Of a stretch of 64,000 bases of DNA, positions 1 through 64,000 are shown piece by piece. Source of the stretch: an uncultured Lachnospiraceae bacterium (GTDB lineage: Bacteria; Bacillota; Clostridia; Lachnospirales; Lachnospiraceae); NCBI GenBank assembly GCA_902777355.1, contig CACYTU010000003.1:54291-118290 (forward strand). The letters are read 5' to 3'. The notes under the pieces are model-generated. The model was not told the DNA's origin, searched no databases, and was given only the letters and a program-made list of their open reading frames with translations. Positions within the stretch are counted from its first letter, which is position 1. Each line of letters begins with the position of its first letter. The position numbers and the translations under genes are program-made.

Positions 1-1
1 T

Positions 2-2350
2 CAGACTACTAAAAAACCCAATACAAACGCTGCAGACAAGAAAACTACCCGGACCACCGAAAAGAAAACCACTCAGACCACTAAAAAACCCAATACAAAC
101 TCTGCAGACAAGAAAACTACTCAGACTACTGAAAAGAAAACCACTCAGACTACTGAAAAGAAAACCACTCAGACTACTAAAAAACCCAGTACAAACTCTG
201 CAGACAAGAAAACCACTCAGACCACCGAAAAGAAAACCACTCAGACCACTAAAAAACCCAATACAAACGCTGCAGACAAGAAAACCACTCAGACTACTAC
301 AAAAAAAGCCAATACAAATACTGCAGACAAGAAAACAACCCAAACTACTGAAAAGAAAACTACTCAGACCACTGAAAAGAAAGTCGAAGTAAAGGAAAAC
401 ATTCCGGCTGCGATTGAAAAGGCAAAAAACACTGCCCTGGACGCACTTTCGGCCCGCCTGTCCAGGACCCGGGAATGCGTGTATGTATACAAGGATTACA
501 GCCTGACACATAACCATTTTACACAGAGGTCAAAGATCTACGGCTCAGATGATGATCTTGTAAAAGACATGGATGAGAACTACACCAAGAAGCCTTATTC
601 CGGGACAAGCTGCATCCGGTGCGAGCAGACTTCCCGCAAAAAGGACTGGGGCGGCTGGATGTTCCTGAACGGCTATCTCAAGGAATGGGACAGAAAGCCG
701 AAGCCCAACGACGGTAATAAGGGAGGGGCAGGCCTTAATCTCACCGGCGCGAACGCCCTGCGTTTTTATGCCAGAGGGAAAAAGGGCGGCGAGGTCGTAG
801 AGTTTTTCACCTGTGGCTTCGGCTATGACAAAACGAATAAAAAGACAGTGGCCAATCCCGACAGCTCCATGAGAAAATCCACCGGGCAAGTCACGCTGAC
901 CAGGGACTGGAAGGAATACATCATTCCGCTCAAGGGAGCGAACCTGAACTATGTCGTCTGTGGCTTCGGCTATGAGGTGGACGGCAAGACAAACGGCAAA
1001 AAGGATGTTGTGTTCTACCTGGACGAAATCCGTTTCACCGGCAAGATCCGCAGCGCACAGACAGCTCCTGTGCTTCTTCGCTCCAGTGATGAGGAAGACA
1101 TAAAGGTCAAAAATGCGGCATTTACGGAGGACAATGCCCTTGTGGCAATGGCATTTCTGTCAGCAGGAAAAAAGAATGAGGCGAAACAGATCCTAGACGC
1201 CTTTGTGTACGCTGTTCAGAACGACCGTGCTTATGACTCCTCCGACCCGAAAGATGGTCCGAGGCGTGCCCGAAATGCCTATGCAGTCGGCGACATCAGC
1301 GCTTTCCCCGGATGGAACAGCGGAACGCGCATGTCAGGCTGGTATGATAAAGACAGCGGGATGTGGATTGAGGACCAGCATGAGGTCGGCAGCAGCTCGG
1401 GCACCAACTCATACGTTGCTCTGGCATTACTGCAGTATTACACTACCTACGGCGATGAAACTTACCTTAAGACCGCTCGTTCCCTGATGGACTGGATCCT
1501 GAAAAAGTGCTACGATAATTCTCTCGGCTTCACCGAAGGCTTTGACGGCTGGAAGGAAAGCGACTCGCTCGGCGTCTACCCCCTTACAAAAAGAACTACG
1601 AAAGACAACCTCATAGCTTATGCCGCCTTTTCGCGGCTGTATGATGTAACGGCGGACGAAAAATATCTCGAGGCTTCACAGAGTGCCGTCCGTTTCGTTG
1701 AAAACATGTACAATGAATGGAAGGGACGGTTCGTAGTGGAAACTCTGGAAGACGGCTTCACGCCCGACCCCACAAGCATTGTTCTCCTTGACGTCCAATC
1801 CCTCAGCGGACTGGCGATGTGGGATTCCTTCGCACCCTATTATAAGACACTTAGTACGATCGAAGACCTGAAAGTCAGAAAAGGCGGTTACGCCTATAAC
1901 CGTAATAACAAAAAAGGAGGCTGGTGGTCTGAAGGCACCGCTTTCACGGCTCTTATGTACCGGGTACTTGGAAAACAGAATAAATACGAAGAAGCCATGA
2001 ACGCTCTTGTCAAGATTCAGGCGCCGAACGGTCTTTTCCCTGCTGCTACTATTGATAAATATTACACGGGCATAACATTGTATGACGGCTCCTCCCTGAG
2101 ATTTACCAAAGACACACACATTGCTCCTTCCGCATGGTTTATCATGGCTGCAAACGGCTACAACCCTTTTGCCCCTCATGGGACGAAAAATCTCAAAAAG
2201 GCAAAAGAGGCGCCTCCTGTAGTGACTCCTGCTGAGGAACTTGTTGAGGAAACACTTGAGGATCCTTTCGAGGAAAGTGTTGACGAACCTGTAGAAGAAT
2301 CTGATGAGGAATCTGATGATGCCTGGATTGATGACGGCTTTACCTGGTAA
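2..2350 (+). CDS. Partial surface/secreted glycan-active protein (Thr/Lys repeat linker, CBM-like and alpha-toroid domains)
   Basis: The 5' end lies outside the window: the frame is open from base 2, so the GTG near 479 is not a start. Visible residues 1-125 are a low-complexity linker of repeats such as KKTTQTTKKPNTNAADKK and TTEKK, typical of wall-spanning or cell-surface spacers. Residues about 160-350 look like a jelly-roll carbohydrate-binding module (LNLTGANALRFYARGKKGG, VVFYLDEIRFTG). Residues about 355-730 are rich in repeated helix pairs with conserved aromatic and acidic residues (GMWIEDQHEVGSSSGTNSY, GWWSEGTAFTALMY), suggesting an (alpha/alpha)6 toroid as in several glycoside hydrolases. 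The last 45 residues are a very acidic tail. A glycan-degrading or glycan-binding role is inference; no catalytic residue can be assigned. A bidirectional terminator follows. Confidence 0.7.
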   Translation, partial: QTTKKPNTNAADKKTTRTTEKKTTQTTKKPNTNSADKKTTQTTEKKTTQTTEKKTTQTTKKPSTNSADKKTTQTTEKKTTQTTKKPNTNAADKKTTQTTTKKANTNTADKKTTQTTEKKTTQTTEKKVEVKENIPAAIEKAKNTALDALSARLSRTRECVYVYKDYSLTHNHFTQRSKIYGSDDDLVKDMDENYTKKPYSGTSCIRCEQTSRKKDWGGWMFLNGYLKEWDRKPKPNDGNKGGAGLNLTGANALRFYARGKKGGEVVEFFTCGFGYDKTNKKTVANPDSSMRKSTGQVTLTRDWKEYIIPLKGANLNYVVCGFGYEVDGKTNGKKDVVFYLDEIRFTGKIRSAQTAPVLLRSSDEEDIKVKNAAFTEDNALVAMAFLSAGKKNEAKQILDAFVYAVQNDRAYDSSDPKDGPRRARNAYAVGDISAFPGWNSGTRMSGWYDKDSGMWIEDQHEVGSSSGTNSYVALALLQYYTTYGDETYLKTARSLMDWILKKCYDNSLGFTEGFDGWKESDSLGVYPLTKRTTKDNLIAYAAFSRLYDVTADEKYLEASQSAVRFVENMYNEWKGRFVVETLEDGFTPDPTSIVLLDVQSLSGLAMWDSFAPYYKTLSTIEDLKVRKGGYAYNRNNKKGGWWSEGTAFTALMYRVLGKQNKYEEAMNALVKIQAPNGLFPAATIDKYYTGITLYDGSSLRFTKDTHIAPSAWFIMAANGYNPFAPHGTKNLKKAKEAPPVVTPAEELVEETLEDPFEESVDEPVEESDEESDDAWIDDGFTW

Positions 2351-2394
2351 CAAAGATCAAACCGTAAAACGGACCTTGCCATGAAAAACAGGGT

Positions 2395-2478
2395 AGAGGC
2401 GGCCTTGCCGCCCTCTCCCCCCGACCGGCCCGCGTCCGCCGCAGGGCGGAAAATACATTACGCATGCCGTGTCATAAG
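2395..2478 (+). repeat. Interspersed palindromic element, copy A
   Basis: Best-preserved copy of a GC-rich element seen about eight times between genes in this window. Module 1 is a short palindrome (AGAGGCGGCC ... GGCGGCCCTCT-like). A GACCGGCCCG linker follows, then module 2, a small hairpin of CCGCC/GGCGG followed by an A/T-rich stretch with TACATTACGC and GCCGTGTCATAA. Copy C, in the other orientation, shares almost all of this sequence. Confidence 0.75.
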
Positions 2479-2535
2479 AAAACCGGCGTATTCTCTCGAC
2501 TGGATCTGAAGTCACGAGAATACGCCGGTATTTTT
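2478..2535. terminator. Bidirectional intrinsic terminator
   Basis: ACCGGCGTATTCTC (2482-2495) pairs perfectly with GAGAATACGCCGGT (2516-2529). It has T residues on the plus-strand 3' side and AAAA on the other side. It sits between a plus-strand gene ending at 2350 and a minus-strand gene ending at 2568, so it can serve both. Confidence 0.85.
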
Positions 2536-2567
2536 CGCGTATATTTTTATAAAAGATTACTTATCGA

Positions 2568-3212
2568 TCACTTATCGATCTCCCGGTAGTCTTCCGCATC
2601 GATAATGTCCGGACTGGAAGTATCATGGCGGGCCGGACCGGAGCCCGATGCCCGTTTTCTGTTCTTGCCCGGGGTTTTGTTGTCGTAGTGCACATACTCA
2701 TCGACACGCCTGTTGATCCAGAGATCAGAGATTCCGTTGAAGAGCAAGAACACTCCTCCCAGTCTCACCATGCTGGAAACGATTCCGAAAGCGTGGTTGA
2801 CCAGAAGCATACCCATGAAAATCGTCACAATAGCAGCCAGAAGAGAGACCCACCATTTCCTGTAATGGGCTCTTGACAGGCTGAATGTCTCCAGAAGGTT
2901 CACAATGCCGCTGATGACAACCAGATAACCCAGAGCTGTGGGAATGATAGAAGCGAAATCCTGCGGATTGAGAAAAATCCAGGCTCCGACACCTGTCACG
3001 ATAACAGCTGTGATCAGATTGATTCCGTGGGAAGCATAGCTGCTCCTTTTTCTAAAATGCGCAATCAATGAGATGACGCCTCCAGCCATGACGACCAGTC
3101 CCACCACATAAGCAGCCATGCGGAGCGCATCCCCTGGCCACAGTAAAAGGAGTACTCCCAGAACAAGAGAGCCAAATGCATAGATTTTTCTGCTTCCGGA
3201 CAATTTGTTCAT
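2568..3212 (-). CDS. HdeD/DUF308 family membrane protein
   Basis: 214 residues. The first 170 form about six hydrophobic helices in short repeated pairs (for example YAFGSLVLGVLLLLWPGD, YVVGLVVMAGGVISLIAHF, NLITAVIVTGVGAWIFL), the pattern of the HdeD/DUF308 family of small integral membrane proteins. HdeD in enterobacteria is linked to acid tolerance; most Firmicutes members have no known role. A hydrophilic, Arg/Lys and Ser-rich tail of about 45 residues follows. The ATG is preceded by GAGGGAGG at good spacing. It is transcribed alone toward the shared terminator at 2478-2535. Confidence 0.8.
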   Translation of the reverse strand: MNKLSGSRKIYAFGSLVLGVLLLLWPGDALRMAAYVVGLVVMAGGVISLIAHFRKRSSYASHGINLITAVIVTGVGAWIFLNPQDFASIIPTALGYLVVISGIVNLLETFSLSRAHYRKWWVSLLAAIVTIFMGMLLVNHAFGIVSSMVRLGGVFLLFNGISDLWINRRVDEYVHYDNKTPGKNRKRASGSGPARHDTSSPDIIDAEDYREIDK

Positions 3213-3259
3213 AATAATACCTCCCTCTGATTAATGAAGTATACAATCTGCAGTTACCG

Positions 3260-3428
3260 GGTCACGCCCTGCAGGAACTATTCAGCTGCAGGCTCCGGGG
3301 TCACTCCCTGCAGGAACTATTCAGCTGCAGGCTCCGGGGTCATGCCCTGCAGGAACTATTCAGCTGCAGGCTCCGGGATCACGCCCTGCAGGAACTATTC
3401 AGCTGCAGGCTCCGGGGTCACGCCCTGA
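3260..3428. repeat. 39-bp tandem repeat duplicating the 3' end of engB
   Basis: Four near-identical 39-bp copies start at 3260, 3299, 3338 and 3377, with a fifth, diverged partial copy from 3416 inside the gene. The 3377 copy holds the last codons and TAG stop of engB (minus strand). The copies to its left repeat the coding tail GVTPEPAAE-stop followed by FLQG. The unit is 13 codons long. The short plus-strand frame across it is an artefact. Confidence 0.9.
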
Positions 3429-4084
3429 ACGGACTCTTCAGCCTCCACTGCCGGGGTACCGTCAGCCGGCCCCTGCGTCAGCAGTTGGTCCAGAACGGCA
3501 TAGATTTCCTCCCTGCCGGCTTTTGTCTGGCCTGACCAGGGGATGATCCGGATCTGACCTGCCTCCTTATCCGGCAGCACATGGCTCTCCTCGCGCAGAG
3601 TCCTGCGAAGGAGTGCCACCTGCTTCTGCAGCTGGCTGCGTTTGATCTTGTCGGACTTGGTCGCAATGATGACCGGGGTAATGCCGGCCTGGAGTATCCA
3701 GTCGTACATCATGACGTCCTGTCCGGTCGGCTCATGCCGGATATCGAGCAGAAGGAAAACCGCGCGGAGCTGGGCACTGGTGGAAAGATAGCGCTCGATC
3801 ATTTTGCCCCACTGTTCCTTGACCTTTACATTCGCTCTGGCATAGCCATATCCCGGCAGATCCACCAGGTGGAATTGTTCATTGATACGATAATAATTGA
3901 TCGTCTGTGTCTTACCGGGCTGTGAACTCACTCGAGCCAGAGCTTTCCGGTTCATCAGCCCATTGATCAGGGTCGATTTTCCGACGTTGCTCCTCCCCGC
4001 AAATGCAAATTCCGGCAGGGTACCTGCCGGAATTTTGCTGGTAACCCCGCAGACAAGCGATAGTTCGACTGATTTGATTACCAT
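3395..4084 (-). CDS. engB: Ribosome-biogenesis GTPase EngB/YsxC
   Basis: TRAFAC-class GTPase needed for large ribosomal subunit assembly. G1 is GRSNVGKS, G3 is DLPGYG, G4 is TKSDK, with the family motif QPGKTQTINYY between G1 and G3. The start chosen is the ATG at 4084 (MVIKSVELSLV), preceded by AGGTGA at normal spacing; an upstream in-frame ATG would add nine residues. The C-terminus extends past the usual end with an acidic, low-complexity tail (EAEESVQGVTPEPAAE) that is part of the 39-bp repeat array. Many Firmicutes have lon between clpX and this gene; here the two are separated only by the clpX-derived 29-bp repeats. Confidence 0.95.
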   Translation of the reverse strand: MVIKSVELSLVCGVTSKIPAGTLPEFAFAGRSNVGKSTLINGLMNRKALARVSSQPGKTQTINYYRINEQFHLVDLPGYGYARANVKVKEQWGKMIERYLSTSAQLRAVFLLLDIRHEPTGQDVMMYDWILQAGITPVIIATKSDKIKRSQLQKQVALLRRTLREESHVLPDKEAGQIRIIPWSGQTKAGREEIYAVLDQLLTQGPADGTPAVEAEESVQGVTPEPAAE

Positions 4085-4103
4085 TATAGTTTCACCTGTT
4101 CTT

Positions 4104-4277
4104 TCAGGCAATTGGCTGCCTGCATTTTTCGGTCAGACATTTGACTGTCTGCGCTTTTCGTTCAGACATTTGTCAGCCTGCGCTTTTCGTTCAGGCAATT
4201 GACTGCCTGCGCTTTTCGTTCAGACATTTGACTGCCTGCGTTTTTCGTTCAGACATTTGACTGCCTGCGTTTTTTCC
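4104..4277. repeat. 29-bp tandem repeat (6 copies) phased on the clpX stop codon
   Basis: Six 29-bp copies start at 4104, 4133, 4162, 4191, 4220 and 4249. Every copy begins with TCA, the complement of TGA. The copy at 4249 is the real end of clpX (RRQSNV-stop, read on the minus strand). The other five fill the whole clpX-engB gap up to the engB ribosome-binding site. 29 is not a multiple of 3, so the copies are not a protein repeat. Confidence 0.95.
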
Positions 4278-5604
4278 GCTGGCCACTCCCCGCCGGCTTT
4301 GATACGCGCGGCTTTTTCACTTTTTCGGGGAGCGGAGGCTTTTCACCATGCACGATCTTCGGGGGTGCAGCGCCCTCCACAGAATCCTTTGTAATGGTAC
4401 AGGACACAATAGTATCATCAGAAGGAATCTCGTACATAACGTCCATCATGGTCTTCTCCATGATCGAGCGCAGGCCTCTGGCACCTGTCCCGCGGTCCAC
4501 GGCAAGATCAGCGATGGCCTCCACGGCATCGTCCTCGTACTCGAGATTGACGCGGTCGTAGGAAAACAGCTTCCTGTACTGTTTGAGGATCGCGTTCTTG
4601 GGCTCCTTGAGGATTCTGATCAAGGCCTCTTTGTCAAGTTCGTCCAGCGTGACCACCACAGGCACACGGCCGATAAACTCAGGAATAAGACCGAATTTGA
4701 TCAGGTCCTCCGGAAGGACGCTCTTGATCACGCTGCCGACCTTCTTCTCTTCTTTACCCTGGATCTCTGCATGAAAGCCCATGGACCTCTTGTCCATGCG
4801 GTTGTTGATGATCTTGTCAAGCCCGGCAAACGCGCCGCCGCAGATAAAAAGGATATTGGTGGTATCGATCTGGATCAGTTCCTGCTGGGGGTGCTTGCGC
4901 CCGCCCTGGGGCGGCACTGAGGCCACTGTGCCCTCAATGATCTTGAGCAGAGCCTGCTGGACACCCTCGCCGGAGACATCTCTTGTGATCGAAACATTCT
5001 CTCCCTTTTTGGAAATCTTATCTATCTCGTCGACATAGATAATTCCCACCTGAGCCCGCTCGATATTGTAATCTGCCGCCTGGATCAGCTTCAGAAGAAT
5101 ATTTTCCACGTCCTCGCCGACATAACCTGCCTCAGTCAGTGTCGTCGCGTCAGCGATGGCAAAAGGCACGTTGATGATCTTTGCGAGTGTCTGCGCGAGA
5201 TATGTCTTTCCGGATCCGGTCGGTCCCAGCATCAGAATATTACTCTTCTGCAGTTCTACGCCGTCGTCCTTGTCAAATTCCTCTCTGGCGCGCACGACAC
5301 GCTTGTAATGATTGTACACCGAGACAGAAAGAACCTTTTTGGCCTCCTCCTGGCCGATGACATACTCATCCAGAAAGCGCTTGATCTGCGCGGGCTTTAG
5401 AAGCTTGATTCCATCTGTATCCAGGGTCGAGAGCGACATGTTCTCGTCCCGCTCTGACTCCTCCAGAATATCCATGCAGATCGTCACACATTCATCACAG
5501 ATGTAGACCCCTTCCGGCCCGGAGATCAGTCTGTTGACCATATTCTCCGTCCGGGTGCAGAACGAGCATCTGCGCATGGGATACATTCTCTTATTGTCTG
5601 CCAT
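4249..5604 (-). CDS. clpX: ATP-dependent Clp protease ATP-binding subunit ClpX
   Basis: AAA+ unfoldase that feeds substrates to ClpP. The N-terminal zinc-binding domain has CSFC and CDEC. Walker A is GPTGSGKT and Walker B is IIYVDEIDK. The pore loop GYVGEDVE and sensor-2 region GARGLRS are intact. The 451-residue length slightly exceeds the usual 415-430 because of a basic C-terminal extension ending in KKRRQSNV. It lies just downstream of clpP (24 bp), so both are probably on one transcript. The end of the gene is amplified into the 29-bp array. Confidence 0.98.
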
Positions 5605-5627
5605 ACATTCCTCTCTGTGACGCGCTC

Positions 5628-6224
5628 TTACAGAATCTCTTTGCGCGACGTATAAATATGGTCAATCAGTCCGTACTCCAGGGCCTGCTCGGGTGTCATC
5701 CAGTTATCCCTGTCTGTATCCTGAACGATGCGCTCATAAGGCTGACCTGTATTCTGCGAGAGCAGGCGGTTCATGCGCTCTTTGACAAATGCCATGTGGG
5801 CTGCCTGGATCGCTATGTCGGATGCCTGTCCTTCTGTTCCTCCCAGAGGCTGGTGGATCAGAATCTCACTGTGGGGAAGAGAATATCTCTTGCCCTTCGT
5901 GCCGCCTGCCAGAAGAAAAGCGCCCATGCTGGCTGCCATGCCCACACAGATCGTTGAGACGTCGCACTTTACAAAATGCATTGTGTCATAGATAGCCATT
6001 CCGGCGGAAATAGAGCCGCCGGGGCTGTTGATATAAAACTGGATATCCTTGTCAGGGTCTTCTCCCTCCAGGAAAAGCATCTGCGCAACGATCAGTTCCG
6101 CCGATGCATCTGTGACCTGGTCGCCCAGAAAGATGATCCTCTCCTTCAGCAGACGTGAGAAAATGTCATAGGACCGTTCTCCCGTACCTGTCTGCTCTAT
6201 TACATAAGGGATAAAATTAGCCAT
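5628..6224 (-). CDS. clpP: ATP-dependent Clp protease proteolytic subunit ClpP
   Basis: Serine protease forming the tetradecameric ClpP barrel. Catalytic Ser lies in [11 protein letters not shown], His in [14 protein letters not shown], and Asp in the [17 protein letters not shown] region. The start chosen is the ATG at 6224 ([13 protein letters not shown]), which gives the standard 198 residues and has AGAGG upstream. An in-frame ATG at 6320 would add a 32-residue non-conserved leader and overlap the space after tig. Order tig-clpP-clpX is the classic Firmicutes arrangement. Confidence 0.97.
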
Positions 6225-6364
6225 TCTTTTCCTCTTTCCGCTATTATAAGGACTCTGCAGATCCGGCTGAGCATAGACAAAACCGGCCGCCGGAAAACCG
6301 CAAACACTTTTGTGCGCCACAGCCCCGGCGGCCTCTGCTCAATCCTTACTCATTACTGTCCCTG

Positions 6365-7672
6365 TTATTCCGCAGTCTCTTCCTTCTTTTCCACTTCGAC
6401 AGCATTCTCAGTGACGAAAGTGATAGCCTTCTGAACAGCGAGATCTTCCATCATGCGCTCTTTATCGGCGACGAAGTATTTGCGGATCGTGTCGGCATCC
6501 ATGTGATAGGCATCAGCCATTCTCTGGATCTCTGCCTCAAAGTCCTCATCCGTAGCCGTGATGTTCTCTTCTTTGGCAACCTGCTCCATGACCAGACGGT
6601 ACATGATGCGGCGCTCGGCATCTTCCTTCATCCTGTCAACCAGCTGTTCCCTGGTTGTCTGGGCATATTTCAGATAATCCTCAAACTTCATGCCCTGGGA
6701 TACGACCTGCTGCTCGAGCTCGCCTGCGATCTGCTCCTGCTGTGTGCGGAGCATGGGCTCGGGAATCTCTACATGCGCGTCAGCGATAACCTTCTCAACA
6801 GCCTGATTTTCCTTCACGGAAAGGGCTGCCTTCTCCTTGCGCTCAGTGATATTTTTGCGCACGTCCTCTCTGTACTCGGCAAGAGTAGAGAACTCAGATA
6901 CTTCATCCGCAAACTCATCATCCAGCTCGGGGAGGATCTTCTCGGTGATCTTCTTGACAGTGCACTTGAACACTGCGGGCTTGCCCTTCAGCTCTTCGGC
7001 CTGATAGTTCTCGGGGAATGTCACATTGACATCCATCTCCTCGCCGATCACAGCGCCGACCAGCTGCTCTTCAAATCCGGGGATAAAGGAACCGGAACCG
7101 ACAGTCAGGGGATAATCTGTGCCCTTTCCGCCCTCGAAGGCCTCTCCGTCACAGAATCCCTCGAAATCGAGGATGATCTCATCGCCGTCCTTGACGGGGC
7201 GGTCTGTCACTTCGTTCCTGGTCGCGTTCTTTTCCTGCTCCTTGCGGATCTCTTCATCGATTTCCTCATCGAAGACTTCAATTACCTGCTTGTCGACTTC
7301 GACGCCTTTGTACTTGCCAAGGCTCACGGGGGGCTTCACTGCGACTTCAGCTGTATAAATAAAAGGCTTTCCCGCCTCAATCTGTGTCACATTGATCTCG
7401 GGATTGGACACGATTTCCTCTCCGCTTTCCTTAGCGGCTTCCGGATAGGAACTGTTGATGAGATCATTGGCTGCATCCTCATAGAAAATAGCTTCGCCGT
7501 ACATCTTTTCCAGAACCTTCCTGGGGGTCTTGCCCTTGCGGAAACCGGGGACGTTCATTCTGCCCTTCTGGCGGTTATAAACCTTATTGATCGCTTTATC
7601 AAAATCCTCGGCACTCACTTCGATTGTGAGTCTGACCATACTTTTTTCAAGTTTCTCAACACTTACGCTCAT
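6365..7672 (-). CDS. tig: Trigger factor, ribosome-associated peptidyl-prolyl isomerase
   Basis: 435 residues in standard order: an N-terminal ribosome-binding domain (ribosome contact loop in GFRKGKTPRKV), a central FKBP-like PPIase domain (DGDEIILDFEGFCDGEAFEGGKG region split by family-typical spacing), and a C-terminal helical chaperone domain. The gene opens the tig-clpP-clpX-engB cluster. Its ATG is preceded by GGAGG, and a strong sigma-A-type promoter lies 44 bp upstream. The acidic C-terminus (EVEKKEETAE) is common in this family. Confidence 0.97.
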   Translation of the reverse strand: MSVSVEKLEKSMVRLTIEVSAEDFDKAINKVYNRQKGRMNVPGFRKGKTPRKVLEKMYGEAIFYEDAANDLINSSYPEAAKESGEEIVSNPEINVTQIEAGKPFIYTAEVAVKPPVSLGKYKGVEVDKQVIEVFDEEIDEEIRKEQEKNATRNEVTDRPVKDGDEIILDFEGFCDGEAFEGGKGTDYPLTVGSGSFIPGFEEQLVGAVIGEEMDVNVTFPENYQAEELKGKPAVFKCTVKKITEKILPELDDEFADEVSEFSTLAEYREDVRKNITERKEKAALSVKENQAVEKVIADAHVEIPEPMLRTQQEQIAGELEQQVVSQGMKFEDYLKYAQTTREQLVDRMKEDAERRIMYRLVMEQVAKEENITATDEDFEAEIQRMADAYHMDADTIRKYFVADKERMMEDLAVQKAITFVTENAVEVEKKEETAE

Positions 7673-7715
7673 TACTAAATAAACCTCCGTTTAAGTTTTA
7701 CACAAGTACATTGCA

Positions 7716-7744
7716 TTATAGCACAAGTGTCCTTTCATTTCCAA
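7716..7744 (-). promoter_or_regulatory. Sigma-A-type promoter of tig
   Basis: On the minus strand, TTGGAA (7744-7739) and TATAAT (7721-7716) are separated by 17 bp, 44 bp upstream of the tig start codon. The -10 box is perfect consensus and the -35 box matches four of six positions. Confidence 0.75.
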
Positions 7745-7834
7745 CATAAAATAGAAATATTATCTATCATTATCGTTCTCATTGTCTTTGCATAGATCAA
7801 AACGGCCCATTCCCGCCGGTTTTCCTCCGGTTTA

Positions 7835-7916
7835 CGTGTCCGCCGTAAGGCGGAATAACACATTATCCGAGCCGTGTTCTCAATAGGGCAGGGGCGGCCA
7901 TGCCGCCCCCTGCCCT
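7835..7916 (+). repeat. Interspersed palindromic element, copy B (modules swapped)
   Basis: Module 2 (GTCCGCCGTAAGGCGGAATA, then CACATTATCCGAGCCGTGTTC) comes first, and module 1 (a GGCAGGGGCGGCC / GGCGGCC palindrome) follows. In copy A the order is reversed, so the two modules can recombine or move separately. Confidence 0.65.
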
Positions 7917-7972
7917 CCCGCGGGACGCCGTTCGCCGTCAGGTGAAAGATACCTTACGGCGGCCCTGCGATG

Positions 7973-8003
7973 AAAAAAGACAGGGCGGAATCTTCCGCCC
8001 TGC
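7973..8003 (-). terminator. Intrinsic terminator of the hydrogenase gene
   Basis: On the minus strand the hairpin CAGGGCGGAA / TTCCGCCCTG is followed by six T residues, about 110 bp past the hydrogenase stop codon. Confidence 0.8.
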
Positions 8004-8111
8004 CAAAAAACCGTTATTAATGAAAGCCTGGACAAGAACCCGTCAGAGCGGAAATAACACCACTCCTGTCAGAATCCGACAGACGCAGATTTCATCTCTC
8101 TGCCGCCGGTT

Positions 8112-9605
8112 TTATTTCAGGATGCACTCCTCATCCATGTGGCCATCGCGGTACATGGAGAACTGATCCATGGGATAGTTCTTCAGGTTGTCAAGCACCT
8201 TTCTGCCGTCTGCCTGCTTGAGCAGTCCTTCTCTGGCGCGCTTGATTTCCATCTCGGTCCTGTGCTTGGAAGGTCCGCCGACGCAGCCGCCCTCGCAGAT
8301 CATGCCCTCGACAAAGTCCTCGGGAAGCCTGCCGGCCTTGAGCAGTGTCAGGGTCTTCTTGCAGGCATCGCCGCCCGCGACCTGGAGGAGTTTGATGCCG
8401 GAGTAGTCTTCTCCGCGCTCTTCCATGCACTCGAGAACAGCCTTGGCCACACCGCCGGAGGTAGCGAAGCGCTTGCCCCAGATGGAGGACTCCTGATAGG
8501 TGTTGTCTGCCTTGCGCACTTCGACACCCTTGGAGCGCATCAGCGCACGGAACTCACCGTAAGTGATGACGTAATCCGCATTGTCCGGAATAGTGGGGTC
8601 AGCCGCCTCAGACTTCTTCGCAATGCAGGGTCCAAGGAATACGGTGACACAGCCGGGATGCGTCTTCTTGAGGTAGCGGGAGATCGCGCACATAGGAGAG
8701 ACAATGCTGGAGACGTTCTCCTTGAATACCTTGGGGAAGTGCTGGCGCTGCATATTGATGAAGGCAGGACAGCAGGACGTGGTCATCTTGCGGCCTTCGT
8801 GATAGGCTTCTGTCCATTCAAGGGACTCATAGGCAGCTGTCATGTCGCCGCCCAGGCCTACCTCTACCATATCCGCAAATCCCATTTCCTTAAAGGCGGT
8901 CTTGAGGGATTCCATGGTGATATCCGGGCCGAACTGACCCTCGGTAGCGGGAGCCACCATTGCGATGACTTCTTTGCCGGCCTTGATTTCGCGAATGATA
9001 TCGACCAGGTATGTCTTGGAGCCGATCGCGCCGAAAGGACAGGAATGGATGCAGTGTCCGCACTGGATGCATTTGCTCTCGTCAATATTGCAGATGCCGT
9101 AGTCGTCGTATGTGATAGCGCCTACAGGGCAGGCACGCTTGCAGGGACGGACCAGGTGGGCGATCGCGCCGTAAGGGCATGCATTCGCGCACATACCGCA
9201 CTCTTTGCACTTGGTGGGATCAATTCTGGTCCTGCGCTCGCCGATCGAGATCGCGCCGAAGCGGCAGGAATTGATGCAGGCTTTACCCATACAGAGACGG
9301 CAGTTATCCGTTACTGTATAGGCAGCAAGAGGACACTCTTCACAAGCCGTGCGGATGACCTGCACAATATTCTTGGAATCACTTTCGGGATCCGGATTCT
9401 GCGCCTGGGAAAGACGGATTCTCTGGCCGATAATCGTTCTCTCCTTGTAGACACAGCAGCGATACTGAGCAACCGGACCGGGACTGAGCTCCATAGTGAG
9501 AGCATTCAGGGATTCTTCATTGAGATTGTCTTCCCATTCAAGCTTTGCCACACGCTCCATAATATGATGTTTCAGGTGCACTATTGTAGCATCATTGGTA
9601 ACCAT
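8112..9605 (-). CDS. Monomeric [FeFe]-hydrogenase, group B-like
   Basis: 497 residues. Two-[4Fe-4S] ferredoxin-type modules (CKECGMCANACPYGA, CIQCGHCIHSCPFGA) and extra cysteine clusters (CRLCMGKACINSC) precede an H-cluster domain with TSCCPAF (L1), LGPCIAKKSE (L2) and EGGCVGG (L3). L1 has TSCCP, and L2 lacks the MPC start of classical group A enzymes, matching the poorly studied group B. It would couple ferredoxin oxidation to H2, or sense or use H2, in the cytoplasm. No maturases (HydEFG) are in the window. The ATG has GAGGAGG upstream. Group assignment is by motif memory. Confidence 0.88.
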   Translation of the reverse strand: MVTNDATIVHLKHHIMERVAKLEWEDNLNEESLNALTMELSPGPVAQYRCCVYKERTIIGQRIRLSQAQNPDPESDSKNIVQVIRTACEECPLAAYTVTDNCRLCMGKACINSCRFGAISIGERRTRIDPTKCKECGMCANACPYGAIAHLVRPCKRACPVGAITYDDYGICNIDESKCIQCGHCIHSCPFGAIGSKTYLVDIIREIKAGKEVIAMVAPATEGQFGPDITMESLKTAFKEMGFADMVEVGLGGDMTAAYESLEWTEAYHEGRKMTTSCCPAFINMQRQHFPKVFKENVSSIVSPMCAISRYLKKTHPGCVTVFLGPCIAKKSEAADPTIPDNADYVITYGEFRALMRSKGVEVRKADNTYQESSIWGKRFATSGGVAKAVLECMEERGEDYSGIKLLQVAGGDACKKTLTLLKAGRLPEDFVEGMICEGGCVGGPSKHRTEMEIKRAREGLLKQADGRKVLDNLKNYPMDQFSMYRDGHMDEECILK

Positions 9606-9980
9606 ACAAATTGCCTCCTCAATACTAAAGCCAACAGAAACTGCCTTCTTAAGAAAACCATGCTTGTTATCATTGTATCAAACAGACACCGGAATCGCCA
9701 CTGCTTTTTTACAATCTTTTTCATTCTTTTCAGGCATATTTTTTTCAGGAATCATGCCGGGAATTATTTCAACAATTATTATGACTGCTTTCGCAATCTG
9801 TGTTAAGCGCATTATTCCATGTGTGTATATGGCATTTTGCAAAAATCCCGCCCACATACTCAAACCCTGCCTGCCGGTCCTGCATTGTTATTTATCCGCA
9901 GTTACGATATTATTAAGAAGTAATCGATGCACAGCATCATTCGTGTTTTCTGCGCAAAGCGCTTCGACATGGAGGTAAAA
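9606..9980. other. Divergent intergenic region hydrogenase / DJ-1
   Basis: 375 bp between divergent genes. On the minus strand a TGATACAAT extended -10 sequence (9679-9672) may drive the hydrogenase. It is otherwise A/T-rich with no convincing gene. A possible longer reading of the DJ-1 gene from 9927 is not supported by a ribosome-binding site. Confidence 0.5.
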
Positions 9981-10556
9981 ATGTTCGAGCCGAAAACAGA
10001 TAAAAAAACCGCCATCTTCTTCGCGGACGGGTGCGAGGAAATCGAAGGTCTGACCGTGGTCGACCTTCTCTACCGCGCCGGCATTCCCTGCACAAAAGTT
10101 TCGATCAACGACAAACCCGAAGTCACTTCATCCCACGAGATCACATTCCGCACGGATACCACGATCAAAGAGCTGAATTTTGACGAATATGACATGCTGA
10201 TCCTTCCCGGAGGTGTCCCCGGAACCCCCAACCTGCGTGCCTGCGAACCGCTCATGGAACAGGTCGTCTCTTTTTACAAAAAAGGAAAGCAGATTGCCGC
10301 AATCTGTGCCGCGCCCGGTATCTTCGCCGAACTCGGCCTTCTGAAAGGCATCCCCGCCACCTGCAACCCTACCCGGGACCAGCTGCTGATCGACAGCGGA
10401 GCTCTCCTCTCCCACGATACTGTGGTCGTCAGCGGAAATATCATCACCAGCCGCGCAATGGGCACTGCCGTCCCCTTCGGCCTCGCGATCGTCTCCCACT
10501 ATCTGGGCCAGGACACCGCCAGGGCGCTGCAGGAAAATATCCTTTACTGTGTCTGA
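9981..10556 (+). CDS. DJ-1/PfpI (ThiJ) family protein
   Basis: 191 residues. The class I glutamine-amidotransferase-like fold shows MLILPGGVPG near the N-terminal half, the nucleophile elbow cysteine in AAICAAPGIFAELG, and a C-terminal family motif (NIITSRAMGTAVPFGLAI). Family members act as deglycases, chaperones or proteases of uncertain substrate. The start at 9981 is set by GGAGGT eight bases upstream; earlier in-frame codons at 9927 lack one. It stands alone, divergent from the hydrogenase. Confidence 0.9.
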   Translation: MFEPKTDKKTAIFFADGCEEIEGLTVVDLLYRAGIPCTKVSINDKPEVTSSHEITFRTDTTIKELNFDEYDMLILPGGVPGTPNLRACEPLMEQVVSFYKKGKQIAAICAAPGIFAELGLLKGIPATCNPTRDQLLIDSGALLSHDTVVVSGNIITSRAMGTAVPFGLAIVSHYLGQDTARALQENILYCV

Positions 10557-10588
10557 AAACCCGGAACCTGATTTTCCGCGTAAAAAAA

Positions 10589-10775
10589 GCTTCTGGGTTT
10601 TCTACAGCCTGATAGGTGATCTGCGTTTCCAACAGCAGACAAGGCCCCTGCGTTTCTCACAGTTAAATAAGAACCCTGCGTTTTCCACAGTTAAATAAGA
10701 ACCCTGCGTTTTCCACAGTTAAATATAAACTCTGTGTTTCCCACAGCAAAAAAAGGCTTCTGCGTCTTCCGCAGA
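10589..10775. repeat. 28-bp direct repeats downstream of the DJ-1 gene
   Basis: Degenerate copies of CCTGCGTTTTCCACAGTTAA plus ATAAGAAC run head to tail. The three central copies are nearly identical, and the outer ones decay to a core of CTGCGTTTTCCACAG. Unlike other arrays here, no clear copy of the gene end is included. Confidence 0.8.
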
Positions 10776-10786
10776 GGCCTCTTCTC

Positions 10787-10937
10787 TTATGACGCGGTCC
10801 GCGTAATGTATTTTCCGCCTTGCGGCGGACGCGGGCCGGTCGGGCTATTGTATACCGCCGTGGCAATGCCTTTTCCGCCCTTAGGCGGACGCGGCCGGGT
10901 CAGGGGCATAGGACGGCGATGCCGCCGCATGTGCCCA
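10787..10937 (-). repeat. Interspersed palindromic element, copy C (double)
   Basis: In inverted orientation the first half matches copy A almost base for base through GTAATGTATTTTCCGCC, GCGGCGGACGCGGGCCGGTC. A second, shorter copy (TTTTCCGCCC...GGCGGACGCGGCCGGGTC) and a GGCGATGCCGCC palindrome follow. Confidence 0.75.
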
Positions 10938-10975
10938 GTTTCTATTTTTATGTTTCCGCCCTTTTTCCGGCTCTG

Positions 10976-12499
10976 TCATCCCATCCTCGCATAGATCCTG
11001 GCAAGTTCCAGAAGTCTCTTCTCCAGGGATTTGGTGATCGCGTTTTTGCTGACGCGCCACTTCCAGTTGCCTCCCAGTGTGGAGGGCGTATTGATTCTGG
11101 CCTCACTGCCCAGGCACAGATAATCCTGCAGGGGAATGATACAGATATCTGCGACGCTCATCATGGCGATGCGGATCATCGCGTCAACCGTCTCCTCTTT
11201 CGTTTTGGTTCCGAAATACTGCATGGCATAGGCAGCCACCTTGGGCGAGGTATTATCCAGCCAGCCACGGCTGGTGTCATTGTCATGTGTTCCTGTATAG
11301 ACCACACAGTTGCGTGTGAAATTGTGCGGCTGATAATCGCTGTCACTGAGGGAATCAAAGGCAAACTGAAGGACCTTCATTCCGGGGTAGCCGGTATCTG
11401 CCAGAAGCTGATGTACTTCGGGAGTCAGGAAACCCAGGTCCTCGGCAATGACCTGACGGTCTCCGATCGTCTCGCTGAGCGCCTCAAACAGTTCCATTCC
11501 CGGTCCTGTCACCCAGGTCCCGTTCATGGCTGTCGTCTCCCCGGCCGGAATCTCATAATAGGATTCAAATCCGCGGAAGTGGTCGATCCTGACCGCATCG
11601 TAAAAGAAGAATGAGTGCTCCATCCTGGATTTCCACCAGGCGAATCCTTCCTGCCTGTGTTTATCCCAGTCATAGATCGGGTTGCCCCAGAGCTGTCCGG
11701 TCGCCGAAAAAGCGTCGGGCGGGCATCCCGCGACAACAGAGGGACGGCCCTCCTCATCCAGCTTAAACAGTTCGGGATGACTCCAGGCATCCGAGCTGTC
11801 CAGCGACACATAGATCGGCAGATCGCCGATGATCAGGATATCGTGCTTGTTGGCATAGTCTTTCAGGGCCTTCCACTGTCTGAAAAACATGTACTGGATA
11901 AAGCAGAAGAAACGGATCTCGTTCAACAGCTTTTTGCGCCATGTTTTGATCGCCTCGGGGGAGCGGAGACGGATATCATCGTCCCAGTCTATCCAGGCAG
12001 CATTTTCATACTGCCCTTTGAGTGCGCAGTACAGGGCGTAATCATCCAGCCACTCTTTATTGTTAGTGATATATGTCTCAAACTCGTATCTGTCCTTGTT
12101 GTAGGCACTGCCCTCCCATTTTTCGTTGGGGTGAAGGGAAAACGGGCTGTTCTCATAGGCGTGATGAAGAAGCAGGTACCGCGCCTGATAGACCCTCTCA
12201 TAATCTATATAAGAGGGATTTGAACCGAAATCAAACTGGTCCACTTCCTCCCTGTACAGATATCCGTCCCCGATCATCTGTTCCAGATCGATAAAATAGG
12301 GATTGCCGGCAAATGTCGAAAATGACTGGTAAGGTGAGTCACCATAGCCGGTCTGACCCAGGGGCAGAATCTGCCACCAGCTCTGTCCGGAAGCCGCCAG
12401 AAAGTCTACAAACCGATAAGCTTCCGTAGAAAAACAACCGATTCCGTACCTGGAAGGGAGACTTGAAATCGGAAGCAGAACACCGCAGCTGCGCTTCAT
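10976..12499 (-). CDS. malQ: 4-alpha-glucanotransferase (amylomaltase, GH77)
   Basis: 507 residues, full length for the family. It transfers alpha-1,4-glucan segments in maltodextrin and glycogen metabolism in the cytoplasm. The substrate region SPYQSFSTFAGNPYFIDL, the nucleophile Asp in YDAVRIDHFRGF, the acid/base Glu in VIAEDLGFLTPEV and the third carboxylate in TGTHDNDTSRGW are all present. The ATG follows GAGGAGG. It is 85 bp downstream of rho on the same strand, but no functional link is apparent. Confidence 0.96.
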   Translation of the reverse strand: MKRSCGVLLPISSLPSRYGIGCFSTEAYRFVDFLAASGQSWWQILPLGQTGYGDSPYQSFSTFAGNPYFIDLEQMIGDGYLYREEVDQFDFGSNPSYIDYERVYQARYLLLHHAYENSPFSLHPNEKWEGSAYNKDRYEFETYITNNKEWLDDYALYCALKGQYENAAWIDWDDDIRLRSPEAIKTWRKKLLNEIRFFCFIQYMFFRQWKALKDYANKHDILIIGDLPIYVSLDSSDAWSHPELFKLDEEGRPSVVAGCPPDAFSATGQLWGNPIYDWDKHRQEGFAWWKSRMEHSFFFYDAVRIDHFRGFESYYEIPAGETTAMNGTWVTGPGMELFEALSETIGDRQVIAEDLGFLTPEVHQLLADTGYPGMKVLQFAFDSLSDSDYQPHNFTRNCVVYTGTHDNDTSRGWLDNTSPKVAAYAMQYFGTKTKEETVDAMIRIAMMSVADICIIPLQDYLCLGSEARINTPSTLGGNWKWRVSKNAITKSLEKRLLELARIYARMG

Positions 12500-12584
12500 A
12501 AATGTTTCCTCCTCTAAGTGTGCCTGATCTGATCAGACAGCATCTGTTTTCCAAAAATGAATGCGGGGCATCTAATCTAGCAGC

Positions 12585-14480
12585 TTATTCCGTCCTTCCC
12601 CACTGCACCTTGCGTACCATGTTGATAAATTCGCCGTTTGTTCTTGTCTTGGAAAAAAGATTCAGCGCCTGGGTGACCGCCTGTTCCGAGCTGAGTCCGT
12701 TGAAGGAACGGCGGATCGTGTTGATCGCCTGGTACTCGTCCGGCGTCAGAAGCAGATCCTCCCTGCGGGTTCCGGACCGGACAATGTCTATCGCGGGGAA
12801 AATCCTGCGCTCGGACAGGCGTCTGTCCAGGACAAGCTCCATATTGCCGGTTCCCTTGAATTCCTCGAAGACAATATCGTCCATCTTGCTGCCCGTATCG
12901 ATCAGGGCTGTGGCCAGAATAGTCAGGCTGCCTCCCTCCCGCATATTTCTGGCGGCGCCGAAAAATCTCTTGGGCATATGGAGGGCTGCAGGATCCAGGC
13001 CTCCCGAGAGTGTGCGCCCGCTGGAGGGTTCCGTGATATTATATGCCCTTGTCAGGCGGGTGATCGAATCCAGCAGGATCATGACATCCTTCTTGTGCTC
13101 CACAAGGCGTCTTGCCCTCTCGATCACCATTTCCGATACCCGCTTATGGTGCTCGGGCAGCTCATCGAATGTGGAGTAGATGACTTCCGTATTGGGGCCT
13201 TCGATCGCTTCGCGGATGTCCGTGACTTCCTCAGGTCGCTCATCGATCAGGAGCACGATCAGATGGATCTCCGGATTATTGTATTTGACCGAGCGGGCAA
13301 TATCCTTGATCAGGGTCGTCTTGCCCGCCTTGGGCGGGGAGACGATCATGCCCCTCTGTCCTTTTCCGACCGGACACATCAGGTCCATGATCCGCATGGA
13401 GACAGTCCCTCCGGACCGCTCGAGGCGGATTCTCTCATCCGGGAAAACCGGAGTCATATCCTCAAAGTTGTATCGCCGTGTCGCCTCCTCCGGGGAGAAA
13501 CCGTTGACGCTTTTGACGAAAAGAAGGGCGCTGAACTTCTCCCCCTGCGTTTTCACCCGTATATTTCCGACAATGATATCTCCCGTCTTGAGTCCGAACC
13601 TTCTGATCTGGCTGGGAGCCACATAAATGTCGTTCTCACCGGGCATATAGTTGGCGCAGCGGATAAAGCCGAAACCGTCCTGCATGACTTCCAGAATGCC
13701 GTTGGCCATCTGTCCGCTGTCCAGGTCCGCGTTGAGCTCATCTTTGTGCAGGACAGGCGTATCCGGACGTCCAGGCTGATAGATCCTGGAGAGCCGGGCC
13801 GCTTCCTGCTGAAGATCCTGCTGCTCCCTGCCTCCGGCCGCAGGAGCTGTCTGTGAAGGGACCGTACTCCTGCTTCCTTCCTGGGCTTTCGCATTCTGCT
13901 GATAATTATACTCGGAAGACTGTTCACGGGCAACGGTTCCGGCAGTCTCCGCAGAAGGATCCGCAGGGTAGGAGGTCTGGCCGGCAGCCTGAGGCTGCCT
14001 GTTCTCACGGACCTGTCTGCTTCCGCTGTTCTGTCTTTCATCCCTTCTGGGTCTGCCCGGGGCTCTTCTGCCGGCAGTATAAGCTCCGGCACTCTGCCTC
14101 CCCCTCGTATTCATATTTCTCTGCCTGTTGTCACGGCCGTCCCTTGCCTGGGCATTCTGCCGGCCGTCATCATTGTCGGGACCCTTGTCCGTCCCTGCAG
14201 GCCTGTCAGCCTGCAGCCTCGTTTTTGCAGCGTCAGATTCCGGATTATCGCCGGTCATCCTGCCGCCCTGCCCCGGATCCGCTTCCTGCATCTGCTGCAT
14301 CTGCTCTTTTCTTCGCTGTATTTTTTCTTCTCTGAGGATCTTTGCCTCTTCCTCATCCTTTTGAAGCATGGCATCGATCAGCTCAGCCTTTTTCAGGGTG
14401 GAAATGCGCCGCATTCCCCGGTTTTTCGCAATTTCACGCAGATCGTGAAGTGAGATCGATTCATATCTTTCCCGCGTCAT
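12585..14480 (-). CDS. rho: Transcription termination factor Rho
   Basis: 631 residues, against about 420 in E. coli. A Rho_N domain at the start (SLHDLREIAKNRGM) is followed by about 200 residues of disordered, Gln/Arg/Gly-rich sequence, then the cold-shock RNA-binding domain (GILEVMQDGFGFIR) and the RecA-like ATPase core: Walker A SPPKAGKTTL, Walker B LIVLLIDERPEEVTD, and the Q/R-loop region around GTGNMELVLDRRLSERRIFP. Insertions between Rho_N and the RNA-binding domain are known in actinobacterial and some clostridial Rho proteins. The ATG follows TGGAGG. Confidence 0.97.
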   Translation of the reverse strand: MTRERYESISLHDLREIAKNRGMRRISTLKKAELIDAMLQKDEEEAKILREEKIQRRKEQMQQMQEADPGQGGRMTGDNPESDAAKTRLQADRPAGTDKGPDNDDGRQNAQARDGRDNRQRNMNTRGRQSAGAYTAGRRAPGRPRRDERQNSGSRQVRENRQPQAAGQTSYPADPSAETAGTVAREQSSEYNYQQNAKAQEGSRSTVPSQTAPAAGGREQQDLQQEAARLSRIYQPGRPDTPVLHKDELNADLDSGQMANGILEVMQDGFGFIRCANYMPGENDIYVAPSQIRRFGLKTGDIIVGNIRVKTQGEKFSALLFVKSVNGFSPEEATRRYNFEDMTPVFPDERIRLERSGGTVSMRIMDLMCPVGKGQRGMIVSPPKAGKTTLIKDIARSVKYNNPEIHLIVLLIDERPEEVTDIREAIEGPNTEVIYSTFDELPEHHKRVSEMVIERARRLVEHKKDVMILLDSITRLTRAYNITEPSSGRTLSGGLDPAALHMPKRFFGAARNMREGGSLTILATALIDTGSKMDDIVFEEFKGTGNMELVLDRRLSERRIFPAIDIVRSGTRREDLLLTPDEYQAINTIRRSFNGLSSEQAVTQALNLFSKTRTNGEFINMVRKVQWGRTE

Positions 14481-14968
14481 TCAAATTCCTCCAGTATATA
14501 TATATGCTGCGCTTCCGGGCAGAGATCCGATTTCTCCGCCCGCTGCCGCGCATCCGTTTCATCATCTGTTATTTTCGCGCATACAGTGCGGTCAGAGCCA
14601 TGAGTATTGCGCGGTCGCAAAAACAAAAAGCAGTATACCCGCCGGATTATGCCATACAGTATATAACTGTACGGAAATATCAAGGCAGGTATGAATACAT
14701 TTACATTGATTTCACGCAAAAACAATTCAGGGGGTGGAAATATCAGGTCAAATAAAAGCCTGCAGGCTCTGCTGCAGCACGTATCGTCCCAATCCAGATT
14801 TAAGAGGCAAAGAAATGAACGATAAAAGTATGCCGCAACCCCTGCGGCATACTGGTGATTTGATCTTAGATCCGGCAGAATCAGGCTTTGCGCATGATCC
14901 TGCCCTTATCGCGGCTTATATCCGTTCTGTCTGTTGTGATGCACTGATTTATGAGCATTATAGACCAG
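14481..14968. other. Intergenic region upstream of rho
   Basis: 488 bp. It holds a perfect 6-bp-arm palindrome TACAGTATATAACTGTA (14655-14671) that could be an operator or part of the rho promoter, and the hairpin at 14825-14852. A 57-codon plus-strand frame from 14814 has only a weak ribosome-binding site and runs into the neighbouring gene; it is not annotated. Confidence 0.5.
14825..14852 (-). terminator. Intrinsic terminator after the DUF4364 gene
   Basis: The perfect 10-bp stem GTATGCCGCA / TGCGGCATAC with a five-base loop is followed on the minus strand by TTTT, about 120 bp past the stop of the DUF4364 gene. Confidence 0.6.
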
Positions 14969-15481
14969 TCAAAATAGTTTTTCAATGAGGTACTGATATA
15001 TATCAGTGTTTTTTTCTTTCCATTTATCTGCAACTGCGGACGCGGTCGCAGCATCGGGAACTGACAGTTTCACCTCCAAAATGGTGACATCCCGTTCCCT
15101 GACGGACATCCGGACCTCATAGACTCCGGATGTCATGGCTTCGTATACTGCCCTGACATCCCGCTCCTCCCGGATCAGTTGTCCGTTTTCCCTCAGCCAT
15201 TGGTCCGCCTGTCTGCGGATCTGCAGGCTAAGGCGCGCTCCGAAAAAGCCCAGCGTCTCGCGCCCGGCTTCTGTCAGATGCATAAATCTCTTATCCCCCT
15301 CCGTATAGATACGGACCAGTCCCTGTTTTTCCAGCTGGTCATAGCTCTCCGCCAGCGAGATAAAATGGGCATAGCCGCTCTCCAGGAGAAATGTTGACAT
15401 CATGGGCTGCGTCACGTCGCCCTCAGAACGGTCCAAAATATATAAAATGATCAGCTTATATACTGTAAAAACATCATCCAT
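14969..15481 (-). CDS. DUF4364 family winged-helix-like protein
   Basis: 170 residues. The N-terminal half (YKLIILYILDRSEGDVTQ, LTEAGRETLGFF) has the pattern of a winged-helix domain. The rest contains beta-strand-like sequence (VYEVRMSVRERDVTILEVKL). This matches the DUF4364 family common in Lachnospiraceae, presumed transcriptional regulators of unknown target. The start at 15481 has GGGAG eight bases upstream; upstream in-frame codons would add 50 Cys-rich, non-conserved residues. Confidence 0.85.
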   Translation of the reverse strand: MDDVFTVYKLIILYILDRSEGDVTQPMMSTFLLESGYAHFISLAESYDQLEKQGLVRIYTEGDKRFMHLTEAGRETLGFFGARLSLQIRRQADQWLRENGQLIREERDVRAVYEAMTSGVYEVRMSVRERDVTILEVKLSVPDAATASAVADKWKEKNTDIYQYLIEKLF

Positions 15482-15590
15482 AGACTGAACTCCCGGGTTC
15501 CGATAATAATTAAAGCAGCGCGCGGTTTTAATCATACATGTTTGCGCGCACTCCCCCATGGCCACAAGCATCTGTATATGACAGCAGAGG

Positions 15591-16946
15591 TCAGCGGTCC
15601 AGCAGATCTTCCGGTTTCCTGTAGCGCTCATCTCCTGTCAGGCGGTAGAGGTAACTGCGGATTTCCTGTTCGTGCCCGCTCTCCGAAGGTTCATAGATTC
15701 TGGCCCCGCGGATTTCCTCGGGCAGATAAGGCTGGCCGCTGTAGTGGTCGCGATACAGATGGGCATACTCATATCCGATTCCCCTGCCCATCTTCCCGGC
15801 GCCTTTGTAATGAGAGTCCTGCAGATAAGGAGGCACCGGCAGGTTTCCTTTTGTGCGGACCAGTTCCTTTGCGGCGAAGATGGCATTGACAGCGGCGTTG
15901 CTCTTGGGGGCGCTCGCGACATAGGAGGCCGCGTGCGACAGCAGGATCTGCGCCTCCGGCATGCCGATCCTCTCACAGGCCAGAGAGCAGGAAACAGCCA
16001 CACAAATGGCATTGGGATCCGCATTCCCGACGTCCTCCGAGGCACAGATCATGATCCTGCGGGCAATGAAGACAGGATCCTCCCCTGCCTCCAGCATTCT
16101 GGCCAGATAATAGACGGCGGCATCGGGATCCGATCCCCGCATGCTCTTGATAAAGGCGGAAATCGTATCGTAGTGATTGTCCCCTCCCTTGTCATAGCGG
16201 GGGGCGCGGCGCTGTATACACTCCTGCGCTATCTCCCGTGTGATGTGGATCTTTCCGTCCTCCGACGGCTCTGTTGTGAGGACTCCCAGTTCTACTGCGC
16301 TCAGGGCTCTTCTGGCATCACCCTCGGCGACATCAGCCAGAAAATCAGCCGCGTCATCGTCGATCTGCGCATTGTACATGCCCATGCCTTTTTCGCCGTC
16401 ATAGACAGCCCGCATGATCAGGGTCCGCACATCTTCCCCGGACAGGGGTTTGAGTTCAAAAATGGTCGACCTCGAAATCAAAGCCCCGTTCACCTCAAAA
16501 TAGGGATTTTCCGTGGTCGCCCCGATCAGAGTGACAGTTCCGTCTTCCACATAGGGCAGCAGATAATCCTGCTGTGACTTATTGAAGCGATGGATCTCGT
16601 CGATGAAAAGAATCGTCTTTTTCCCGTACATCCCAAGCCGGTCTTTGGCAGACTTTATGGCCTCCTCCATATCCTTTTTTCCGGAGGTGGTCGCATTCAG
16701 CTGTATGAACTCCGAACTGGTCGTATTGGCTATGACCCTGGCCAGGGTCGTCTTCCCTGTCCCGGGCGGGCCGTAAAAGATCACGGATCCCAGCTTGTCC
16801 GCCTGGATCGCTCTTCGAAGCAGACGTCCCTTCCCTATGATATGCTCCTGCCCCACCACCTCATCCAGTGTGGCCGGGCGGATTCTGGCGGCCAGCGGAG
16901 ATTCAGACTGCTGCTGCTCCTGCCGCATGTACTCGAACAGATCCAT
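15591..16946 (-). CDS. rarA: Replication-associated recombination protein A (RarA/MgsA) AAA+ ATPase
   Basis: About 451 residues. A clamp-loader-like AAA+ ATPase acting at stalled replication forks. Walker A is GPPGTGKTTLA, Walker B is ILFIDEIHRFNKSQQD, sensor 1 is GATTENPYFEVN, and the C-terminal tetramerization domain contains KGGDNHYDTISAFIKSMRGS and ARRIMICASEDVGNAD. The start is MDLFEYMRQEQ at 16946 with GGAG upstream; ATG 16949 is equally possible. Confidence 0.95.
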   Translation of the reverse strand: MDLFEYMRQEQQQSESPLAARIRPATLDEVVGQEHIIGKGRLLRRAIQADKLGSVIFYGPPGTGKTTLARVIANTTSSEFIQLNATTSGKKDMEEAIKSAKDRLGMYGKKTILFIDEIHRFNKSQQDYLLPYVEDGTVTLIGATTENPYFEVNGALISRSTIFELKPLSGEDVRTLIMRAVYDGEKGMGMYNAQIDDDAADFLADVAEGDARRALSAVELGVLTTEPSEDGKIHITREIAQECIQRRAPRYDKGGDNHYDTISAFIKSMRGSDPDAAVYYLARMLEAGEDPVFIARRIMICASEDVGNADPNAICVAVSCSLACERIGMPEAQILLSHAASYVASAPKSNAAVNAIFAAKELVRTKGNLPVPPYLQDSHYKGAGKMGRGIGYEYAHLYRDHYSGQPYLPEEIRGARIYEPSESGHEQEIRSYLYRLTGDERYRKPEDLLDR

Positions 16947-17026
16947 CATTATTCTCCATATATGACAGGGGGTCTGCCCCCTTATTGTCACAGCCTTTGA
17001 CCTTTACGTCATGATATTGATATTGA

Positions 17027-19039
17027 TCATTCATCAAAAGGAATAAATACCTGGTCGCGGTCAATGACCGTGTCCTCTGTCAGCCTCTGCCCGTCCTCGC
17101 CGGTCCATCCGTCGACTTCCCCGTATCTTTTCCGGATGCTTGAATACAAGTACTCTCCATACTCTTTGACAGGAACGAATCCGATCTTCTCTCCCTTCCG
17201 GATATAGATATCCATGTCCGAAAAACCGTATCGGAGGGTCACCTTGCAGTATTCCTGCGGATTTTCCCTGTAGTCACGCAAAAAGTCCATGCGGCCGGAA
17301 AGCCAGTCCCTGATCGCAAGGGCGCTCTCTCTGAACTCGTTTTTATCCCCCCAGCGGGCGCAGTCCATGGCCGCCGAGGTCTCCAGAGAATCGATCAGGC
17401 CGTCCGAGTCCTCCAGCCATTTCTCCAGAGCCGGGTAGAATTCTTTTTTTGAAAAATCCTTCACTGCCCGGGAAAATGACGGATGACTGTCCAACTGTGT
17501 GAGCCAGCCCTCCCTGTGGTCGGAAAGCCACATGCTGTGCTTCATGACATTGGTCAGCCTTCCCAGGCCGGTGGCACCCATGGAAAGATCGAAGTCCCAG
17601 ACCGGGCCGCAGTAAAGTAGCGGGTCATCCGGTTTTTTGAAGACAAAAAAGCTGAAGCTCTCCACGTCCCACTGGGCCATGAAATCCTGCATCACGTACA
17701 TTTTGGCCCAGGATGCCATGTCCATATAGTCTTCCCAGGATTTTCCGGTCTCCGGATTGACACCGTCTTTCTGATAAAAGGCCTTTTCCGCCTTCCTCAC
17801 ATAATCCGCTATATACTTCTCTTCCTCCAGAGGGGCAGCTTCCGGATACTTGACGACAAAATGATGCCTGTCGGTGGAAAACCAGTATTTCTCTTCTTCG
17901 TACCGGCCGTCCATCTCCAGCAGATATCCCCCGCTGATATTGTCGGGGACAGACTGCTGTGAAGAGGCATGTATCTCGAGTCCATCCTGATCTGTGTGAT
18001 CGACTTTTTCAAAAAGATCCTCCGGTTCGGCCAGAGCTCCGGTCTTCTCGTCGATCTCTCCGGACTTGAGAGCCGCCTGATAATTTTTTTCCTCCAGATT
18101 CCCGATCCGGACACTTCCTCCCCTGGCATTGGGGCGCTGGGCCAGAAGGTAGAGACCATTATAAATTCCGTTAAAATAAACATTTACATAAGTGTTCTGA
18201 GGAGTGGCGGGCATCCCGCAGGCAGCTGCAAGATCGAATACGGCCTTGTTTTTCAGTTTGGAATCATCTGAATGGTTTGCGATCAGGGCAAATTTCTCCG
18301 ATTCCTCCATTCCCAGAACGCTGCGCACCGAGGCCAGATTCAGACTGTACTGTTTTTTGTCGGAATTCCAGCTGCTGTTTCCCCGTCCATGGATCCGGCA
18401 CCTGCCGGAGACGTCTTTTTTTCCCTCTTCCGAATAGAAAACATAGCGGCCTTCCTCTTCGACGCTTTTGTCAGCGTTGACCGCGTCCATACTGCCTGAG
18501 GCCGTCGACAGATAGAATGTCGGGACCGAATCCGCGCTGTAGAGCACGATCTCCGCCTCCTCCAGGGTTTTGTTGTTCCAGCCCACAGCCGTCGCATGCA
18601 GGACAGAGCCGTCGGGATAGACGCTCCAGGGAACCCTGTCTCCGCTCCTTAAGGACAATTCGGGCAGGTCTTTCTCCCCGCTTTTGAGAATCAGCTCCCT
18701 GAAATGTTCAAAGCGGATAAAAGACCTTTCCGACAGGTCGGAAGGAATGTATGCCGCCCACCGCTCGTCCTCATCCCGGCAGAGACGGATCATCTGCCTG
18801 GAATCGGCGGGCAGAAGGGTTATAGCCTCAAAATCCTCTTTTTCTTCTTTTTCGGAAATCCTTCCGCTTCCGGCTCCCGGTCCGCAGATCCGGATATTTT
18901 CAAATATTGAATGCTCTTTTTGGTAGAGCCCTGCCTCCCGGTCCTTCTCCTTCAGAAGCCTGTGCCCCGCCAGCAGCATTAAGAGCAGCATGATCAGGGT
19001 CATTCCGGTCAGGACAGCCCGAATAGTATTTTTCTTCAT
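17027..19039 (-). CDS. CotH-kinase family membrane-anchored protein
   Basis: 670 residues. An N-terminal signal anchor (AVLTGMTLIMLLLMLLAGH) precedes a CotH-like atypical kinase domain: RIHGRGNSSWNSDKKQYSL, KFALIANHSDDSKLKNK, the GGYLLEMDGRYEEEKYWF region and the metal-binding PVWDFDLSMG. In Bacillus, CotH phosphorylates spore-coat proteins; clostridial homologues are often extracellular, with targets unknown. The ribosome-binding site is weak. Downstream of an rRNA methylase gene, with no obvious functional link. Confidence 0.88.
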   Translation of the reverse strand: MKKNTIRAVLTGMTLIMLLLMLLAGHRLLKEKDREAGLYQKEHSIFENIRICGPGAGSGRISEKEEKEDFEAITLLPADSRQMIRLCRDEDERWAAYIPSDLSERSFIRFEHFRELILKSGEKDLPELSLRSGDRVPWSVYPDGSVLHATAVGWNNKTLEEAEIVLYSADSVPTFYLSTASGSMDAVNADKSVEEEGRYVFYSEEGKKDVSGRCRIHGRGNSSWNSDKKQYSLNLASVRSVLGMEESEKFALIANHSDDSKLKNKAVFDLAAACGMPATPQNTYVNVYFNGIYNGLYLLAQRPNARGGSVRIGNLEEKNYQAALKSGEIDEKTGALAEPEDLFEKVDHTDQDGLEIHASSQQSVPDNISGGYLLEMDGRYEEEKYWFSTDRHHFVVKYPEAAPLEEEKYIADYVRKAEKAFYQKDGVNPETGKSWEDYMDMASWAKMYVMQDFMAQWDVESFSFFVFKKPDDPLLYCGPVWDFDLSMGATGLGRLTNVMKHSMWLSDHREGWLTQLDSHPSFSRAVKDFSKKEFYPALEKWLEDSDGLIDSLETSAAMDCARWGDKNEFRESALAIRDWLSGRMDFLRDYRENPQEYCKVTLRYGFSDMDIYIRKGEKIGFVPVKEYGEYLYSSIRKRYGEVDGWTGEDGQRLTEDTVIDRDQVFIPFDE

Positions 19040-19157
19040 CTGTATAGATTTTTTATAGATTTTTACCCACAGGATCCTGGCGGATCACTTGCATATCATC
19101 TGTGCGTCCCCGCCGGGACTGGTCTTTGAGTCACGCGGCCGGATCTCTTCGTCCTTC

Positions 19158-21029
19158 TCAGGGCTGCATATTTCTGCGCAGACCCTTGGGATAGTGATTT
19201 TTCAGCATAGTTCCGACAGCCTTGCCCCAGCCGGCGGCACAGCCGTCGATCAGGACCAGCGTCCATCCGTTTTCGCTGTCCGGGGGCAGCGGAATCGATT
19301 CTCCCCTGAACCAGGCATATGCCGCGGGACTATCGCCCGGCAGGTCAACGGCTCTGCGCACTTCCTCCCTGCCAAGTGCCATTCCCAGTGAATGAGCGGG
19401 GATAAACCGCCCCTTCACAGCCGTCCCCAACTGCAGCCCCGGCCGCAGGACACGCATGCCCGCAAAAGACATTGTATCCGCGGGAAAGGGGAGGGCATAC
19501 AATGATTCTCCGAAAAGGAGTAGATTCTTCTCCCCGGAAAACAGCGGAGAGGGTACCAGGGCTTCCTCCCTGAATTCTCTCCAGAGCTGCATCATCTGTG
19601 TGAGTCCGGAATCCTGTGGAGTTTTTCCTGCTCCCGCCTTCTTTTTCTTTTTTCTGTTCTCTTTTTTCTTATCAAAAGCATCTGTAAATGAGCATGCGGC
19701 TGACCCGTTTCCGCTTTTGGGCTTTTCCGCAGGCTGGCCTGCCGACAGAGGCAGGACACCGTCTTGTCCGGCGTGATCTTCTTCCACTCCGCCTGCGGCG
19801 GATTCTTCTGTCACTCTGGCCAGAGCCCTTTTTTGCAGGACCGCGGCAAAATGGCCTTCTCCGTCCAGTCGGTGGGGCCAGAGCCTGACTGTACCGTCAA
19901 GTCCATCCGGGTCTTTTCCCGCTGTCTCCGCCCCGGATCCTCCTTTGTCAGGATCTGCATCCACAGAGCCCTGATCCTCTATATCATACTCAGAGGACAA
20001 AGCCGCAGGGCTTCCCTCCGCAGGCATTTGCGCCCACTCGGGATGTCCGGGCTCAAATCCCCAGCCTTTCATATCCACGCCAGGTATTTCCGATATCCTG
20101 CGGACCGAATACTCCGGGTGTGACGCAAGGAATGCGCCGATCACGCCCTCGTTTTCTTCGGGGGCAAATGTGCAGGTGGAATAGACCAGAGTTCCGCCGG
20201 GGCGCAGCATGACCGCTGCCTCCTCCAGAATCTCCATCTGCCTCTCCGCGCACATACGGACATTTTCCGGGCTCCAGTGTCTGAGCGCCTCTTCCTCTTT
20301 ACGGAACATTCCCTCTCCGGAACAGGGCGCGTCCACCACGATCCTGTCAAAAAAAGACGGAAACCGCGACGCCAGATGCTGCGGGGTCTCGTTTGTCACC
20401 AGGGCATTTCGGATTCCCATGCGCTCAATATTAGAGGACAATATTTTTGCCCTCCCGGCATGGATCTCGTTTGCAACGAGCAGGCCTTTTCCGCGCAGGC
20501 AGGCACCGAGTTTTGTACTTTTCCCCCCCGGAGCCGCACATAGGTCCAGAACCCTCTCGCCCGGCTGTGCCCCACACAACACGGCGGGAACCATGGCGCT
20601 CGCCTCCTGGATATAATACATCCCCGCTTCGTGCCGGGGATGCCTGCCGGGACGCAGTTCCTCATCATAATAAAAGCCGTCAGGCTCCCAGGGAACCGGT
20701 GAGAACCATCTCCTGTCCGTCCCCGTTTCAGTCTCTGCTGTGGGGGATCCGGATCTTTCTTCTCTTCCACAGGCCTGTGTCAGGGCTTCAAAGGTGTCCC
20801 TGCTCACTTTCAGAGGATTGATGCGCAGGGAGAAGCGGCGCTTCTTTCCGTAAGATGACAGGAAATCTTCATATTCATCCGCTTTCAGCATATTTTGCAT
20901 GCGGGCGGTAAAATCCTGCGGGAGAAGGGCAGCAATATTTCCGCTTTCTGTGCTCTCCCCGTCATTGATCTCCTGAAAGTCCCTTTCCACTGCCTTCCCG
21001 GTACACATATCTTTTTTCTTTTTTGCCAT
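19158..21029 (-). CDS. RsmF-type 16S rRNA (cytosine-C5) methyltransferase
   Basis: 623 residues. The NOL1/NOP2/Sun SAM-dependent methylase core shows VLDLCAAPGGKSTKLG (SAM site), VVDAPCSGEGMFRK with one catalytic Cys, and YSTCTFAPEENEGV with the second. The C-terminal RsmF/PUA-like RNA-binding region follows (SFAGMRVLRPGLQLGTAVK). A long, low-conservation insertion of about 140 residues between core and C-terminus includes a lysine-rich run (KKKENRKKKKK). Members methylate 16S rRNA; which base is not deducible here. Confidence 0.9.
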   Translation of the reverse strand: MAKKKKDMCTGKAVERDFQEINDGESTESGNIAALLPQDFTARMQNMLKADEYEDFLSSYGKKRRFSLRINPLKVSRDTFEALTQACGREERSGSPTAETETGTDRRWFSPVPWEPDGFYYDEELRPGRHPRHEAGMYYIQEASAMVPAVLCGAQPGERVLDLCAAPGGKSTKLGACLRGKGLLVANEIHAGRAKILSSNIERMGIRNALVTNETPQHLASRFPSFFDRIVVDAPCSGEGMFRKEEEALRHWSPENVRMCAERQMEILEEAAVMLRPGGTLVYSTCTFAPEENEGVIGAFLASHPEYSVRRISEIPGVDMKGWGFEPGHPEWAQMPAEGSPAALSSEYDIEDQGSVDADPDKGGSGAETAGKDPDGLDGTVRLWPHRLDGEGHFAAVLQKRALARVTEESAAGGVEEDHAGQDGVLPLSAGQPAEKPKSGNGSAACSFTDAFDKKKENRKKKKKAGAGKTPQDSGLTQMMQLWREFREEALVPSPLFSGEKNLLLFGESLYALPFPADTMSFAGMRVLRPGLQLGTAVKGRFIPAHSLGMALGREEVRRAVDLPGDSPAAYAWFRGESIPLPPDSENGWTLVLIDGCAAGWGKAVGTMLKNHYPKGLRRNMQP

Positions 21030-21076
21030 ATTCTATTCCGTTACAAGGCTTGATCAGCCGCAGATATTTTTTGTTA

Positions 21077-21184
21077 TCATTCCTTCTTTCATCCGGAGTC
21101 TGATCATTCCTGCTCCCATCCGGAGTCTGATCATTCCTGCTCCCATCCGGAGTCTGATCATTCCTTCTTCCATCGGGAATCTCC
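21077..21184. repeat. 27-bp tandem repeat (4 copies) duplicating the 3' end of nrdG
   Basis: Copies start at 21077, 21104, 21131 and 21158. The 21158 copy is the nrdG end, with the TGA stop as its first three bases. The other three lie downstream of the stop. If read through, the unit would encode a PDGSRNDQT-type repeat. Confidence 0.92.
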
Positions 21185-21760
21185 CCTGGCAAACTCCTCG
21201 ATCTGTTTCAGGGCGTCCCGGGCGCCTGTCCCGGCAGCGTCCTCCGCCCCGGCAGGTTCTCCGTCTTCCCGGCCTTTTGTGCGGAGCGCCAGGATCCGCT
21301 GATTGCGGCTTCCGCGGTACAAAAGGGTGATGTCCTTTTCCGCCAGGAGGAAACGCCCGTCGACTAGCACATCGATCATGGAAAGCATCTCATCTGTAAA
21401 GGAAGTATGCTTTTCTCCGCCGCTCAGCAGATCTTTTTCGTAAGTATAGCCGGTATAGCACCAGATGCTCTTATGGGGATAAATACGCCTGACCTTCCTC
21501 AGAAGACCGACCAGAACAGCCTGGTTTTCCGGCTCAAAGGGTTCCCCTCCCAGAAGCGTCAGTCCCTCGATATAGTCGGGGAGCAGCATTCTCAGAATGC
21601 GGTCCTCCGTTTCCAGCGTGTAAGTATGACCGTAATCAAAATCCCAGGTCTCCGGATTAAAGCAGCCCGGACAGGCGTTGCGGCAGCCTGACACAAAAAG
21701 ACTCACCCTCACACCCGGACCGTTTGCGATATCATATTCCTTGATCTCAGCGTAATTCAT
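21158..21760 (-). CDS. nrdG: Anaerobic ribonucleoside-triphosphate reductase activating protein
   Basis: 200 residues. A radical SAM enzyme that installs the glycyl radical on NrdD. The cluster motif is CRNACPGC, preceded by the family signature NGPGVRVSLFVSGC, with LLGGEPFEPENQ later. The start at 21760 (MNYAEIKEYDIANG) has AGAGGTGA upstream; earlier in-frame codons run through a 13-bp repeat array. The last about 40 residues (Ala/Gly/Asp-rich, ending in GDSRWKKE) exceed the usual length and are close to the repeated 3' end. nrdD is not in the window. Confidence 0.95.
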   Translation of the reverse strand: MNYAEIKEYDIANGPGVRVSLFVSGCRNACPGCFNPETWDFDYGHTYTLETEDRILRMLLPDYIEGLTLLGGEPFEPENQAVLVGLLRKVRRIYPHKSIWCYTGYTYEKDLLSGGEKHTSFTDEMLSMIDVLVDGRFLLAEKDITLLYRGSRNQRILALRTKGREDGEPAGAEDAAGTGARDALKQIEEFARGDSRWKKE

Positions 21761-21772
21761 TGTCACCTCTTT

Positions 21773-21820
21773 GTGATATCTCTTTGTGATATCTCTTTGT
21801 GATATCTCTTTGTGATATTG
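21773..21820. repeat. 13-bp tandem repeat in the nrdG leader
   Basis: Three exact copies and a fourth, decayed copy of GTGATATCTCTTT. On the minus strand each unit ends in AAAGAGATATCAC, resembling the real nrdG ribosome-binding region AAAGAGGTGACA. The array multiplies Shine-Dalgarno-like AAAGAG motifs just upstream of the start. Confidence 0.85.
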
Positions 21821-21910
21821 ATGTTCCCGGGGAAAGCCTGCCGACCGCAGTGTCACGAGATTTCGCGTGACTTATCTGTCTGGCCATGGCCGGCCCCCTG
21901 CCGGTTCCTG

Positions 21911-21973
21911 CCGGCCATTGTCCGCTGCTGAGCGGGAAAAACACATTGCACAGCCGTGCCATAGTGCCATAAA
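21911..21973 (+). repeat. Interspersed palindromic element, copy D
   Basis: Module 2 only: GTCCGCTGCTGAGCGGGAAA, then ACACATTGCACAGCCGTGCC and ATA, a diverged match to copies A, B and F. Confidence 0.55.
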
Positions 21974-22028
21974 GAGACACCGTCCCCTTTTCGGGGCAGG
22001 TGTCTCCTCTGCTCGCCATCAGCACCTC

Positions 22029-22180
22029 GCGGCCGGACTAAATCTGTCCGCGGCCTGCTGCGGGTGATCATCTACAGGTCTGCACTGCAGCTTTATTCCG
22101 GCAGGATCATGTCTGTCCGCGGTCTTCTGCGGGTGATCATCTTCAGGCCTGCACTGCAGCTTTATTCCGGCCGGACTTCC
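22029..22180. repeat. 69-bp tandem repeat duplicating the 3' end of the YD lipoprotein gene
   Basis: The TAA stop at 22162-22164 with its flank recurs exactly 69 bp downstream at 22093. A third, partial copy begins near 22029. The shared unit includes CGGAATAA (gene end), AGCTGCAGTGCAG and ATGATCACCCGCAG on the minus strand. Confidence 0.88.
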
Positions 22181-24864
22181 TTTCCTTTTTCATCCAGACA
22201 GGTCACTGTCCTGGTGCCGTCCTCATCATAAGTGATAATCTCCGCGGCAAACCCCTTTTCATTTGTGTAGGGCTCCATATTGGAGTCAAACCAGGCAATA
22301 CCGGTCGGACGTCCCTCTTCGTCATATTCGAAGGTCTCAAGGGCATAGCCGGAAGGACCGGACGTGGTTTTTCCTTCTTTATCAAAATACTGGATTTCAC
22401 TGATATGGTCCGGGTCCGCAAAGATTCTTCGGATCGCGGCATATTCATATCCGTCGCCGCTGAACACGAAGGTTCTGCCCCGGGCGTCAAGCCAGCTCTC
22501 GGTAATCGTGGTCCCCCCGTCCTCTCTTTCAAACAGAACGGAAGATGTCCCATCCCTGAGGGTGACAGGGTCTCCGTCCTCGTCGAGATGATCCGTGCGG
22601 ATGACCCGGCCGTCTTCGTCATAACTCCACCGGACTGCCGCACATCCTGAAGAAATTGTCACCTGCTTATCCTTTTTGTCAAAAAATCTCACGAGGATGA
22701 CATTTCCGTTTTCATCGTAATCTTTTCTGACCGTCGCATACCCCTGCGTATTTGTAAAAGGACTGCCGTCCTCATTGCGCATAGTCTCGCGGACCGCCAT
22801 CCGGTCCTGATTGTACTCCTTTTCCAGCCAGGCGTATCCCTGAAGACTGGAGACCAGTGTTCCTGAGGGGTCAAAACGCCTGACCGCCACAACATTTCCG
22901 GAATCATCGTACTCCTTCTCGATGACGGAAGCTGCGCCTGTGGCAGAAGCCTCTTTCCGGACAGAAGCAGGTCTGTCCCGATCATCAAAATAAGAGGTGC
23001 GGATTTCCCTGCCCTTTTCGTCGTACTCATGTGTCACCTTGGCATAATCACTGCCTGCAGGGACAATTGGACTTCCGGAGATGTCCACAAAAGTCACGGA
23101 AGCCGGGCGTCCGTTTTCATCTGAAAGGATTTTCACGCCGGCACAGCCGCCGGATATTGCCACAGGCTTTCCCCGGGCATCCAGATACCATGCCTCTGTC
23201 AGGGCACCTTTTGCGTCATAGGTCCTTCCGATTCCGGCATAGCCAAGGCCTTCGGCAGCCGCAGGCTTTCCCTCTGTGTTCAGAAAGCTTTCCTGAATGA
23301 CATGGCCTGCTGTATCACGGGTAAACTGTATGCCCGCAAAGCCCTGATCATTATTGACCGGCCGGCTGTCCTCATCATAATACTTCTCACTGATCCTGTT
23401 CCCGTCTCCGTCATATGTGTACTCAATGACCGCATAGCCCTTGGAACAGGAAGTTTTCTTTCCGTCTTTGTTGTAATAAGACTTTCTGGTAATGTTTTTC
23501 GAATCGTCGTATCTGAAGTGGATCTCGGTGAAGAGGTCATTTTCATATTTCTTATCGTCATGGGAATCATAGAATGTGATCCCCGTCACGCTGCCGTCAT
23601 CATATTTGATTTCCGCAGTACAGAAGCCCAGTTTCTTCTGAACCGCTCTCCTGTTCTCCGTATCGCGGTATTCTTCACGGATCACCCGGCCCTCATCGCT
23701 ATATTCCCTTACAAGGATCGCCGTGCCGTCTGTTCCGGTCGTGGTACTGCCGTCAGTCCCCACATACCGCCGCTCTATTTCATTGCCGTCGGAATCGTAT
23801 CTGCGGTCGACCCCCGCGATCCTGCCTTTAATGAAAACGAGCCCGTCATCCGCATCGTAATAACGCTCTTTTACCACATGCTGAGCATTGTCATAAGCGT
23901 ACTCTGCGCGGTGATATCCGTCCTTCCCGGACACCGGCTTATCTTTTTTGCCGAAATAGCTGACGGACGATATGTTCCCGGCGCGGTCATAGGTGTAGGA
24001 AGCTCTGACCGCCTTCCCTCCGCCCGCGGTGGTCTCTTTTCCGGAGACATCATAATAGGTCTCCCCGGTCATTCTGCCGTCTTCATCATAGGTATAGCCT
24101 ATTGCGGCACATCCGGATCCTTCGACATAGACAGGCCGGTCCTGCAGGTCATAATAAGAGGCCCTTGCCTTATTTCCCTTTTCATCATAGTCATAGCGGA
24201 CGATGGCATATCCTTCTTCACAGACCTTGTAGGATCCGTCCGCAGCCTGGTACCGCTCCTCAAGGAGACGGCGGTCGGAATCAAGGAAATCCACAATCCT
24301 GCCGGCTTCCTCTGTTTTTTTCTCAGAGATCAGATATTCCGGAAAACCCGGATTCTCAACAGAAGCGAAACTCCCGGAAGTCAGGGTCCGGACGATCGAT
24401 GCAGCCGACAATTCCGCAGCGTCCTGTTCCATTTCAGCAGTCTGTCCGTCTTCGTCTGCAGTTCCCGGCCAGGCTGCGTCCTCTGCCGGCAGACCGGGTA
24501 TGTCTTCTGCCTCCATCGCATGAAAACCGGTGCTGTCCTCTGCCGCTGCTTCCGATGCCTGTAAACCGGTCATGTCCCCGGGGGCAGCTTCCGTATATTG
24601 CATGGAATCGCGGCCTGCGGCCTGCGCTCCGCTGATATCCTCTGCCGCGGTCTCCGCCGCCTGCCTGCCGCTGCTTCCGGCCTCTGCCAGAGTGCCGGCT
24701 GCTGCCGCCGTCTCCCCCGTTCCCGCGAAATCGGAACTTTCCGGTGCATATTGAGACAATGACCCGCAGCCTCCCAGCATTCCGCATATCAGAAGAAAAA
24801 CAGTAAACAGCGTGGTCAGCCTTGTAATTCTCTTTTTTCTTCGGCATTCAGTCGATGAGAACAT
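22162..24864 (-). CDS. Lipoprotein built of about 21 YD-like repeats
   Basis: About 900 residues. A lipoprotein signal peptide (LLICGMLGGC) puts it on the outer face of the membrane. About 120 residues of Ala/Glu/Gly-rich linker follow. Then about 21 tandem repeats of 32-35 residues fill the rest, with consensus Y-x-YD-x-G-N/R-x-x-x-x-x-YYD-x-x-x-x-P...G-x-A (for example EYTYDGDGNRISEKYYDEDS). This resembles RHS/YD repeats, but the usual RHS core, intein-like cleavage motif and toxin tip are missing. The start used is the ATG at 24864, right after GGGGGAG. A consensus promoter lies at 24987-25015. Role unknown; glycan binding or surface scaffold is a guess. Confidence 0.85.
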   Translation of the reverse strand: MFSSTECRRKKRITRLTTLFTVFLLICGMLGGCGSLSQYAPESSDFAGTGETAAAAGTLAEAGSSGRQAAETAAEDISGAQAAGRDSMQYTEAAPGDMTGLQASEAAAEDSTGFHAMEAEDIPGLPAEDAAWPGTADEDGQTAEMEQDAAELSAASIVRTLTSGSFASVENPGFPEYLISEKKTEEAGRIVDFLDSDRRLLEERYQAADGSYKVCEEGYAIVRYDYDEKGNKARASYYDLQDRPVYVEGSGCAAIGYTYDEDGRMTGETYYDVSGKETTAGGGKAVRASYTYDRAGNISSVSYFGKKDKPVSGKDGYHRAEYAYDNAQHVVKERYYDADDGLVFIKGRIAGVDRRYDSDGNEIERRYVGTDGSTTTGTDGTAILVREYSDEGRVIREEYRDTENRRAVQKKLGFCTAEIKYDDGSVTGITFYDSHDDKKYENDLFTEIHFRYDDSKNITRKSYYNKDGKKTSCSKGYAVIEYTYDGDGNRISEKYYDEDSRPVNNDQGFAGIQFTRDTAGHVIQESFLNTEGKPAAAEGLGYAGIGRTYDAKGALTEAWYLDARGKPVAISGGCAGVKILSDENGRPASVTFVDISGSPIVPAGSDYAKVTHEYDEKGREIRTSYFDDRDRPASVRKEASATGAASVIEKEYDDSGNVVAVRRFDPSGTLVSSLQGYAWLEKEYNQDRMAVRETMRNEDGSPFTNTQGYATVRKDYDENGNVILVRFFDKKDKQVTISSGCAAVRWSYDEDGRVIRTDHLDEDGDPVTLRDGTSSVLFEREDGGTTITESWLDARGRTFVFSGDGYEYAAIRRIFADPDHISEIQYFDKEGKTTSGPSGYALETFEYDEEGRPTGIAWFDSNMEPYTNEKGFAAEIITYDEDGTRTVTCLDEKGKEVRPE

Positions 24865-24986
24865 GTACTCCCCCTTCATAAGGATAACCGGAAAAGGGCC
24901 GCAAATGCTTATGCGGACAAGTAAGATCCGGAGTGAAAAACCGGCGCATCGGCGTGTATTTTCATTCTGCCAGACGTGTAAAGTAC

Positions 24987-25015
24987 ATTATATAAGTATG
25001 CCGGAATCGTGTCAA
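24987..25015 (-). promoter_or_regulatory. Consensus sigma-A promoter of the YD-repeat lipoprotein
   Basis: On the minus strand TTGACA (25015-25010) and TATAAT (24992-24987) are both perfect matches, 17 bp apart. The start codon is about 120 bp downstream. Confidence 0.88.
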
Positions 25016-25019
25016 ACCA

Positions 25020-25133
25020 ATGGATCCGGGATTACCTTTCATGGCCTTTCATTGCCAATGGATCCGGGATAGCCTTTCATGGCCTTTCAGTGCCGATGGA
25101 TCCGGGATTACCTTACATGACTTTCTCGCAAAA
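25020..25133. repeat. 38-bp tandem repeat, 3 copies
   Basis: Copies start at 25020, 25058 and 25096, each opening with ATGGATCCGGGAT and containing ACCTTTCATGGCCTTTCA-like sequence. The array sits directly upstream of the lipoprotein promoter. Confidence 0.85.
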
Positions 25134-25288
25134 GCCGGGAGCAGTAACCGCAAAGCCTGAAAGAACCCCGATGGAGCATGGACTGCTGTCTGCGATTTTT
25201 TTGGTGAATAAAAAAACTGCCTCCCTGCATATAGTAAGCTCTTATCAAATAGAAACAGGTTTTCTCACAGCAAGAAGGGAGTACGACA

Positions 25289-25996
25289 ATGTTTTGCAGA
25301 AATTGTGGTAATCAGGTACCGAATGGATCAACATACTGCGCAGGATGCGGATCTTCTCTGAGAATGGCTCCCGCGGTCGGCCTCAGTAATCCGGGTGCAG
25401 GCGGATATAGTTATCAGGGCGCAGGCGGCTACAATAATCCCATTGCAGGCGGATATGGCAATCCCGCTGCAGGCGGCTATGGCAATCCTGCTGCAGGCGG
25501 ATATGGCAATCCCGCTGCAGGCGGCTATGGTAATCCGGGTGCAGGCGGCTACAGCAATCCGAACGCGTACGGTAATAATTATGCCCCCAACAGCGGTTAT
25601 GCAAATCAGGGATTAAGTGTTGATCCGGATATAGCTTTAAGGACACTTACTTCCAAATTGAGAACCAGCGCCAATCTCTGGACAGCGATAGGAATCTATC
25701 AGATTTTCATGGGCATCATACTGCTGATCTTCGGATATGGAGTCCTCTCCCTTATTCTGGGCATCTGGAACATAGTGCAGAGTTCAAAGGCCAGGAAGAA
25801 CGCGGCCTATTTCCAGTCGAATCCGGTGGGAATCGTCAGCTTTTTCGAGGCGGGTAAATCTTCGACAATTATCGGAGTGATCGTCAACCTCGTTTTCGGA
25901 GCCCTTTTCGGTGTAATCGGAAGTATATACGACCTCAGTATTGATAATTATGTCCTGTCCCACAGGGACGCGTTTGCAGCACTCGAAAGGAGGTAA
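25289..25996 (+). CDS. Zinc-ribbon membrane protein with GYGNPAAG repeats
   Basis: 235 residues. An N-terminal zinc ribbon (CRNCGNQVPNGSTYCAGC) is followed by 8-residue GNPAAGGY-type repeats (about residues 35-90), then two hydrophobic segments (YQIFMGIILLIFGYGVLSLI and a TIIGVIVNLVFGALFGVIGS segment). This architecture is common in Clostridia and Streptococci; function unknown. GGGAG precedes the ATG. The last codons (VLSHRDAFAALERR) are the first copy of a 64-bp downstream repeat. A terminator follows at 26209. Confidence 0.8.
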   Translation: MFCRNCGNQVPNGSTYCAGCGSSLRMAPAVGLSNPGAGGYSYQGAGGYNNPIAGGYGNPAAGGYGNPAAGGYGNPAAGGYGNPGAGGYSNPNAYGNNYAPNSGYANQGLSVDPDIALRTLTSKLRTSANLWTAIGIYQIFMGIILLIFGYGVLSLILGIWNIVQSSKARKNAAYFQSNPVGIVSFFEAGKSSTIIGVIVNLVFGALFGVIGSIYDLSIDNYVLSHRDAFAALERR

Positions 25997-26207
25997 TTTC
26001 ATTCAGGATAACTGAGTCCTGTCCCACAGGGACACATTTGCAGCACCAGAAAGGAGGTAATTTCATTCAGGATAACTAAGTCCTGTCCCACAGGGACACA
26101 TTTGCAACACCAGAAAGGAGGTAATTTCACTCAGGATAACAAAGTCCTGTCCCACAGGGACACATTTGCAGTACCAGAAAGGGGGTGACTGATTCAGGTA
26201 TCCTTGA
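25952..26207. repeat. 64-bp tandem repeat (4 copies) duplicating the 3' end of the zinc-ribbon gene
   Basis: Copies start at 25952, 26016, 26080 and 26144, exactly 64 bp apart. The first contains the last 15 codons and the TAA stop; the other three are downstream. Each copy also carries AAAGGAGGTAATTTC, a strong Shine-Dalgarno-like sequence, with no start codon at useful spacing. Confidence 0.95.
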
Positions 26208-26208
26208 G

Positions 26209-26252
26209 ACTCCGGTTTTTGTATGCTCCGGCGTACGAAAACCGGAGTTTTC
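26209..26252 (+). terminator. Intrinsic terminator after the zinc-ribbon repeat array
   Basis: A long hairpin: ACTCCGGTTTT plus GTATGC pairs with GCGTAC plus AAAACCGGAGT, followed by TTTT. The stem is about 18 bp with a four-base loop. Confidence 0.8.
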
Positions 26253-26324
26253 TGTCGGGTCTGCACTGAAACAGACAGGCTGTCAATCTGCGCCCCGCGT
26301 TTCAGGCAGGCTGCAGCGATATGT

Positions 26325-26468
26325 TGTTACAAGTCACACCCGCACCAAACACTTTACTGTTTGGTGCGGGGCCTGTGGTCTTGACTGTGCTCCAGGGCGT
26401 TTTCCATTGGCCAAAGGTCAATTTGGAATGGAAAACGCCCAGTTACTGGTCACGGTGTGACCAGTAAC
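26325..26468 (+). ncRNA. Candidate structured RNA with mutually exclusive stems
   Basis: Three perfect hairpins lie in a row: 26339-26370 (13-bp stem, CCCGCACCAAACA), 26395-26440 (14-bp stem, GGGCGTTTTCCATT) and 26442-26468 (12-bp stem, GTTACTGGTCAC). In addition 26325-26339 (GTTACAAGTCACACC) can pair with 26454-26468 (GGTGTGACCAGTAAC, two mismatches), closing a junction around the first two hairpins and excluding the third. The strand is unproven, since perfect hairpins work both ways. Plus is suggested by the gene at 26744. No known family recognised. Confidence 0.45.
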
Positions 26469-26743
26469 GATATGTTTTCCTGGCTGCCGGCGAAAGGCCG
26501 GATTTAGTTTACGCCGGAAAAAAACTGAGTTATCATATTCTTGTAAAATTTGTGAGCAAATTTCCACACTCATATGATTAAACTGCGCACTGCTTTGCTC
26601 CGCAGCTCCCGGGGTTCTCTGCACAGCCCCGGATCAGTTCTTATGCGAAATCAGGAAATTTCCGTAAACAGCACTGCAGCAGGCTGCTCCCACAGCCTGT
26701 ATGCAGTGGATTTAAGCCTGCAGCAAACGAAAGGTTGGAATTT

Positions 26744-28162
26744 ATGAAAAAAGAACCCGGGACTCCGGTACATTTTTCCCGCTTTCCCCTGCCCGGCCAG
26801 CGAATCCTGCGTTCCGTCATCTCCGTGTGGCTCTGCATAGTCGTCTATTATCTCCGGGGCAGGAGGGGCGAACCCTTCTATTCCATCATCGCCGCTCTCC
26901 AGTGCATACAGCCCTACTCCTCAAGCATGCTGAGCGAGGGCAGGGACAGGATCATCGGCACTTTCATCGGCGCCTTCTGGGGAGCTGCTATAGTGTTTTC
27001 AGAACTGCTTCCCATTGGCGGCAGCTTCGAGACAGCCCTCATCCACTACTCTCTGCTGGGGCTCCTGACCGGACTGGTAATCTACTCTACAGTTCTCCTC
27101 AAAATTCCCCAATATGCCCTTTTTTCCGCCATGGTATTTCTGGGTATTTCCATGTATCATCTGGAGGACGCAAATCCATACATCCATGTTTTCAACCGCA
27201 CCATGGACACGATCATAGGCGTCGTAATCGCCATTCTGGTCAACTCCGTTCACCTGCCCAGAACGCGGGACCGGCAGACTCTGTTTGTATCCGGAATCGA
27301 CCACGTTCTCTTCCGCGAGGACCGTCAGCTTTCCAGATATACAACTGTCGAGCTCAACCGCTTTCTGGATGACGGGATGCGCTTTACCGTCTCCACCAAA
27401 CAGACACCGGCCACGGTCAGGGAACTCCTCTCCGAAATCAATCTCCGCCTTCCCATCATCGCTATGGACGGGGCTGTTCTGTACAATCTCAATTCCATGC
27501 GATATATCCGGACTGTCAAAATGAGTCCGAATCTGGTCACACTGGTGACAGATTTCCTCCACAGTAAAGGATTTCCTTTTTTTATAAATACCGTGCAGGA
27601 CGACCTCCTTGTCATTTATTTTAAAGATTATAAAGACCTGATTCTGGAAGATGTCAAGGACGTGCATCACAATACAGAAAAGCACACCGAAGACCCTGAT
27701 TTCAGCCTTTCCAAATCCGCCTATCTTTCCATGGCAAAGCTGTACCGTAAAAAGCGGGTCTCCCCCTACCGCAACTATGTGCGTACGGACAATGCGGTCA
27801 CCAGGGATGTCGTATATATCCTCGTCATAGACAGGGAAGAAAATATAGACCGGCTGCACCATGCTCTTATGGCACAGCCCTGGGCTGACCGCTGCCGGAC
27901 CAACTTTGATACTTTCGACTGTGATGAAGACGAAAAAATCATGCGCATCTATACAGCCGGGGCGACACGCGCCAACATGCTGGAACATCTGCAGAGATAC
28001 GCCGGAGCTCCCCGCGTCATCACTTTTGACAAGAGCAGGGTTTACTCCAGTGAAAACAATATCTATATCGAGGATCCAGGCCGGGACAGCGTCGTAAAAG
28101 AACTGAAAAAGCGCTTTGCGCCGGTCAGCCTCAGAGGCTGGAAAAATATTTTTCATCTGTAA
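26744..28162 (+). CDS. FUSC/aromatic-acid-exporter-like membrane domain fused to a degenerate HAD (Cof-type) domain
   Basis: 472 residues. Residues 1-160 hold about five membrane segments with the ArAE/FUSC pattern (FYSIIAALQCIQPYSSSM, GTFIGAFWGAAIVF). The remainder aligns by pattern with Cof-type HAD phosphatases: TLFVSGIDHVLF corresponds to motif I (normally DxDGTL), then LNRFLDDGMRFTVSTKQTP and a DGAVLYN cap region. The motif I nucleophile Asp is Gly here, so phosphatase activity is unlikely, and this part may be a sensor. The start is the ATG at 26744 with AAAGG upstream. Substrate unknown. Confidence 0.78.
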   Translation: MKKEPGTPVHFSRFPLPGQRILRSVISVWLCIVVYYLRGRRGEPFYSIIAALQCIQPYSSSMLSEGRDRIIGTFIGAFWGAAIVFSELLPIGGSFETALIHYSLLGLLTGLVIYSTVLLKIPQYALFSAMVFLGISMYHLEDANPYIHVFNRTMDTIIGVVIAILVNSVHLPRTRDRQTLFVSGIDHVLFREDRQLSRYTTVELNRFLDDGMRFTVSTKQTPATVRELLSEINLRLPIIAMDGAVLYNLNSMRYIRTVKMSPNLVTLVTDFLHSKGFPFFINTVQDDLLVIYFKDYKDLILEDVKDVHHNTEKHTEDPDFSLSKSAYLSMAKLYRKKRVSPYRNYVRTDNAVTRDVVYILVIDREENIDRLHHALMAQPWADRCRTNFDTFDCDEDEKIMRIYTAGATRANMLEHLQRYAGAPRVITFDKSRVYSSENNIYIEDPGRDSVVKELKKRFAPVSLRGWKNIFHL

Positions 28163-28168
28163 AAAATG

Positions 28169-28213
28169 ACAGAGGCGGTCCCTGCTGCCCTCTGTCCCCG
28201 ACCGGCCTGTGTC
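28169..28213 (+). repeat. Interspersed palindromic element, copy E
   Basis: Module 1 (GACAGAGGCGGTCC / CTGCCCTCTGTC hairpin) with the CCCCGACCGGCCTG linker. Module 2 is lost. It lies in the 55-bp gap between convergent genes and may act as a factor-independent stop, although a T-run is lacking. Confidence 0.6.
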
Positions 28214-28217
28214 CCTT

Positions 28218-28613
28218 TCATTTCGAAAGCAGTCCTTGCCTGACCCATCCGGCTGCTTCTCTGTCCGCGGGAAGCCAGTCCACACTGTCTATGGTTTCGG
28301 CAGTCAGCCATTTCGAAGCCCTGGCCTCTCTGAGCGTGAGATTCCCGCTCTCGATCCTGCACCAGAAGCAGTCCATGGACAGATGAAAGGCAGGATAATC
28401 ATATTCGATCGTACCGATCAGTTCTCCGACCCGGATCCTGGTGTCCAGTTCCTCTTCTATCTCCCGCGCCAGAGCTTCCTGAGGAGTTTCCCCCGGTTCG
28501 ATTTTTCCTCCGGGAAACTCCCACTGTCCTTTATAATCTCCATATCCCCTCGCTGTCGCGAAGACCCGTTCCCCGTCTCTGATCACTGCTGCCGCAACCC
28601 TGATTGTTTTCAT
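28218..28613 (-). CDS. MutT-type Nudix hydrolase (8-oxo-dGTP diphosphatase-like)
   Basis: 131 residues. The Nudix box is intact: GGKIEPGETPQEALAREIEE followed by ELDTRI, matching GX5EX7REUXEEXGU. The N-terminal AAAVIRDGERVFATARGYGDYKGQWEFPGG pattern and short length match MutT/YtkD-like enzymes that cleanse oxidised nucleotides. Transcribed alone, convergent with the FUSC-HAD gene. Confidence 0.9.
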   Translation of the reverse strand: MKTIRVAAAVIRDGERVFATARGYGDYKGQWEFPGGKIEPGETPQEALAREIEEELDTRIRVGELIGTIEYDYPAFHLSMDCFWCRIESGNLTLREARASKWLTAETIDSVDWLPADREAAGWVRQGLLSK

Positions 28614-28999
28614 TTTTTTCTACCCGCTTAACTTATCTTTCTGCCTTACCTGATTTGTGTTTTTTGAGTCTCATATTTCGTAACTGTCCGCCCGATACTG
28701 TCTCATCCATGGTAATATTTTTTCATGAACCTGTGAACGGTATGATTGCATATTGTTGATTTCATTCTCCCAAAATCCATTGGAGACTGTCCATGAAAAA
28801 GCCCGCGGAAAGAGGAAAACGCTACGAAAATGTCTTTTTCCCGGGAATCCTGTGCCATTAATGGCCTTCTTTTCGGAAAATGGCAAAAATTTATCATTCT
28901 GAAAAGACTATATGCGAAAAAATACGTTATACTAAGATATACCAAGCCGAAAATCCTGTATAACAAAAACGCAATAATCGAAGATAACGAAAAGAACTT
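28614..28999. other. Divergent intergenic region mutT / degV
   Basis: 386 bp, A/T-rich. A TATACT hexamer at 28928-28933 is a possible -10 box for degV, but no good -35 is present. Nothing else recognisable. Confidence 0.45.
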
Positions 29000-29830
29000 A
29001 TGAAAATCATTACAAACACCGCCTCCTCCCTCACACAGGAAGAGGGAAAAAAGCTCGGCATTTCAATCATTCCGGTATCGGTCTCCCTGGGCGGCAGATC
29101 ACTGCGCGACTATACCGACATCACTTCTGATGAATATGTAAAACTGCTCCACGGAGATGAGATGCCTGTATCCTCCCAGCCTTCTCTCGGAGATATGCTG
29201 CAGGAGCTGGAGGGCATCGACGAAGATGTGATCATGCTGACCGTTGCCGACGGTCTCTCCGGAGAATACTCTACTGCTATGAGTCTGCGGGAAAGACTGC
29301 CCAACAGAGACAGAATATTCGTGATCAATTCCCGCTCTCTGGCCGGCCCCCTAAGATACATGGCCGTAAAAGCAGCGGGGCTCAGGGACCGGGGCATCTC
29401 TACAAAAGAGATCGTCTCCCAGATCCGGGCATGTGCCCGGTCGACCATATCTTATGTGATCCCGGCCGATTTTAATTATCTTCGCAAGAGCGGACGGATC
29501 ACAAACATGACCTCCCGGATTGGCAGCGCCCTGCATCTTCTCCCTGTGCTCACACAGACTCAGGACCATCTCAGGATTTCCTTTATGACCGTGCGCAGGA
29601 CCTGGAAATCCGCTGTTGGCACGATCATCTCCAGCCTGAAAGAAACAGGTGTAGATGAACAGTGCCTGATTAGTATTGCCTACGCCGATAAAAAAGATCT
29701 TGCAGCCAAAGTACGCCGCCAGATCTCTGACAGTTTTCCCCATGTCGAGTGCGAAATTCTCCAGCTCTCTCCCTCACTGATCACACACGGAGGTCCCGGC
29801 TGCATCGTCGTTCAGGCAGTCCGCAAATAA
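29000..29830 (+). CDS. DegV family fatty-acid-binding protein
   Basis: 276 residues. DegV/FakB fold with ITNTASSLTQEEGKKLG at the start, PVSSQPSLGDMLQEL (the conserved TSQPS region that contacts the fatty-acid carboxylate) and the C-terminal HGGPGCIVVQ motif. FakB proteins present exogenous fatty acids to the kinase FakA for entry into phospholipid synthesis; the neighbour plsY fits that pathway. The 3' end of the gene is duplicated downstream. Confidence 0.92.
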   Translation: MKIITNTASSLTQEEGKKLGISIIPVSVSLGGRSLRDYTDITSDEYVKLLHGDEMPVSSQPSLGDMLQELEGIDEDVIMLTVADGLSGEYSTAMSLRERLPNRDRIFVINSRSLAGPLRYMAVKAAGLRDRGISTKEIVSQIRACARSTISYVIPADFNYLRKSGRITNMTSRIGSALHLLPVLTQTQDHLRISFMTVRRTWKSAVGTIISSLKETGVDEQCLISIAYADKKDLAAKVRRQISDSFPHVECEILQLSPSLITHGGPGCIVVQAVRK

Positions 29831-29925
29831 GGGAAACGCCTTCACATATTTCTCCCTCCCTTACGCGCGGAGGTCCCGGCCGTATCGCCGTTCAGGCAGT
29901 CCGCTGATGAGGGAAACGACTTCTG
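29788..29925. repeat. 90-bp tandem duplication of the degV 3' end
   Basis: CGGAGGTCCCGGC-TGCATCG-TCGTTCAGGCAGTCCGC plus the stop region at 29788-29840 recurs at 29878 with a few substitutions, again running into GGGAAACG. The second copy reads CCGCTGATGA in place of CCGCAAATAA. Confidence 0.9.
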
Positions 29926-29978
29926 GAAAGGCGGCTCCGGTATGGCTGGATAACATTGAAGCAAAAACGAGGATCATC

Positions 29979-30593
29979 ATGAAACTACTGCTTATTATCA
30001 TAATAGGATATCTGGTGGGTTCTATACCTTTTGCCCTGGTCATAGGAAAAATCTTCTATAAAACTGATATCAGGAATTACGGAAGCGGCAATCTGGGCGG
30101 AGGAAATGCAGGGCGTGTGCTTGGCAAAAGAGCCGGCCTGGGAACGATGGCCCTGGATCTTTTGAAGGTCTCTTTTATCGTGCTGCTGGCGAAACAGGTC
30201 TGCGGCGATGATACCGCAATTGCCCTCGGCGCCCTGGCGGCAGGTCTGGGCCACTGCTATCCGGTCTTTGCCGGATTCAGGGGCGGCAAGGCAGTGGCGG
30301 CCATGTACGGATTCCTGTTTGGCCTCTTCGCTTTCGCCGGACGAAGCCCTCTTTATTTTTTCCTGCCCCTGATAGTATTTCTCATCGTGCTGGTCCCGGG
30401 ACGAATGACCTCCCTGTCAAGCATGGTCTCCACAGTAATAGTCACCCTGTATATCTGTCTGCAGCCGGAAGCCATGATCATCAAAATCGTCCAGGTCATC
30501 TTTGCAGTGCTGATCATCGTGAGACACCGGTCCAATATAGACCGCATGATACACCACAATGAAAACAAAATCTCCTGGCTGCCCAAGCTGTAG
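29979..30593 (+). CDS. plsY: Glycerol-3-phosphate acyltransferase PlsY
   Basis: 204 residues, integral membrane. It transfers acyl groups from acyl-phosphate to sn-glycerol-3-phosphate, the first step of phospholipid synthesis. Motifs are GSGNLGGGNAGR (canonical GSGN-x-G-x-TN), GHCYPVFAGFRGGKAVA and a C-terminal RHRSNI region. The start at 29979 has GAGGATC upstream; an in-frame ATG at 29907 would add a non-conserved leader within the degV duplication. Its own 3' end is tandemly repeated. Confidence 0.95.
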   Translation: MKLLLIIIIGYLVGSIPFALVIGKIFYKTDIRNYGSGNLGGGNAGRVLGKRAGLGTMALDLLKVSFIVLLAKQVCGDDTAIALGALAAGLGHCYPVFAGFRGGKAVAAMYGFLFGLFAFAGRSPLYFFLPLIVFLIVLVPGRMTSLSSMVSTVIVTLYICLQPEAMIIKIVQVIFAVLIIVRHRSNIDRMIHHNENKISWLPKL

Positions 30594-30785
30594 CCCATGA
30601 AGCCTGCTGACTGCTGGCTGTAACCTGCAGCCCATGAAGCCTGCTGACTGCTGACTGTAACCTGCAGCCCACGAAGCCTGCTGACTGCCGCTGTAACCTG
30701 CAGCCCACGAAGCCTGCAGCCTGCCGCTGTAACCTGCAGCCCACGAAGCCTGCAGCCTGCCGCTGTAACCTGCAGCCCATGCAGT
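30588..30785. repeat. 36-bp tandem repeat (6 copies) duplicating the plsY 3' end
   Basis: CTGTAG/CTGTAA plus following bases recurs at 30588 (real plsY stop), 30618, 30655, 30691, 30727 and 30763. Later copies are nearly identical 36-mers containing GTAACCTGCAGCCCACGAAG. Every copy retains an in-frame-like stop triplet after CTG. Confidence 0.93.
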
Positions 30786-30836
30786 ACATATCAGGTACAT
30801 TTCAGTACATTGCACTTGCTGTCTCGCAGCAATAAG

Positions 30837-30920
30837 GCAGAGGCGGCCCCGCCGGCATCTGCAGCCGGCCGGCCAGTGCCGGCCTCAAGGCGGAAAAATT
30901 CATTACACGCGCTGTTCCAC
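30837..30920 (+). repeat. Interspersed palindromic element, copy F
   Basis: Both modules in copy-A order: GCAGAGGCGGCCCCGCC...ATCTGC, the CCGGCC linker, then CAAGGCGGAAAAATTCATTA plus CACGCGCTGTTCCACAA. Confidence 0.7.
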
Positions 30921-30971
30921 AAAAAAACAGAGGTATCACCACACCACATCGGGGTGACGCCTCTGTTTTTT
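30921..30971. terminator. Bidirectional intrinsic terminator
   Basis: AACAGAGGTATCACC pairs with GGGTGACGCCTCTGTT, with A7 on the left and T6 on the right. It lies between plsY (plus) and the small minus-strand operon ending at 31109. Confidence 0.85.
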
Positions 30972-31108
30972 CTTTATCATCTCTGTTTTCCCAGTAGTAC
31001 CTCTTCTGTTTTCCCAGTAGTATCTCTTCTGTTTTCTCAGTAAGTATTATCTCTTTATTATTCCGGGGCCTGTGATCCGTCGCTGCCAAAGCGTCCCTCA
31101 TGTCACAG

Positions 31109-31321
31109 TCAAAGAGGTTTCAGCGCAATCAGCAATACACCCGCGATCAACAGAATCGGCAGAATGTTGAATACAAGTCCGAATGTCACGGCAAAAAAGA
31201 TAGAGAGCACAAAGCCCAGGCCGCTGATCAGCCATCCCAGGACGCGCAGTCCCGCGCCGAAAATCAATCCTATAACTTTTAAGAATACTAAAAGTATGAT
31301 AATTGCGATAAGTGTAATCAT
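31109..31321 (-). CDS. Small hydrophobic membrane protein
   Basis: 70 residues, almost wholly hydrophobic with glycine spacing (LVFLKVIGLIFGAGLRVLGW, FFAVTFGLVFNILPILLIAG), probably two membrane helices. AAAGGAA lies upstream of the ATG. It is the last gene of a three-gene run with the DUF1232-like gene and a small basic protein. Family not recognised. Confidence 0.65.
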   Translation of the reverse strand: MITLIAIIILLVFLKVIGLIFGAGLRVLGWLISGLGFVLSIFFAVTFGLVFNILPILLIAGVLLIALKPL

Positions 31322-31370
31322 TTTTTATTCCTTTCCGGAAAATATTCTTTTCCTGAAGATGCTGCAGTCA

Positions 31371-31556
31371 TCAGTTGTCCAAAGTCCGGTATGCATCGTT
31401 TTTTTCCCGGCCGGTCTGCAGCAGTTTTCTCCTGTTTGCTATCACATATATCAAAAGCATAATCAAATCATCGACAGGACCGGGTGCCAGATCTACCGGT
31501 GAAGCGACATACAATGCCAATACTATCAAAACCAGCACATTGAGCCCGTTTTTCAT
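31371..31556 (-). CDS. DUF1232 (YkvA-like) small membrane protein
   Basis: 61 residues. The motif YVASPVDLAPGPVDDLIMLL matches the DUF1232 signature (P-x-D-x-x-P-x-x-x-DD). YkvA homologues are short membrane-associated proteins of unknown role. GGAGG precedes the ATG, and the start overlaps the stop of the upstream gene by four bases, indicating translational coupling. Confidence 0.75.
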   Translation of the reverse strand: MKNGLNVLVLIVLALYVASPVDLAPGPVDDLIMLLIYVIANRRKLLQTGREKNDAYRTLDN

Positions 31557-31735
31557 AGATCATTCCTCCCCCGCCTCTTCGCGGCGCCGGTATTTGGTTC
31601 CCGGATATCAGAATATGAATATTCCCTTCTCTGCCTTTCGATCACCAGGCCGAGCTGCCGGCAATAAGCAGGATGCCGGTTGATCCGCTCCGTCAGCCTA
31701 AGCATCAGGATCCTTGTTTTTGTATTCATTTCCAT
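31553..31735 (-). CDS. Small basic protein, hypothetical
   Basis: About 60 residues (MEMNTKTRILMLRLTERINR at the start), Arg/Lys-rich. Not recognised. Its reality is supported by the four-base overlap with the DUF1232-like gene. The start is uncertain: ATG at 31735 or 31729, or an upstream in-frame ATG at 31801. Confidence 0.5.
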   Translation of the reverse strand: MEMNTKTRILMLRLTERINRHPAYCRQLGLVIERQRREYSYSDIREPNTGAAKRRGRNDL

Positions 31736-31968
31736 TCCAGTTACCCTTTTCGCCCGGTTTCTATTTTCAGCATATCTCATTGTCACTGCAGCCGGCATCA
31801 CTTATTAAATAGTGCTTTCCGCTCTGCAAGAAAAGAATAATACCATCCGCAAAGACAATAAACTGCCGGAAGGGAGAAATAGGACATACTTTTTATGTAA
31901 AAACGGAGAAAAGCTGATCATTTTCTCTGGCCGGCGGGGCAGGCAGAGTCCTGCCATTCCAGCCATTT

Positions 31969-32478
31969 TTATTTCGACATATATTTCTCGTATAATTCCC
32001 GGTTGATGGCGCCGCTGGCAAGCATCTGCTCCGACCAGAGCTGGAGAGTTTCGACCGTTATGGATATTCTTTCCAGAGTCTTCTGAATCTCTACAAAATC
32101 TGCTATCTCGTTGGTCTGAATCTCTCCGTCCGCAGTGATCTCAATCAGACGCTCCTGCTGTTTCTGCGCCACATTGAGAGCCGCAAGCATCTCCAGCACA
32201 ATTCTGGACAGATCCTTGACCTGAATCTCAGGAACGTACTGCTGCCCGATCGGGCATTCGTTTGCGCAGTAATAGTTGCAAAGCTGAGGAGCTTTGTACC
32301 CCTCTGCCATCAGGAGAACTTCATCCGGGTGCGGCAGTGAGCGCTCATTTTCAATCTTCTCAATGCGGTCCGCTGTGAGTCCTCCCAGAGTCTCGCTGGC
32401 CTCTTCGCGGGTGAGTCCGAGCTGCTCCCTGTAGCGGAAATAAATGTTCTTGTTTTCTTTGGTTGATGCTCTTGCCAT
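31969..32478 (-). CDS. HTH (XRE-like) transcriptional regulator
   Basis: 169 residues. Residues about 15-50 form a helix-turn-helix (YREQLGLTREEASETLGGLT, RIEKIENERS). A Cys motif CNYYCANECPIG and a long helical C-terminus follow. The start at 32478 is set by GGAGGAG just upstream; an in-frame ATG at 32553 would add residues read from 9-bp repeats of the leader. It is divergent from the operator-flanked promoter at 32886, which makes it a candidate (unproven) regulator of the downstream pair. Confidence 0.8.
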   Translation of the reverse strand: MARASTKENKNIYFRYREQLGLTREEASETLGGLTADRIEKIENERSLPHPDEVLLMAEGYKAPQLCNYYCANECPIGQQYVPEIQVKDLSRIVLEMLAALNVAQKQQERLIEITADGEIQTNEIADFVEIQKTLERISITVETLQLWSEQMLASGAINRELYEKYMSK

Positions 32479-32551
32479 AAACTCCTCCGTGAACCTGTTC
32501 ACGTCAACAATCTGTTTTCTGCTTTTCTGCTTTTCTGCTTTTCTGAATACC

Positions 32552-32580
32552 ATTATCTAATGGTCACTCGATATTATCAA
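32552..32580 (-). promoter_or_regulatory. Promoter of the HTH regulator
   Basis: On the minus strand TTGATA (32580-32575) and GATAAT (32557-32552) are separated by 17 bp, about 75 bp upstream of the start codon. Confidence 0.65.
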
Positions 32581-32645
32581 CTTGTCTCCGCAAAATCAAG
32601 CGGTTCCGCTGCATCCGGGGATATCCGTTTACTCCCTATTGAGGC

Positions 32646-32766
32646 GTGAGCAGATCAGAAACTCGCGAAAATCGCATTCCAATGCGCTTAAGCGCGCGAT
32701 TTTGGCTGTGAAGCCCGGGGGTTCCCGCTAAAACCGCTCACCACCACTCGAAAGCGCATCGAGTTC
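32646..32766. other. Structured intergenic element of unknown type
   Basis: GTGAGC (32646) pairs with GCTCAC (32736). Between them AAAATCGC / GCGATTTT encloses CGCATTCCAATGCG and the perfect palindrome GCGCTTAAGCGC, followed by a G-rich CCCGGGGGTTCCCGC. A further ACTCGA...TCGAGT hairpin follows. No match to a known RNA family was recognised. Confidence 0.4.
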
Positions 32767-32861
32767 CCTTCCGTTCTGAAAAGTAACCACCCGACATATT
32801 TTTTTGCTTGTCAGAGTGTTTTCCTCAAATGAAATCGCAGTTTTTTATGAGTTCAAAAAAT

Positions 32862-32878
32862 ATAGTCAATGTGACTAT
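32862..32878. promoter_or_regulatory. Operator-like palindrome 1
   Basis: ATAGTCA-ATG-TGACTAT: perfect 7-bp inverted arms with a 3-bp spacer, ending 7 bp before the -35 box at 32886. Confidence 0.7.
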
Positions 32879-32885
32879 TATTATA

Positions 32886-32914
32886 TTGACATACCGGAAC
32901 CGGCGTGATAGATT
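32886..32914 (+). promoter_or_regulatory. Promoter of the 33081-35006 pair
   Basis: TTGACA (32886-32891) and TAGATT (32909-32914) are spaced by 17 bp and flanked on both sides by the same palindromic operator. The predicted leader is about 160 nt. Confidence 0.7.
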
Positions 32915-32918
32915 ATTT

Positions 32919-32935
32919 ATAGTCAATATGACTAT
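32919..32935. promoter_or_regulatory. Operator-like palindrome 2
   Basis: ATAGTCA-ATA-TGACTAT, identical arms to palindrome 1, placed at about the transcription start. Centre distance to palindrome 1 is 57 bp. Binding here would block initiation. Confidence 0.75.
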
Positions 32936-33080
32936 TATTCAGATATTCATTAATCACTTCACGGGACCGGGGCTGCCGGAAGCATTTCTCCCGCGGAAAA
33001 CGGAACCGGGCAGAGTTTTTAAAAAAGATTTCAAAAGAGTTTTTTAAGGAGCGTGAAAGAACATTTAAAGGAGGAATGAG

Positions 33081-33719
33081 ATGAGCAATATGTTTGATGG
33101 AATGTTCATGAAAGTTCAGAAGGGTTTGTGCATGCTTTCTCCCTGCGGAATCGCGGTCAAAACCTCCGCGGGATACCGCAGCTACAATGTGAAGACAGGT
33201 AAGCTCCGCAACTGCGACAATATGGTATTCAGTTTCGGGGACGGGATGTTTTTCGTAATTCCCGCTTCCAGGGTAAAGCCGGGAGATATCATCCTGGCAG
33301 GAGGAAAGCCTGCCTGCGTCAGGCAGGCCGGAACAGACAGCATCGAAGTGATCAACTACGAGACCGCAAGAGTGGAGACCATCCTCCCCGAGCGTCATAT
33401 GTTTATGGGAAACACATGGTTCTACGGAAAGATCGTCTCCCTGTTCGGGGACGGCGCCTCCATCGGAGGTAAGGGAAATATCACCAGAATGATGAAATTC
33501 ATGATGATGAGCAGCCTCTTCGAAAACAGCGGTTCAATGGCTGCAGGGGGAGGCGGCGGAAACGGCGGTCAGGAGGGCGGAATGAATATGCTGCTCCCTC
33601 TTCTGCTGATGAAGGGCGGTGGATTTGACGATCTTTTCAGCGGTCTTTTCGAGGAGGATGAAGCGGAGGATACAGATTCCGGTCCTGACGATGATATGGA
33701 TGAGGACACATTGTTTTAA
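33081..33719 (+). CDS. Conserved-looking hypothetical protein with Gly/Met-rich and acidic tail
   Basis: 212 residues, not recognised. The N-terminal half is beta-rich (CGIAVKTSAGYRSYNVKTGK, FVIPASRVKPGDIILAGGKP), suggesting a barrel or SH3-like fold. The second half has MMKFMMMSSLFENSGS, a Gly-rich linker GGGGGNGGQEGG and an acidic end. Strong AAAGGAGG. The next gene encodes a vWA-type protein from the same promoter, so the two probably work together. No signal peptide. Confidence 0.7.
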   Translation: MSNMFDGMFMKVQKGLCMLSPCGIAVKTSAGYRSYNVKTGKLRNCDNMVFSFGDGMFFVIPASRVKPGDIILAGGKPACVRQAGTDSIEVINYETARVETILPERHMFMGNTWFYGKIVSLFGDGASIGGKGNITRMMKFMMMSSLFENSGSMAAGGGGGNGGQEGGMNMLLPLLLMKGGGFDDLFSGLFEEDEAEDTDSGPDDDMDEDTLF

Positions 33720-33891
33720 TAGAGACCAGGCCGCGGGCCGGGCACACAGCACCGGTCCCAAAGGCCGGACACATGATAAAGACACATTGTTAATAGAGGA
33801 CCGGCCGCGGGCCGGGCACATGATAAAGACACTTTTTTCTAGAAGACTGGCCGCAGGCAGGGCACACAGCACCGGTCCCAAAGGCCAGGCA
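33699..33891. repeat. Tandem repeats duplicating the 3' end of the 33081 gene
   Basis: GATGAGGACACATTGTTTTA (gene end) recurs as GATAAAGACACATTGTTAAT at 33775 and GATAAAGACACTTTTTT at 33822. Each is followed by GA-CC/TGG-CCGC-GGC-GGGCACA. The first and third copies also share CACAGCACCGGTCCCAAAGG. Confidence 0.85.
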
Positions 33892-33929
33892 AGTCATACA
33901 TATATGATTCATGCACAGGAGGTATAAAA

Positions 33930-35006
33930 ATGGGTGGAGGACGTTGGAAAAGAGAAGATTTTGCAAGATATTCCGCTTCGCGCGGAAGAAGTGTATGCGC
34001 GGACGGTCATATAGATACATCCGGGATGCGCGGCGCACAGGATATGTACCGGGCAAGGAGCCTGGATCCTGATCTGGATCCCTTCAAAGTTGTCCGCGAG
34101 TGCTGCGACAATGATGAGCACCCTGAAACCGTTCCCGTGATCCTTGCTATGGATGTCACAGGTTCCATGGGTGGCGCCTGCCTGAAAACAGCCGCTTCCC
34201 TCAACGTGATCATGCAGAATATCCTGGACCAGTACTCCGATGTGGAATTTCTGGTCATGGGGATCGGAGATCTGGCTTATGACCGCGCGCCGATCCAAAT
34301 GTCGCAGTTTGAGTCCGATATCCGCATCGCGGAGCATCTGGATAAAATCTGGTTTGAGCGGGGAGGCGGCGGCAATAATTATGAGTCCTATACTGCTGCC
34401 TGGTACATGGGACTGCATCACACCCACCTCGACTGCTGGAAGAGAGGAAAAAAGGGAATCATCATCACCATGGGCGACGAGCCGCTCAATCCCTTCCTGC
34501 CGGCAAAGCGGCTTGCCCAGGTCACCGGAGACAATCTGCAGGCAGATGTTGAGACCCCGGCACTGTATCGCGAGGCACTGGAAAAATTTGAGATCTTCCA
34601 CATCGCAATCGATGACAAGGAAGATTGCTTCAGCTATTACCGCAATGACATCCGCAAAAGCTTCGGGAAGCTTCTGAAAAAGAGGTACCGTGTTTCCACC
34701 CTGGACAGCCTGCCCCGGACGATCCTTGACTGCCTGAGGGAGAGCGGCGTCGGCAAACACGATCCCTGCGGGGCGCAGGAAGGAAAGATGTCTGAAGTCA
34801 GCTGGAGCACGGATCCTGAAGAAAATCAGGCCGGTGAGACAGAAGGCACTGGTCCTGCGGCAAAAAATTTTCACGAAGCGGAGTCCGGTCACACAGGTCC
34901 TGAAAGAATCTCTGAAAATGGCCCTGGTAAAACAGAATCGGACAAAAACGGCAGGTTCAGAGGGCTGTTCGGTCTATTCAGCGGCCTGGATACAGCCCGC
35001 TGGTAA
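33930..35006 (+). CDS. vWA-domain-like protein (MIDAS)
   Basis: 358 residues. ILAMDVTGSMGGACLKTAAS is a MIDAS motif (DxTxS variant of DxSxS), and IIITMGDEPLNPFLP is a plausible second metal site of the von Willebrand factor A fold. The N-terminus (GGGRWKREDFARYSASRG) and the Asp/Glu-rich C-terminal 80 residues look disordered. Cytosolic, with no signal. Strong AGGAGGT. It is the partner of the gene at 33081. vWA proteins often pair with AAA+ ATPases or act as adaptors; neither is visible here. Confidence 0.8.
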   Translation: MGGGRWKREDFARYSASRGRSVCADGHIDTSGMRGAQDMYRARSLDPDLDPFKVVRECCDNDEHPETVPVILAMDVTGSMGGACLKTAASLNVIMQNILDQYSDVEFLVMGIGDLAYDRAPIQMSQFESDIRIAEHLDKIWFERGGGGNNYESYTAAWYMGLHHTHLDCWKRGKKGIIITMGDEPLNPFLPAKRLAQVTGDNLQADVETPALYREALEKFEIFHIAIDDKEDCFSYYRNDIRKSFGKLLKKRYRVSTLDSLPRTILDCLRESGVGKHDPCGAQEGKMSEVSWSTDPEENQAGETEGTGPAAKNFHEAESGHTGPERISENGPGKTESDKNGRFRGLFGLFSGLDTARW

Positions 35007-35041
35007 TAACGGTCATTCCGTGTAAAAACGGTTATTCCGTG
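35004..35041. repeat. 19-bp duplication starting at the vWA gene stop codon
   Basis: TAATAACGGTCATTCCGTG (first three bases are the stop) is followed directly by TAAAAACGGTTATTCCGTG. Confidence 0.8.
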
Positions 35042-35042
35042 A

Positions 35043-35163
35043 AAGGCAGAACCCGCACAGTTTAACCGGCGCTCTACGGAAGGCAGAACATGCACAGATA
35101 AAACCGGCGCTCTACGGAAGGCAGAACATGCACAGATAAAACCGGCGCTCCACGGAGCGCCGG
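35043..35163. repeat. 37/38-bp repeats and GC hairpin upstream of the purA-like gene
   Basis: Copies start at 35043, 35080 and 35118 (AAGGCAGAACATGCACAG then ATAAAACCGGCGCTCTACGG). The last runs into a perfect hairpin CCGGCGCTC-CACG-GAGCGCCGG (35142-35163) and a similar GCGCTC/GAGCGC hairpin at 35214-35229, just before the next gene. Confidence 0.8.
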
Positions 35164-35280
35164 ACATACACAGGCAGGTGCCCTGGAGCTCCGGCCGTTT
35201 ACAGTTTAGCCTGCGCTCTACGGAGCGCAATGAATAAGGGTACGCAGCTTTTCGTCCGCGGGAAAAGGAAGGAGAAAGCC

Positions 35281-36630
35281 ATGCAGGAAATCAAAATAAT
35301 CATAGGTGCATCCTACGGGGATGAAGGAAAAGGCCTGGCGGCGGACTATTTCGGCTCCCGCGGGTCCTCCGATCTTGTCGATCTTGTCAATGTCCTGACC
35401 AACGGCGGCCCTCAGAGGGGACATACGGTTGAAATGCCGGACGGTCTCAGGCATGTCTTCAAGCACTTCGGGGCTGCTTCATTCAGAGGGGCCGCTTCCT
35501 ATTTTGACAGACAGTTCCTGGTCAATCCCATGGAATTCGTTCGGGAATACGAGGAGCTCTCTTCTATCCACAAAGCCCCCATGGTCTTCATGCATCCGGA
35601 CTGTCGCTTCACGACTCCCTGGGACATGATGGTCAACCAGATGCTTCGGGAGAAGAAAGGAATCCACAACAGCTGTGGATACGGAATCTGGGAGACAGTG
35701 CTCCGTTATCAGAGAGGATGGGGTATCTCCTTTGACACCTTCGCGAAGATGACCAGGGATGACCGGCTGGCTTATCTGCGCAGGATCCGGGACCTGTATT
35801 TTTATGAAAGAATCCGGGAAATAGAAAACAACAGGGTAGAGCCTGCCGGGAAAACTCCAGAAACTGCCTCTTTTTGCACAGGAACGCATAATCCGTTTGA
35901 AAATTTTGCCGCCGGTCTCCCCTATTTTCGGGACATGGCTGACTGCTTTTTCTCGGAAGAACTGCTCTACCATTTCGAGGAAGACTGCGAATGCATGCGC
36001 CGCCTCTGCCCTGCGCGTCCGGAATCTTTTTTGAAACACTTCCGGACAGTGATTTTTGAAAATGCCCAGGGACTGCTTCTGGATGGAAATTTAAAAAAAG
36101 AGGAGGAATTCACCACTCCTTCCACGACCGGCATCGGGAAAGTATTTCAGACTGTGGAAAGGGTTTTCCGGGGAGCAGACGCAGAGGTCTGCTACATCAC
36201 CCGTTCCTATCTGACACGGCATGGGGACGGCCCTATGGAAAATGAGATCAAAGGCAATCAGCTCAGGGATCAGCTGCCAGGCGTCGGGGCGGACGTCACA
36301 AATGTTGAGAATTCTTTTCAGGGAAGACTTCGATATGGTATGATGGATGCGGATTTACTGGTCAAAAGGATACAGGAAGATTACGCGCGCGCCTGCGGAT
36401 CCACCCAAAACCATTACCGGTCTTCGCTGATGGTCACCCATATGAACGAATACGCGGGAGTCGATACAGGGCTCCTGGCGGACCGATTCGGAACATTATA
36501 CCTTTCGGGCGGAAGAACCGGCCGGGATGTCATGACATATTCCACAGGTCACAGGTATTGCGCGGTGCATCCCCTGTCCTTTTCGCGCATATCACCCCGT
36601 CCTTATGAAGTCACGGGTATTGCGCGTTGA
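35281..36630 (+). CDS. Divergent adenylosuccinate synthetase (PurA) homologue
   Basis: 449 residues. The PurA fold is recognisable from GASYGDEGKGLAADY (PurA: WGDEGKGK), GGPQRGHTVEM (PurA: GGxNAGHT), FENAQGLLLD (PurA: FEGAQG) and YLTRHGDGP (PurA: TRVGxGPFPTE). Key positions differ from canonical PurA: Trp to Tyr, the Lys after GKG to Leu, and Asn-Ala to Gln-Arg before GHT. Substrate or product may therefore differ from IMP to adenylosuccinate. The start at 35281 has AAGGAG upstream. Followed after 34 bp by an NrtR-like regulator. Confidence 0.8.
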   Translation: MQEIKIIIGASYGDEGKGLAADYFGSRGSSDLVDLVNVLTNGGPQRGHTVEMPDGLRHVFKHFGAASFRGAASYFDRQFLVNPMEFVREYEELSSIHKAPMVFMHPDCRFTTPWDMMVNQMLREKKGIHNSCGYGIWETVLRYQRGWGISFDTFAKMTRDDRLAYLRRIRDLYFYERIREIENNRVEPAGKTPETASFCTGTHNPFENFAAGLPYFRDMADCFFSEELLYHFEEDCECMRRLCPARPESFLKHFRTVIFENAQGLLLDGNLKKEEEFTTPSTTGIGKVFQTVERVFRGADAEVCYITRSYLTRHGDGPMENEIKGNQLRDQLPGVGADVTNVENSFQGRLRYGMMDADLLVKRIQEDYARACGSTQNHYRSSLMVTHMNEYAGVDTGLLADRFGTLYLSGGRTGRDVMTYSTGHRYCAVHPLSFSRISPRPYEVTGIAR

Positions 36631-36664
36631 AGAATAAAGCAATCGAAAGAGGATGATTCTCAGC

Positions 36665-37447
36665 ATGCATTCAGAACAGCAGTACCTGAACAACTATGAT
36701 CCGTCACTTTTCGAACACCCTTCAGTGACTGTCGACATACTGATTTTCACCGTATGGGACAAAAAGCTCCGCCTGCTCCTGATCAAAAGGAATATCTATC
36801 CCTTTTATGGTAAGTGGGCCATCCCCGGTGGTTTCCTGCAGATGGACGAGTCTGCGGATGAGGCGGCAGTGAGGCGCATCTATGAAGAAGCCGGTGTAAA
36901 AAATGTCCACATGGAGCAGCTTTATACCTTCTCTGCTGTCAACCGCGACCCCCGCACCAGAGTTATTTCCATCGCCTATCTGGCGACCGTGCCTTTCGAG
37001 AAGCTTCAGTACAGTGCCGGGGAAGGGGCGGATGAGGCCGCCCTGTTCACAGTAGAAGGGGTCACGGAAACCAGCCTCAATGACGATCCTGAAAAGACTG
37101 TCCTTCCGGACTCCGAAAATCTGATTCTGACCAGTCCCGACGGAGTGTCCATAAAAGGAACTGACCTGGCATTTGACCACGCGGAAATCGTCCGTACCGC
37201 AGTCCGGAGAATGCGGGGCAAGCTCAATTACACGGATCTTTCCTTCGGATTTCTGAACGACCCTTCTGCTTTTTCACTTACAGAGCTGAGAAACATCCAC
37301 GAGGCGATCCTGGGGCACACTCTGGATATCGGAAATTTCCGCCGTACGATCAAGCGGGAATACGAGAGTACAGGCAGAATTGTCGAAAAAGGTCTGGAAA
37401 AAGGCTCCGTAGGCAGACCCGCAGTGCTCTACAGCTACAAAAGCTAG
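36665..37447 (+). CDS. Nudix-winged helix (NrtR-like) regulator
   Basis: About 260 residues. The N-terminal Nudix-like domain (GKWAIPGGFLQMDESADEA, VRRIYEEAGV) has the box in near-canonical form. The C-terminal winged helix (LTELRNIHEAILGHTLDIGN then FRRTIKR, with GRPAVLY) is typical of NrtR. NrtR repressors sense ADP-ribose or related nucleotides and control NAD and sugar-nucleotide genes. It is downstream of the divergent purA-like gene, probably in one operon. Start is ATG 36665 or 36653. Confidence 0.85.
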   Translation: MHSEQQYLNNYDPSLFEHPSVTVDILIFTVWDKKLRLLLIKRNIYPFYGKWAIPGGFLQMDESADEAAVRRIYEEAGVKNVHMEQLYTFSAVNRDPRTRVISIAYLATVPFEKLQYSAGEGADEAALFTVEGVTETSLNDDPEKTVLPDSENLILTSPDGVSIKGTDLAFDHAEIVRTAVRRMRGKLNYTDLSFGFLNDPSAFSLTELRNIHEAILGHTLDIGNFRRTIKREYESTGRIVEKGLEKGSVGRPAVLYSYKS

Positions 37448-37520
37448 AAGGCAGACAAACCGGACTCTTTCCTCTCCTGCCGGGAATTGTCTCCCGTCAT
37501 CTTTACACAGGCCTTACCCC

Positions 37521-37566
37521 AAAAATACCGGCAGACTGTCACAAACCTGACAGCCTGCCGTTTTTA
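37521..37566. terminator. Bidirectional intrinsic terminator
   Basis: CGGCAG-CTGTCA / TGACAG-CTGCCG hairpin with AAAAA on the left and TTTTT on the right, between the convergent NrtR-like and LacZ-like genes. Confidence 0.88.
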
Positions 37567-37600
37567 GTATTTATTCAGATATTTCTCCCGGTCTTTATCA

Positions 37601-40600
37601 TCAGATCCCTTCGACAGTCACCTCAAAGTACAATTTCCTGTCTGCCGGCAGGAAGCCGGGAGGAATGCTCCCGTCTTCCGGGCTCATTTCCCGGTATTGG
37701 GAGTCTGCCCCCATCAGGGCACAGCGCACGTTGGTATAATGCACCGGTGGAAGTTCATAGGGATGTGAAGCCGCTTCCAGTTCCTGATGAGAGTAGGGAA
37801 GAGCGGAGAAGTCCATGGCAGCCCGCCCCGGTGCATCTAAAGATGCATCATAAGCTGCATTTGAAGGGGCATCTGAAAGTGCCTTTGAAGGTGCATATAA
37901 ACCGCTGCGGCCTTCCTGACAGAATATTCCCTCTCTGCTTCCCGCTGTAAAACGGATCCCTCTTCCCAGGCGGTCAGTCACGCAGGCCCATCGTACGCCG
38001 GAGCGGCTGCCGCATTCCTGAGGGACGGGGTGATGTGTCATATTTTCCGCCACTTTACAGCTATAGATCCCCAGCCTGGCCCCCCGGCTGCAGCCGGCAT
38101 AGTTTTCAGCCGGTCCGTTACCGTAGAAAGTGAACCTGTCCAGATCCGCGTTCAGCCGGAAACTGAAGCCGAATACAGGCAGGGGAGGAATTGCCGGGAA
38201 CAGGCCTGCCTGATCATTCCCTGTGCCGTGTTGATCGGAACCAATCCTGTCAGGCACCCATTCCAGAGACATGATGAGACGGCCGTCCCCATAAAACCGG
38301 TATCCCGCTGCAGCTGATCCTCCCGAAAAAGGAAGCTGATATTCCTGATGGAGGAAAAAGCATTCATCCTCTGCGAAAATCCTCAGTGTCTCCCGGCGTG
38401 GAATCAGATATTCTTCCGCCAGTTTCCATATTCCGCATCGGGCCGCCTGGCTCTTGTCGGCGTCATTGCCGGAAGGAGCGCGCCAGAAACACGGGCGGGG
38501 CATTTTTTCAAACAGTTCTGCACCCGCAAAAGAGGACCTGCCGCCCCTTGCTGATCCGCCGGAAAGACTGCCTGCCGGATAAAGGCCGCTTCCACGGCGG
38601 AAGGACACAATCCCGCCCTGCGCAAGTGAAAACAGAGCCTCGAAACTGTCGCCCCGGATTCCGATATGACCGGGCCCGCGGGTCAGATCCAGCCATCCGC
38701 AGGAAGTCCGAACGGCAAACTGGATCGTCTCATCTGTGTCGCGTATCTCCACAGCGCCTTCAGACAGGGCGGGCTGTCTCATATCTGTATTGCTTAAAGA
38801 GACTGCGTTCTTCCCGGTGTCAGAAGCCGTTTCGTTTCCACAGCCGGAGACAGTTTCTGTCTCATCGTCGGAGACGGTGCCTTTTTCTGTCAGGAAAACT
38901 CCCTGCCCGAAGGCTGTCTCATATCCTTTTCCCGCCCAGGCGCAGTCCCGGCGCAGGCGCATCGAGACTGTCACCGCATACTCAACAGGCAGTGATGTTT
39001 TCTCAGCCCCGATCTGCTGTATTTTTTGCAGAATCGCCTGCGGAAGGGTGTACTCCTCTTCTGAGAGCGGAGGAACTGCTGTAATCAGAAGAGTTTCCGC
39101 AATCCTCTCTCCCTCCCGGTCCAGGCACACGACGCAGTCATACCGGTCAGTTGAAGTGAACAGATTGTCGTTCCTGATCAAAACACGGTCTCTGCCCACC
39201 TGCAGCCGGATGCTCTGGTAATGATAAGCAGTCTCCTGCATCCTGCCGGCATAGGGGCGGCGCATTCCATCTATTATGCCACTGTCTGTTTTGCTGCCCG
39301 GGGAATTGTCAGGATCTCCATCAGCCATGTCCTCGCCGATTCTGCTCCTATAGGCCAGGAAGTCCTCGCCATAACGGTTTCTGAGTCGGATGGACGGTTC
39401 AATAAACTCAGGGATGAATTCTCCCTGATCCGTGAGTTCACACAATGCCGGGCAGGCACTGCAGTTCACATTGGCTGAGGACTCTGCCGGTATCCGTTCT
39501 GCTGTATCGGATTCAGGGAAGTCTCCCGTGACCAGATAGATGCCGAGCTCATCACAGAAGCGGTCGAGAACAGGCGAGTGAGGATGACGGCCGGTGCGCA
39601 CAGCATTAATATTGATCTTTTTCATCAGGAGAAGGTCCTGATAAACTGTATCCGCCGGCACGGCATGCCCGCTGTCGCAGGAAAACTCCCGGTAATCCAC
39701 TCCCCGGAAAAAAATCTTCTTTCCGTTGAGATAAATTCTGCCGTCTTTTTTCCCGAAACGGCGGAAGGCCACCTTTTCACGGACGATTTCCAAAAGAACC
39801 TGCCCCGTTTCATCGTATGCTTCAGTTTTCTCAGATTCATCTGCCGCTCCGGCTTCTGTTTCTTTGATTTCTTCTTTTATTTCTTTCGTTTCTTCTATTT
39901 CTTTCGGCTCTTCGATTTCTTTTTTTTCTTCTGCGTCTTTTATTTCTTCTGCTTCTTCTCTTTTTTCAGAAATCAGACGAAGGATCAGATCGTAGAGTTG
40001 GGGGTCTTCCGCACTCCAGAGAGCAGGGGATGCAAGCTCCTCCGAAATGCGTACCTTACAAGATTCTGTACCGTTAACAGCCGCCGATCCCTCCAGAACC
40101 TGTTCTTCTCCCTTTTTCAGGGCGTAATAAAGACGCAGGCGCTGCTTCCTGCTTTTTTCCCGGTCTGCATATGGCTTTGAGATCTGAACCTGCGCTTCAA
40201 TTTTCAGCCTTCCGGTCTCCAGGTTCTCATCCGGTTCCGGAAGGATCCGCAGGTCAAAGAGATGGGCCGCGGGAACTGTATAGAGATACACATCTCGGAA
40301 AATACCGGAGAAGCGGTAATGATCACGGCTGTCCTGCCGGCTTGAGGATGTCCGCCCGAAGACACGCACTGCAAGTGTATTTTCTCCCTCTGCCAGAAAA
40401 GGAGTCAGGTCAAATTCCGAGGGGGCAAAACAGTCTTCGCTGTACCCCACATAATGTCCGTTGCACCACAGGGCAAAGCCGCCCTCCACCCCCTGAAAAG
40501 AGATAATCAGAGGGCTGCCCTCCTCCACGAACCTTTTCATCGAGGAAGAAAGGCAAAAATATTTCACATAGGAAGCAGTGGGGTTAAAATCAAAAAGGTC

Positions 40601-41680
40601 CTGACCGGGAATGATATTTTCCCGTATGCCCGCATGATCCTGATAAACGGGATCGGGTATAACTCCATATCCTTCCATTTCAATATTCGAAGGAACACGG
40701 ATATCCGCCCAGAGATGGCAGTCATAGTCCGGTGACTCAAATCCTGCAGCCGAATCTGCCGGCTTCGCCGCGCAGGAAAATTTCCACGATCCATTGAGTG
40801 AAAAGCGAAAAACGGAGCGGCCGGCTGTTCCTGCCGGCTGCCGCGCGCCTCTTGCCAGTTCCGCCTCATCCGCAAAAAACAAATGATTGGAATGGACCGG
40901 CAGACAGTTCTCCCGGATGCGGTCCGGATCCGCAATGATCGAGAGATCAAATACTTTCTCTCCCGGCCAATTTCCATCAGACAAGGCCTGACCGGTCTCT
41001 GTCCCGGCCCCCGCCTTACTGGTCTCCGCCATATTGGTCTCTGCTTTGGTCTCCGCCTGGTTGGTCTCTGCTTTGATCTCCGCCTGGTTGGTCTCTGCTT
41101 TGTTCCCGGCGTGATCCGGGTTCTCCCCGGGCGCAGTCTGCCCCTTCTCTTCCTCGCTCAGCCTGTTTTTGGCCATGCGCCGGTTCCTGTTCTCCTCCGC
41201 AGTCCTGGCTGCATTCACCATGTACCTGGCATACTTCTGAAGGAAGGACTCGAGCCTGTCTCCGATTCCGTCAAAGCAGATCCCGAGCAGGTCTTCGCCG
41301 CTGCTCTCTCTGTGCCGCTTGAGCCTGGTGCGGAACCTCTGGATCGTCCGCAGGCTGAGAGGCTGTCCGACAGCATTCGTGATATGAAGCGCTGTCCGCA
41401 GACGCAGGTCAAACATGGCCGCTTCCACCAGATCCTCATCCGACATTCCCCGGATCTCCTGCAGGAGCATAGCCCCCGCAAGCACATTGACGGGAACATT
41501 TCTCCTTGACTTCCTCTCGCTGTAGAGCGGCGCGAAAATCTTTTCATCTATATAGGGAAAAATATCCGAAGCAAAGGCTACTGCCCAGGATTTCTCCAGT
41601 GCTTCTTTTTCTTTCCCTGTCAGCGGACCGAGCTCCGTCCCAAAACCAAGCTGTTCATAAGTATATGTGGATAGTGCCAT
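37601..41680 (-). CDS. Chimera: IS transposase N-terminal (DUF772-like) domain fused to a catalytically degenerate LacZ-type (GH2) protein
   Basis: 1359 residues. Residues 35-160 match the DUF772 transposase N-terminus (IFAPLYSERKSRRNVPVNVL, MLLQEIRGMSDEDLVEAAM, LSLRTIQRFRTRL), with no DDE domain. Residues 190-220 are KAETNQAE repeats. From about 255 it follows GH2 beta-galactosidase: sugar-binding domain (FNPTASYVKYF, FSGIFRDVYLY), Ig-like domain interrupted by a Glu/Lys-rich run (575-610), then the start of the TIM barrel (INAVRTGRHPHSPVLDRFCD). The barrel is cut short: it passes within about 85 residues to the region after the nucleophile (GIIDGMRRPYAG). Neither the acid/base NE nor the nucleophile CEY motif is present. 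C-terminal small-chain domains (FTFYGNGPAENYAG) are intact. No signal peptide. Probably non-hydrolytic. Confidence 0.85.
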   Translation of the reverse strand: MALSTYTYEQLGFGTELGPLTGKEKEALEKSWAVAFASDIFPYIDEKIFAPLYSERKSRRNVPVNVLAGAMLLQEIRGMSDEDLVEAAMFDLRLRTALHITNAVGQPLSLRTIQRFRTRLKRHRESSGEDLLGICFDGIGDRLESFLQKYARYMVNAARTAEENRNRRMAKNRLSEEEKGQTAPGENPDHAGNKAETNQAEIKAETNQAETKAETNMAETSKAGAGTETGQALSDGNWPGEKVFDLSIIADPDRIRENCLPVHSNHLFFADEAELARGARQPAGTAGRSVFRFSLNGSWKFSCAAKPADSAAGFESPDYDCHLWADIRVPSNIEMEGYGVIPDPVYQDHAGIRENIIPGQDLFDFNPTASYVKYFCLSSSMKRFVEEGSPLIISFQGVEGGFALWCNGHYVGYSEDCFAPSEFDLTPFLAEGENTLAVRVFGRTSSSRQDSRDHYRFSGIFRDVYLYTVPAAHLFDLRILPEPDENLETGRLKIEAQVQISKPYADREKSRKQRLRLYYALKKGEEQVLEGSAAVNGTESCKVRISEELASPALWSAEDPQLYDLILRLISEKREEAEEIKDAEEKKEIEEPKEIEETKEIKEEIKETEAGAADESEKTEAYDETGQVLLEIVREKVAFRRFGKKDGRIYLNGKKIFFRGVDYREFSCDSGHAVPADTVYQDLLLMKKININAVRTGRHPHSPVLDRFCDELGIYLVTGDFPESDTAERIPAESSANVNCSACPALCELTDQGEFIPEFIEPSIRLRNRYGEDFLAYRSRIGEDMADGDPDNSPGSKTDSGIIDGMRRPYAGRMQETAYHYQSIRLQVGRDRVLIRNDNLFTSTDRYDCVVCLDREGERIAETLLITAVPPLSEEEYTLPQAILQKIQQIGAEKTSLPVEYAVTVSMRLRRDCAWAGKGYETAFGQGVFLTEKGTVSDDETETVSGCGNETASDTGKNAVSLSNTDMRQPALSEGAVEIRDTDETIQFAVRTSCGWLDLTRGPGHIGIRGDSFEALFSLAQGGIVSFRRGSGLYPAGSLSGGSARGGRSSFAGAELFEKMPRPCFWRAPSGNDADKSQAARCGIWKLAEEYLIPRRETLRIFAEDECFFLHQEYQLPFSGGSAAAGYRFYGDGRLIMSLEWVPDRIGSDQHGTGNDQAGLFPAIPPLPVFGFSFRLNADLDRFTFYGNGPAENYAGCSRGARLGIYSCKVAENMTHHPVPQECGSRSGVRWACVTDRLGRGIRFTAGSREGIFCQEGRSGLYAPSKALSDAPSNAAYDASLDAPGRAAMDFSALPYSHQELEAASHPYELPPVHYTNVRCALMGADSQYREMSPEDGSIPPGFLPADRKLYFEVTVEGI

Positions 41681-42081
41681 CTCTATTTCCCCGATATTCT
41701 GTCTGTGAGCATTTTCTGACTGCTTAAGATCTATTAATCATACCAAAATTGCAGCGCTCTTCCAACAAACATTTAAAGAGTGAAAAATATCGTCGATACG
41801 ATTTTTTTCACTCCGGATGTTTGTGCCGCGAAACGGCTCAAACATCCAGGAGACAGGGCACGGTTCTATGTCTCCTCCGTCTGCTCCGGAGTGTCCGGTT
41901 TTGCCGGAAAAAAAGCAATAAATCCGTGAAATCCTCCGGGGAATTTTATTTGCAAAAAAAATATATATTTATTTGTTTTCTAAGAATTCTTTAATTATTC
42001 TCCAATAGAATTTATAATATACATAGCAAACAGCAACCAACACAATCATTCAACTACTAAACTACTATAAGGAGGTGTTTT
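41681..42081. other. Divergent intergenic region LacZ chimera / PepSY gene
   Basis: 401 bp. It holds the hairpin cluster 41778-41908 and an A/T-rich stretch with a TATAAT (42013-42018) that could be the -10 of the PepSY gene; no good -35 was found. Confidence 0.6.
41778..41908 (-). ncRNA. Candidate structured leader with competing stems
   Basis: Hairpins at 41778-41813 (about 15-bp stem, GAGTGAAAAA...), 41815-41847 (GGATGTTTG / CAAACATCC), 41848-41876 (AGGAGACA / TGTCTCCT) and 41894-41908. In addition CACTCCGG (41809-41816) can pair with CCGGAGTG (41886-41893), enclosing the middle two hairpins and disrupting the first. The topology resembles 26325-26468 without sequence similarity. It could be the leader of the LacZ-like chimera (minus); strand unproven. 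Confidence 0.4.
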
Positions 42082-42678
42082 ATGAAAAAACACAACAAAG
42101 CCATGCTGGCAAAAGTAATCGCCGTCCTGCTTGCTATTACTGCTTTAGCACCTGCAGTCTATGCTGCCGATAAAGCTCCCGGGAAGGTGATCGGTGTGCA
42201 GGCTGCCGAAGAGGCAGCATTCAATGATGCCGGTGTTAAAAAGGAGGATGTCTCCAACATCCGCACCAATCTTGAACTCGATGACGGCAGATATATCTAC
42301 GATGTGGAATTCTTCGTAGGCAACGTGGAATACGATTATGAAATCCTTGCCGAAAACGGCGATATTTTGGAGAAGGACAAGGAAGTGAGAAAGCATTTAG
42401 CCGGCAATGACAACAGTCCTGCAAAGGCCACAGCTTCTGATAATGCCGCGGATAAAAAGACCGACAAATACATCGGTGTTGAGAAAGCCAGGAAAATCGC
42501 TCTGGAGCATGCCGGATTAAAGGCAGATGAAGTCACCTACATGAAGGTTGATCTGGACAAGCATGAAAGAATTCCCGAATATGAGATCGAGTTCTTCTAT
42601 GGAGATATGGAATATGAATATGATATCGACGCTGTGACCGGTAAGGTTCTCGAGTTCTCTTCCGAAATTGACGACTGA
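42082..42678 (+). CDS. Secreted protein with two PepSY-like domains
   Basis: 198 residues. Signal peptide KVIAVLLAITALAPAVYA with cleavage after AYA-type site. Two tandem PepSY-like units: IGVQAAEEAAFNDAGVKKED through YEILAENGDILEKD, and IGVEKARKIALEHAGLKADE through YDIDAVTGKVLEFSSE, separated by a Ala/Ser/Asp/Lys linker. PepSY domains are known from peptidase propeptides and can inhibit or bind proteases; many stand-alone secreted copies are of unknown role. Ideal TAAGGAGGTG upstream. A terminator follows at 42811. Confidence 0.9.
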   Translation: MKKHNKAMLAKVIAVLLAITALAPAVYAADKAPGKVIGVQAAEEAAFNDAGVKKEDVSNIRTNLELDDGRYIYDVEFFVGNVEYDYEILAENGDILEKDKEVRKHLAGNDNSPAKATASDNAADKKTDKYIGVEKARKIALEHAGLKADEVTYMKVDLDKHERIPEYEIEFFYGDMEYEYDIDAVTGKVLEFSSEIDD

Positions 42679-42810
42679 TTTGTTTTTGAGGGTCAAGCTC
42701 ATAATCGCAAACAGGGAAGTCTGTCAGGTAGAGACAGCAGCTCCTGCGGAGATATAAGAACAGACAGCAACAGCTGCCATCAGTAACATATCCTGTATTC
42801 GTGTACAGTG

Positions 42811-42846
42811 CAGCGGGCCTCGCAAAGCGGCCCGCTGTTTTTTGCA
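42811..42846 (+). terminator. Intrinsic terminator of the PepSY gene
   Basis: CAGCGGGCC / GGCCCGCTG hairpin followed by TTTTTT. Confidence 0.88.
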
Positions 42847-42984
42847 GTCCGCCGACAAGCCCGCTCATCATTCATTTTTCGTTTTTGTATTTTTTCGAGT
42901 CCAATACGGCAAAACCGTCTCTGAAGAGCAAAAAATATCAAACTACGGATTGACAAAAAAACTGCTTCTGAGTAATATCCGAAT

Positions 42985-43095
42985 CAAGGTAATCGGGAGT
43001 AGCCAGCACAGGCTTGGAATAAAAGTTTGTGTGACATATTTCGTCAGTACGGGAATTGAAACCCCGGAATATGTTATTGAGAGGCGAGACTTTTA
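42985..43095 (+). promoter_or_regulatory. yybP-ykoY (manganese) riboswitch
   Basis: The two conserved loops of the family are present: CGGGAGTAGCC (42994-43004) in L1 and GAGGCGAGACTTTT (43081-43094) in L3. AAGGT (42986-42990) can pair with ACTTT (43089-43093) as the outer stem. Between them lie the family-typical GTCAGTACG segment and a GGAATTGAAACCCC arm. Mn2+ binding stabilises this fold. The following terminator shares the 3' outer-stem bases, so Mn2+ should turn the gene on. The gene controlled is the antiporter at 43297. Confidence 0.85.
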
Positions 43096-43130
43096 CTGCA
43101 TGTTTTCCGTGCAGTAAGAGTCTTTTTTTT
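43088..43130 (+). terminator. Expression-platform terminator of the riboswitch
   Basis: GACTTTTACTGCATG / CGTGCAGTAAGAGTC hairpin with eight T residues. Its 5' arm overlaps the GACTTTT of the riboswitch, so the two structures are mutually exclusive. Confidence 0.85.
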
Positions 43131-43150
43131 ATGACATTGCCCGTCCAATG

Positions 43151-43225
43151 GTTTTTCCTCCCTGCAGCGGACACTGGCCGGCCGGGGCATAAGGCAGCAG
43201 GGCTGATGCTTCTGCCCTGTTTCTT
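43151..43225 (-). repeat. Interspersed palindromic element, copy G
   Basis: Inverted orientation: TTTTTCCTCCCTGCAGCGGA, then CACTGGCCGGCCGGGG and a GGCAGCAGGGC/GCCCTG palindrome. Situated inside the antiporter leader. Confidence 0.55.
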
Positions 43226-43296
43226 CATCACGCAGGATTCGCCGGCGGATCCGAATCTGAATAAATCCGTTTAAGAAGGAGGTTTGATTTGTCATC

Positions 43297-44265
43297 ATGA
43301 TATTAGTGTATTTTCTGGTTTTGGTCGCGGGATTTGCCGCCCTGGTCAAGGGCGCTGACATGTTTGTGGACGGAAGCGCTTCTCTGGCGAAAAAATTCAA
43401 TGTCTCGGAGCTGGTCATCGGTCTCACGATCGTGGCATTAGGCACCAGCGCGCCGGAGTTCGCTGTCAGCACCACAGCTGCCCTCAGCCATTCCAATGAG
43501 CTTGCCCTCAGCAATGTCGTCGGATCAAATATCTTTAATCTCCTGGTCGTTCTGGGATTCTGCGCGATGTTTTCCCCGATTCCGATCTCATCCGAGATCA
43601 TAAAGAGAGATTTTCCCTTTTCCATTCTTGTGACAGTGGCGATCCTGGTCTTCGGCGGGGGACTTGCCATGGGAGGAGCGGAAAGCCGGACGATCGGAAT
43701 GATCAGCAGACCGGAAGGTCTGATCCTCCTGGCCTTATTCCTGGCCTATATGATCTTTCTGGTAAAGAATGCGAAAAATGACCCTCAGCAGGAGGCAGAA
43801 GCCGGGCTTTATGCGGACATCAGTCTCAAAAAATGCCTGCTGCTCATGATCGCAGGCATCACACTCATTGTCGCCGGCGGTCAGGCAGTAGTCAATTCCG
43901 CCAAGTCGATCGCATATTTCTTCGGCATGTCGGAAACGCTTGTAGGACTTACGATCGTTGCTGTCGGCACTTCTCTCCCCGAGCTTGTCACCTCGATCGT
44001 AGCAGCCCGCAAGCATGAAAACAGTCTCGCGGTGGGCAACGTCGTGGGATCCAACCTCTTCAATCTCATGTTTATCCTCGGCTCTACCGCTGCCATTCAT
44101 CCCCTGGCCGTCACCGCCGAGCTTTCGGTCAACCTGGTTTTCCTGATCTTCATCAGCGTACTGAGCCTTGTCTTTATCATTACCAGGAGAGAACTGAGCA
44201 GGGCGGAAGGAGCCGTAATGACTATGCTGTATGTGGGTCAGGTCGCTCTTTCAGTCATCAGTTGA
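43297..44265 (+). CDS. CaCA-family cation/Na+ exchanger (YrbG-like), probably Mn2+ efflux
   Basis: 322 residues, about ten membrane helices in two inverted halves. Each half carries the alpha-repeat signature: GLTIVALGTSAPEFAVSTTA and GLTIVAVGTSLPELVTSIVA. The family exchanges Ca2+ for Na+ or H+. Because a Mn2+ riboswitch sits in the leader, manganese export is the likely job here (inference). Member genes downstream of yybP-ykoY switches are known in other bacteria. A 14-bp duplication starts one base before the stop codon. Confidence 0.93.
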   Translation: MILVYFLVLVAGFAALVKGADMFVDGSASLAKKFNVSELVIGLTIVALGTSAPEFAVSTTAALSHSNELALSNVVGSNIFNLLVVLGFCAMFSPIPISSEIIKRDFPFSILVTVAILVFGGGLAMGGAESRTIGMISRPEGLILLALFLAYMIFLVKNAKNDPQQEAEAGLYADISLKKCLLLMIAGITLIVAGGQAVVNSAKSIAYFFGMSETLVGLTIVAVGTSLPELVTSIVAARKHENSLAVGNVVGSNLFNLMFILGSTAAIHPLAVTAELSVNLVFLIFISVLSLVFIITRRELSRAEGAVMTMLYVGQVALSVIS

Positions 44266-44289
44266 TTTTCAAGAATTGATTATCAAAAT
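44262..44289. repeat. 14-bp duplication spanning the antiporter stop codon
   Basis: TTGATTTTCAAGAA (44262, contains the TGA stop) is followed directly by TTGATTATCAAAAT (44276). Confidence 0.65.
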
Positions 44290-45125
44290 TGTTTTCCGAA
44301 AAACGCTCAGAAGCAATGCCCGGTAACACTATTCGGAAAAAAGCCCGTCAGCAGTACTCAGAAACAGTGCTAAGAACAGTGTTAAGAAACAATGCCCGGA
44401 ATCTCCTATGTAACATGGCGATGTTCCGAATCTTATGACACTTTAATGACATTTTTTATGACATACTTTTTTTTAGCCCCATCAGAAAAGACAGAGGATC
44501 AGCCCCTGTCTTTTTTCATATCTGTCGTATTATCTTATCTGACTTTGCACTATTCTTCTGCCAGGTCTCCGGTATAGCACTGCGGTCTTCCGTCAGGCTT
44601 TTCCCCGGCTGCCATACCTCCACCGGCAGAGAACCCGCTCGGCAATTTCCAGGGCTGCGTACATCAGGGCGCTCATACCCATGAGCAGGAGGATCCCGCT
44701 GTACATCTCTGGGTAGCGTCTTGCGCGCCGGATGCGTCCGCGCGCCGCACGGGTACACGTGTGGCATTTGCGGCATTTGCGGCAGTCCGCAGCCACAGAC
44801 TTTATGCTAAAGACCAGTATACCACACACGGGCGGAAATGGGGGCAAAAGTGCGGAATACTGGAATACTATCTGCGAATATCTGAAAACCGTACGTGAAC
44901 AATATTCCGCGTTTCAGGAATGTCTGCACAGTAATGCGCTCCCCGGTGACTCAACATTCCCGGGAAAATAACCGTTGAAAAGGCCGGCTGAAATTTGTAC
45001 CATTATTACAGGATTAACGCGTTCAGGCCGGCAAAACAATCAGAAATCATAATAGCTGCAGCAATCGCAAATCGCAGAACAAATCAAAAGCAATCCGGTG
45101 ATATGTCAAAAGAGGAGGTAAGCAT
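44266..45125. other. Long intergenic region antiporter - nitroreductase
   Basis: 860 bp. It holds the 14-bp duplication, loose repeats of CAATGCCCGG and AACAGTG (44310-44400), a terminator at 44485-44517, and about 600 bp with no gene that can be supported (short Cys-rich frame at 44593-44847 has only a TTG start and no ribosome-binding site). Confidence 0.6.
44485..44517. terminator. Intrinsic terminator
   Basis: AAAAGACAGAGG / CCCCTGTCTTTTTT hairpin with T-run on the plus side and A-run on the other, about 220 bp after the antiporter. Confidence 0.75.
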
Positions 45126-45638
45126 ATGGAATTTAAAGAAGTGATAAAAGCACGTTATTCCTGCAAAAAATATGGGGACCGCAAGGTTGCTCCTGAGAAA
45201 ATCCAGGCCATTCTGGAAGCCGGGCGTCTGGCTCCCACGGCAAAGAACCTGCAGGAGCAGCATGTGTATGTGATCCAGTCCGCAGAAGGCCTTTCCAAAA
45301 TCGATGAGGTGACACCCTGCCGCTACGGCGCACAGACTGTGCTTGTCGTCGCTTTCGACAAAACCAATGTCTTCACCTATCCCGGAGAAAAGCGGGATTC
45401 CGGTATCGAAGATGCCTCAATTGTGGCCACCCACATGATCCTGGCTGCAGCAGATGAAGGAGTGGACAGCTGCTGGCTCAACAACTTCGACCCCGACAAA
45501 CTGGCGGCAAGCCTGGGTCTGCCCGAGAATGAAGAGATTCTGATGGCTATGGATCTGGGCTATGCGGCTGAAGGAACCGGTCCTCTGCCGAATCACAACA
45601 GCCGCAAGCCTCTGACCGAGACCGTGACCTATCTTTGA
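45126..45638 (+). CDS. Nitroreductase family protein
   Basis: 170 residues. FMN-dependent NAD(P)H oxidoreductase fold: the N-terminal FMN phosphate-binding signature KARYSCKKYGDRKV, LEAGRLAPTAKNLQ, and the C-terminal MDLGYAAEGTGPLPNHNSRK region. Substrate unknown (nitro compounds, quinones or flavins). GAGGAGG precedes the ATG. The 3' end is followed by diverged repeats starting at TGA. Confidence 0.92.
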   Translation: MEFKEVIKARYSCKKYGDRKVAPEKIQAILEAGRLAPTAKNLQEQHVYVIQSAEGLSKIDEVTPCRYGAQTVLVVAFDKTNVFTYPGEKRDSGIEDASIVATHMILAAADEGVDSCWLNNFDPDKLAASLGLPENEEILMAMDLGYAAEGTGPLPNHNSRKPLTETVTYL

Positions 45639-45735
45639 GCCTGTGACGGGTTCTGCCCCACCGGGAGATCCTCCCGCTGAGGGTTCTTCTCCAGCCGGAG
45701 CTCCTCCCCGCTGAGGATTCTTCTCCAGCTGAATT
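45636..45735. repeat. Tandem repeats starting at the nitroreductase stop codon
   Basis: Units starting with TGA at 45636 (real stop), 45678, 45712 and 45730, of 42, 34 and 18 bp, sharing GGTTCTTCTCCAGC-like and GGAG-TCCTCCC-CGC segments. Confidence 0.65.
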
Positions 45736-45737
45736 TT

Positions 45738-45793
45738 AAAAGCCCTGCAAGGCATCCCACCAGCCGGTGTGACTGCCTTTGCGGGGCTTTTTT
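45738..45793 (+). terminator. Intrinsic terminator after the nitroreductase
   Basis: AAAGCCCTGCAAGGCA / TGCCTTTGCGGGGCTTT long hairpin followed by TTTTTT. Confidence 0.85.
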
Positions 45794-45902
45794 ATCATTT
45801 CCGAATACTGCTGTCGGATATAAAGAAAGATTGTAAAAAAACGAAGTCCAAAAACAAAACTCAGACTACGCCTGTCCGGAAAGGAAGGAGCAGGGATCTC
45901 CA

Positions 45903-46831
45903 TTACCCGATAGTCACCTCGCCGCAAAGGTTCAGCTGAAAATATTCTCTGATCTCGCGGGGGTCTTCCGTCTGTCCCAGGACCCACATGAGCTTGGTGA
46001 CAGCTGCCTCAGCGGTCATGTCATAGGCCTGCAGCACACCTGCTTCCAGCGCCCGCCTGCCTGTCTCATACACCGAGAGGCTGCTCCCTTCAAAGCGGCA
46101 CTGGGTGCCGACCAGAACAGTGATCCCCTGTTCTGTCAGTTTCCTGATCTCACCTATGAAATCATGTTTTAAAAAAGGCATCCCAATGCGCGATAGCCAT
46201 TTTCCACATACATATCCAGGACCTCGCGGTAAATGCCGGGAAAGAGCTTGAGAACAGCCACTTTAGGGCAGAAGCCGTTCTGAAGGCGGAAAACGCCGTT
46301 TTTCGGGGGTATCACCCTGGTGTTGATCTTCATTCCGATCGAACTGATCTCAGCGACATTTTCACAGTTGATGCTGTCAAAGGCGTCAAAGCTCAGCGAC
46401 CGCACCTTGGAGGCGCGGCAGCCAAGCATCACCTTGCGGTTGAAGGCGACAAAAACGCCCGCGCATCCGCTCTGGGCCATAAAAATAGCGCAGCGGAGAT
46501 TCTCCATGGCATCTGCCACAGGGTCGTTGCGGAGCATAAAGGAGAGCATGGAGGACGTATAGGCCAGCGTATCTGTGCCATGGATCACTACAATGCCGTC
46601 GTACACAGATCTGTTCTCACTGATCAGCTCAGCCAGGTTTGACCAGTCCTCCGGAAAAATGTTCGCGCTGTCCAGCGAGGCGTATTCCTTTGTCGTTATT
46701 TCAGCCTTACCGGCGACAATATGCAGTTCCTCCAGCATGGAATCAGTGGTGAGTCCCGGGGTCAGTCCGTGCTGCCTCGCAACCGAGGACAGGGTTCCTC
46801 CCGTATTTATAATCAATACTTTCCTGCTCAT
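45903..46831 (-). pseudogene. Type I L-asparaginase, frameshifted
   Basis: Two adjacent frames make one asparaginase. The first (46831 to about 46170) has the active-site Thr in LIINTGGTLSS and VVIHGTDTLAYTSSMLSFML, running to ENGYRALGCLF-stop. The second resumes with GMPFLKHDFIGEIRKLTEQG and holds GTQCRFEG, AYDMTAEAAVTKLMW and the end of the protein. The family normally has about eight residues (I-x-x-x-G-x-GG) between YRAL and MPF, so a deletion of roughly 20 bp near 46180 both removed this segment and shifted the frame. Start uncertain (46831 or 46855). A sequencing error cannot by itself explain the missing residues. Confidence 0.82.
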
Positions 46832-46968
46832 CTCTTGAATCCCTACACCTTTCATCCGCTCCCGTCTCCGACGTGGAACAGCGTTCATGACAGATTATTT
46901 ATGACAGAACATTTCCGGATAAAAATATCGAATGATTTTTGGTTTTTTCCAGGTAATTGTCCTGCTTT

Positions 46969-47058
46969 TTTGCTCTTCTGTTCTTCTGCTCTTCTGCTCT
47001 TCTGCTCTTCTGTTCTTCTGCTCTTCTGTTCTTCTGTTCTTCTGTTCTTCTGTTCTTC
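46969..47058. repeat. Ten-base tandem array TTCTTCTGCT
   Basis: About nine copies of TTCTTCTG[C/T]T or CTCTTCTG[C/T]T in direct order, upstream of the asparaginase pseudogene. Likely slippage-prone. Confidence 0.9.
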
Positions 47059-47237
47059 AACCCGGTCGGTCATTGAACCTTGATTTGTATAAACAGCTTA
47101 ATTGATTTCATGCAATGCGTCAATAACCCCAAAAGCTCACAGGACAAGCACAGGGCAGTCACAGGACAGATCCCTCAAGCCGTAAAGATTAAAGGTCAGA
47201 ATACAGGCGGCAGGCAGAAGTCTTTGCGGACAGCAAA

Positions 47238-47326
47238 GTGAGCCGCAAGGGAGGCGGCCTGCCTGCTCATTGACTGCAATGAGTCAGACACAGTCCTTCC
47301 CTGCGGCTCACATTCGTGAGAATTTT
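47238..47326. other. Long inverted repeat downstream of treC
   Basis: GTGAGCCGCAAGGGA (47238-47252) pairs with TTCCCTGCGGCTCAC (47297-47311), followed by a small CTCAC-ATTC-GTGAG hairpin and AATTTTT. Possible transcription end for the tre operon or a plus-strand stop. Confidence 0.55.
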
Positions 47327-47357
47327 TAAATATTTACTTCCGAATCAGTTTTCAGCA

Positions 47358-49010
47358 TTACCAGAGAACGGCTTTGGTCTCGAAGGGTCTGAGGGATTCG
47401 ATCCTGACCGCCTGGTCTGAAGCAGCTGTATCGGCGTAGTTGCCTATGAGAATCTTTCCGGCAGGTGCCTCAAATGCAGTGCCCAGGGCCTGTTCTGTCC
47501 CGCGCAGGTTGCAGAATACGCTGAGTTTCTGCCCGTCCAGCATTCTATCATAGGAGATAATGTTCTCATTTCCGGCATCGGTAAAACGGATCTCTCCGTC
47601 CGCGATGATCTCATACTCTTTGCGGAGCGCGACCAGCTTTTTGTAATAATTCAGGATCGAGTCGGGATCCTTCTGTTCGGCTTCCACATTGATGTAGGAG
47701 TGGTTAGCGGGTATACCAAGCCAGGGGGTTCCATCCGTGAAGCCGGCTTTTTCGCTGCCGTCCCACTGCATGGGTGTGCGGCCGTTGTCGCGGCTGCGGG
47801 CGCCGATAATCTCCAGCGCTTCCTCTTTGCTCCTGCCCTCCTCTTCCATGAGGATGCGGTAGTAATTGGTGCTCTCGACGTCCTGGTACTGGGAGATGTC
47901 TGTATAGCCGGGGTTGGTGATGCCAAGTTCCTCGCCCTCGTAAATATAGGGCGTACCGCGCATCAGGTGAATGAGGGAGGCCAGCATTTTCGCGGACTCC
48001 TTCCAGTACTTTTTGTCGTCGCCGAAGCGGGAGACGGCGCGCGGCTGGTCATGGTTGCACCAGAACACAGCGTTCCACGCGTTGCCGTCCTGCATACCCT
48101 CCTGCCATTTGACGAAGAGGCGGCGCAGCTCATTGAAATCAGGCTCCATCAGGGCCCATTTTTGACCGTTTTTGTAGTCCACCTTGAGGTGGTGGAAGCT
48201 GAAGACCATCTTGAGTTCTTTTTCATCGGGGTTGGCATAGCGCAGGCAGTTGTCCAGGGAGGTGGACGACATCTCGCCGACTGTCATGTAGTCCGCGATG
48301 CCTGTGTCGCCGACAAGTTCCTGCAGATGCTGATGGATGCGGGGACCATCGGTGTAAAAACGCCTGCCGTCGCCCTGGAAATCGTCTTCAAGGACATCCG
48401 GTTTGGAAATCAGGTTGACCACGTCAAAGCGGAAGCCCGCCACGCCCTTGGCCTTCCAGAAGCGGATGACATTTTTGAGTTCCTCGCGGACCTCAGGGTT
48501 TTCCCAGTTGAGATCGGCCTGCGAGACATCAAAGAGATGCAGGTAGTATTTGCCCAGTGAAGGGACATACTCCCATGCGTTGCCTCCGAATTTGGATACC
48601 CAGTTTGTGGGGGCATGGCCGTCCACGGGATCCCTGAACATATAGTAATTCATGTATTTGGGATCGCCGGTAAGAGCCTTCTGAAACCACTCGTGGTCAG
48701 TCGAAGTGTGATTGAAGACCATGTCAAACATGAGGCGGATATTATGCTCTTTTGCTTCCCGGATCAGGGCATCAACGTCCTCCATCGTGCCGAACATGGG
48801 ATTGATAGCAAGATAATCCGCGACATCATATCCGTTATCATTCATAGGGGATTTGAAAAAAGGTGTGATCCAGAGATAATCGATTCCCAGGTCCTGCAGG
48901 TAGTCCAGCTTCTGCCGGATTCCGTTGATATCCCCTATTCCATCTCCGTTTGAATCACAGAAAGATTTGACATAGATCTGATAGACGGTACTGTTTCTGA
49001 AATCGCTCAT
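47358..49010 (-). CDS. treC: Alpha-glucosidase GH13, probable trehalose-6-phosphate hydrolase
   Basis: 550 residues. GH13 motifs: MFDMVFNHT (region I), GFRFDVVNL with nucleophile Asp, VGEMSS with acid/base Glu, and FWCNHDQPR (region IV). Oligo-1,6-glucosidase, alpha-glucosidase and trehalose-6-phosphate hydrolase are hard to separate by sequence, but the position downstream of a trehalose-type PTS permease and a TreR-like regulator makes phosphotrehalase the best call: it splits imported trehalose-6-P to glucose and glucose-6-P. GAGGGG precedes the ATG. Confidence 0.9.
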   Translation of the reverse strand: MSDFRNSTVYQIYVKSFCDSNGDGIGDINGIRQKLDYLQDLGIDYLWITPFFKSPMNDNGYDVADYLAINPMFGTMEDVDALIREAKEHNIRLMFDMVFNHTSTDHEWFQKALTGDPKYMNYYMFRDPVDGHAPTNWVSKFGGNAWEYVPSLGKYYLHLFDVSQADLNWENPEVREELKNVIRFWKAKGVAGFRFDVVNLISKPDVLEDDFQGDGRRFYTDGPRIHQHLQELVGDTGIADYMTVGEMSSTSLDNCLRYANPDEKELKMVFSFHHLKVDYKNGQKWALMEPDFNELRRLFVKWQEGMQDGNAWNAVFWCNHDQPRAVSRFGDDKKYWKESAKMLASLIHLMRGTPYIYEGEELGITNPGYTDISQYQDVESTNYYRILMEEEGRSKEEALEIIGARSRDNGRTPMQWDGSEKAGFTDGTPWLGIPANHSYINVEAEQKDPDSILNYYKKLVALRKEYEIIADGEIRFTDAGNENIISYDRMLDGQKLSVFCNLRGTEQALGTAFEAPAGKILIGNYADTAASDQAVRIESLRPFETKAVLW

Positions 49011-49096
49011 CTTTTTCCCCTCTTAACGCATTTATGATTTGTTCCCTTTGTCCCGGAGCGTTTTTAAAAATTTTTTTAAATCTGTTCTTTCTGCCA

Positions 49097-49196
49097 GGGG
49101 CAGTTTTCAAAAACTGTCCCCGGCGTAAGTTTTATATTTTCTCCGGGACTCTCCTCCCCTGCATGCTCTCCCGGCTGCGGGCTTTTACACCCGCAG
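49097..49196. other. Two hairpins in the treP-treC gap
   Basis: GGGGCAGTTTT-CA-AAAACTGTCCCC (49097-49121) and CTGCGGG / CCCGCAG (49175-49196). No T-run on the minus side directly after either, so mRNA processing or stabilisation between treP and treC is as likely as termination. Confidence 0.5.
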
Positions 49197-49216
49197 CGGA
49201 AAAGCGGCGGGAAAGA

Positions 49217-51175
49217 TCAACCGATTGTAGCGATCTTAGTGTCTCCTGCAGTCACTGCCTTGCCGTTTTCGAACGAGAGATTCTCATTTCCGTTGTCCTC
49301 GGTCACAACCATCATGGTGACCAGGGGATGACCGGCAGCTTTGATCTTGGCTGTGTCAAATGTGATCAGCTTGTCGCCTTTACGGACGACCTGACCTTCC
49401 TTGACATGGCAGGTGAAACCGTCGCCGTTCATGCTGACGGTGTCGAGACCGACGTGGAGCAGGATTTCCGCTCCGTTGGCAATGCGGAGGCCGACTGCGT
49501 GGTTGGAGGCCGGCATGGTGGTCGTAACGACCGCATCCGCGGGAGAAACGAGCACATTGTCTGTAGGTTCAATGGCAATTCCTTCGCCGAGGGCGCCGGA
49601 AGCAAAGACCTGATCAGGTACTTCGTGAATATCAACTGTCTTGCCGGAGAGGAAGGCGCCCATCTCTACGGGACCGGAGACGGTCTCAAGACCCGCTCCC
49701 TCAGCAGCCTCGGCAGCTTCCGCCGCCATAGCGCTCTCTGCCGCCAGGGCTTCGGCCTGCTTGTCAATGCCGCGCGCCTTGCCCAGCACAGTGGTCAGAA
49801 TAAAGGGTACACAGACTGCGATCAGCATGGCGATTGCATAGAATCCCCAGAACTGAGGCTTGATGGACAGGATGCCGGGAAGTCCGCCGACACCGATACT
49901 GGAGGACATGCAGCCTGTCAGAACGGAGAACATGCCGGCAATAGCGGAGCCTGTCATACCGCAGACGAAGGGGAACATGTACTTGAGGTTGATACCGAAG
50001 ATAGCGGGCTCTGTGACGCCCAGATAACAGGAGATGCAGGAAGGAACGTTGACTTCCTGAGCCTCTGCGTTCTTTCTCTGGAGGAAGATCATGCCCAGAA
50101 CGGCGCTTCCCTGCGCGATATTGGACAGAGCGATCATAGGCCAGAGCATTGTGCCGCCGAAGTCAGCGATCAGCTGCAGGTCGATGGCGTTGGTCATGTG
50201 ATGCAGACCGGTGATGACCAGCGGTGCATACACAAAGCCGAAGATCGCGGCGAAGACAACTTTCAGAGGTCCGGTGATTCCCGCGTAAACGATGGAGGAG
50301 ATAATGGAACCGATCTTCCAGCCGATGGGGCCGAGGATGAAGTGGGCCGCCATGACCGCGAGGGTCAGACTGAAGAAGGGTACAAAGATCATCGACACCA
50401 CTGCGGGTATGACCTTGCGGAAGAATTTTTCCAGATAAACCAGTGTAAAGGCTGCCAGCATGGCAGGGATGACCTGGGCCTGATAGCCGATCATGTTGAC
50501 CTGGGCGAAGCCGAAGTTCCACTTGGGAATATCAGCGGCAGCTGTGGTCGCCACAGCATAGGCGTTGAGCAGCTGGCCGGATACCAGCGTCATGCCCAGG
50601 ACCAGACCCAGCATTTCTGTGGTGCCCATCTTTTTGGTGATGGACCAGCAGATGCCGACCGGAATACCGACGTGGAAGACCGCTTCACCGATCAGCCACA
50701 GGAAATGGTCGATGCCTGCCCAGAACTGGGACAGCTCGACCAGGGTGTGTCCGCCCTGGAAGACATAGAGACTGTCGATACAGTTTCTGAAGCCCAGGAT
50801 CAGACCGCCGGTGATGATAGCCGGCAGCAGCGGTGTAAAGATTTCCGCCAGCACCGTCGCCAGACGCTGCAGCGGATTCTGGTTCTGCTTGGAAGCCTGT
50901 TTGACAGCGTCCTTGGAGACGCCGGAAATACCGGATACTTCCGTAAAATCATTATAAAACTCATTGACCGTATTTCCAATGATGACCTGGAACTGACCCG
51001 ACTGTGTGAAAGTTCCCTTTACCACCTTCATGGATTCGATCTTCTTGATGTCCGCCTTGCCCGGATCATTCAGGACAAAACGCATTCTGGTCATGCAGTG
51101 AGCGACAGCGGCTACATTCGACTTTCCGCCCACATACTCCAGAAGTTCCTTACAATCTTGTGTGTACTTTCCCAT
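49217..51175 (-). CDS. treP: PTS trehalose transporter EIIBCA
   Basis: 652 residues in order EIIB (phospho-Cys in AHCMTRMRFVL), EIIC (about ten membrane helices, including ITGGLILGFRNCIDS and GVTEPAIFGINLKY), an Ala/Glu-rich linker (GIDKQAEALAAESAMAAEAA), and EIIA of the glucose type (active His in EILLHVGLDTV). It imports and phosphorylates trehalose. Having its own EIIA removes the need for the glucose-PTS one. Start 51175 (MGKYTQDCKELL) follows GGAGG; an in-frame ATG at 51190 is less well placed. It is expressed from the operator-bearing promoter at 51515-51543. Confidence 0.95.
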   Translation of the reverse strand: MGKYTQDCKELLEYVGGKSNVAAVAHCMTRMRFVLNDPGKADIKKIESMKVVKGTFTQSGQFQVIIGNTVNEFYNDFTEVSGISGVSKDAVKQASKQNQNPLQRLATVLAEIFTPLLPAIITGGLILGFRNCIDSLYVFQGGHTLVELSQFWAGIDHFLWLIGEAVFHVGIPVGICWSITKKMGTTEMLGLVLGMTLVSGQLLNAYAVATTAAADIPKWNFGFAQVNMIGYQAQVIPAMLAAFTLVYLEKFFRKVIPAVVSMIFVPFFSLTLAVMAAHFILGPIGWKIGSIISSIVYAGITGPLKVVFAAIFGFVYAPLVITGLHHMTNAIDLQLIADFGGTMLWPMIALSNIAQGSAVLGMIFLQRKNAEAQEVNVPSCISCYLGVTEPAIFGINLKYMFPFVCGMTGSAIAGMFSVLTGCMSSSIGVGGLPGILSIKPQFWGFYAIAMLIAVCVPFILTTVLGKARGIDKQAEALAAESAMAAEAAEAAEGAGLETVSGPVEMGAFLSGKTVDIHEVPDQVFASGALGEGIAIEPTDNVLVSPADAVVTTTMPASNHAVGLRIANGAEILLHVGLDTVSMNGDGFTCHVKEGQVVRKGDKLITFDTAKIKAAGHPLVTMMVVTEDNGNENLSFENGKAVTAGDTKIATIG

Positions 51176-51223
51176 TACAACCTCCGTCATGTAAGTAAGA
51201 TTTCTGTTAAACTCCCGCTTCGT

Positions 51224-51370
51224 ACGTAATACAGTATTGAGATAATCTGAATACAGTGTTTCAATCTCATAAAAAGTATTAAGCTCATTTCAAACAATAA
51301 TAAGATCTCTTAAAACAGTATTGAGATTACTTAAAACAGTATTGAGATTACCTGAATACATTATTGAGAC
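51224..51370. repeat. Degenerate 21-bp repeats in the treP leader
   Basis: About seven copies of TCTCAATACTGTTTTAAGTAA (minus strand sense), two nearly identical in the middle, the rest decayed. They occupy the leader immediately before the treP start. Confidence 0.8.
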
Positions 51371-51514
51371 TGGTTAGTGCTTTCGTCTCTCCGTCATGTC
51401 GATCAACAAATTAACTGTATATTATTAAAGCTGCGCGCTGCTCTAATAATTCCCTGTAAACCGTTCAGGAAACCCGATACAGCGGGTTGTCTGAACCTTT
51501 TTTTGTATGAGCTC

Positions 51515-51543
51515 ATTGTATCTTGTTTAAACAACTATGTCAA
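51515..51543 (-). promoter_or_regulatory. treP promoter with operator in the spacer
   Basis: On the minus strand TTGACA (51543-51538) and TACAAT (51520-51515) are separated by 17 bp. The spacer contains the perfect palindrome TTGTTTAAACAA, so a bound repressor would cover the promoter. Confidence 0.9.
51523..51534. promoter_or_regulatory. Putative TreR operator 1
   Basis: TTGTTTAAACAA, a perfect 12-bp palindrome between the -35 and -10 boxes of treP. GntR/TreR operators of this size are known in Firmicutes (for example TTGTATATACAA in Bacillus). Confidence 0.75.
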
Positions 51544-51558
51544 CTGTTTTTAGCATTT

Positions 51559-51570
51559 TTGTTCAAACAA
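51559..51570. promoter_or_regulatory. Putative TreR operator 2
   Basis: TTGTTCAAACAA, one position away from a perfect palindrome, centred 36 bp upstream of operator 1 relative to treP transcription. Confidence 0.65.
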
Positions 51571-51778
51571 ATAGTTATGTCCAATTCCTCTCCTGCCATG
51601 TTTATTCAGGGATAAAACTTCAAGACGGGTTCAGCAAAATACCGTCATCTCCCCCGGAACTTATTGCGGAAAAAGCAAAAAAAGCAGGAAGCACTACCCA
51701 TGATGTCAGTACTTCCTGCATGTCAAACATTCAATTTTAAATTTTTTTCAGCTGTTTCTTTATTATTCTCTGCTGGCC

Positions 51779-52504
51779 TCAGCTCTTGCGCCTCATGGCC
51801 ATTGTCGAGAACACAAAGCGGTCAGGCCTGTGACGTGACTGCGTGTACTCAAACATGACTCCGTCCGCATTGAAGGTGTGGGAAGACACCACTGCCAGGC
51901 AGTCGTAATCTCCCAGATCAAGATATTTGCGGTCCATCTCGGTCGCCTTTTCCACGGTCATCATGCGCTTTGCCGTGACGATCGTCTCTCCCAGGACATT
52001 TTCCATATAGTGGTAGACAGAATCCGCCGCAATTTCCTTATTGAGTCCCGGAACCACGGATTTGAGAAACCAGTTGTTATCCATGATCACGGGCGTGTTG
52101 TTGATATACCGCACACGCTGAAGGTAAAAGACCTCCGCGCCGACTTCAAATCCCAGCCTCTCATGAAGACGTTCGTCAACAACAAATTCTGTAAAAACCA
52201 GAACTTTGGTGTGATACTCCAGGTTGTTTCTCAGAGCCGCTTCCTTGAGGCTCTCGATCACACCGATTGAAAAATCCGACCATTCTCCCTTCTGATAGAT
52301 CACGACGACACCCTTGCCGTGAATGCTCTGTACATACCCGATCTCAGAGAGTTCTTTCACCGCCCTGCGGATCGTGTTTCTGGAACATTTGTACATCTCA
52401 ACCAGAGTGTACTCTGTCGGCAGGCAGGATTGAGGCTTGTAGATTCCCTTCTCAATCTTTCTTTTCAAATCATCATAAATAAAGCTGTATTTCTTCGCCG
52501 GCAC
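51779..52504 (-). CDS. treR: GntR-family trehalose operon regulator
   Basis: 241 residues. N-terminal winged helix (YDDLKRKIEKGIYKPQSCLP, CSRNTIRRAVKELSEIGYVQ) and a C-terminal UTRA effector domain (FLQRVRYINN-type pattern). The best match is TreR, which binds trehalose-6-phosphate. It starts with GTG at 52504 preceded by AGGAGG. It lies upstream of treP on the same strand, separated by the treP promoter region. Confidence 0.9.
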   Translation of the reverse strand: MPAKKYSFIYDDLKRKIEKGIYKPQSCLPTEYTLVEMYKCSRNTIRRAVKELSEIGYVQSIHGKGVVVIYQKGEWSDFSIGVIESLKEAALRNNLEYHTKVLVFTEFVVDERLHERLGFEVGAEVFYLQRVRYINNTPVIMDNNWFLKSVVPGLNKEIAADSVYHYMENVLGETIVTAKRMMTVEKATEMDRKYLDLGDYDCLAVVSSHTFNADGVMFEYTQSRHRPDRFVFSTMAMRRKS

Positions 52505-52985
52505 CGCATCCTCCTAATCCAGCCCCGGAAATGCCCAACTGCTCTGTTTGCTGTGACAGTCTTCCGCCTTATGCTGTTTCGTCCTGTTTTATATTCTCAA
52601 GAGGAACACCCGTATTCTGTATTAGATTATCAGCGGATTATTCCCTGCCAGTTTATTATAACACAGGCTTTACCCATCCACAATGAATCTGTGATAAGGC
52701 GGGCCTTCATGAGACCTCTACCGTACGAATCTGTAACGGGCCGGCCCTCCACCATATGTGCCGGTGATGAGTCGGCTCCTCCTTGCTTCCCCTTACAGAA
52801 AAAAAGCTGCCGGCCACACCCCGTTCAGGGTGCAGCCGGCAGTCTTGTGTTCACCGGTCACATTCCTCGGCCGGTCTCATTATTTGCACCTTATCTGCCG
52901 CGGCATGTTCGGTCAAATTCCGCAGCTCAGGCAATTCACGGCCGTTCCCTTCATCTGCGCCTGCCGCGGCATGTGCCGTCAGTTT
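52505..52985. other. Intergenic region treR - mtmB-like operon end
   Basis: 481 bp: terminator at 52799-52842, the 66-bp duplication of the mtmB-like gene end, and about 280 bp ahead of treR with no further signal. Confidence 0.65.
52799..52842 (-). terminator. Intrinsic terminator of the transporter/mtmB-like operon
   Basis: On the minus strand, CTGCCGGC...GCCGGCAG with an inner CACCC/GGGTG pairing, followed by a run of seven T residues. Confidence 0.85.
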
Positions 52986-53000
52986 TCACAGTTCAAGCCC
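52895..53000. repeat. 66-bp diverged duplication of the mtmB-like 3' end
   Basis: CTGCCGCGGCATGTGCCGTC with the flanking gene end (52961-53000) recurs as CTGCCGCGGCATGTTCGGTC at 52895. The stop-spanning part GAACTGTGAAAACTGAC is mirrored by GAGCTGCGGAATTTGAC. Confidence 0.7.
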
Positions 53001-54362
53001 CAGCGCACGCAGGTCTTCCACGACCTCGTCGTACATCTTCTGCCACTCTGGCAGGGGCTCGATGGTCTCCATGTCATATGCCTCGTCGAAGCACTTGCCG
53101 GGATTTCCATCCTGCATCTTAAAGGCATGCTCGTACTTGTCCAGCAGAGCCAGGACGATCTCGTTGGCCTTGCCCCGGGTCAGCTTCATGCGGGCCACGG
53201 CTTTACCGACTTCGCCCATCAGGCGGCACTCCAGGCCGGTTCCGTGAGGAACGCGTCCATTGGCCGCGCCGATCCCTTCCAGATGGCCGCCGCTCACAGT
53301 GACCACGATGGAATTGGCCGCCACCTCGTAGAGCAGCTCTTTGGTCATGCTGCCGCTGGTCGGCCACAGGTCGCACACAATGATGGCGGGAGCATGCTTT
53401 GCGAAAGTCTGGCAGAGCACGGACTGCAGCCAGAGGCATCCGCGGGCGGTCGTTGCCACGTCCGTGATGTGGATCGGGTGGCAGAGATGATAGTCAGCCG
53501 CCGCGAACAGATTGGCCGCCATGATGGAGGCGATCATAATCATACAGCTTCCCGGCGCGTCGCCGCCCAGTCCGCCGACCATGGTGCAGGCCAGAGAGGC
53601 ATTCTTCATACCGTAGTCCAGTGAACTGGCCGCGCGCACCAGATTGCCGTTGTCCATGATCAGCTCATTGAACAGGGCCACCAGGTGAGAATCGCAGGGT
53701 CTGAGCCAGCGCTCCGACACAGCCGCCAGGTCTCCGACCTCGGTCACGGCGCTCTCCGCCGCCAGAAGGCCCATGCCGGGTCTTCCAACCTTTTCAAGAG
53801 CCTTGCGCAGGTACTCCATTTCCCGTCTGACCGCGAAGATCTCGGAAGGCTCCCCGTTCTGGACCGCATAGCCGTCCACATCGATCAGGGATCCGCAGGT
53901 CAGAAGGTCGATGACCGGCTCCTTGGCGACGCTCTCCACAATCTGATAGTACAGTCTCTCAGGAGTCGGGCAGCCCGGATTACCGGCCCAGATCGCCGGC
54001 GGCCGCTCGTCCTCGACGCCGCGTGCCACCAGGGTGAAAGCATCCTTGCCCTCTCCCATGGTCAGCTCGGTCTTCATATTCCGCAGGCCCTCTTCGATCT
54101 CCTCCGGGGTCAGCTTCATGATCCTCCCGGTCGTCATATTGTAGATTCCGGTACGAATCAGCAGCTCCTTGGCAGCTTTGAACATATCCGCGAAAAGATC
54201 GTCATCCTCCGGGATCAGGAGGTCCTTATCCCAGTCAAATTCATACTCATCCACCAGGTCCATGACGTTATCGATGATATACTCAAGATCCCAGTCGTTT
54301 TTACTGACTTTTTTCCCTGTTTTTCCGCGCTCGTAAATATCCAGAAACTGTCTGGTATCCAT
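52986..54362 (-). CDS. MtmB-family (monomethylamine methyltransferase-like) protein without pyrrolysine
   Basis: 458 residues, the same length as Methanosarcina MtmB and similar end to end: DIYERGKTGKKVSKNDWDLE at the N-terminus, TGIYNMTTGRIMKLTPEEIE, GRPGMGLLAAESAV, ECRLMGEVGKAVARM and a C-terminal YDEVVEDLRALGLEL. In MtmB the catalytic pyrrolysine (UAG) follows GRPGMGV; here that position, residue 200, is Leu (CTG at 53765-53763). The enzyme class transfers methyl groups from methylated amines to a corrinoid protein; no corrinoid protein or reactivase is in the window. It is the last gene of an operon with a BMP-type ABC transporter, which may bring in its substrate. GGAG precedes the ATG. 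Confidence 0.82.
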   Translation of the reverse strand: MDTRQFLDIYERGKTGKKVSKNDWDLEYIIDNVMDLVDEYEFDWDKDLLIPEDDDLFADMFKAAKELLIRTGIYNMTTGRIMKLTPEEIEEGLRNMKTELTMGEGKDAFTLVARGVEDERPPAIWAGNPGCPTPERLYYQIVESVAKEPVIDLLTCGSLIDVDGYAVQNGEPSEIFAVRREMEYLRKALEKVGRPGMGLLAAESAVTEVGDLAAVSERWLRPCDSHLVALFNELIMDNGNLVRAASSLDYGMKNASLACTMVGGLGGDAPGSCMIMIASIMAANLFAAADYHLCHPIHITDVATTARGCLWLQSVLCQTFAKHAPAIIVCDLWPTSGSMTKELLYEVAANSIVVTVSGGHLEGIGAANGRVPHGTGLECRLMGEVGKAVARMKLTRGKANEIVLALLDKYEHAFKMQDGNPGKCFDEAYDMETIEPLPEWQKMYDEVVEDLRALGLEL

Positions 54363-54395
54363 ACTGTTCTCGCTCCTATTTCCGTGGATGTTTTA

Positions 54396-54470
54396 AGATT
54401 CTCCAATCTTTCAGGAAGAATTATTCACCAATCTTCCGGGATGTATTATTCTCCGATCTTCCAGGATGTC
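54396..54470. repeat. 25-bp tandem repeat (3 copies) duplicating the BMP gene 3' end
   Basis: Copies start at 54396, 54421 and 54446, exactly 25 bp apart. The 54446 copy is the gene end (stop TAA, then WKIGE backwards). The copy at 54421 keeps the stop; the 54396 copy has lost it. Confidence 0.92.
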
Positions 54471-55777
54471 GTCACGCCTTCCACGAAGAATTCCTGTTGG
54501 ATAATGTCTTCATCGGACATCACTTCGCCGTCCGCCACGAGAACGTTGCCTGCATTGTCCTTGAGCTCGCCGGCGAAAACCTTGACTTCCCCGGACTCGA
54601 TTTTTGCCTTCAGATCATTGACCTGGCTGACCACTTCTTCGGGGACAAAGTCCGCAAAGTCAGAGAGCGCCGAGCACTCGCCGCCCCAGTAATAGAAATC
54701 ATCAGTGGTAGCTGTTCCCTCTGCCACGTTGATCATGATATTTTTGAAGATCGGGGCAAAGTTCCACATATGGGAGACGAGGACCGCCTTGGGAGCCAGA
54801 GCGGACATGTCATTGTGGTAGCCTACGACAAATGCGCCGTTCTTTTCACAGGTCTCGGGAATAGCGGGGGAAGAAGCTTCCATGCCCATGTATTTGATCC
54901 CGGCGTCGATCAGAGACTGGGCACACTGGGTCTCTTTATCAATGTCATACCAGCTGTCCGCGGAAGCGACGCGCACGGTGGCCTCAGGATTGGCGTACTG
55001 AGCGCCCAGAGTATAGGCATTGATGGCGGTGCGGACAGAGAACTCGTTGAAGGAAGCGGAGAATCCGAGCTCGGGATTCTCGTCCTTGGAAAGCAGTTCG
55101 CTGGCGTAGCCTGCAAGGAACATACCCTCATAGCTGCGGATCTCGTAGCCGATCAGGTTGTTGACCTTGTTGCCCCACTGCGCGAAAACGACTTCCGGAT
55201 GCTGTGCCGCGATTTCGGGCAGATAGGAAGCGTAGCCTGTGGACGCGCCGATGATCAGGCTGCAGCCCTCGTTGATCAGCTCTTCGGCAGCTGTCTGTGT
55301 GACCGCCTGGTCTGTGTCATCGATGGATTCGAGAACGATCAGGTTCTCCTCCGGAATGCCGAGTTCTTTCATAGCCGCGACGATGCTCTGGTGTGTCGCC
55401 TGGCACCAGCCGCCGTCATCCACGATATAGGACTCGATCTCACCGATCTTCAGGCTGGAAAAATCTGTGCCTTCCGCCGGAGCCTGATCCTTTTTGTCCT
55501 CCCCGATCAGGTTGACAGCAGCCGGCAGTGTCTCAGCCGCGATCTCTGCAGCTCCTGTGGATACCGCAGCGGCGGCCTCGGTTCCGGCAGCAGCAGCTGC
55601 CTCAGCATCCTGTACAGCTGTGCCCTCTTCCGAAGGTGCCTGCGCCTCGGTCTTTGCCCCATCCTCAGCGGCCTGCTCGGCAGCCTGTTCTGCTGTTGAT
55701 GCGCTCTCGCTGCAGCCCGAGAGAACCGCGACCGCGAACACAGCGGCAAGACAGACGGAAATCAGTTTTTTCTTCAT
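54446..55777 (-). CDS. BMP-family substrate-binding lipoprotein of an ABC transporter
   Basis: 443 residues. A lipoprotein signal (VCLAAVFAVAVLSGC) is followed by about 80 residues of Ala/Glu linker and a BMP/PnrA-like domain (DDGGWCQATHQSIVAAMKEL, CSLIIGASTGYASYLPEIAA, AGYASELLSKDENPELGF, AFVVGYHNDMSALAPKAVLV). BMP proteins mostly bind nucleosides; ligand here is unknown. The start at 55777 has AAAGGAG upstream. Genes for two permeases and an ATPase lie upstream on the same strand. Confidence 0.9.
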   Translation of the reverse strand: MKKKLISVCLAAVFAVAVLSGCSESASTAEQAAEQAAEDGAKTEAQAPSEEGTAVQDAEAAAAAGTEAAAAVSTGAAEIAAETLPAAVNLIGEDKKDQAPAEGTDFSSLKIGEIESYIVDDGGWCQATHQSIVAAMKELGIPEENLIVLESIDDTDQAVTQTAAEELINEGCSLIIGASTGYASYLPEIAAQHPEVVFAQWGNKVNNLIGYEIRSYEGMFLAGYASELLSKDENPELGFSASFNEFSVRTAINAYTLGAQYANPEATVRVASADSWYDIDKETQCAQSLIDAGIKYMGMEASSPAIPETCEKNGAFVVGYHNDMSALAPKAVLVSHMWNFAPIFKNIMINVAEGTATTDDFYYWGGECSALSDFADFVPEEVVSQVNDLKAKIESGEVKVFAGELKDNAGNVLVADGEVMSDEDIIQQEFFVEGVTTSWKIGE

Positions 55778-56044
55778 GACTTCTCCTTTCACATAACTCT
55801 TTCATAACTTTTTGATGACTGCTACATTACTGTTTCTTTTCTGCTCATTACTTTTTTGCTTTTATATCAACGTTCCATCGATGTTTCCCCCTCAATGAAA
55901 AACAACTGATGGAAGAACTGATATCCGAAATAAGTGTTATCTGAAAAAAAGCACCCGAAAACGCTGCCTGAACAGCGATTTCTTCCAATAACCTAAATCT
56001 TTAAAACCGGAAGACCGGAAAACGTGATAAACCCGGAACTCTTA

Positions 56045-56977
56045 CTATCTCGTCTCACGGTCATAGGGGATCGTGAGGGCTGCCGGTGCGGCTGAGCGGC
56101 GTCCGCGGAAGTTTCCTGTCGTAAAGATCAGGGCAATGATCGTCGCCACATAGGGCAGGGCGGAAAAGACCTGGGACGGAACATGGGGAAAGACAGTCTG
56201 GACATCGATCCCGATAATGCTGATAGCCCCAAAGAGCAGGGCCCCGAAGGTCGCTGTCAGCGGATTCCAGGCAGAAAAGACGACCAGGGCTACCGCGATC
56301 CATCCCTTTCCGCTGGTCATACCGTCACTCCAGAAGTTGGTGTAGGCCAGAGACACGACCGCGCCGCTGACCGCTGTCATAATAGACCCGAAGGTCACAT
56401 AGGCGTAGCGCAGGGCGAAAACATTATAGCCCGCCGAATCCAGCGCTGCAGGATTTTCGCCCAGGGCACGCAGGATCATGCCGGCCCGCGTCTTGTAGAT
56501 ATAGATCATGGACAGCGGAATAATGGCATACATGAGGTAGACCAGAATATTCTGATTGAAGAGGGATGGCCCCAGAATCGGGATCCGCGACAGCAGGGGG
56601 ATGGCGACCGGCTCAAAGGCCAGCTCCGCGTTGACACCGCTGACCGGCTTTCCCAGAAATCCGGAAAGACCTGTGCCGAAGGTCAGTATGGCCATACCGG
56701 AGACAGTCTGGTCTGCCTGCATAGTGATCGTCAGGAAGGAAAAGACCAGCCCCAGGACTGCCCCGACCAGGACCACTACGATCATTGCCAGGATCAGGTT
56801 CTGTTTGTATACTGCGACCATATATCCGGACACGGCTCCCATCAGCATAATGCCTTCCAGACCCAGATTCATGATTCCCGCACGCTGTGAAAATATCTCT
56901 CCCACCACCGCGTACAGCACAGTGGCTGCATAGATGACTGCCGTGGATATGATTGAGATTATCAGTGTTGTAGTCAT
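56045..56977 (-). CDS. ABC transporter permease (BMP/nucleoside type, second subunit)
   Basis: 310 residues, about nine membrane helices. The conserved motif RAGIMNLGLEGIMLMGAVSG is typical of the second permease in BMP nucleoside transporters, and ALGENPAALDSAGYNVFALR is the cytoplasmic coupling loop that contacts the ATPase. The start at 56977 has GGAG upstream. It pairs with the permease at 57244. Confidence 0.92.
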   Translation of the reverse strand: MTTTLIISIISTAVIYAATVLYAVVGEIFSQRAGIMNLGLEGIMLMGAVSGYMVAVYKQNLILAMIVVVLVGAVLGLVFSFLTITMQADQTVSGMAILTFGTGLSGFLGKPVSGVNAELAFEPVAIPLLSRIPILGPSLFNQNILVYLMYAIIPLSMIYIYKTRAGMILRALGENPAALDSAGYNVFALRYAYVTFGSIMTAVSGAVVSLAYTNFWSDGMTSGKGWIAVALVVFSAWNPLTATFGALLFGAISIIGIDVQTVFPHVPSQVFSALPYVATIIALIFTTGNFRGRRSAAPAALTIPYDRETR

Positions 56978-57087
56978 AAAAACATCTCCGACAAGCGCCC
57001 GCGCGCCCAAAAGCGACATTCCTTTTCTGTAAAAATCAGTGGTATTTCCCGCAAAAATTATTTAGCCGGAAGGTCTCCGGAAATACT

Positions 57088-57321
57088 CTGTTTTCCTGAC
57101 TTTTCCCCGCCGATGCACTCATGGCGGCTGAAAAAACATTTGTCCGGAAGAACTCCGGAAAAACGCTGTTTTCCTGACTTTTCCCCGCCGATGCACTCAT
57201 GGCGATTGAAAAATCATTTGTCCGGAAGGACTCCGGAAAGGCTCTATTTTCCGTTCTTTTCCCCGCCGACCCGCTCGTATCGGTTGAAAAAATCACCCGC
57301 CACCACGAACAGCATGATACT
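57088..57321. repeat. 78-bp tandem repeat (3 copies) duplicating the permease 3' end
   Basis: Copies start at 57088, 57166 and 57244, 78 bp (26 codons) apart. The 57244 copy is coding and ends in TAG; in the other two that triplet is CAG. A fourth, partial copy lies at about 57040-57087. The copies fill almost the whole gap to the next permease. Confidence 0.93.
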
Positions 57322-58308
57322 GCCCTGGATCATAGTAGCGATCTGGGAAGGAACCCCGGTCAGCTGCACAGCCACTGCGGAGATCTGCAGGGCGCCGAAA
57401 AAGAATCCCACCAGAAGGACCGCCAGCGGATTCAGTCCCGCCAGAAAGGCGATGACGATTCCGGTATAACCGGCGCCGTTGGGCAGATTTGCCTGTACTC
57501 TGTGGATGATGCCCGCCACCTGGGCGAAGCCTGCCAGTCCGGCAATCGCTCCGCTGGTACACAGAGTCAGCAGCGTCGCCGCCCCGACCGACATTCCCGC
57601 GTACTGAGCTGCCCTCGGGCTCTGGCGGATCACTTCCATCTGATAGCCCCAGGTCGTCCGCGTATGGAACAGATACATGGCGACAGCGATCAGGATCACG
57701 ATCAGCAGGACTGAGTTGACCCCGCTGCTGCCCAGATCCGGCAGCCAGTATACCTCCCTGATCGCTCTTGTCTGGGCCACCATCTGGTTGCGCTCCTTCC
57801 AGGGTCCGTACATCAGAAAGTCCATCACATATAAAAAGATATAGTTCAGCATCATGGTCAGGATGGTCTCATTGACGCCCCACTTTGCCTTGGGGAATGC
57901 CGCGATCAGGGCTGCCAGAGCACCCCCGGCCATGGCTGCCGCAAACATGCATATAATCTTCAGGGCAGGCGGCATAACCGGTCCGTAAAGGGCGAAGCCG
58001 ATACAGAAAAGTGAGCCCAGCGCATACTGCCCGTCCGCTCCTATATTGTTCAGATTCATCCGGTAGCCGAAAGATACGGCAAGCCCGGTCAGCATCAAAG
58101 GGATCCCCGCCTGAATACTGCGCGTCAATCCCTTGGCGGAACAGACCGTCTTCAGCATCTTTGCGTAGACAGCCACCGGATCAGAGCCAACTGCCTTCAG
58201 GAATATGCCGCAGAAGACCAGGGCCGCCAATACAGACACGATCGGTGTCAGGATCCTGCGGAGAGGCGAAACGTATGTCCTTTTCCGAAAACGAAAAAAT
58301 TCTCTCAT
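57244..58308 (-). CDS. ABC transporter permease (BMP/nucleoside type, first subunit)
   Basis: 354 residues, about eight membrane helices. GYRMNLNNIGADGQYALGSL is the motif of the first permease of this type, and IRQSPRAAQYAGMSVGAATL is the coupling loop. The start at 58308 overlaps the ATPase stop by four bases (ATGA) with GGAGGAG upstream, so translation is coupled. The last residues (NRYERVGGEKNGK) are the first unit of the downstream 78-bp array. Confidence 0.92.
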   Translation of the reverse strand: MREFFRFRKRTYVSPLRRILTPIVSVLAALVFCGIFLKAVGSDPVAVYAKMLKTVCSAKGLTRSIQAGIPLMLTGLAVSFGYRMNLNNIGADGQYALGSLFCIGFALYGPVMPPALKIICMFAAAMAGGALAALIAAFPKAKWGVNETILTMMLNYIFLYVMDFLMYGPWKERNQMVAQTRAIREVYWLPDLGSSGVNSVLLIVILIAVAMYLFHTRTTWGYQMEVIRQSPRAAQYAGMSVGAATLLTLCTSGAIAGLAGFAQVAGIIHRVQANLPNGAGYTGIVIAFLAGLNPLAVLLVGFFFGALQISAVAVQLTGVPSQIATMIQGSIMLFVVAGDFFNRYERVGGEKNGK

Positions 58309-59849
58309 GTCGTCTCCTCCCGCTCTCCGGACATCATCCGTCCGATCTCCTGAAAATCCGTCTGGCCAATGGAGCGGATACCCATCAGTTCTCCGTCGCA
58401 CAGCACGCCGACGCGGTCGCACATGGCAAAGATCTCTTCCAGTTCCTCAGAGATAAAGACTATCGCAACACCCTTCCGGCTCTGCTCCCTCAGTATCTGA
58501 CGGATCGACTCGGCAGCTCCTATGTCCAGTCCCCTGACAGGGTAGGCCGCCACGATCAGTCTGGGGCTGCCTGAGACCTCCCGGGCAAACAGAAGCTTCT
58601 GCTGATTTCCGCCCGACATCAGGCCTACAGCCAGGTCCAGCCCGCCATGGCGGATTCCGAACTTGTCCGCGTATGTCCCGGCTTCTTCCCGCATCTTCTG
58701 TTTCTGCAGAATGCCGTGTCTGCTGTAGCGGTCTGATTGATAATCTTTTAAAATGACATTTTCCGTAAAGGAAAGTCCGGGCACCAGGCCTGTCTGCAGC
58801 CGGTCTTCCGGGATGAAGGCGATTCCCTCCTGAATGTGCTTCTTCATGGAAGCCCCTGACAGTTCTGTCCCAGCCAGAAGGATGCTTCCCTCTGTGACCG
58901 GACGCAGCCCTGCTATGACTTCTGACAATTCCCTCTGCCCGTTTCCTGCCACTCCGGCGATCCCGAAGATCTCCCCTGCCCGGATCGACAGACTGATCTT
59001 TTTCAGGGCGGGAAGGCCCCTGTCGTTTTTGGCGGACACACCTTCCATGATAAAGACCGGTTCTTTGCTGATGCGGTCCTGATCGTCATCCTTGTGGGCA
59101 GCGTCCTGCTGCGGAAGAGTCCGCTCGCCGACAATAGCCCTGGTCAGGCGCTCCACTGTGGCCTCCGCTGCGGGAAGAGTGTCCTCCACCCTGCCGTTTT
59201 TCAGTACAGTGATCCGGTCCGCGTTTTTCATGACCTCGTTCATCTTGTGGGAGATCACGATGACAGACTTGCCGCTGTCCGCCATTTTGCGCAGGGTGTC
59301 AAACATGCTCTGAGACTCCTGGGGAGTCAGAACCGCGGAGGGCTCATCCAGGATCAGCACTTCAGCTCCCTGATGCAGGAGCTTGATGATCTCCACACGC
59401 TGCTGCTCTCCCACGGAAAGCTGCCAGACATAGGCCTCGGGAGGCACCTGCAGGTTATACCGGGCCGAGCACTCCCCGATTTCTTTTTCCATCTCGTCCC
59501 TGTGGAGGAAAAAGGATTTTCTGCCCGAATATAAATAGACATTCTCCGCCACCGTCAGTGTGGGAATCAACCGAAAGTGCTGGTGCACCATTCCAATCCC
59601 CAGAGCCACTGCGTCTTTTGGCGAATGAATGTCTCTGCGTTCACCCTTGTACCAGATCTCCCCGCCGTCAGGCCGGTAGATCCCGGTAAGGATGTTCATT
59701 AATGTACTTTTTCCTGCCCCGTTTTCCCCTAAAAGAGCGTGAATCTCTCCGGGGTATACGGAAAGATCGACATCCCGGTTTGCTGTCACAGAACCGAATG
59801 TCTTGGTGATATGCTTCATTTGAAGGATAGGATCGCTTTGTTTTTTCAT
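58305..59849 (-). CDS. ABC transporter ATP-binding protein with two ATPase domains (BMP/sugar type)
   Basis: 514 residues. Domain 1 has Walker A GENGAGKST, signature LSVGEQQRVEI and Walker B LILDEPSAVL. Domain 2 has a degenerate Walker A (GVAGNGQRE), signature MSGGNQQKLLF and Walker B LIVAAYPVRGLD, the asymmetry expected of RbsA/YufO-type ATPases. It energises the two permeases and the BMP lipoprotein; order ATPase-permease-permease-binding protein-mtmB-like forms one operon. A TATAAT at 59958-59953 (minus) is a possible -10 box. Confidence 0.95.
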   Translation of the reverse strand: MKKQSDPILQMKHITKTFGSVTANRDVDLSVYPGEIHALLGENGAGKSTLMNILTGIYRPDGGEIWYKGERRDIHSPKDAVALGIGMVHQHFRLIPTLTVAENVYLYSGRKSFFLHRDEMEKEIGECSARYNLQVPPEAYVWQLSVGEQQRVEIIKLLHQGAEVLILDEPSAVLTPQESQSMFDTLRKMADSGKSVIVISHKMNEVMKNADRITVLKNGRVEDTLPAAEATVERLTRAIVGERTLPQQDAAHKDDDQDRISKEPVFIMEGVSAKNDRGLPALKKISLSIRAGEIFGIAGVAGNGQRELSEVIAGLRPVTEGSILLAGTELSGASMKKHIQEGIAFIPEDRLQTGLVPGLSFTENVILKDYQSDRYSRHGILQKQKMREEAGTYADKFGIRHGGLDLAVGLMSGGNQQKLLFAREVSGSPRLIVAAYPVRGLDIGAAESIRQILREQSRKGVAIVFISEELEEIFAMCDRVGVLCDGELMGIRSIGQTDFQEIGRMMSGEREETT

Positions 59850-60122
59850 TTAAATCCTGTTTGGGAAATCCTGTTAAAAAACCTGTTGTTATAAACAGGA
59901 CTCACCTTCCCGCATGGAAGAAGCCGCGCCCTGCTTCTTTTTGACAATCCAGATTATACATTGTTTACTGTATGAAAAAAAGCCTTCGAATAGAAGTATT
60001 CTTTTGTTCTTTTATCCGTACATGTCTGTGAAAAACCAGATCATGGGCACAACAATGAATACACAGCAAGCAAGCAGCCGCAAAGACGGATATGCCACAT
60101 ATCCGGTCTTGCGGACATTTTC

Positions 60123-61244
60123 TCAGAGCATGGGAAGGGCGACATTTTCATATACCACCACTTTGCCGCCGTGCTTGGTGCAGGCCTCGATCGATCCGTC
60201 CTGGGATATGACAAAGGCGACACTTCCCTCGACCGCATTGCAGAATCGATAAGCGGCACGGTGACGCATCCCGTTGTCCTTGAATTTTCTGGCCTCATTT
60301 TCTGTATTATCGTACTCCATGAAGCACATGGACGGACTCCTGTCACCCATCTTGTCAGTAAGAGTCTCCGCGCCGAATCCCACCAGATCGAAATCCTTTG
60401 TCAGGACGACCGATCCGTCGACCGCGGAAAATCTCGCGATCAGATTGGCATAAGTGATAATATTCTTCTCTCTGGCATTTGTCGGAAGATCACCGTACTT
60501 GTCTTCATATCCGAAGAGAAATTCGGTCGACATAGGATATTTCAGGTCGATGAGTTTTGCGCATGACTGTGCGGAAGGTACGATCAAAATCGCTCCCCCA
60601 TGGCCGATTTTAGTCATCATCCAGAGGACTCTGTAGAGGAGCTTCAGTCTTTCCCTCTCGGGAACGCTCCCGCCGCTCTTGAGCTGTTCAGCCACCAGCG
60701 TGGATGTGAATGTGTCAGTCCTGAAGCAGACAGTGCTGCCCGCGCTGTAGACCAGAAAAGTTGCCTCTCCGAAACATGCCTCGATCTCCCCGGGGGAACT
60801 TACAAGCAGATTGGGGATCTTGGGCATTCTGTTGCCGGATACCAGCTCTTTTGTGATAATCTTTTCCCACGCTGTGTACGCCCCGATTACTCCGACTGCC
60901 TTAAAGGGCCTTTTACTTATGTCCACCACCAGGTAACTCATGTCGGGATTCAGGGCAGGAGCCAGTTTGTGGATCTCTCTTTTATTGAACTCGATCGGTT
61001 TTTTGAAAAGGAGTACATGCGCGTAGAGATAGGCTTCCAGGAATTCCGATTCGGGGTTGATAAAACACACTCTGAAGGCCGGATATCTGCCCTCCTCACG
61101 CATACAACTGACATTGACGAGAATCTCACAGACCTCCGCCAGATCTTTCTTCGGAGGAAGCTGCTGTTCGTCTTCGACATTGCTGAATGTCTTTTCATAA
61201 AATTTATAGATTGCATTGACAAAGGTTGTAATACTACTACTCAT
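60123..61244 (-). CDS. DisA_N-domain diadenylate cyclase (c-di-AMP synthase) with DACNV-like N-terminus
   Basis: 373 residues. The C-terminal 130 residues form a DAC domain: VDGSVVLTKDFDLVGFGAET (DGA-like motif with Ser for Ala) and NGMRHRAAYRFCNAVEG (RHR motif), then SVAFVISQDGSIEACTKHGG. The N-terminal 240 residues resemble the sensor domain class called DACNV in comparative studies of c-di-AMP systems. No membrane helices, so it is cytosolic. It would make c-di-AMP from ATP. It is not next to cdaR/glmM, so it is an accessory cyclase. GGGGGTGA precedes the ATG; an extended -10 (TGGTATAAT) lies about 120 bp upstream. Confidence 0.88.
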   Translation of the reverse strand: MSSSITTFVNAIYKFYEKTFSNVEDEQQLPPKKDLAEVCEILVNVSCMREEGRYPAFRVCFINPESEFLEAYLYAHVLLFKKPIEFNKREIHKLAPALNPDMSYLVVDISKRPFKAVGVIGAYTAWEKIITKELVSGNRMPKIPNLLVSSPGEIEACFGEATFLVYSAGSTVCFRTDTFTSTLVAEQLKSGGSVPERERLKLLYRVLWMMTKIGHGGAILIVPSAQSCAKLIDLKYPMSTEFLFGYEDKYGDLPTNAREKNIITYANLIARFSAVDGSVVLTKDFDLVGFGAETLTDKMGDRSPSMCFMEYDNTENEARKFKDNGMRHRAAYRFCNAVEGSVAFVISQDGSIEACTKHGGKVVVYENVALPML

Positions 61245-61928
61245 TCTGTCACCCCCGAAAATGTCAGTTCAGGACTTGCCTGCAAGTCCTGTGCTCCGGC
61301 CTCGGCCTGCTCTTTTAAAATATATGCCTTTTTATATATACGCTTTTTTAAGTATATGACAATCTATTATACCATAAAGAAAAAAAATACATAGCAGAAG
61401 ATGCTGTTTGCCGGGAGTTTCCGTGAATTCCGTGAATTCCCCGGATTGTATGATTCATCGGTAATTACCATAAATTACCGGGAATTTTTACGAAGTTTCA
61501 GAGTGTTTCCCCCATCACCCTGCTTCTGAATGTGGGCAATGCGCCCACGCTATTCTACACTTTCCGAAAGAATTATCTGTCACTATCTTGTCCGAGGCCG
61601 CAATTGGACATATAATTTAAGTGATACATTTTTTGTTTTATTACTGTGACATGAGTCAAAATATCCCCGGGAACCTGCCAAAGTTGAATATCCTGAACAG
61701 ACGAAATCAAGCCCTGGCACTGTGTACGGCTTTGTGTATGATCAAAGCCATTCCTGCAATGTCCGGAATTTGCGCGTAGTCGACAGATATTCACACGAAT
61801 TATCTCGGGATGTTGAAAGCCGCAGTAATATGTACCGCAGTGTCGATGAGGCAGACCTGACCTTATATTATGCTATGCACAAGAACGCCCTCACCCGCTG
61901 CCCGCATCAAAAGGAGGAGGATCTGCAT
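61245..61928. other. Divergent intergenic region DAC / secreted pair
   Basis: 684 bp. It holds the DAC extended -10 box (61371-61366 minus), direct repeats TCCGTGAATTCCGTGAATTC near 61421, a GGTAATTACC palindrome, and a GTGGGC-AATGC-GCCCAC hairpin near 61532. No gene is supported. Confidence 0.5.
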
Positions 61929-62729
61929 ATGAAATCATTCCTAAAACGCAGCGCAGTAAAACAGCTGGCTTGCTTTCTACTGGCAGTCATGATTACTGCC
62001 GCATTTGTGCCTTTGCCGGCCCAGGCATCCACGCAGAAATATAACTATAAGATTACCACATTGAAACAGAAAAAATGGGTCACTGCAAAGGGAAATACGT
62101 CCAATTACAATCAGGACAAGGACGCGTGGACAGATACCTATTATCTATATAAAATCAGTGTACCTGCCAACAGCTTTATACGGGTTGACAGCAAAAGCAA
62201 ATCAAAGACTATCAGAATCTATAAGTCCATTAATATGAAAGATAATCCATACAATTCTGACTCCATTTTCTATCTTGATGATGCAACGCTCTATCGCCGC
62301 GTTCTGCCCAGAGGCGCTTACTACATACTTGCCGATGAAGGGACCACCTTCAGGTGGCAGTCCGCCACAACTAAAAACCCGACAAATTTCTGCAGGGCAA
62401 GGGCTGCCAAGCTCAAGGCTGGATATAAAAAATGGGAAGTCTTCAATTACGGATACGAATTTGACAGGTGGTATAGGATTTCCCTGACCTCAAGAAAACC
62501 AATAACCGTTACCATGAAACAGATGGATATCCGTTGGGGTGTTAATTTCAAGGTTTATAATTCTCGCGGTTACAGCATCACCTGTAATGAACTGAACGAC
62601 ACTAATTACAGGACTGCCGTCCTTTCTAAGGGAACCTATTATATTCGGGTTGGCAGATACGCCTATTGGGAATATGGCGATGAGTCCTATAATTTCGCTG
62701 ATCGCATCTGCCAGTTCTGGTGGAGATAG
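61929..62729 (+). CDS. Secreted protein, paralogue 1
   Basis: 266 residues. A signal peptide (LACFLLAVMITAAFVPLPAQ plus A) is followed by a Lys/Tyr-rich, beta-looking sequence with the repeated pattern GxYYI (PRGAYYILADEGTTF, SKGTYYIRVGRYAYW). It is similar along its length to the next gene: shared IRIYKSINMKDN, FCRARAAKLKAG, YGYEFDRWYRISLT. The pattern resembles bacterial pre-peptidase C-terminal or PPC-like beta-sandwich domains (low confidence). Start at 61929 with AAGGAGGAGG upstream. Confidence 0.8.
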   Translation: MKSFLKRSAVKQLACFLLAVMITAAFVPLPAQASTQKYNYKITTLKQKKWVTAKGNTSNYNQDKDAWTDTYYLYKISVPANSFIRVDSKSKSKTIRIYKSINMKDNPYNSDSIFYLDDATLYRRVLPRGAYYILADEGTTFRWQSATTKNPTNFCRARAAKLKAGYKKWEVFNYGYEFDRWYRISLTSRKPITVTMKQMDIRWGVNFKVYNSRGYSITCNELNDTNYRTAVLSKGTYYIRVGRYAYWEYGDESYNFADRICQFWWR

Positions 62730-62847
62730 ACTAATTATTAAAGCGAGACACTCTCGAAGGTTTTAATCGTTCCCTTAACTTCCAGCTTTAACCATCATAC
62801 TCGTGGCAGTCGAAGTCGCAGCCCGAACCTCATAGGAGAAATGACAT

Positions 62848-63639
62848 ATGAAATCATTCCTAAAACGAAACGTCCTGAAACATCTGGTATGTATCGCTCT
62901 GGTCTTTATCATCACTTCCGGATTTGTCCCTATGCACGCCTGGGCATACACTTGGAAATATTCCTACAAAGTCACAGCCCTTGTCCAGAAAAAGACTGTT
63001 ACCCAGAAGGCGGACACCGAACACTATTACAGTGGTACTGATACCGACGTCCATATCTACTATGTGCATAAAATTAACGTGCCGTCAAACGGTTATTTGA
63101 GAATAGCAAGCTCGGCAAGCTCTAAAGAAATCAGAATCTACAAATTTATCAATATGAAAGATAATATTGGTAATACAAGTGATATACTCACTCTCAAAGG
63201 GAGCAGGTCCTATTACATGATTCTGCCCAAAGGATATTACTACATACATGCCGACCCAGGAACGAAATTCAACTGGTCTTTTAATAGAAAAAAGGCTGCA
63301 TATAATTATTGCAGGGCAAGAGCCTCCGGGCTCAAAGCCGGAACAAAGGTAGGAATCTTTTTTACATGTGGTTATGAATACGATAGGTGGTATAAGGTCT
63401 CCCTCACCAGAAACAAGACCATCACAGTTATATTTAATCAGTTGGATGCTGGGGGTATGTGTAGTTTTGATGTCTATAATTCACAAGGGGGAAAAGTCAA
63501 CTGTCCGGAATTAACCAATACAAGCTATAGGACGGGAACTCTGCGAAAGGGGACTTATTACATCCGTGTCTGGCGCGATCAATACGAAGACGAGTACACT
63601 GATTACTATGGTCGTGTAATTCAGATTATGTGGAGGTGA
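62848..63639 (+). CDS. Secreted protein, paralogue 2
   Basis: 263 residues; a tandem paralogue of the preceding gene, 118 bp downstream. Signal peptide IALVFIITSGFVPMHAWA. Conserved blocks are IRIYKFINMKDN, ILPKGYYYIHADPGTKFNWS, YCRARASGLKAG, CGYEYDRWYKVSLT and LRKGTYYIRVWR. The same N-terminal MKSFLKR and total length point to a recent duplication followed by divergence. Function unknown; extracellular. TAGGAGAA precedes the ATG. A long hairpin terminator follows at 63826. Confidence 0.8.
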   Translation: MKSFLKRNVLKHLVCIALVFIITSGFVPMHAWAYTWKYSYKVTALVQKKTVTQKADTEHYYSGTDTDVHIYYVHKINVPSNGYLRIASSASSKEIRIYKFINMKDNIGNTSDILTLKGSRSYYMILPKGYYYIHADPGTKFNWSFNRKKAAYNYCRARASGLKAGTKVGIFFTCGYEYDRWYKVSLTRNKTITVIFNQLDAGGMCSFDVYNSQGGKVNCPELTNTSYRTGTLRKGTYYIRVWRDQYEDEYTDYYGRVIQIMWR

Positions 63640-64000
63640 CCAAATCAGGGAGGAATCATCAGGTTTTGTCGGTAACTTCACCGCGTAAAGTACTCTCCCG
63701 GGATAAAAATCGGTCTACAAAATTTCTATACAACATTGTTTTTACAACACTCGCTATTTATGGTTTCTAAAAGGGACTCAAGAGATATATTGCACCCGAA
63801 ATAATCCCTTCCCCAATAATAATCTCAACAATAGAATCCGCCCGGAATGATCCGTATAAAACTATTAAAACGATCACTCCGAGCGGGTATTGTTGTTTTC
63901 GTTAAATAGTACTTTCCCAACCAGTTAGACTATATACAACAAAAGCCTTTGGTTGTAGGATATCTGCCCACGGGCTTAGCTGATTTTTCATCAGCTATTA
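63640..64000. other. 3' flank of the secreted pair
   Basis: 361 bp. It holds the terminator at 63826-63899 and, at the very end, a GCTGATTTTTCATCAGC hairpin after GATATCTGCCCACGGGCTTA. The last bases could be the edge of another gene or mobile element; not decidable here. Confidence 0.5.
63826..63899 (+). terminator. Intrinsic terminator of the secreted-protein pair
   Basis: Long hairpin: AACAATA...CCGCCCGGAATGATCCGT pairs with ACGATCACTCCGAGCGG...TATTGTT, followed by GTTTTCG. It works for both strands. Confidence 0.8.

Follow-up and report, generated by a model that had tools for sequence, protein, structure and literature searches.

Tandem arrays at gene ends in the window

The window analysed, 64,000 nucleotides of an uncultured Lachnospiraceae genome (G000), carries direct repeats at the 3' ends of many of its genes. 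With arrays counted from a TRF score of 40 upwards, 13 called genes have an array that comes to within 60 bp of their 3' end, 14 arrays in all, and the stop codon lies inside 11 of these. Profile scans name YsxC/EngB, ClpX, NrdG, YD-repeat, zinc-ribbon, DegV and PlsY, as well as Na/Ca exchanger, nitroreductase, MtmB, Bmp and BPD_transp_2 permease families. The repeats and the remaining arrays are listed below by position.

3259..3442, minus strand: engB/ysxC (3395-4111), 39-bp unit x 4.7, 93% match, holding the last codons and the stop
4099..4274, minus strand: clpX (4249-5604), 29-bp unit x 6.1 (87-bp higher-order unit x 2), spanning the stop and occupying the gap to engB
10621..10746, plus strand: intergenic, 28-bp unit x 4.5, beginning 65 bp past the DJ-1 family gene 9927-10556
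21076..21182, minus strand: nrdG (called 21158-21760), 27-bp unit x 4, spanning the stop
21767..21818, minus strand: adjoining the called nrdG start on its upstream side, 13-bp unit x 4, 100% identical, recent
22043..22175, minus strand: YD-repeat protein gene (22162-24879), 69-bp unit x 1.9, spanning the stop
25017..25119, unstranded: intergenic, 38-bp unit x 2.7
25386..25560, plus strand: inside the zinc-ribbon gene, in-frame coding array of 24/48-bp unit, the same process within a gene
25943..26186, plus strand: zinc-ribbon gene, 3' end, 64-bp unit x 3.8, spanning the stop and followed, by eye, by a terminator-like hairpin
29783..29923, plus strand: degV (29000-29830), two 61-nt copies, spacing 80, 85% identical
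30588..30779, plus strand: plsY (29907-30593), 36-bp unit x 5.3, spanning the stop
30982..31042, unstranded: intergenic, 23-bp unit x 2.7
33699..33898, plus strand: gene 33081-33719, nested, TRF array of 46 bp x 2.3 (33762-33866) plus 65-nt copies, from the last codons on
35003..35156, plus strand: gene 33930-35006 ('vWA'), 19-bp unit x 2.1 across the stop, then 38-bp unit x 3.0
41020..41102, minus strand: within the beta-galactosidase-like gene 37601-41680, coding array with a 27-bp unit, in frame
44262..44399, plus strand: Na/Ca exchanger gene (43297-44265), 14-bp unit x 2.7 across the stop, then decayed copies at 38-bp spacing
45648..45729, plus strand: nitroreductase gene (45126-45638), 34-bp unit x 2.4, beginning 9 bp past the stop
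46962..47058, unstranded: intergenic, 8/24-bp unit
51227..51369, unstranded: 5' side of the PTS gene 49217-51190 (minus strand), 21-bp unit x 6.8, 69% match
52895..52998, minus strand: mtmB (52986-54362), two 38-nt copies, spacing 66, 79% identical, one across the stop
54398..54469, minus strand: Bmp-family gene (54446-55792), 25-bp unit x 2.9, spanning the stop
57053..57291, minus strand: ABC permease gene (57244-58422), 78-bp unit x 3.1, spanning the stop

A first-pass annotation of this DNA had named 14 genes followed by such repeats, and direct repeats were indeed found at all 14 3' ends, since degV and mtmB, both missed by TRF, carry older spaced copies. Four of these cases are weak: degV and mtmB themselves, the array of the antiporter (14 bp x 2.7, 82%), and the 33081 gene, where the TRF array lies 42 bp beyond the stop and shorter repeats extend into the last codons. 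The first degV copy holds the end of the gene with its stop, and the second holds the ATG listed for plsY (29907). As for the gene names, 12 families were backed by the scans, whereas the 'vWA gene', which we took to be 33930-35006, gave no match in Pfam or NCBIfam. By eye, some units of the clpX array (4099-4274) look hairpin-like, with matching changes in both arms.

Array density in the source genome, its relatives and controls

In G000, 855 kb yielded 320 tandem arrays, a density of 37.4 per 100 kb. Six other congeners gave 0-8.5, and eight genomes of other families, used as order-level controls, gave 0-8.3, which puts a measure on the initial impression of a density far above normal. A set of 79 other clpX neighbourhoods (1.26 Mb in total, titles mostly Clostridia or Bacillota) gave 3.56 per 100 kb. 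Shuffled DNA (455 kb, two-base blocks) contained no array, compared with 159 in the real sequence, thus excluding chance as their source.

In a ClpX tree, built without locus L012, the source species and six others form one clade with support of 100/100. The raised density is specific to this clade: six of its seven species, G000 included, have 11-37 arrays per 100 kb, with 19.0 in G008 (553 kb), and the seventh, G013, has 5.1 (19.5 kb read). Density was sampled in 11 of the 24 congeners and in RUG12648, the clade samples other than G000 and G008 being small (17-75 kb each), and this count was made without three 2-kb contigs of G013 (L177-L179) that were part of the shuffle test.

Intergenic DNA accounts for 20.6% of G000 vs 7.8-13.9% of the other congeners. 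Per 100 kb of intergenic DNA, G000 carries 122 arrays, whereas other congeners carry 0-61 and controls 0-29. For some genomes this contrast is smaller, G017 (61.5) and G010 (66.8) being close to the congener G015 (61, from 35 kb and 3 arrays). Coding arrays per 100 kb of coding DNA amount to 15.3 in G000, 19.3 in G009 and 8.9 in G008, the ranges being 0-5.4 for other congeners and 0-5.6 for controls; they are not raised in G017 (2.0), G013 (0) and RUG12648 (0), all of them small samples. Decayed repeats in array-free intergenic DNA follow the clade as well, with 0.82-1.04 per kb vs 0.31 in the remaining genus.

The copies of an array match at a median of 90%. Perfect tandems of at least two copies occur at 14.5 per 100 kb in G000 and 5.4 in four clade relatives, while six other congeners reach 0.8 and the order controls 1.3, and being perfect they indicate recent events; one count, of 19 perfect cases, takes in the 13-bp x 4 array at position 21767 of the window.

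Placement relative to stops, starts and reading frame

Every kind of intergenic DNA contains arrays, and so do genes, where they nearly always keep the frame. The unit length is divisible by 3 in 100/104 arrays within genes of G000 (41/42 coding arrays are in frame in G008) vs only 16 of the 44 stop-spanning arrays. Stop-spanning arrays numbered 44 and start-spanning ones 3 in the 855-kb count; under uniform placement 19.1 stop-spanning arrays were expected vs 42 observed, and 19.0 start-spanning ones vs 2 observed.

By position, the array rate in G000 is 2.34 per kb overlapping stops and 0.37 overlapping starts, and in the 3' flank it passes smoothly from 1.88 and 1.78 per kb (first two 25-bp bins) to 1.53 at 50-100 bp. 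The stop overlap exceeds the next 50 bp 1.4 times in G000 (p = 0.11) and 1.7 times in G008 (p = 0.17), a weak excess, not significant in either genome, which might be real. Gaps between convergent genes have the highest rate (2.28 per kb), followed by co-directional (1.44) and divergent ones (0.83). As to whether C-terminal tails grow by means of 3' arrays, five comparisons of genes with and without such arrays gave p values of 0.13, 0.052, 0.83, 0.83 and 0.98. The arrays showed no strong A bias, their A content being only slightly raised (0.306 vs 0.286).

Units, terminators and orthologous gene ends

MIRU/STAR-type repeats also stand head to tail close to gene ends and vary in copy number, and they are sequence families that recur at many loci. 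Here, by contrast, 200 of the 214 noncoding arrays match no other array in the sample, the other 14 forming 7 pairs, so that a shared repeat family (of REP, MIRU or STAR type) was ruled out and the units are unrelated between genes, as had been noted. Formation driven by hairpins was likewise rejected, since units with a period of 18-100 form hairpins no more readily than intergenic DNA free of arrays (mean z -0.36 vs -0.63, 155 each, p 0.31). Of 95 gene ends with arrays, 2 are followed by a gap that holds a terminator-like hairpin, vs 55 of 452 ends that lack arrays (Fisher p 0.0015); where a gap does bear a terminator, 7 arrays stand before it, 3 on it and 13 after it.

Among 127 comparisons of orthologous 3' ends (81 genes), with an array in G000 at 26 and in the relative at 16, both species had an array in 3, with 3.3 expected (Fisher p 1.0). 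Laxer thresholds gave 4 shared vs 4.2 expected and 8 vs 7.8. This second version of the test takes in contigs L177-L179 and L083; in the earlier one 2/125 were shared, and in these two cases the units of both species were no more alike than shuffles. Where G000 had an array, the relative had none in 22/24 (first version) and 23/26 (second) comparisons. Orthologous ends therefore gain arrays independently, without a common propensity.

Duplication flanks and candidate repair genes

In 39 of 57 simple two-copy arrays of G000 the flanks match simulated blunt duplications. The other 18 have a partial third copy of at least 6 bp, where about 1.2 were expected; in G008 3/23 have one, and the overall flank distribution departs from blunt duplication in both G000 (p 4e-5) and G008 (23 arrays, p 0.003). 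Given this excess, homology-driven slippage or partial copies may explain perhaps a third of the cases.

Searches for the MutS, SbcC, RecJ, PolA and Ku families in 25 genomes found no mutator-gene candidate, and neither MutS, RecJ, SbcC nor PolA was seen to be missing throughout the clade. Loss of these repair genes was rejected as the cause, since MutS, RecJ, PolA 5' nuclease and PolA polymerase families were each matched in 25/25 genomes (over cut-off in 21, 21, 25 and 25, respectively). MutS was over cut-off in G000, G008, G009, G013 and G017, and under it in G001, G007 and G020 (pieces on two contigs) and in G010, a clade member 75% complete whose sole MutS matches resemble other MutS-family proteins. 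The PolA 5' nuclease was matched as PF02739, and G000 PolA is predicted as an open frame of 975 aa. SbcC was matched at E <= 0.001 in 25/25 genomes (best 4e-4 in G002), a weak test, because its curated cut-off was reached by none of the 25 and by only 1 of 14 control genomes. Ku, of end joining, was found in 0/25 genomes and, among the 14 controls, only in B. subtilis. The Y1 transposase family was present in 19/25 genomes and absent from G002, G004, G006, G015, G016 and G020; no link with the arrays was made.

Discussion

The best explanation of these data, to which we give a probability of roughly 75%, is that short tandem duplication has become more frequent in this clade and that ordinary selection filters the outcome. 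Duplication of short blocks, with units mostly of 12-100 bp, would be raised across the whole chromosome in one clade of this uncultured Lachnospiraceae genus. A block would be duplicated once, in about two thirds of the simple G000 cases without flanking homology beyond chance, and the number of copies would then rise or fall through unequal exchange or ordinary slippage, while point mutations wear the copies down. Where they persist would be set by purifying selection: nearly all survivors within genes are in frame, few remain across start codons and in divergent promoter regions, and copies across stop codons and in 3' flanks would be nearly neutral, because the first copy retains the original stop. 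We infer that the rate itself, and not merely retention, is raised, and that the duplications probably originate at replication forks or during gap repair; retention may be raised too, given the larger intergenic share in G000.

The first-pass annotation had set a neutral reading, in which duplications that include the stop leave the protein unchanged, against a site-directed event at gene 3' ends, for example one linked to termination or R-loops. The excess of stop-spanning over start-spanning arrays, the frame-free units at stops and the smooth rate into the 3' flank favour the former. Site-directed duplication, whether tied to translation stop, transcription termination or R-loops, would account for stop-spanning arrays being 2.2 times the uniform expectation and for their slight surplus in G000 and G008 relative to the next 50 bp; however, the rate shows no discrete peak at the stop, arrays occur all through intergenic and coding DNA, terminator-like hairpins are few at array-bearing ends and orthologous ends lack a common propensity, and we regard such an event as very unlikely. 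The gene-end duplications first described are therefore what is most easily seen of a process that runs through the whole genome. A selected function, with arrays serving as protein-binding sites, as a series of stop codons or as structures at RNA 3' ends, finds some appeal in the clpX units whose hairpin-like arms, by eye, change to match, but the units in general are no more hairpin-prone than array-free intergenic DNA, are unrelated to each other, are not conserved at orthologous ends and have frame-free lengths at stops, which leaves it distinctly unlikely.

Relaxed selection alone, by which small populations with loose intergenic DNA would retain more duplications formed at a normal rate, agrees with the large intergenic share of G000. 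It is nonetheless improbable, as density per intergenic base and in-frame coding arrays are raised in G000 too and the frame and start filters remain sharp. That the arrays are artefacts of metagenome assembly can be suspected from the fragmented drafts of the clade (150 contigs for G000, about 100-660 for the other clade G genomes) and from RUG12648 being titled a MAG; yet the copies are diverged, the arrays respect the reading frame and shun start codons, and draft assemblies of other congeners carry few or no arrays, so that this is hardly credible.

Returning to a clade-wide rise in duplication, the head-to-tail copies with units of about 10 bp or more have the form of minisatellites/VNTRs, and the closest known case is that of the repeat-rich archaeal Borgs. 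These elements carry 20-76 perfect arrays per 0.62-1.09 Mb, with a strong A bias (PMC9879509). As here, Borg arrays are genome-wide, intergenic and in frame within genes, recent, seldom common to relatives and accompanied by partial flanking copies, and some begin within the end of an ORF; unlike in Borgs, our arrays sit on a bacterial chromosome, have mostly imperfect copies and an A content only slightly raised, and no more than 8 in 855 kb, or 0.94 per 100 kb, pass as perfect under the Borg-type threshold (at least 3 units, at least 50 nt, perfect), to which we added a unit of at least 9 nt. Duplications in rad27/FEN1-deficient yeast are of comparable size (unique part 1-91 bp) and have direct repeats of 1-21 bp on either side (ABA to ABABA; PMC5677150); most simple arrays here differ in being without flanking homology beyond chance, 18/57 having it, and all 25 genomes contain the PolA 5' nuclease family. 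Prokaryote lineages with far more intergenic tandem repeats than expected, a surplus like ours, are described in PMC4060949, with 6-11-bp units, shorter than most units here, in excess in Methanococcus voltae, M. aeolicus and Natrialba magadii. Among titles and abstract openings of the best matches in the open-licence literature, no earlier account of such arrays in Lachnospiraceae was found, and a query on intergenic tandem repeats in Lachnospiraceae rumen metagenome-assembled genomes gave no match there.

More tentatively, and at somewhat less than even odds, an inherited change in replication or repair may yield duplications largely without prior homology, several-fold to tenfold above relatives; much of the intergenic DNA would then stem from rounds of duplication and decay, as a bacterial chromosomal counterpart of Borg repeats. 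Gene-end repeats that resemble a special system can arise from general duplication plus selection. The relatives form a natural series with low, medium and high tandem-duplication load, and comparing them could serve to map the gene or genes behind short tandem duplication.

Tandem arrays at gene ends of the window

The first-pass annotation had reported direct repeats at the 3' ends of at least 14 genes, and these arrays (short tandem direct repeats) were borne out by TRF and by the gene-end table. At a TRF score of at least 40, 13 gene 3' ends carry 14 arrays, with the stop codon inside 11 of the 14, and the list of 14 genes is filled up by the degV and mtmB ends, where the copies are spaced and older. 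No array was found in 455 kb of shuffled control DNA. Individual features of the window are as follows.

4099-4274 and 10621-10746: units that by eye resemble short hairpins, with changes from copy to copy that match in the two arms
29863-29923: second duplicate copy at the degV end, holding the ATG listed as plsY start (29907)
37601-41680 (-): beta-galactosidase-like frame of 1359 aa that contains in-frame repeats and, at residues 59-125, matches a transposase domain (DUF772)
52986-54362 (-): MtmB-family protein (PF05369, E 1.4e-98), a 458-aa frame without in-frame stops, neighboured by Bmp-family and permease genes

The Pfam PlsY match starts only at residue 33 of the listed plsY frame, thus the degV-end duplication may have been the source of a new upstream start for this gene.

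Array density across genomes

The genome of origin (G000; 3.87 Mb in 150 contigs, 84% complete), in which the window occupies C3:54291-118290, falls, in a ClpX tree of 26 rows, in a single clade (support 100/100) with the congeners G008, G009, G010, G013 and G017 and with the uncultured Lachnospiraceae bacterium RUG12648, the closest named record by ClpX match, whose ClpX is 89% identical to that of G000. With the same threshold for all genomes (score at least 60, period at least 10, at least 75% match), the earlier impression of an unusual density was confirmed, G000 reaching 37.4 arrays per 100 kb versus 0-8.5 in the six congeners sampled outside the clade.

Table. Arrays per 100 kb (samples of the other congeners, 20-120 kb each).
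Genome; density; sample; group
G000; 37.4; 855 kb; clade
G008; 19.0; 553 kb; clade
G009; 36.0; 30 kb; clade
G010; 14.5; 75 kb; clade
G017; 12.8; 62 kb; clade
RUG12648; 11.4; 17 kb, 2 arrays; clade
G013; 5.1; 19 kb, 1 array; clade
G015; 8.5; other congener
G016; 5.2; other congener
G019; 5.0; other congener
G023; 5.0; other congener
G004; 4.2; other congener
G014; 0; other congener

Eight genomes of other families gave 0-8.3 per 100 kb (20-80 kb each), and 79 other clpX neighbourhoods gave 3.56 (45 arrays in 1.26 Mb), the densest of those of at least 10 kb showing 18.8 (21 kb), 16.5 (12 kb) and 11.0 (18 kb). Within G000, single stretches ranged from 10 to 75, and arrays take up 11.3% of intergenic DNA. 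Perfect tandems, whose copies are therefore recent, ranked the genome groups in parallel with overall density (14.5 per 100 kb in G000, 5.4 in clade relatives, 0.8 in other congeners and 1.3 in the eight other-family genomes). Weak repeats in array-free intergenic DNA were found at 0.82/kb in G000 versus 0.31/kb in the genus outside the clade and 0.38/kb in the other-family genomes (0.24/kb once these were shuffled).

Position and reading frame

Stop codons are spanned by 42 arrays and start codons by 2 in the 855 kb sampled from G000, where uniform placement would give about 19 of each; the gene models come from a simple in-house dicodon method, so that starts are approximate and stops safer. 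Normalised to available positions, arrays occurred at 2.34 per kb at stop overlap and then, downstream to 250 bp, at 1.88, 1.78, 1.53, 1.26 and 1.17, versus 0.37 across the start and 0.98 in the 25 bp preceding it. Convergent gaps had 2.28 arrays per kb, co-directional gaps 1.44 and divergent gaps 0.83. From these rates, 3' ends are permissive for arrays, starts are not, and divergent gaps are less so. Of 95 G000 gene ends near an array, 2 had a terminator-like hairpin in the gap, versus 55 of 452 ends with no array nearby (Fisher p 0.0015).

A site-directed event at 3' ends was one of two explanations proposed in the first-pass annotation. A weak excess at stop overlap occurs in both G000 (1.4 times the next 50 bp) and G008 (1.7 times), but it is significant in neither (p 0.11 and 0.17, respectively). 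These rates do not support the stop codon itself as a target, although the weak excess in both genomes leaves a slight chance that it is one. Unit length was a multiple of three in 100/104 coding, 16/44 stop-spanning and 45/161 intergenic arrays of G000, and in 41/42, 3/12 and 13/49 of those of G008, which is the pattern predicted by selection on protein sequence. That unit lengths obey the reading frame according to gene context in both genomes also argues against the arrays being assembly artefacts.

Turnover between species

Orthologous 3' ends were compared between G000 and its clade relatives (127 comparisons over 81 G000 genes): an array was present in G000 in 26, in the relative in 16 and in both in 3, versus 3.3 expected (Fisher p 1.0). 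Under two less strict settings, cases with an array in both numbered 4 versus 4.2 expected and 8 versus 7.8, and an earlier set of 125 comparisons, omitting loci that the set of 127 takes in, gave 2 versus 2.9. The units of these last two cases, in which they were compared, were no closer to each other than shuffled sequence, and no array common by descent was found in the ortholog comparisons. The same gene may carry independent stop-containing arrays in different species (e.g., engB in G013 and G009), and the 127 comparisons gave no sign of particular genes attracting arrays.

Possible mechanism and known systems

Among simple two-copy arrays, flanks were as in blunt duplication of a random block in 39 of 57, with a longer partial copy in the other 18 (about 1.2 expected); a stricter perfect two-copy set was similar (long tails in 5/19 in G000 and 0/7 in G008). 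Hairpin richness of the units was not found. Sequence matches to MutS, SbcC-like, RecJ and PolA proteins, which indicate presence and not activity, revealed no clade-wide loss in these incomplete genomes, and Ku was absent from 25/25 genus genomes, likewise incomplete. SbcC-like frames measure 1211-1361 aa in G000 (contig C46), G008 (C3), G009 (C48), G010 (C102), G013 (C170) and G017 (C84) and are shorter (1068-1096 aa) in twelve other congeners; G005 (1155 aa), G007 (1147 aa) and G024 (1215 aa) lie between these ranges or overlap, G022 has 946 aa, and G011 and G021 have fragments. Protein C-terminal tails are longer in six array-poor congeners than in the eight other-family genomes (58 pairs; congener longer by at least 8 aa in 20, shorter in 3).

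We consider it probable, at about three chances in four, that the rate of tandem duplication tied to replication or repair rose in the clade lineage, the duplications then being filtered by selection; naming any particular enzyme as the cause would be far less secure.

The nearest description, in PMC9879509, is that of the repeats of Borgs (repeat-rich archaeal elements), which are pervasive, in frame within genes and seldom shared by relatives, begin in some cases inside the ORF end and have a strong A bias. The G000 arrays resemble them in all but the last trait, and differ also in being mostly imperfect. In the yeast flap-nuclease mutant rad27, duplications are mediated by flanking repeats, according to PMC5677150, whereas most simple arrays of G000 look blunt and one third could fit the rad27 type. 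Intergenic tandem repeats are over-represented in a few other prokaryotes (PMC4060949). What stands out here is the density of arrays in a bacterial chromosome, as against the sampled congeners, the eight other-family genomes and the clpX neighbourhoods, together with the existence of close relatives of low density with which the high-density clade can be compared.
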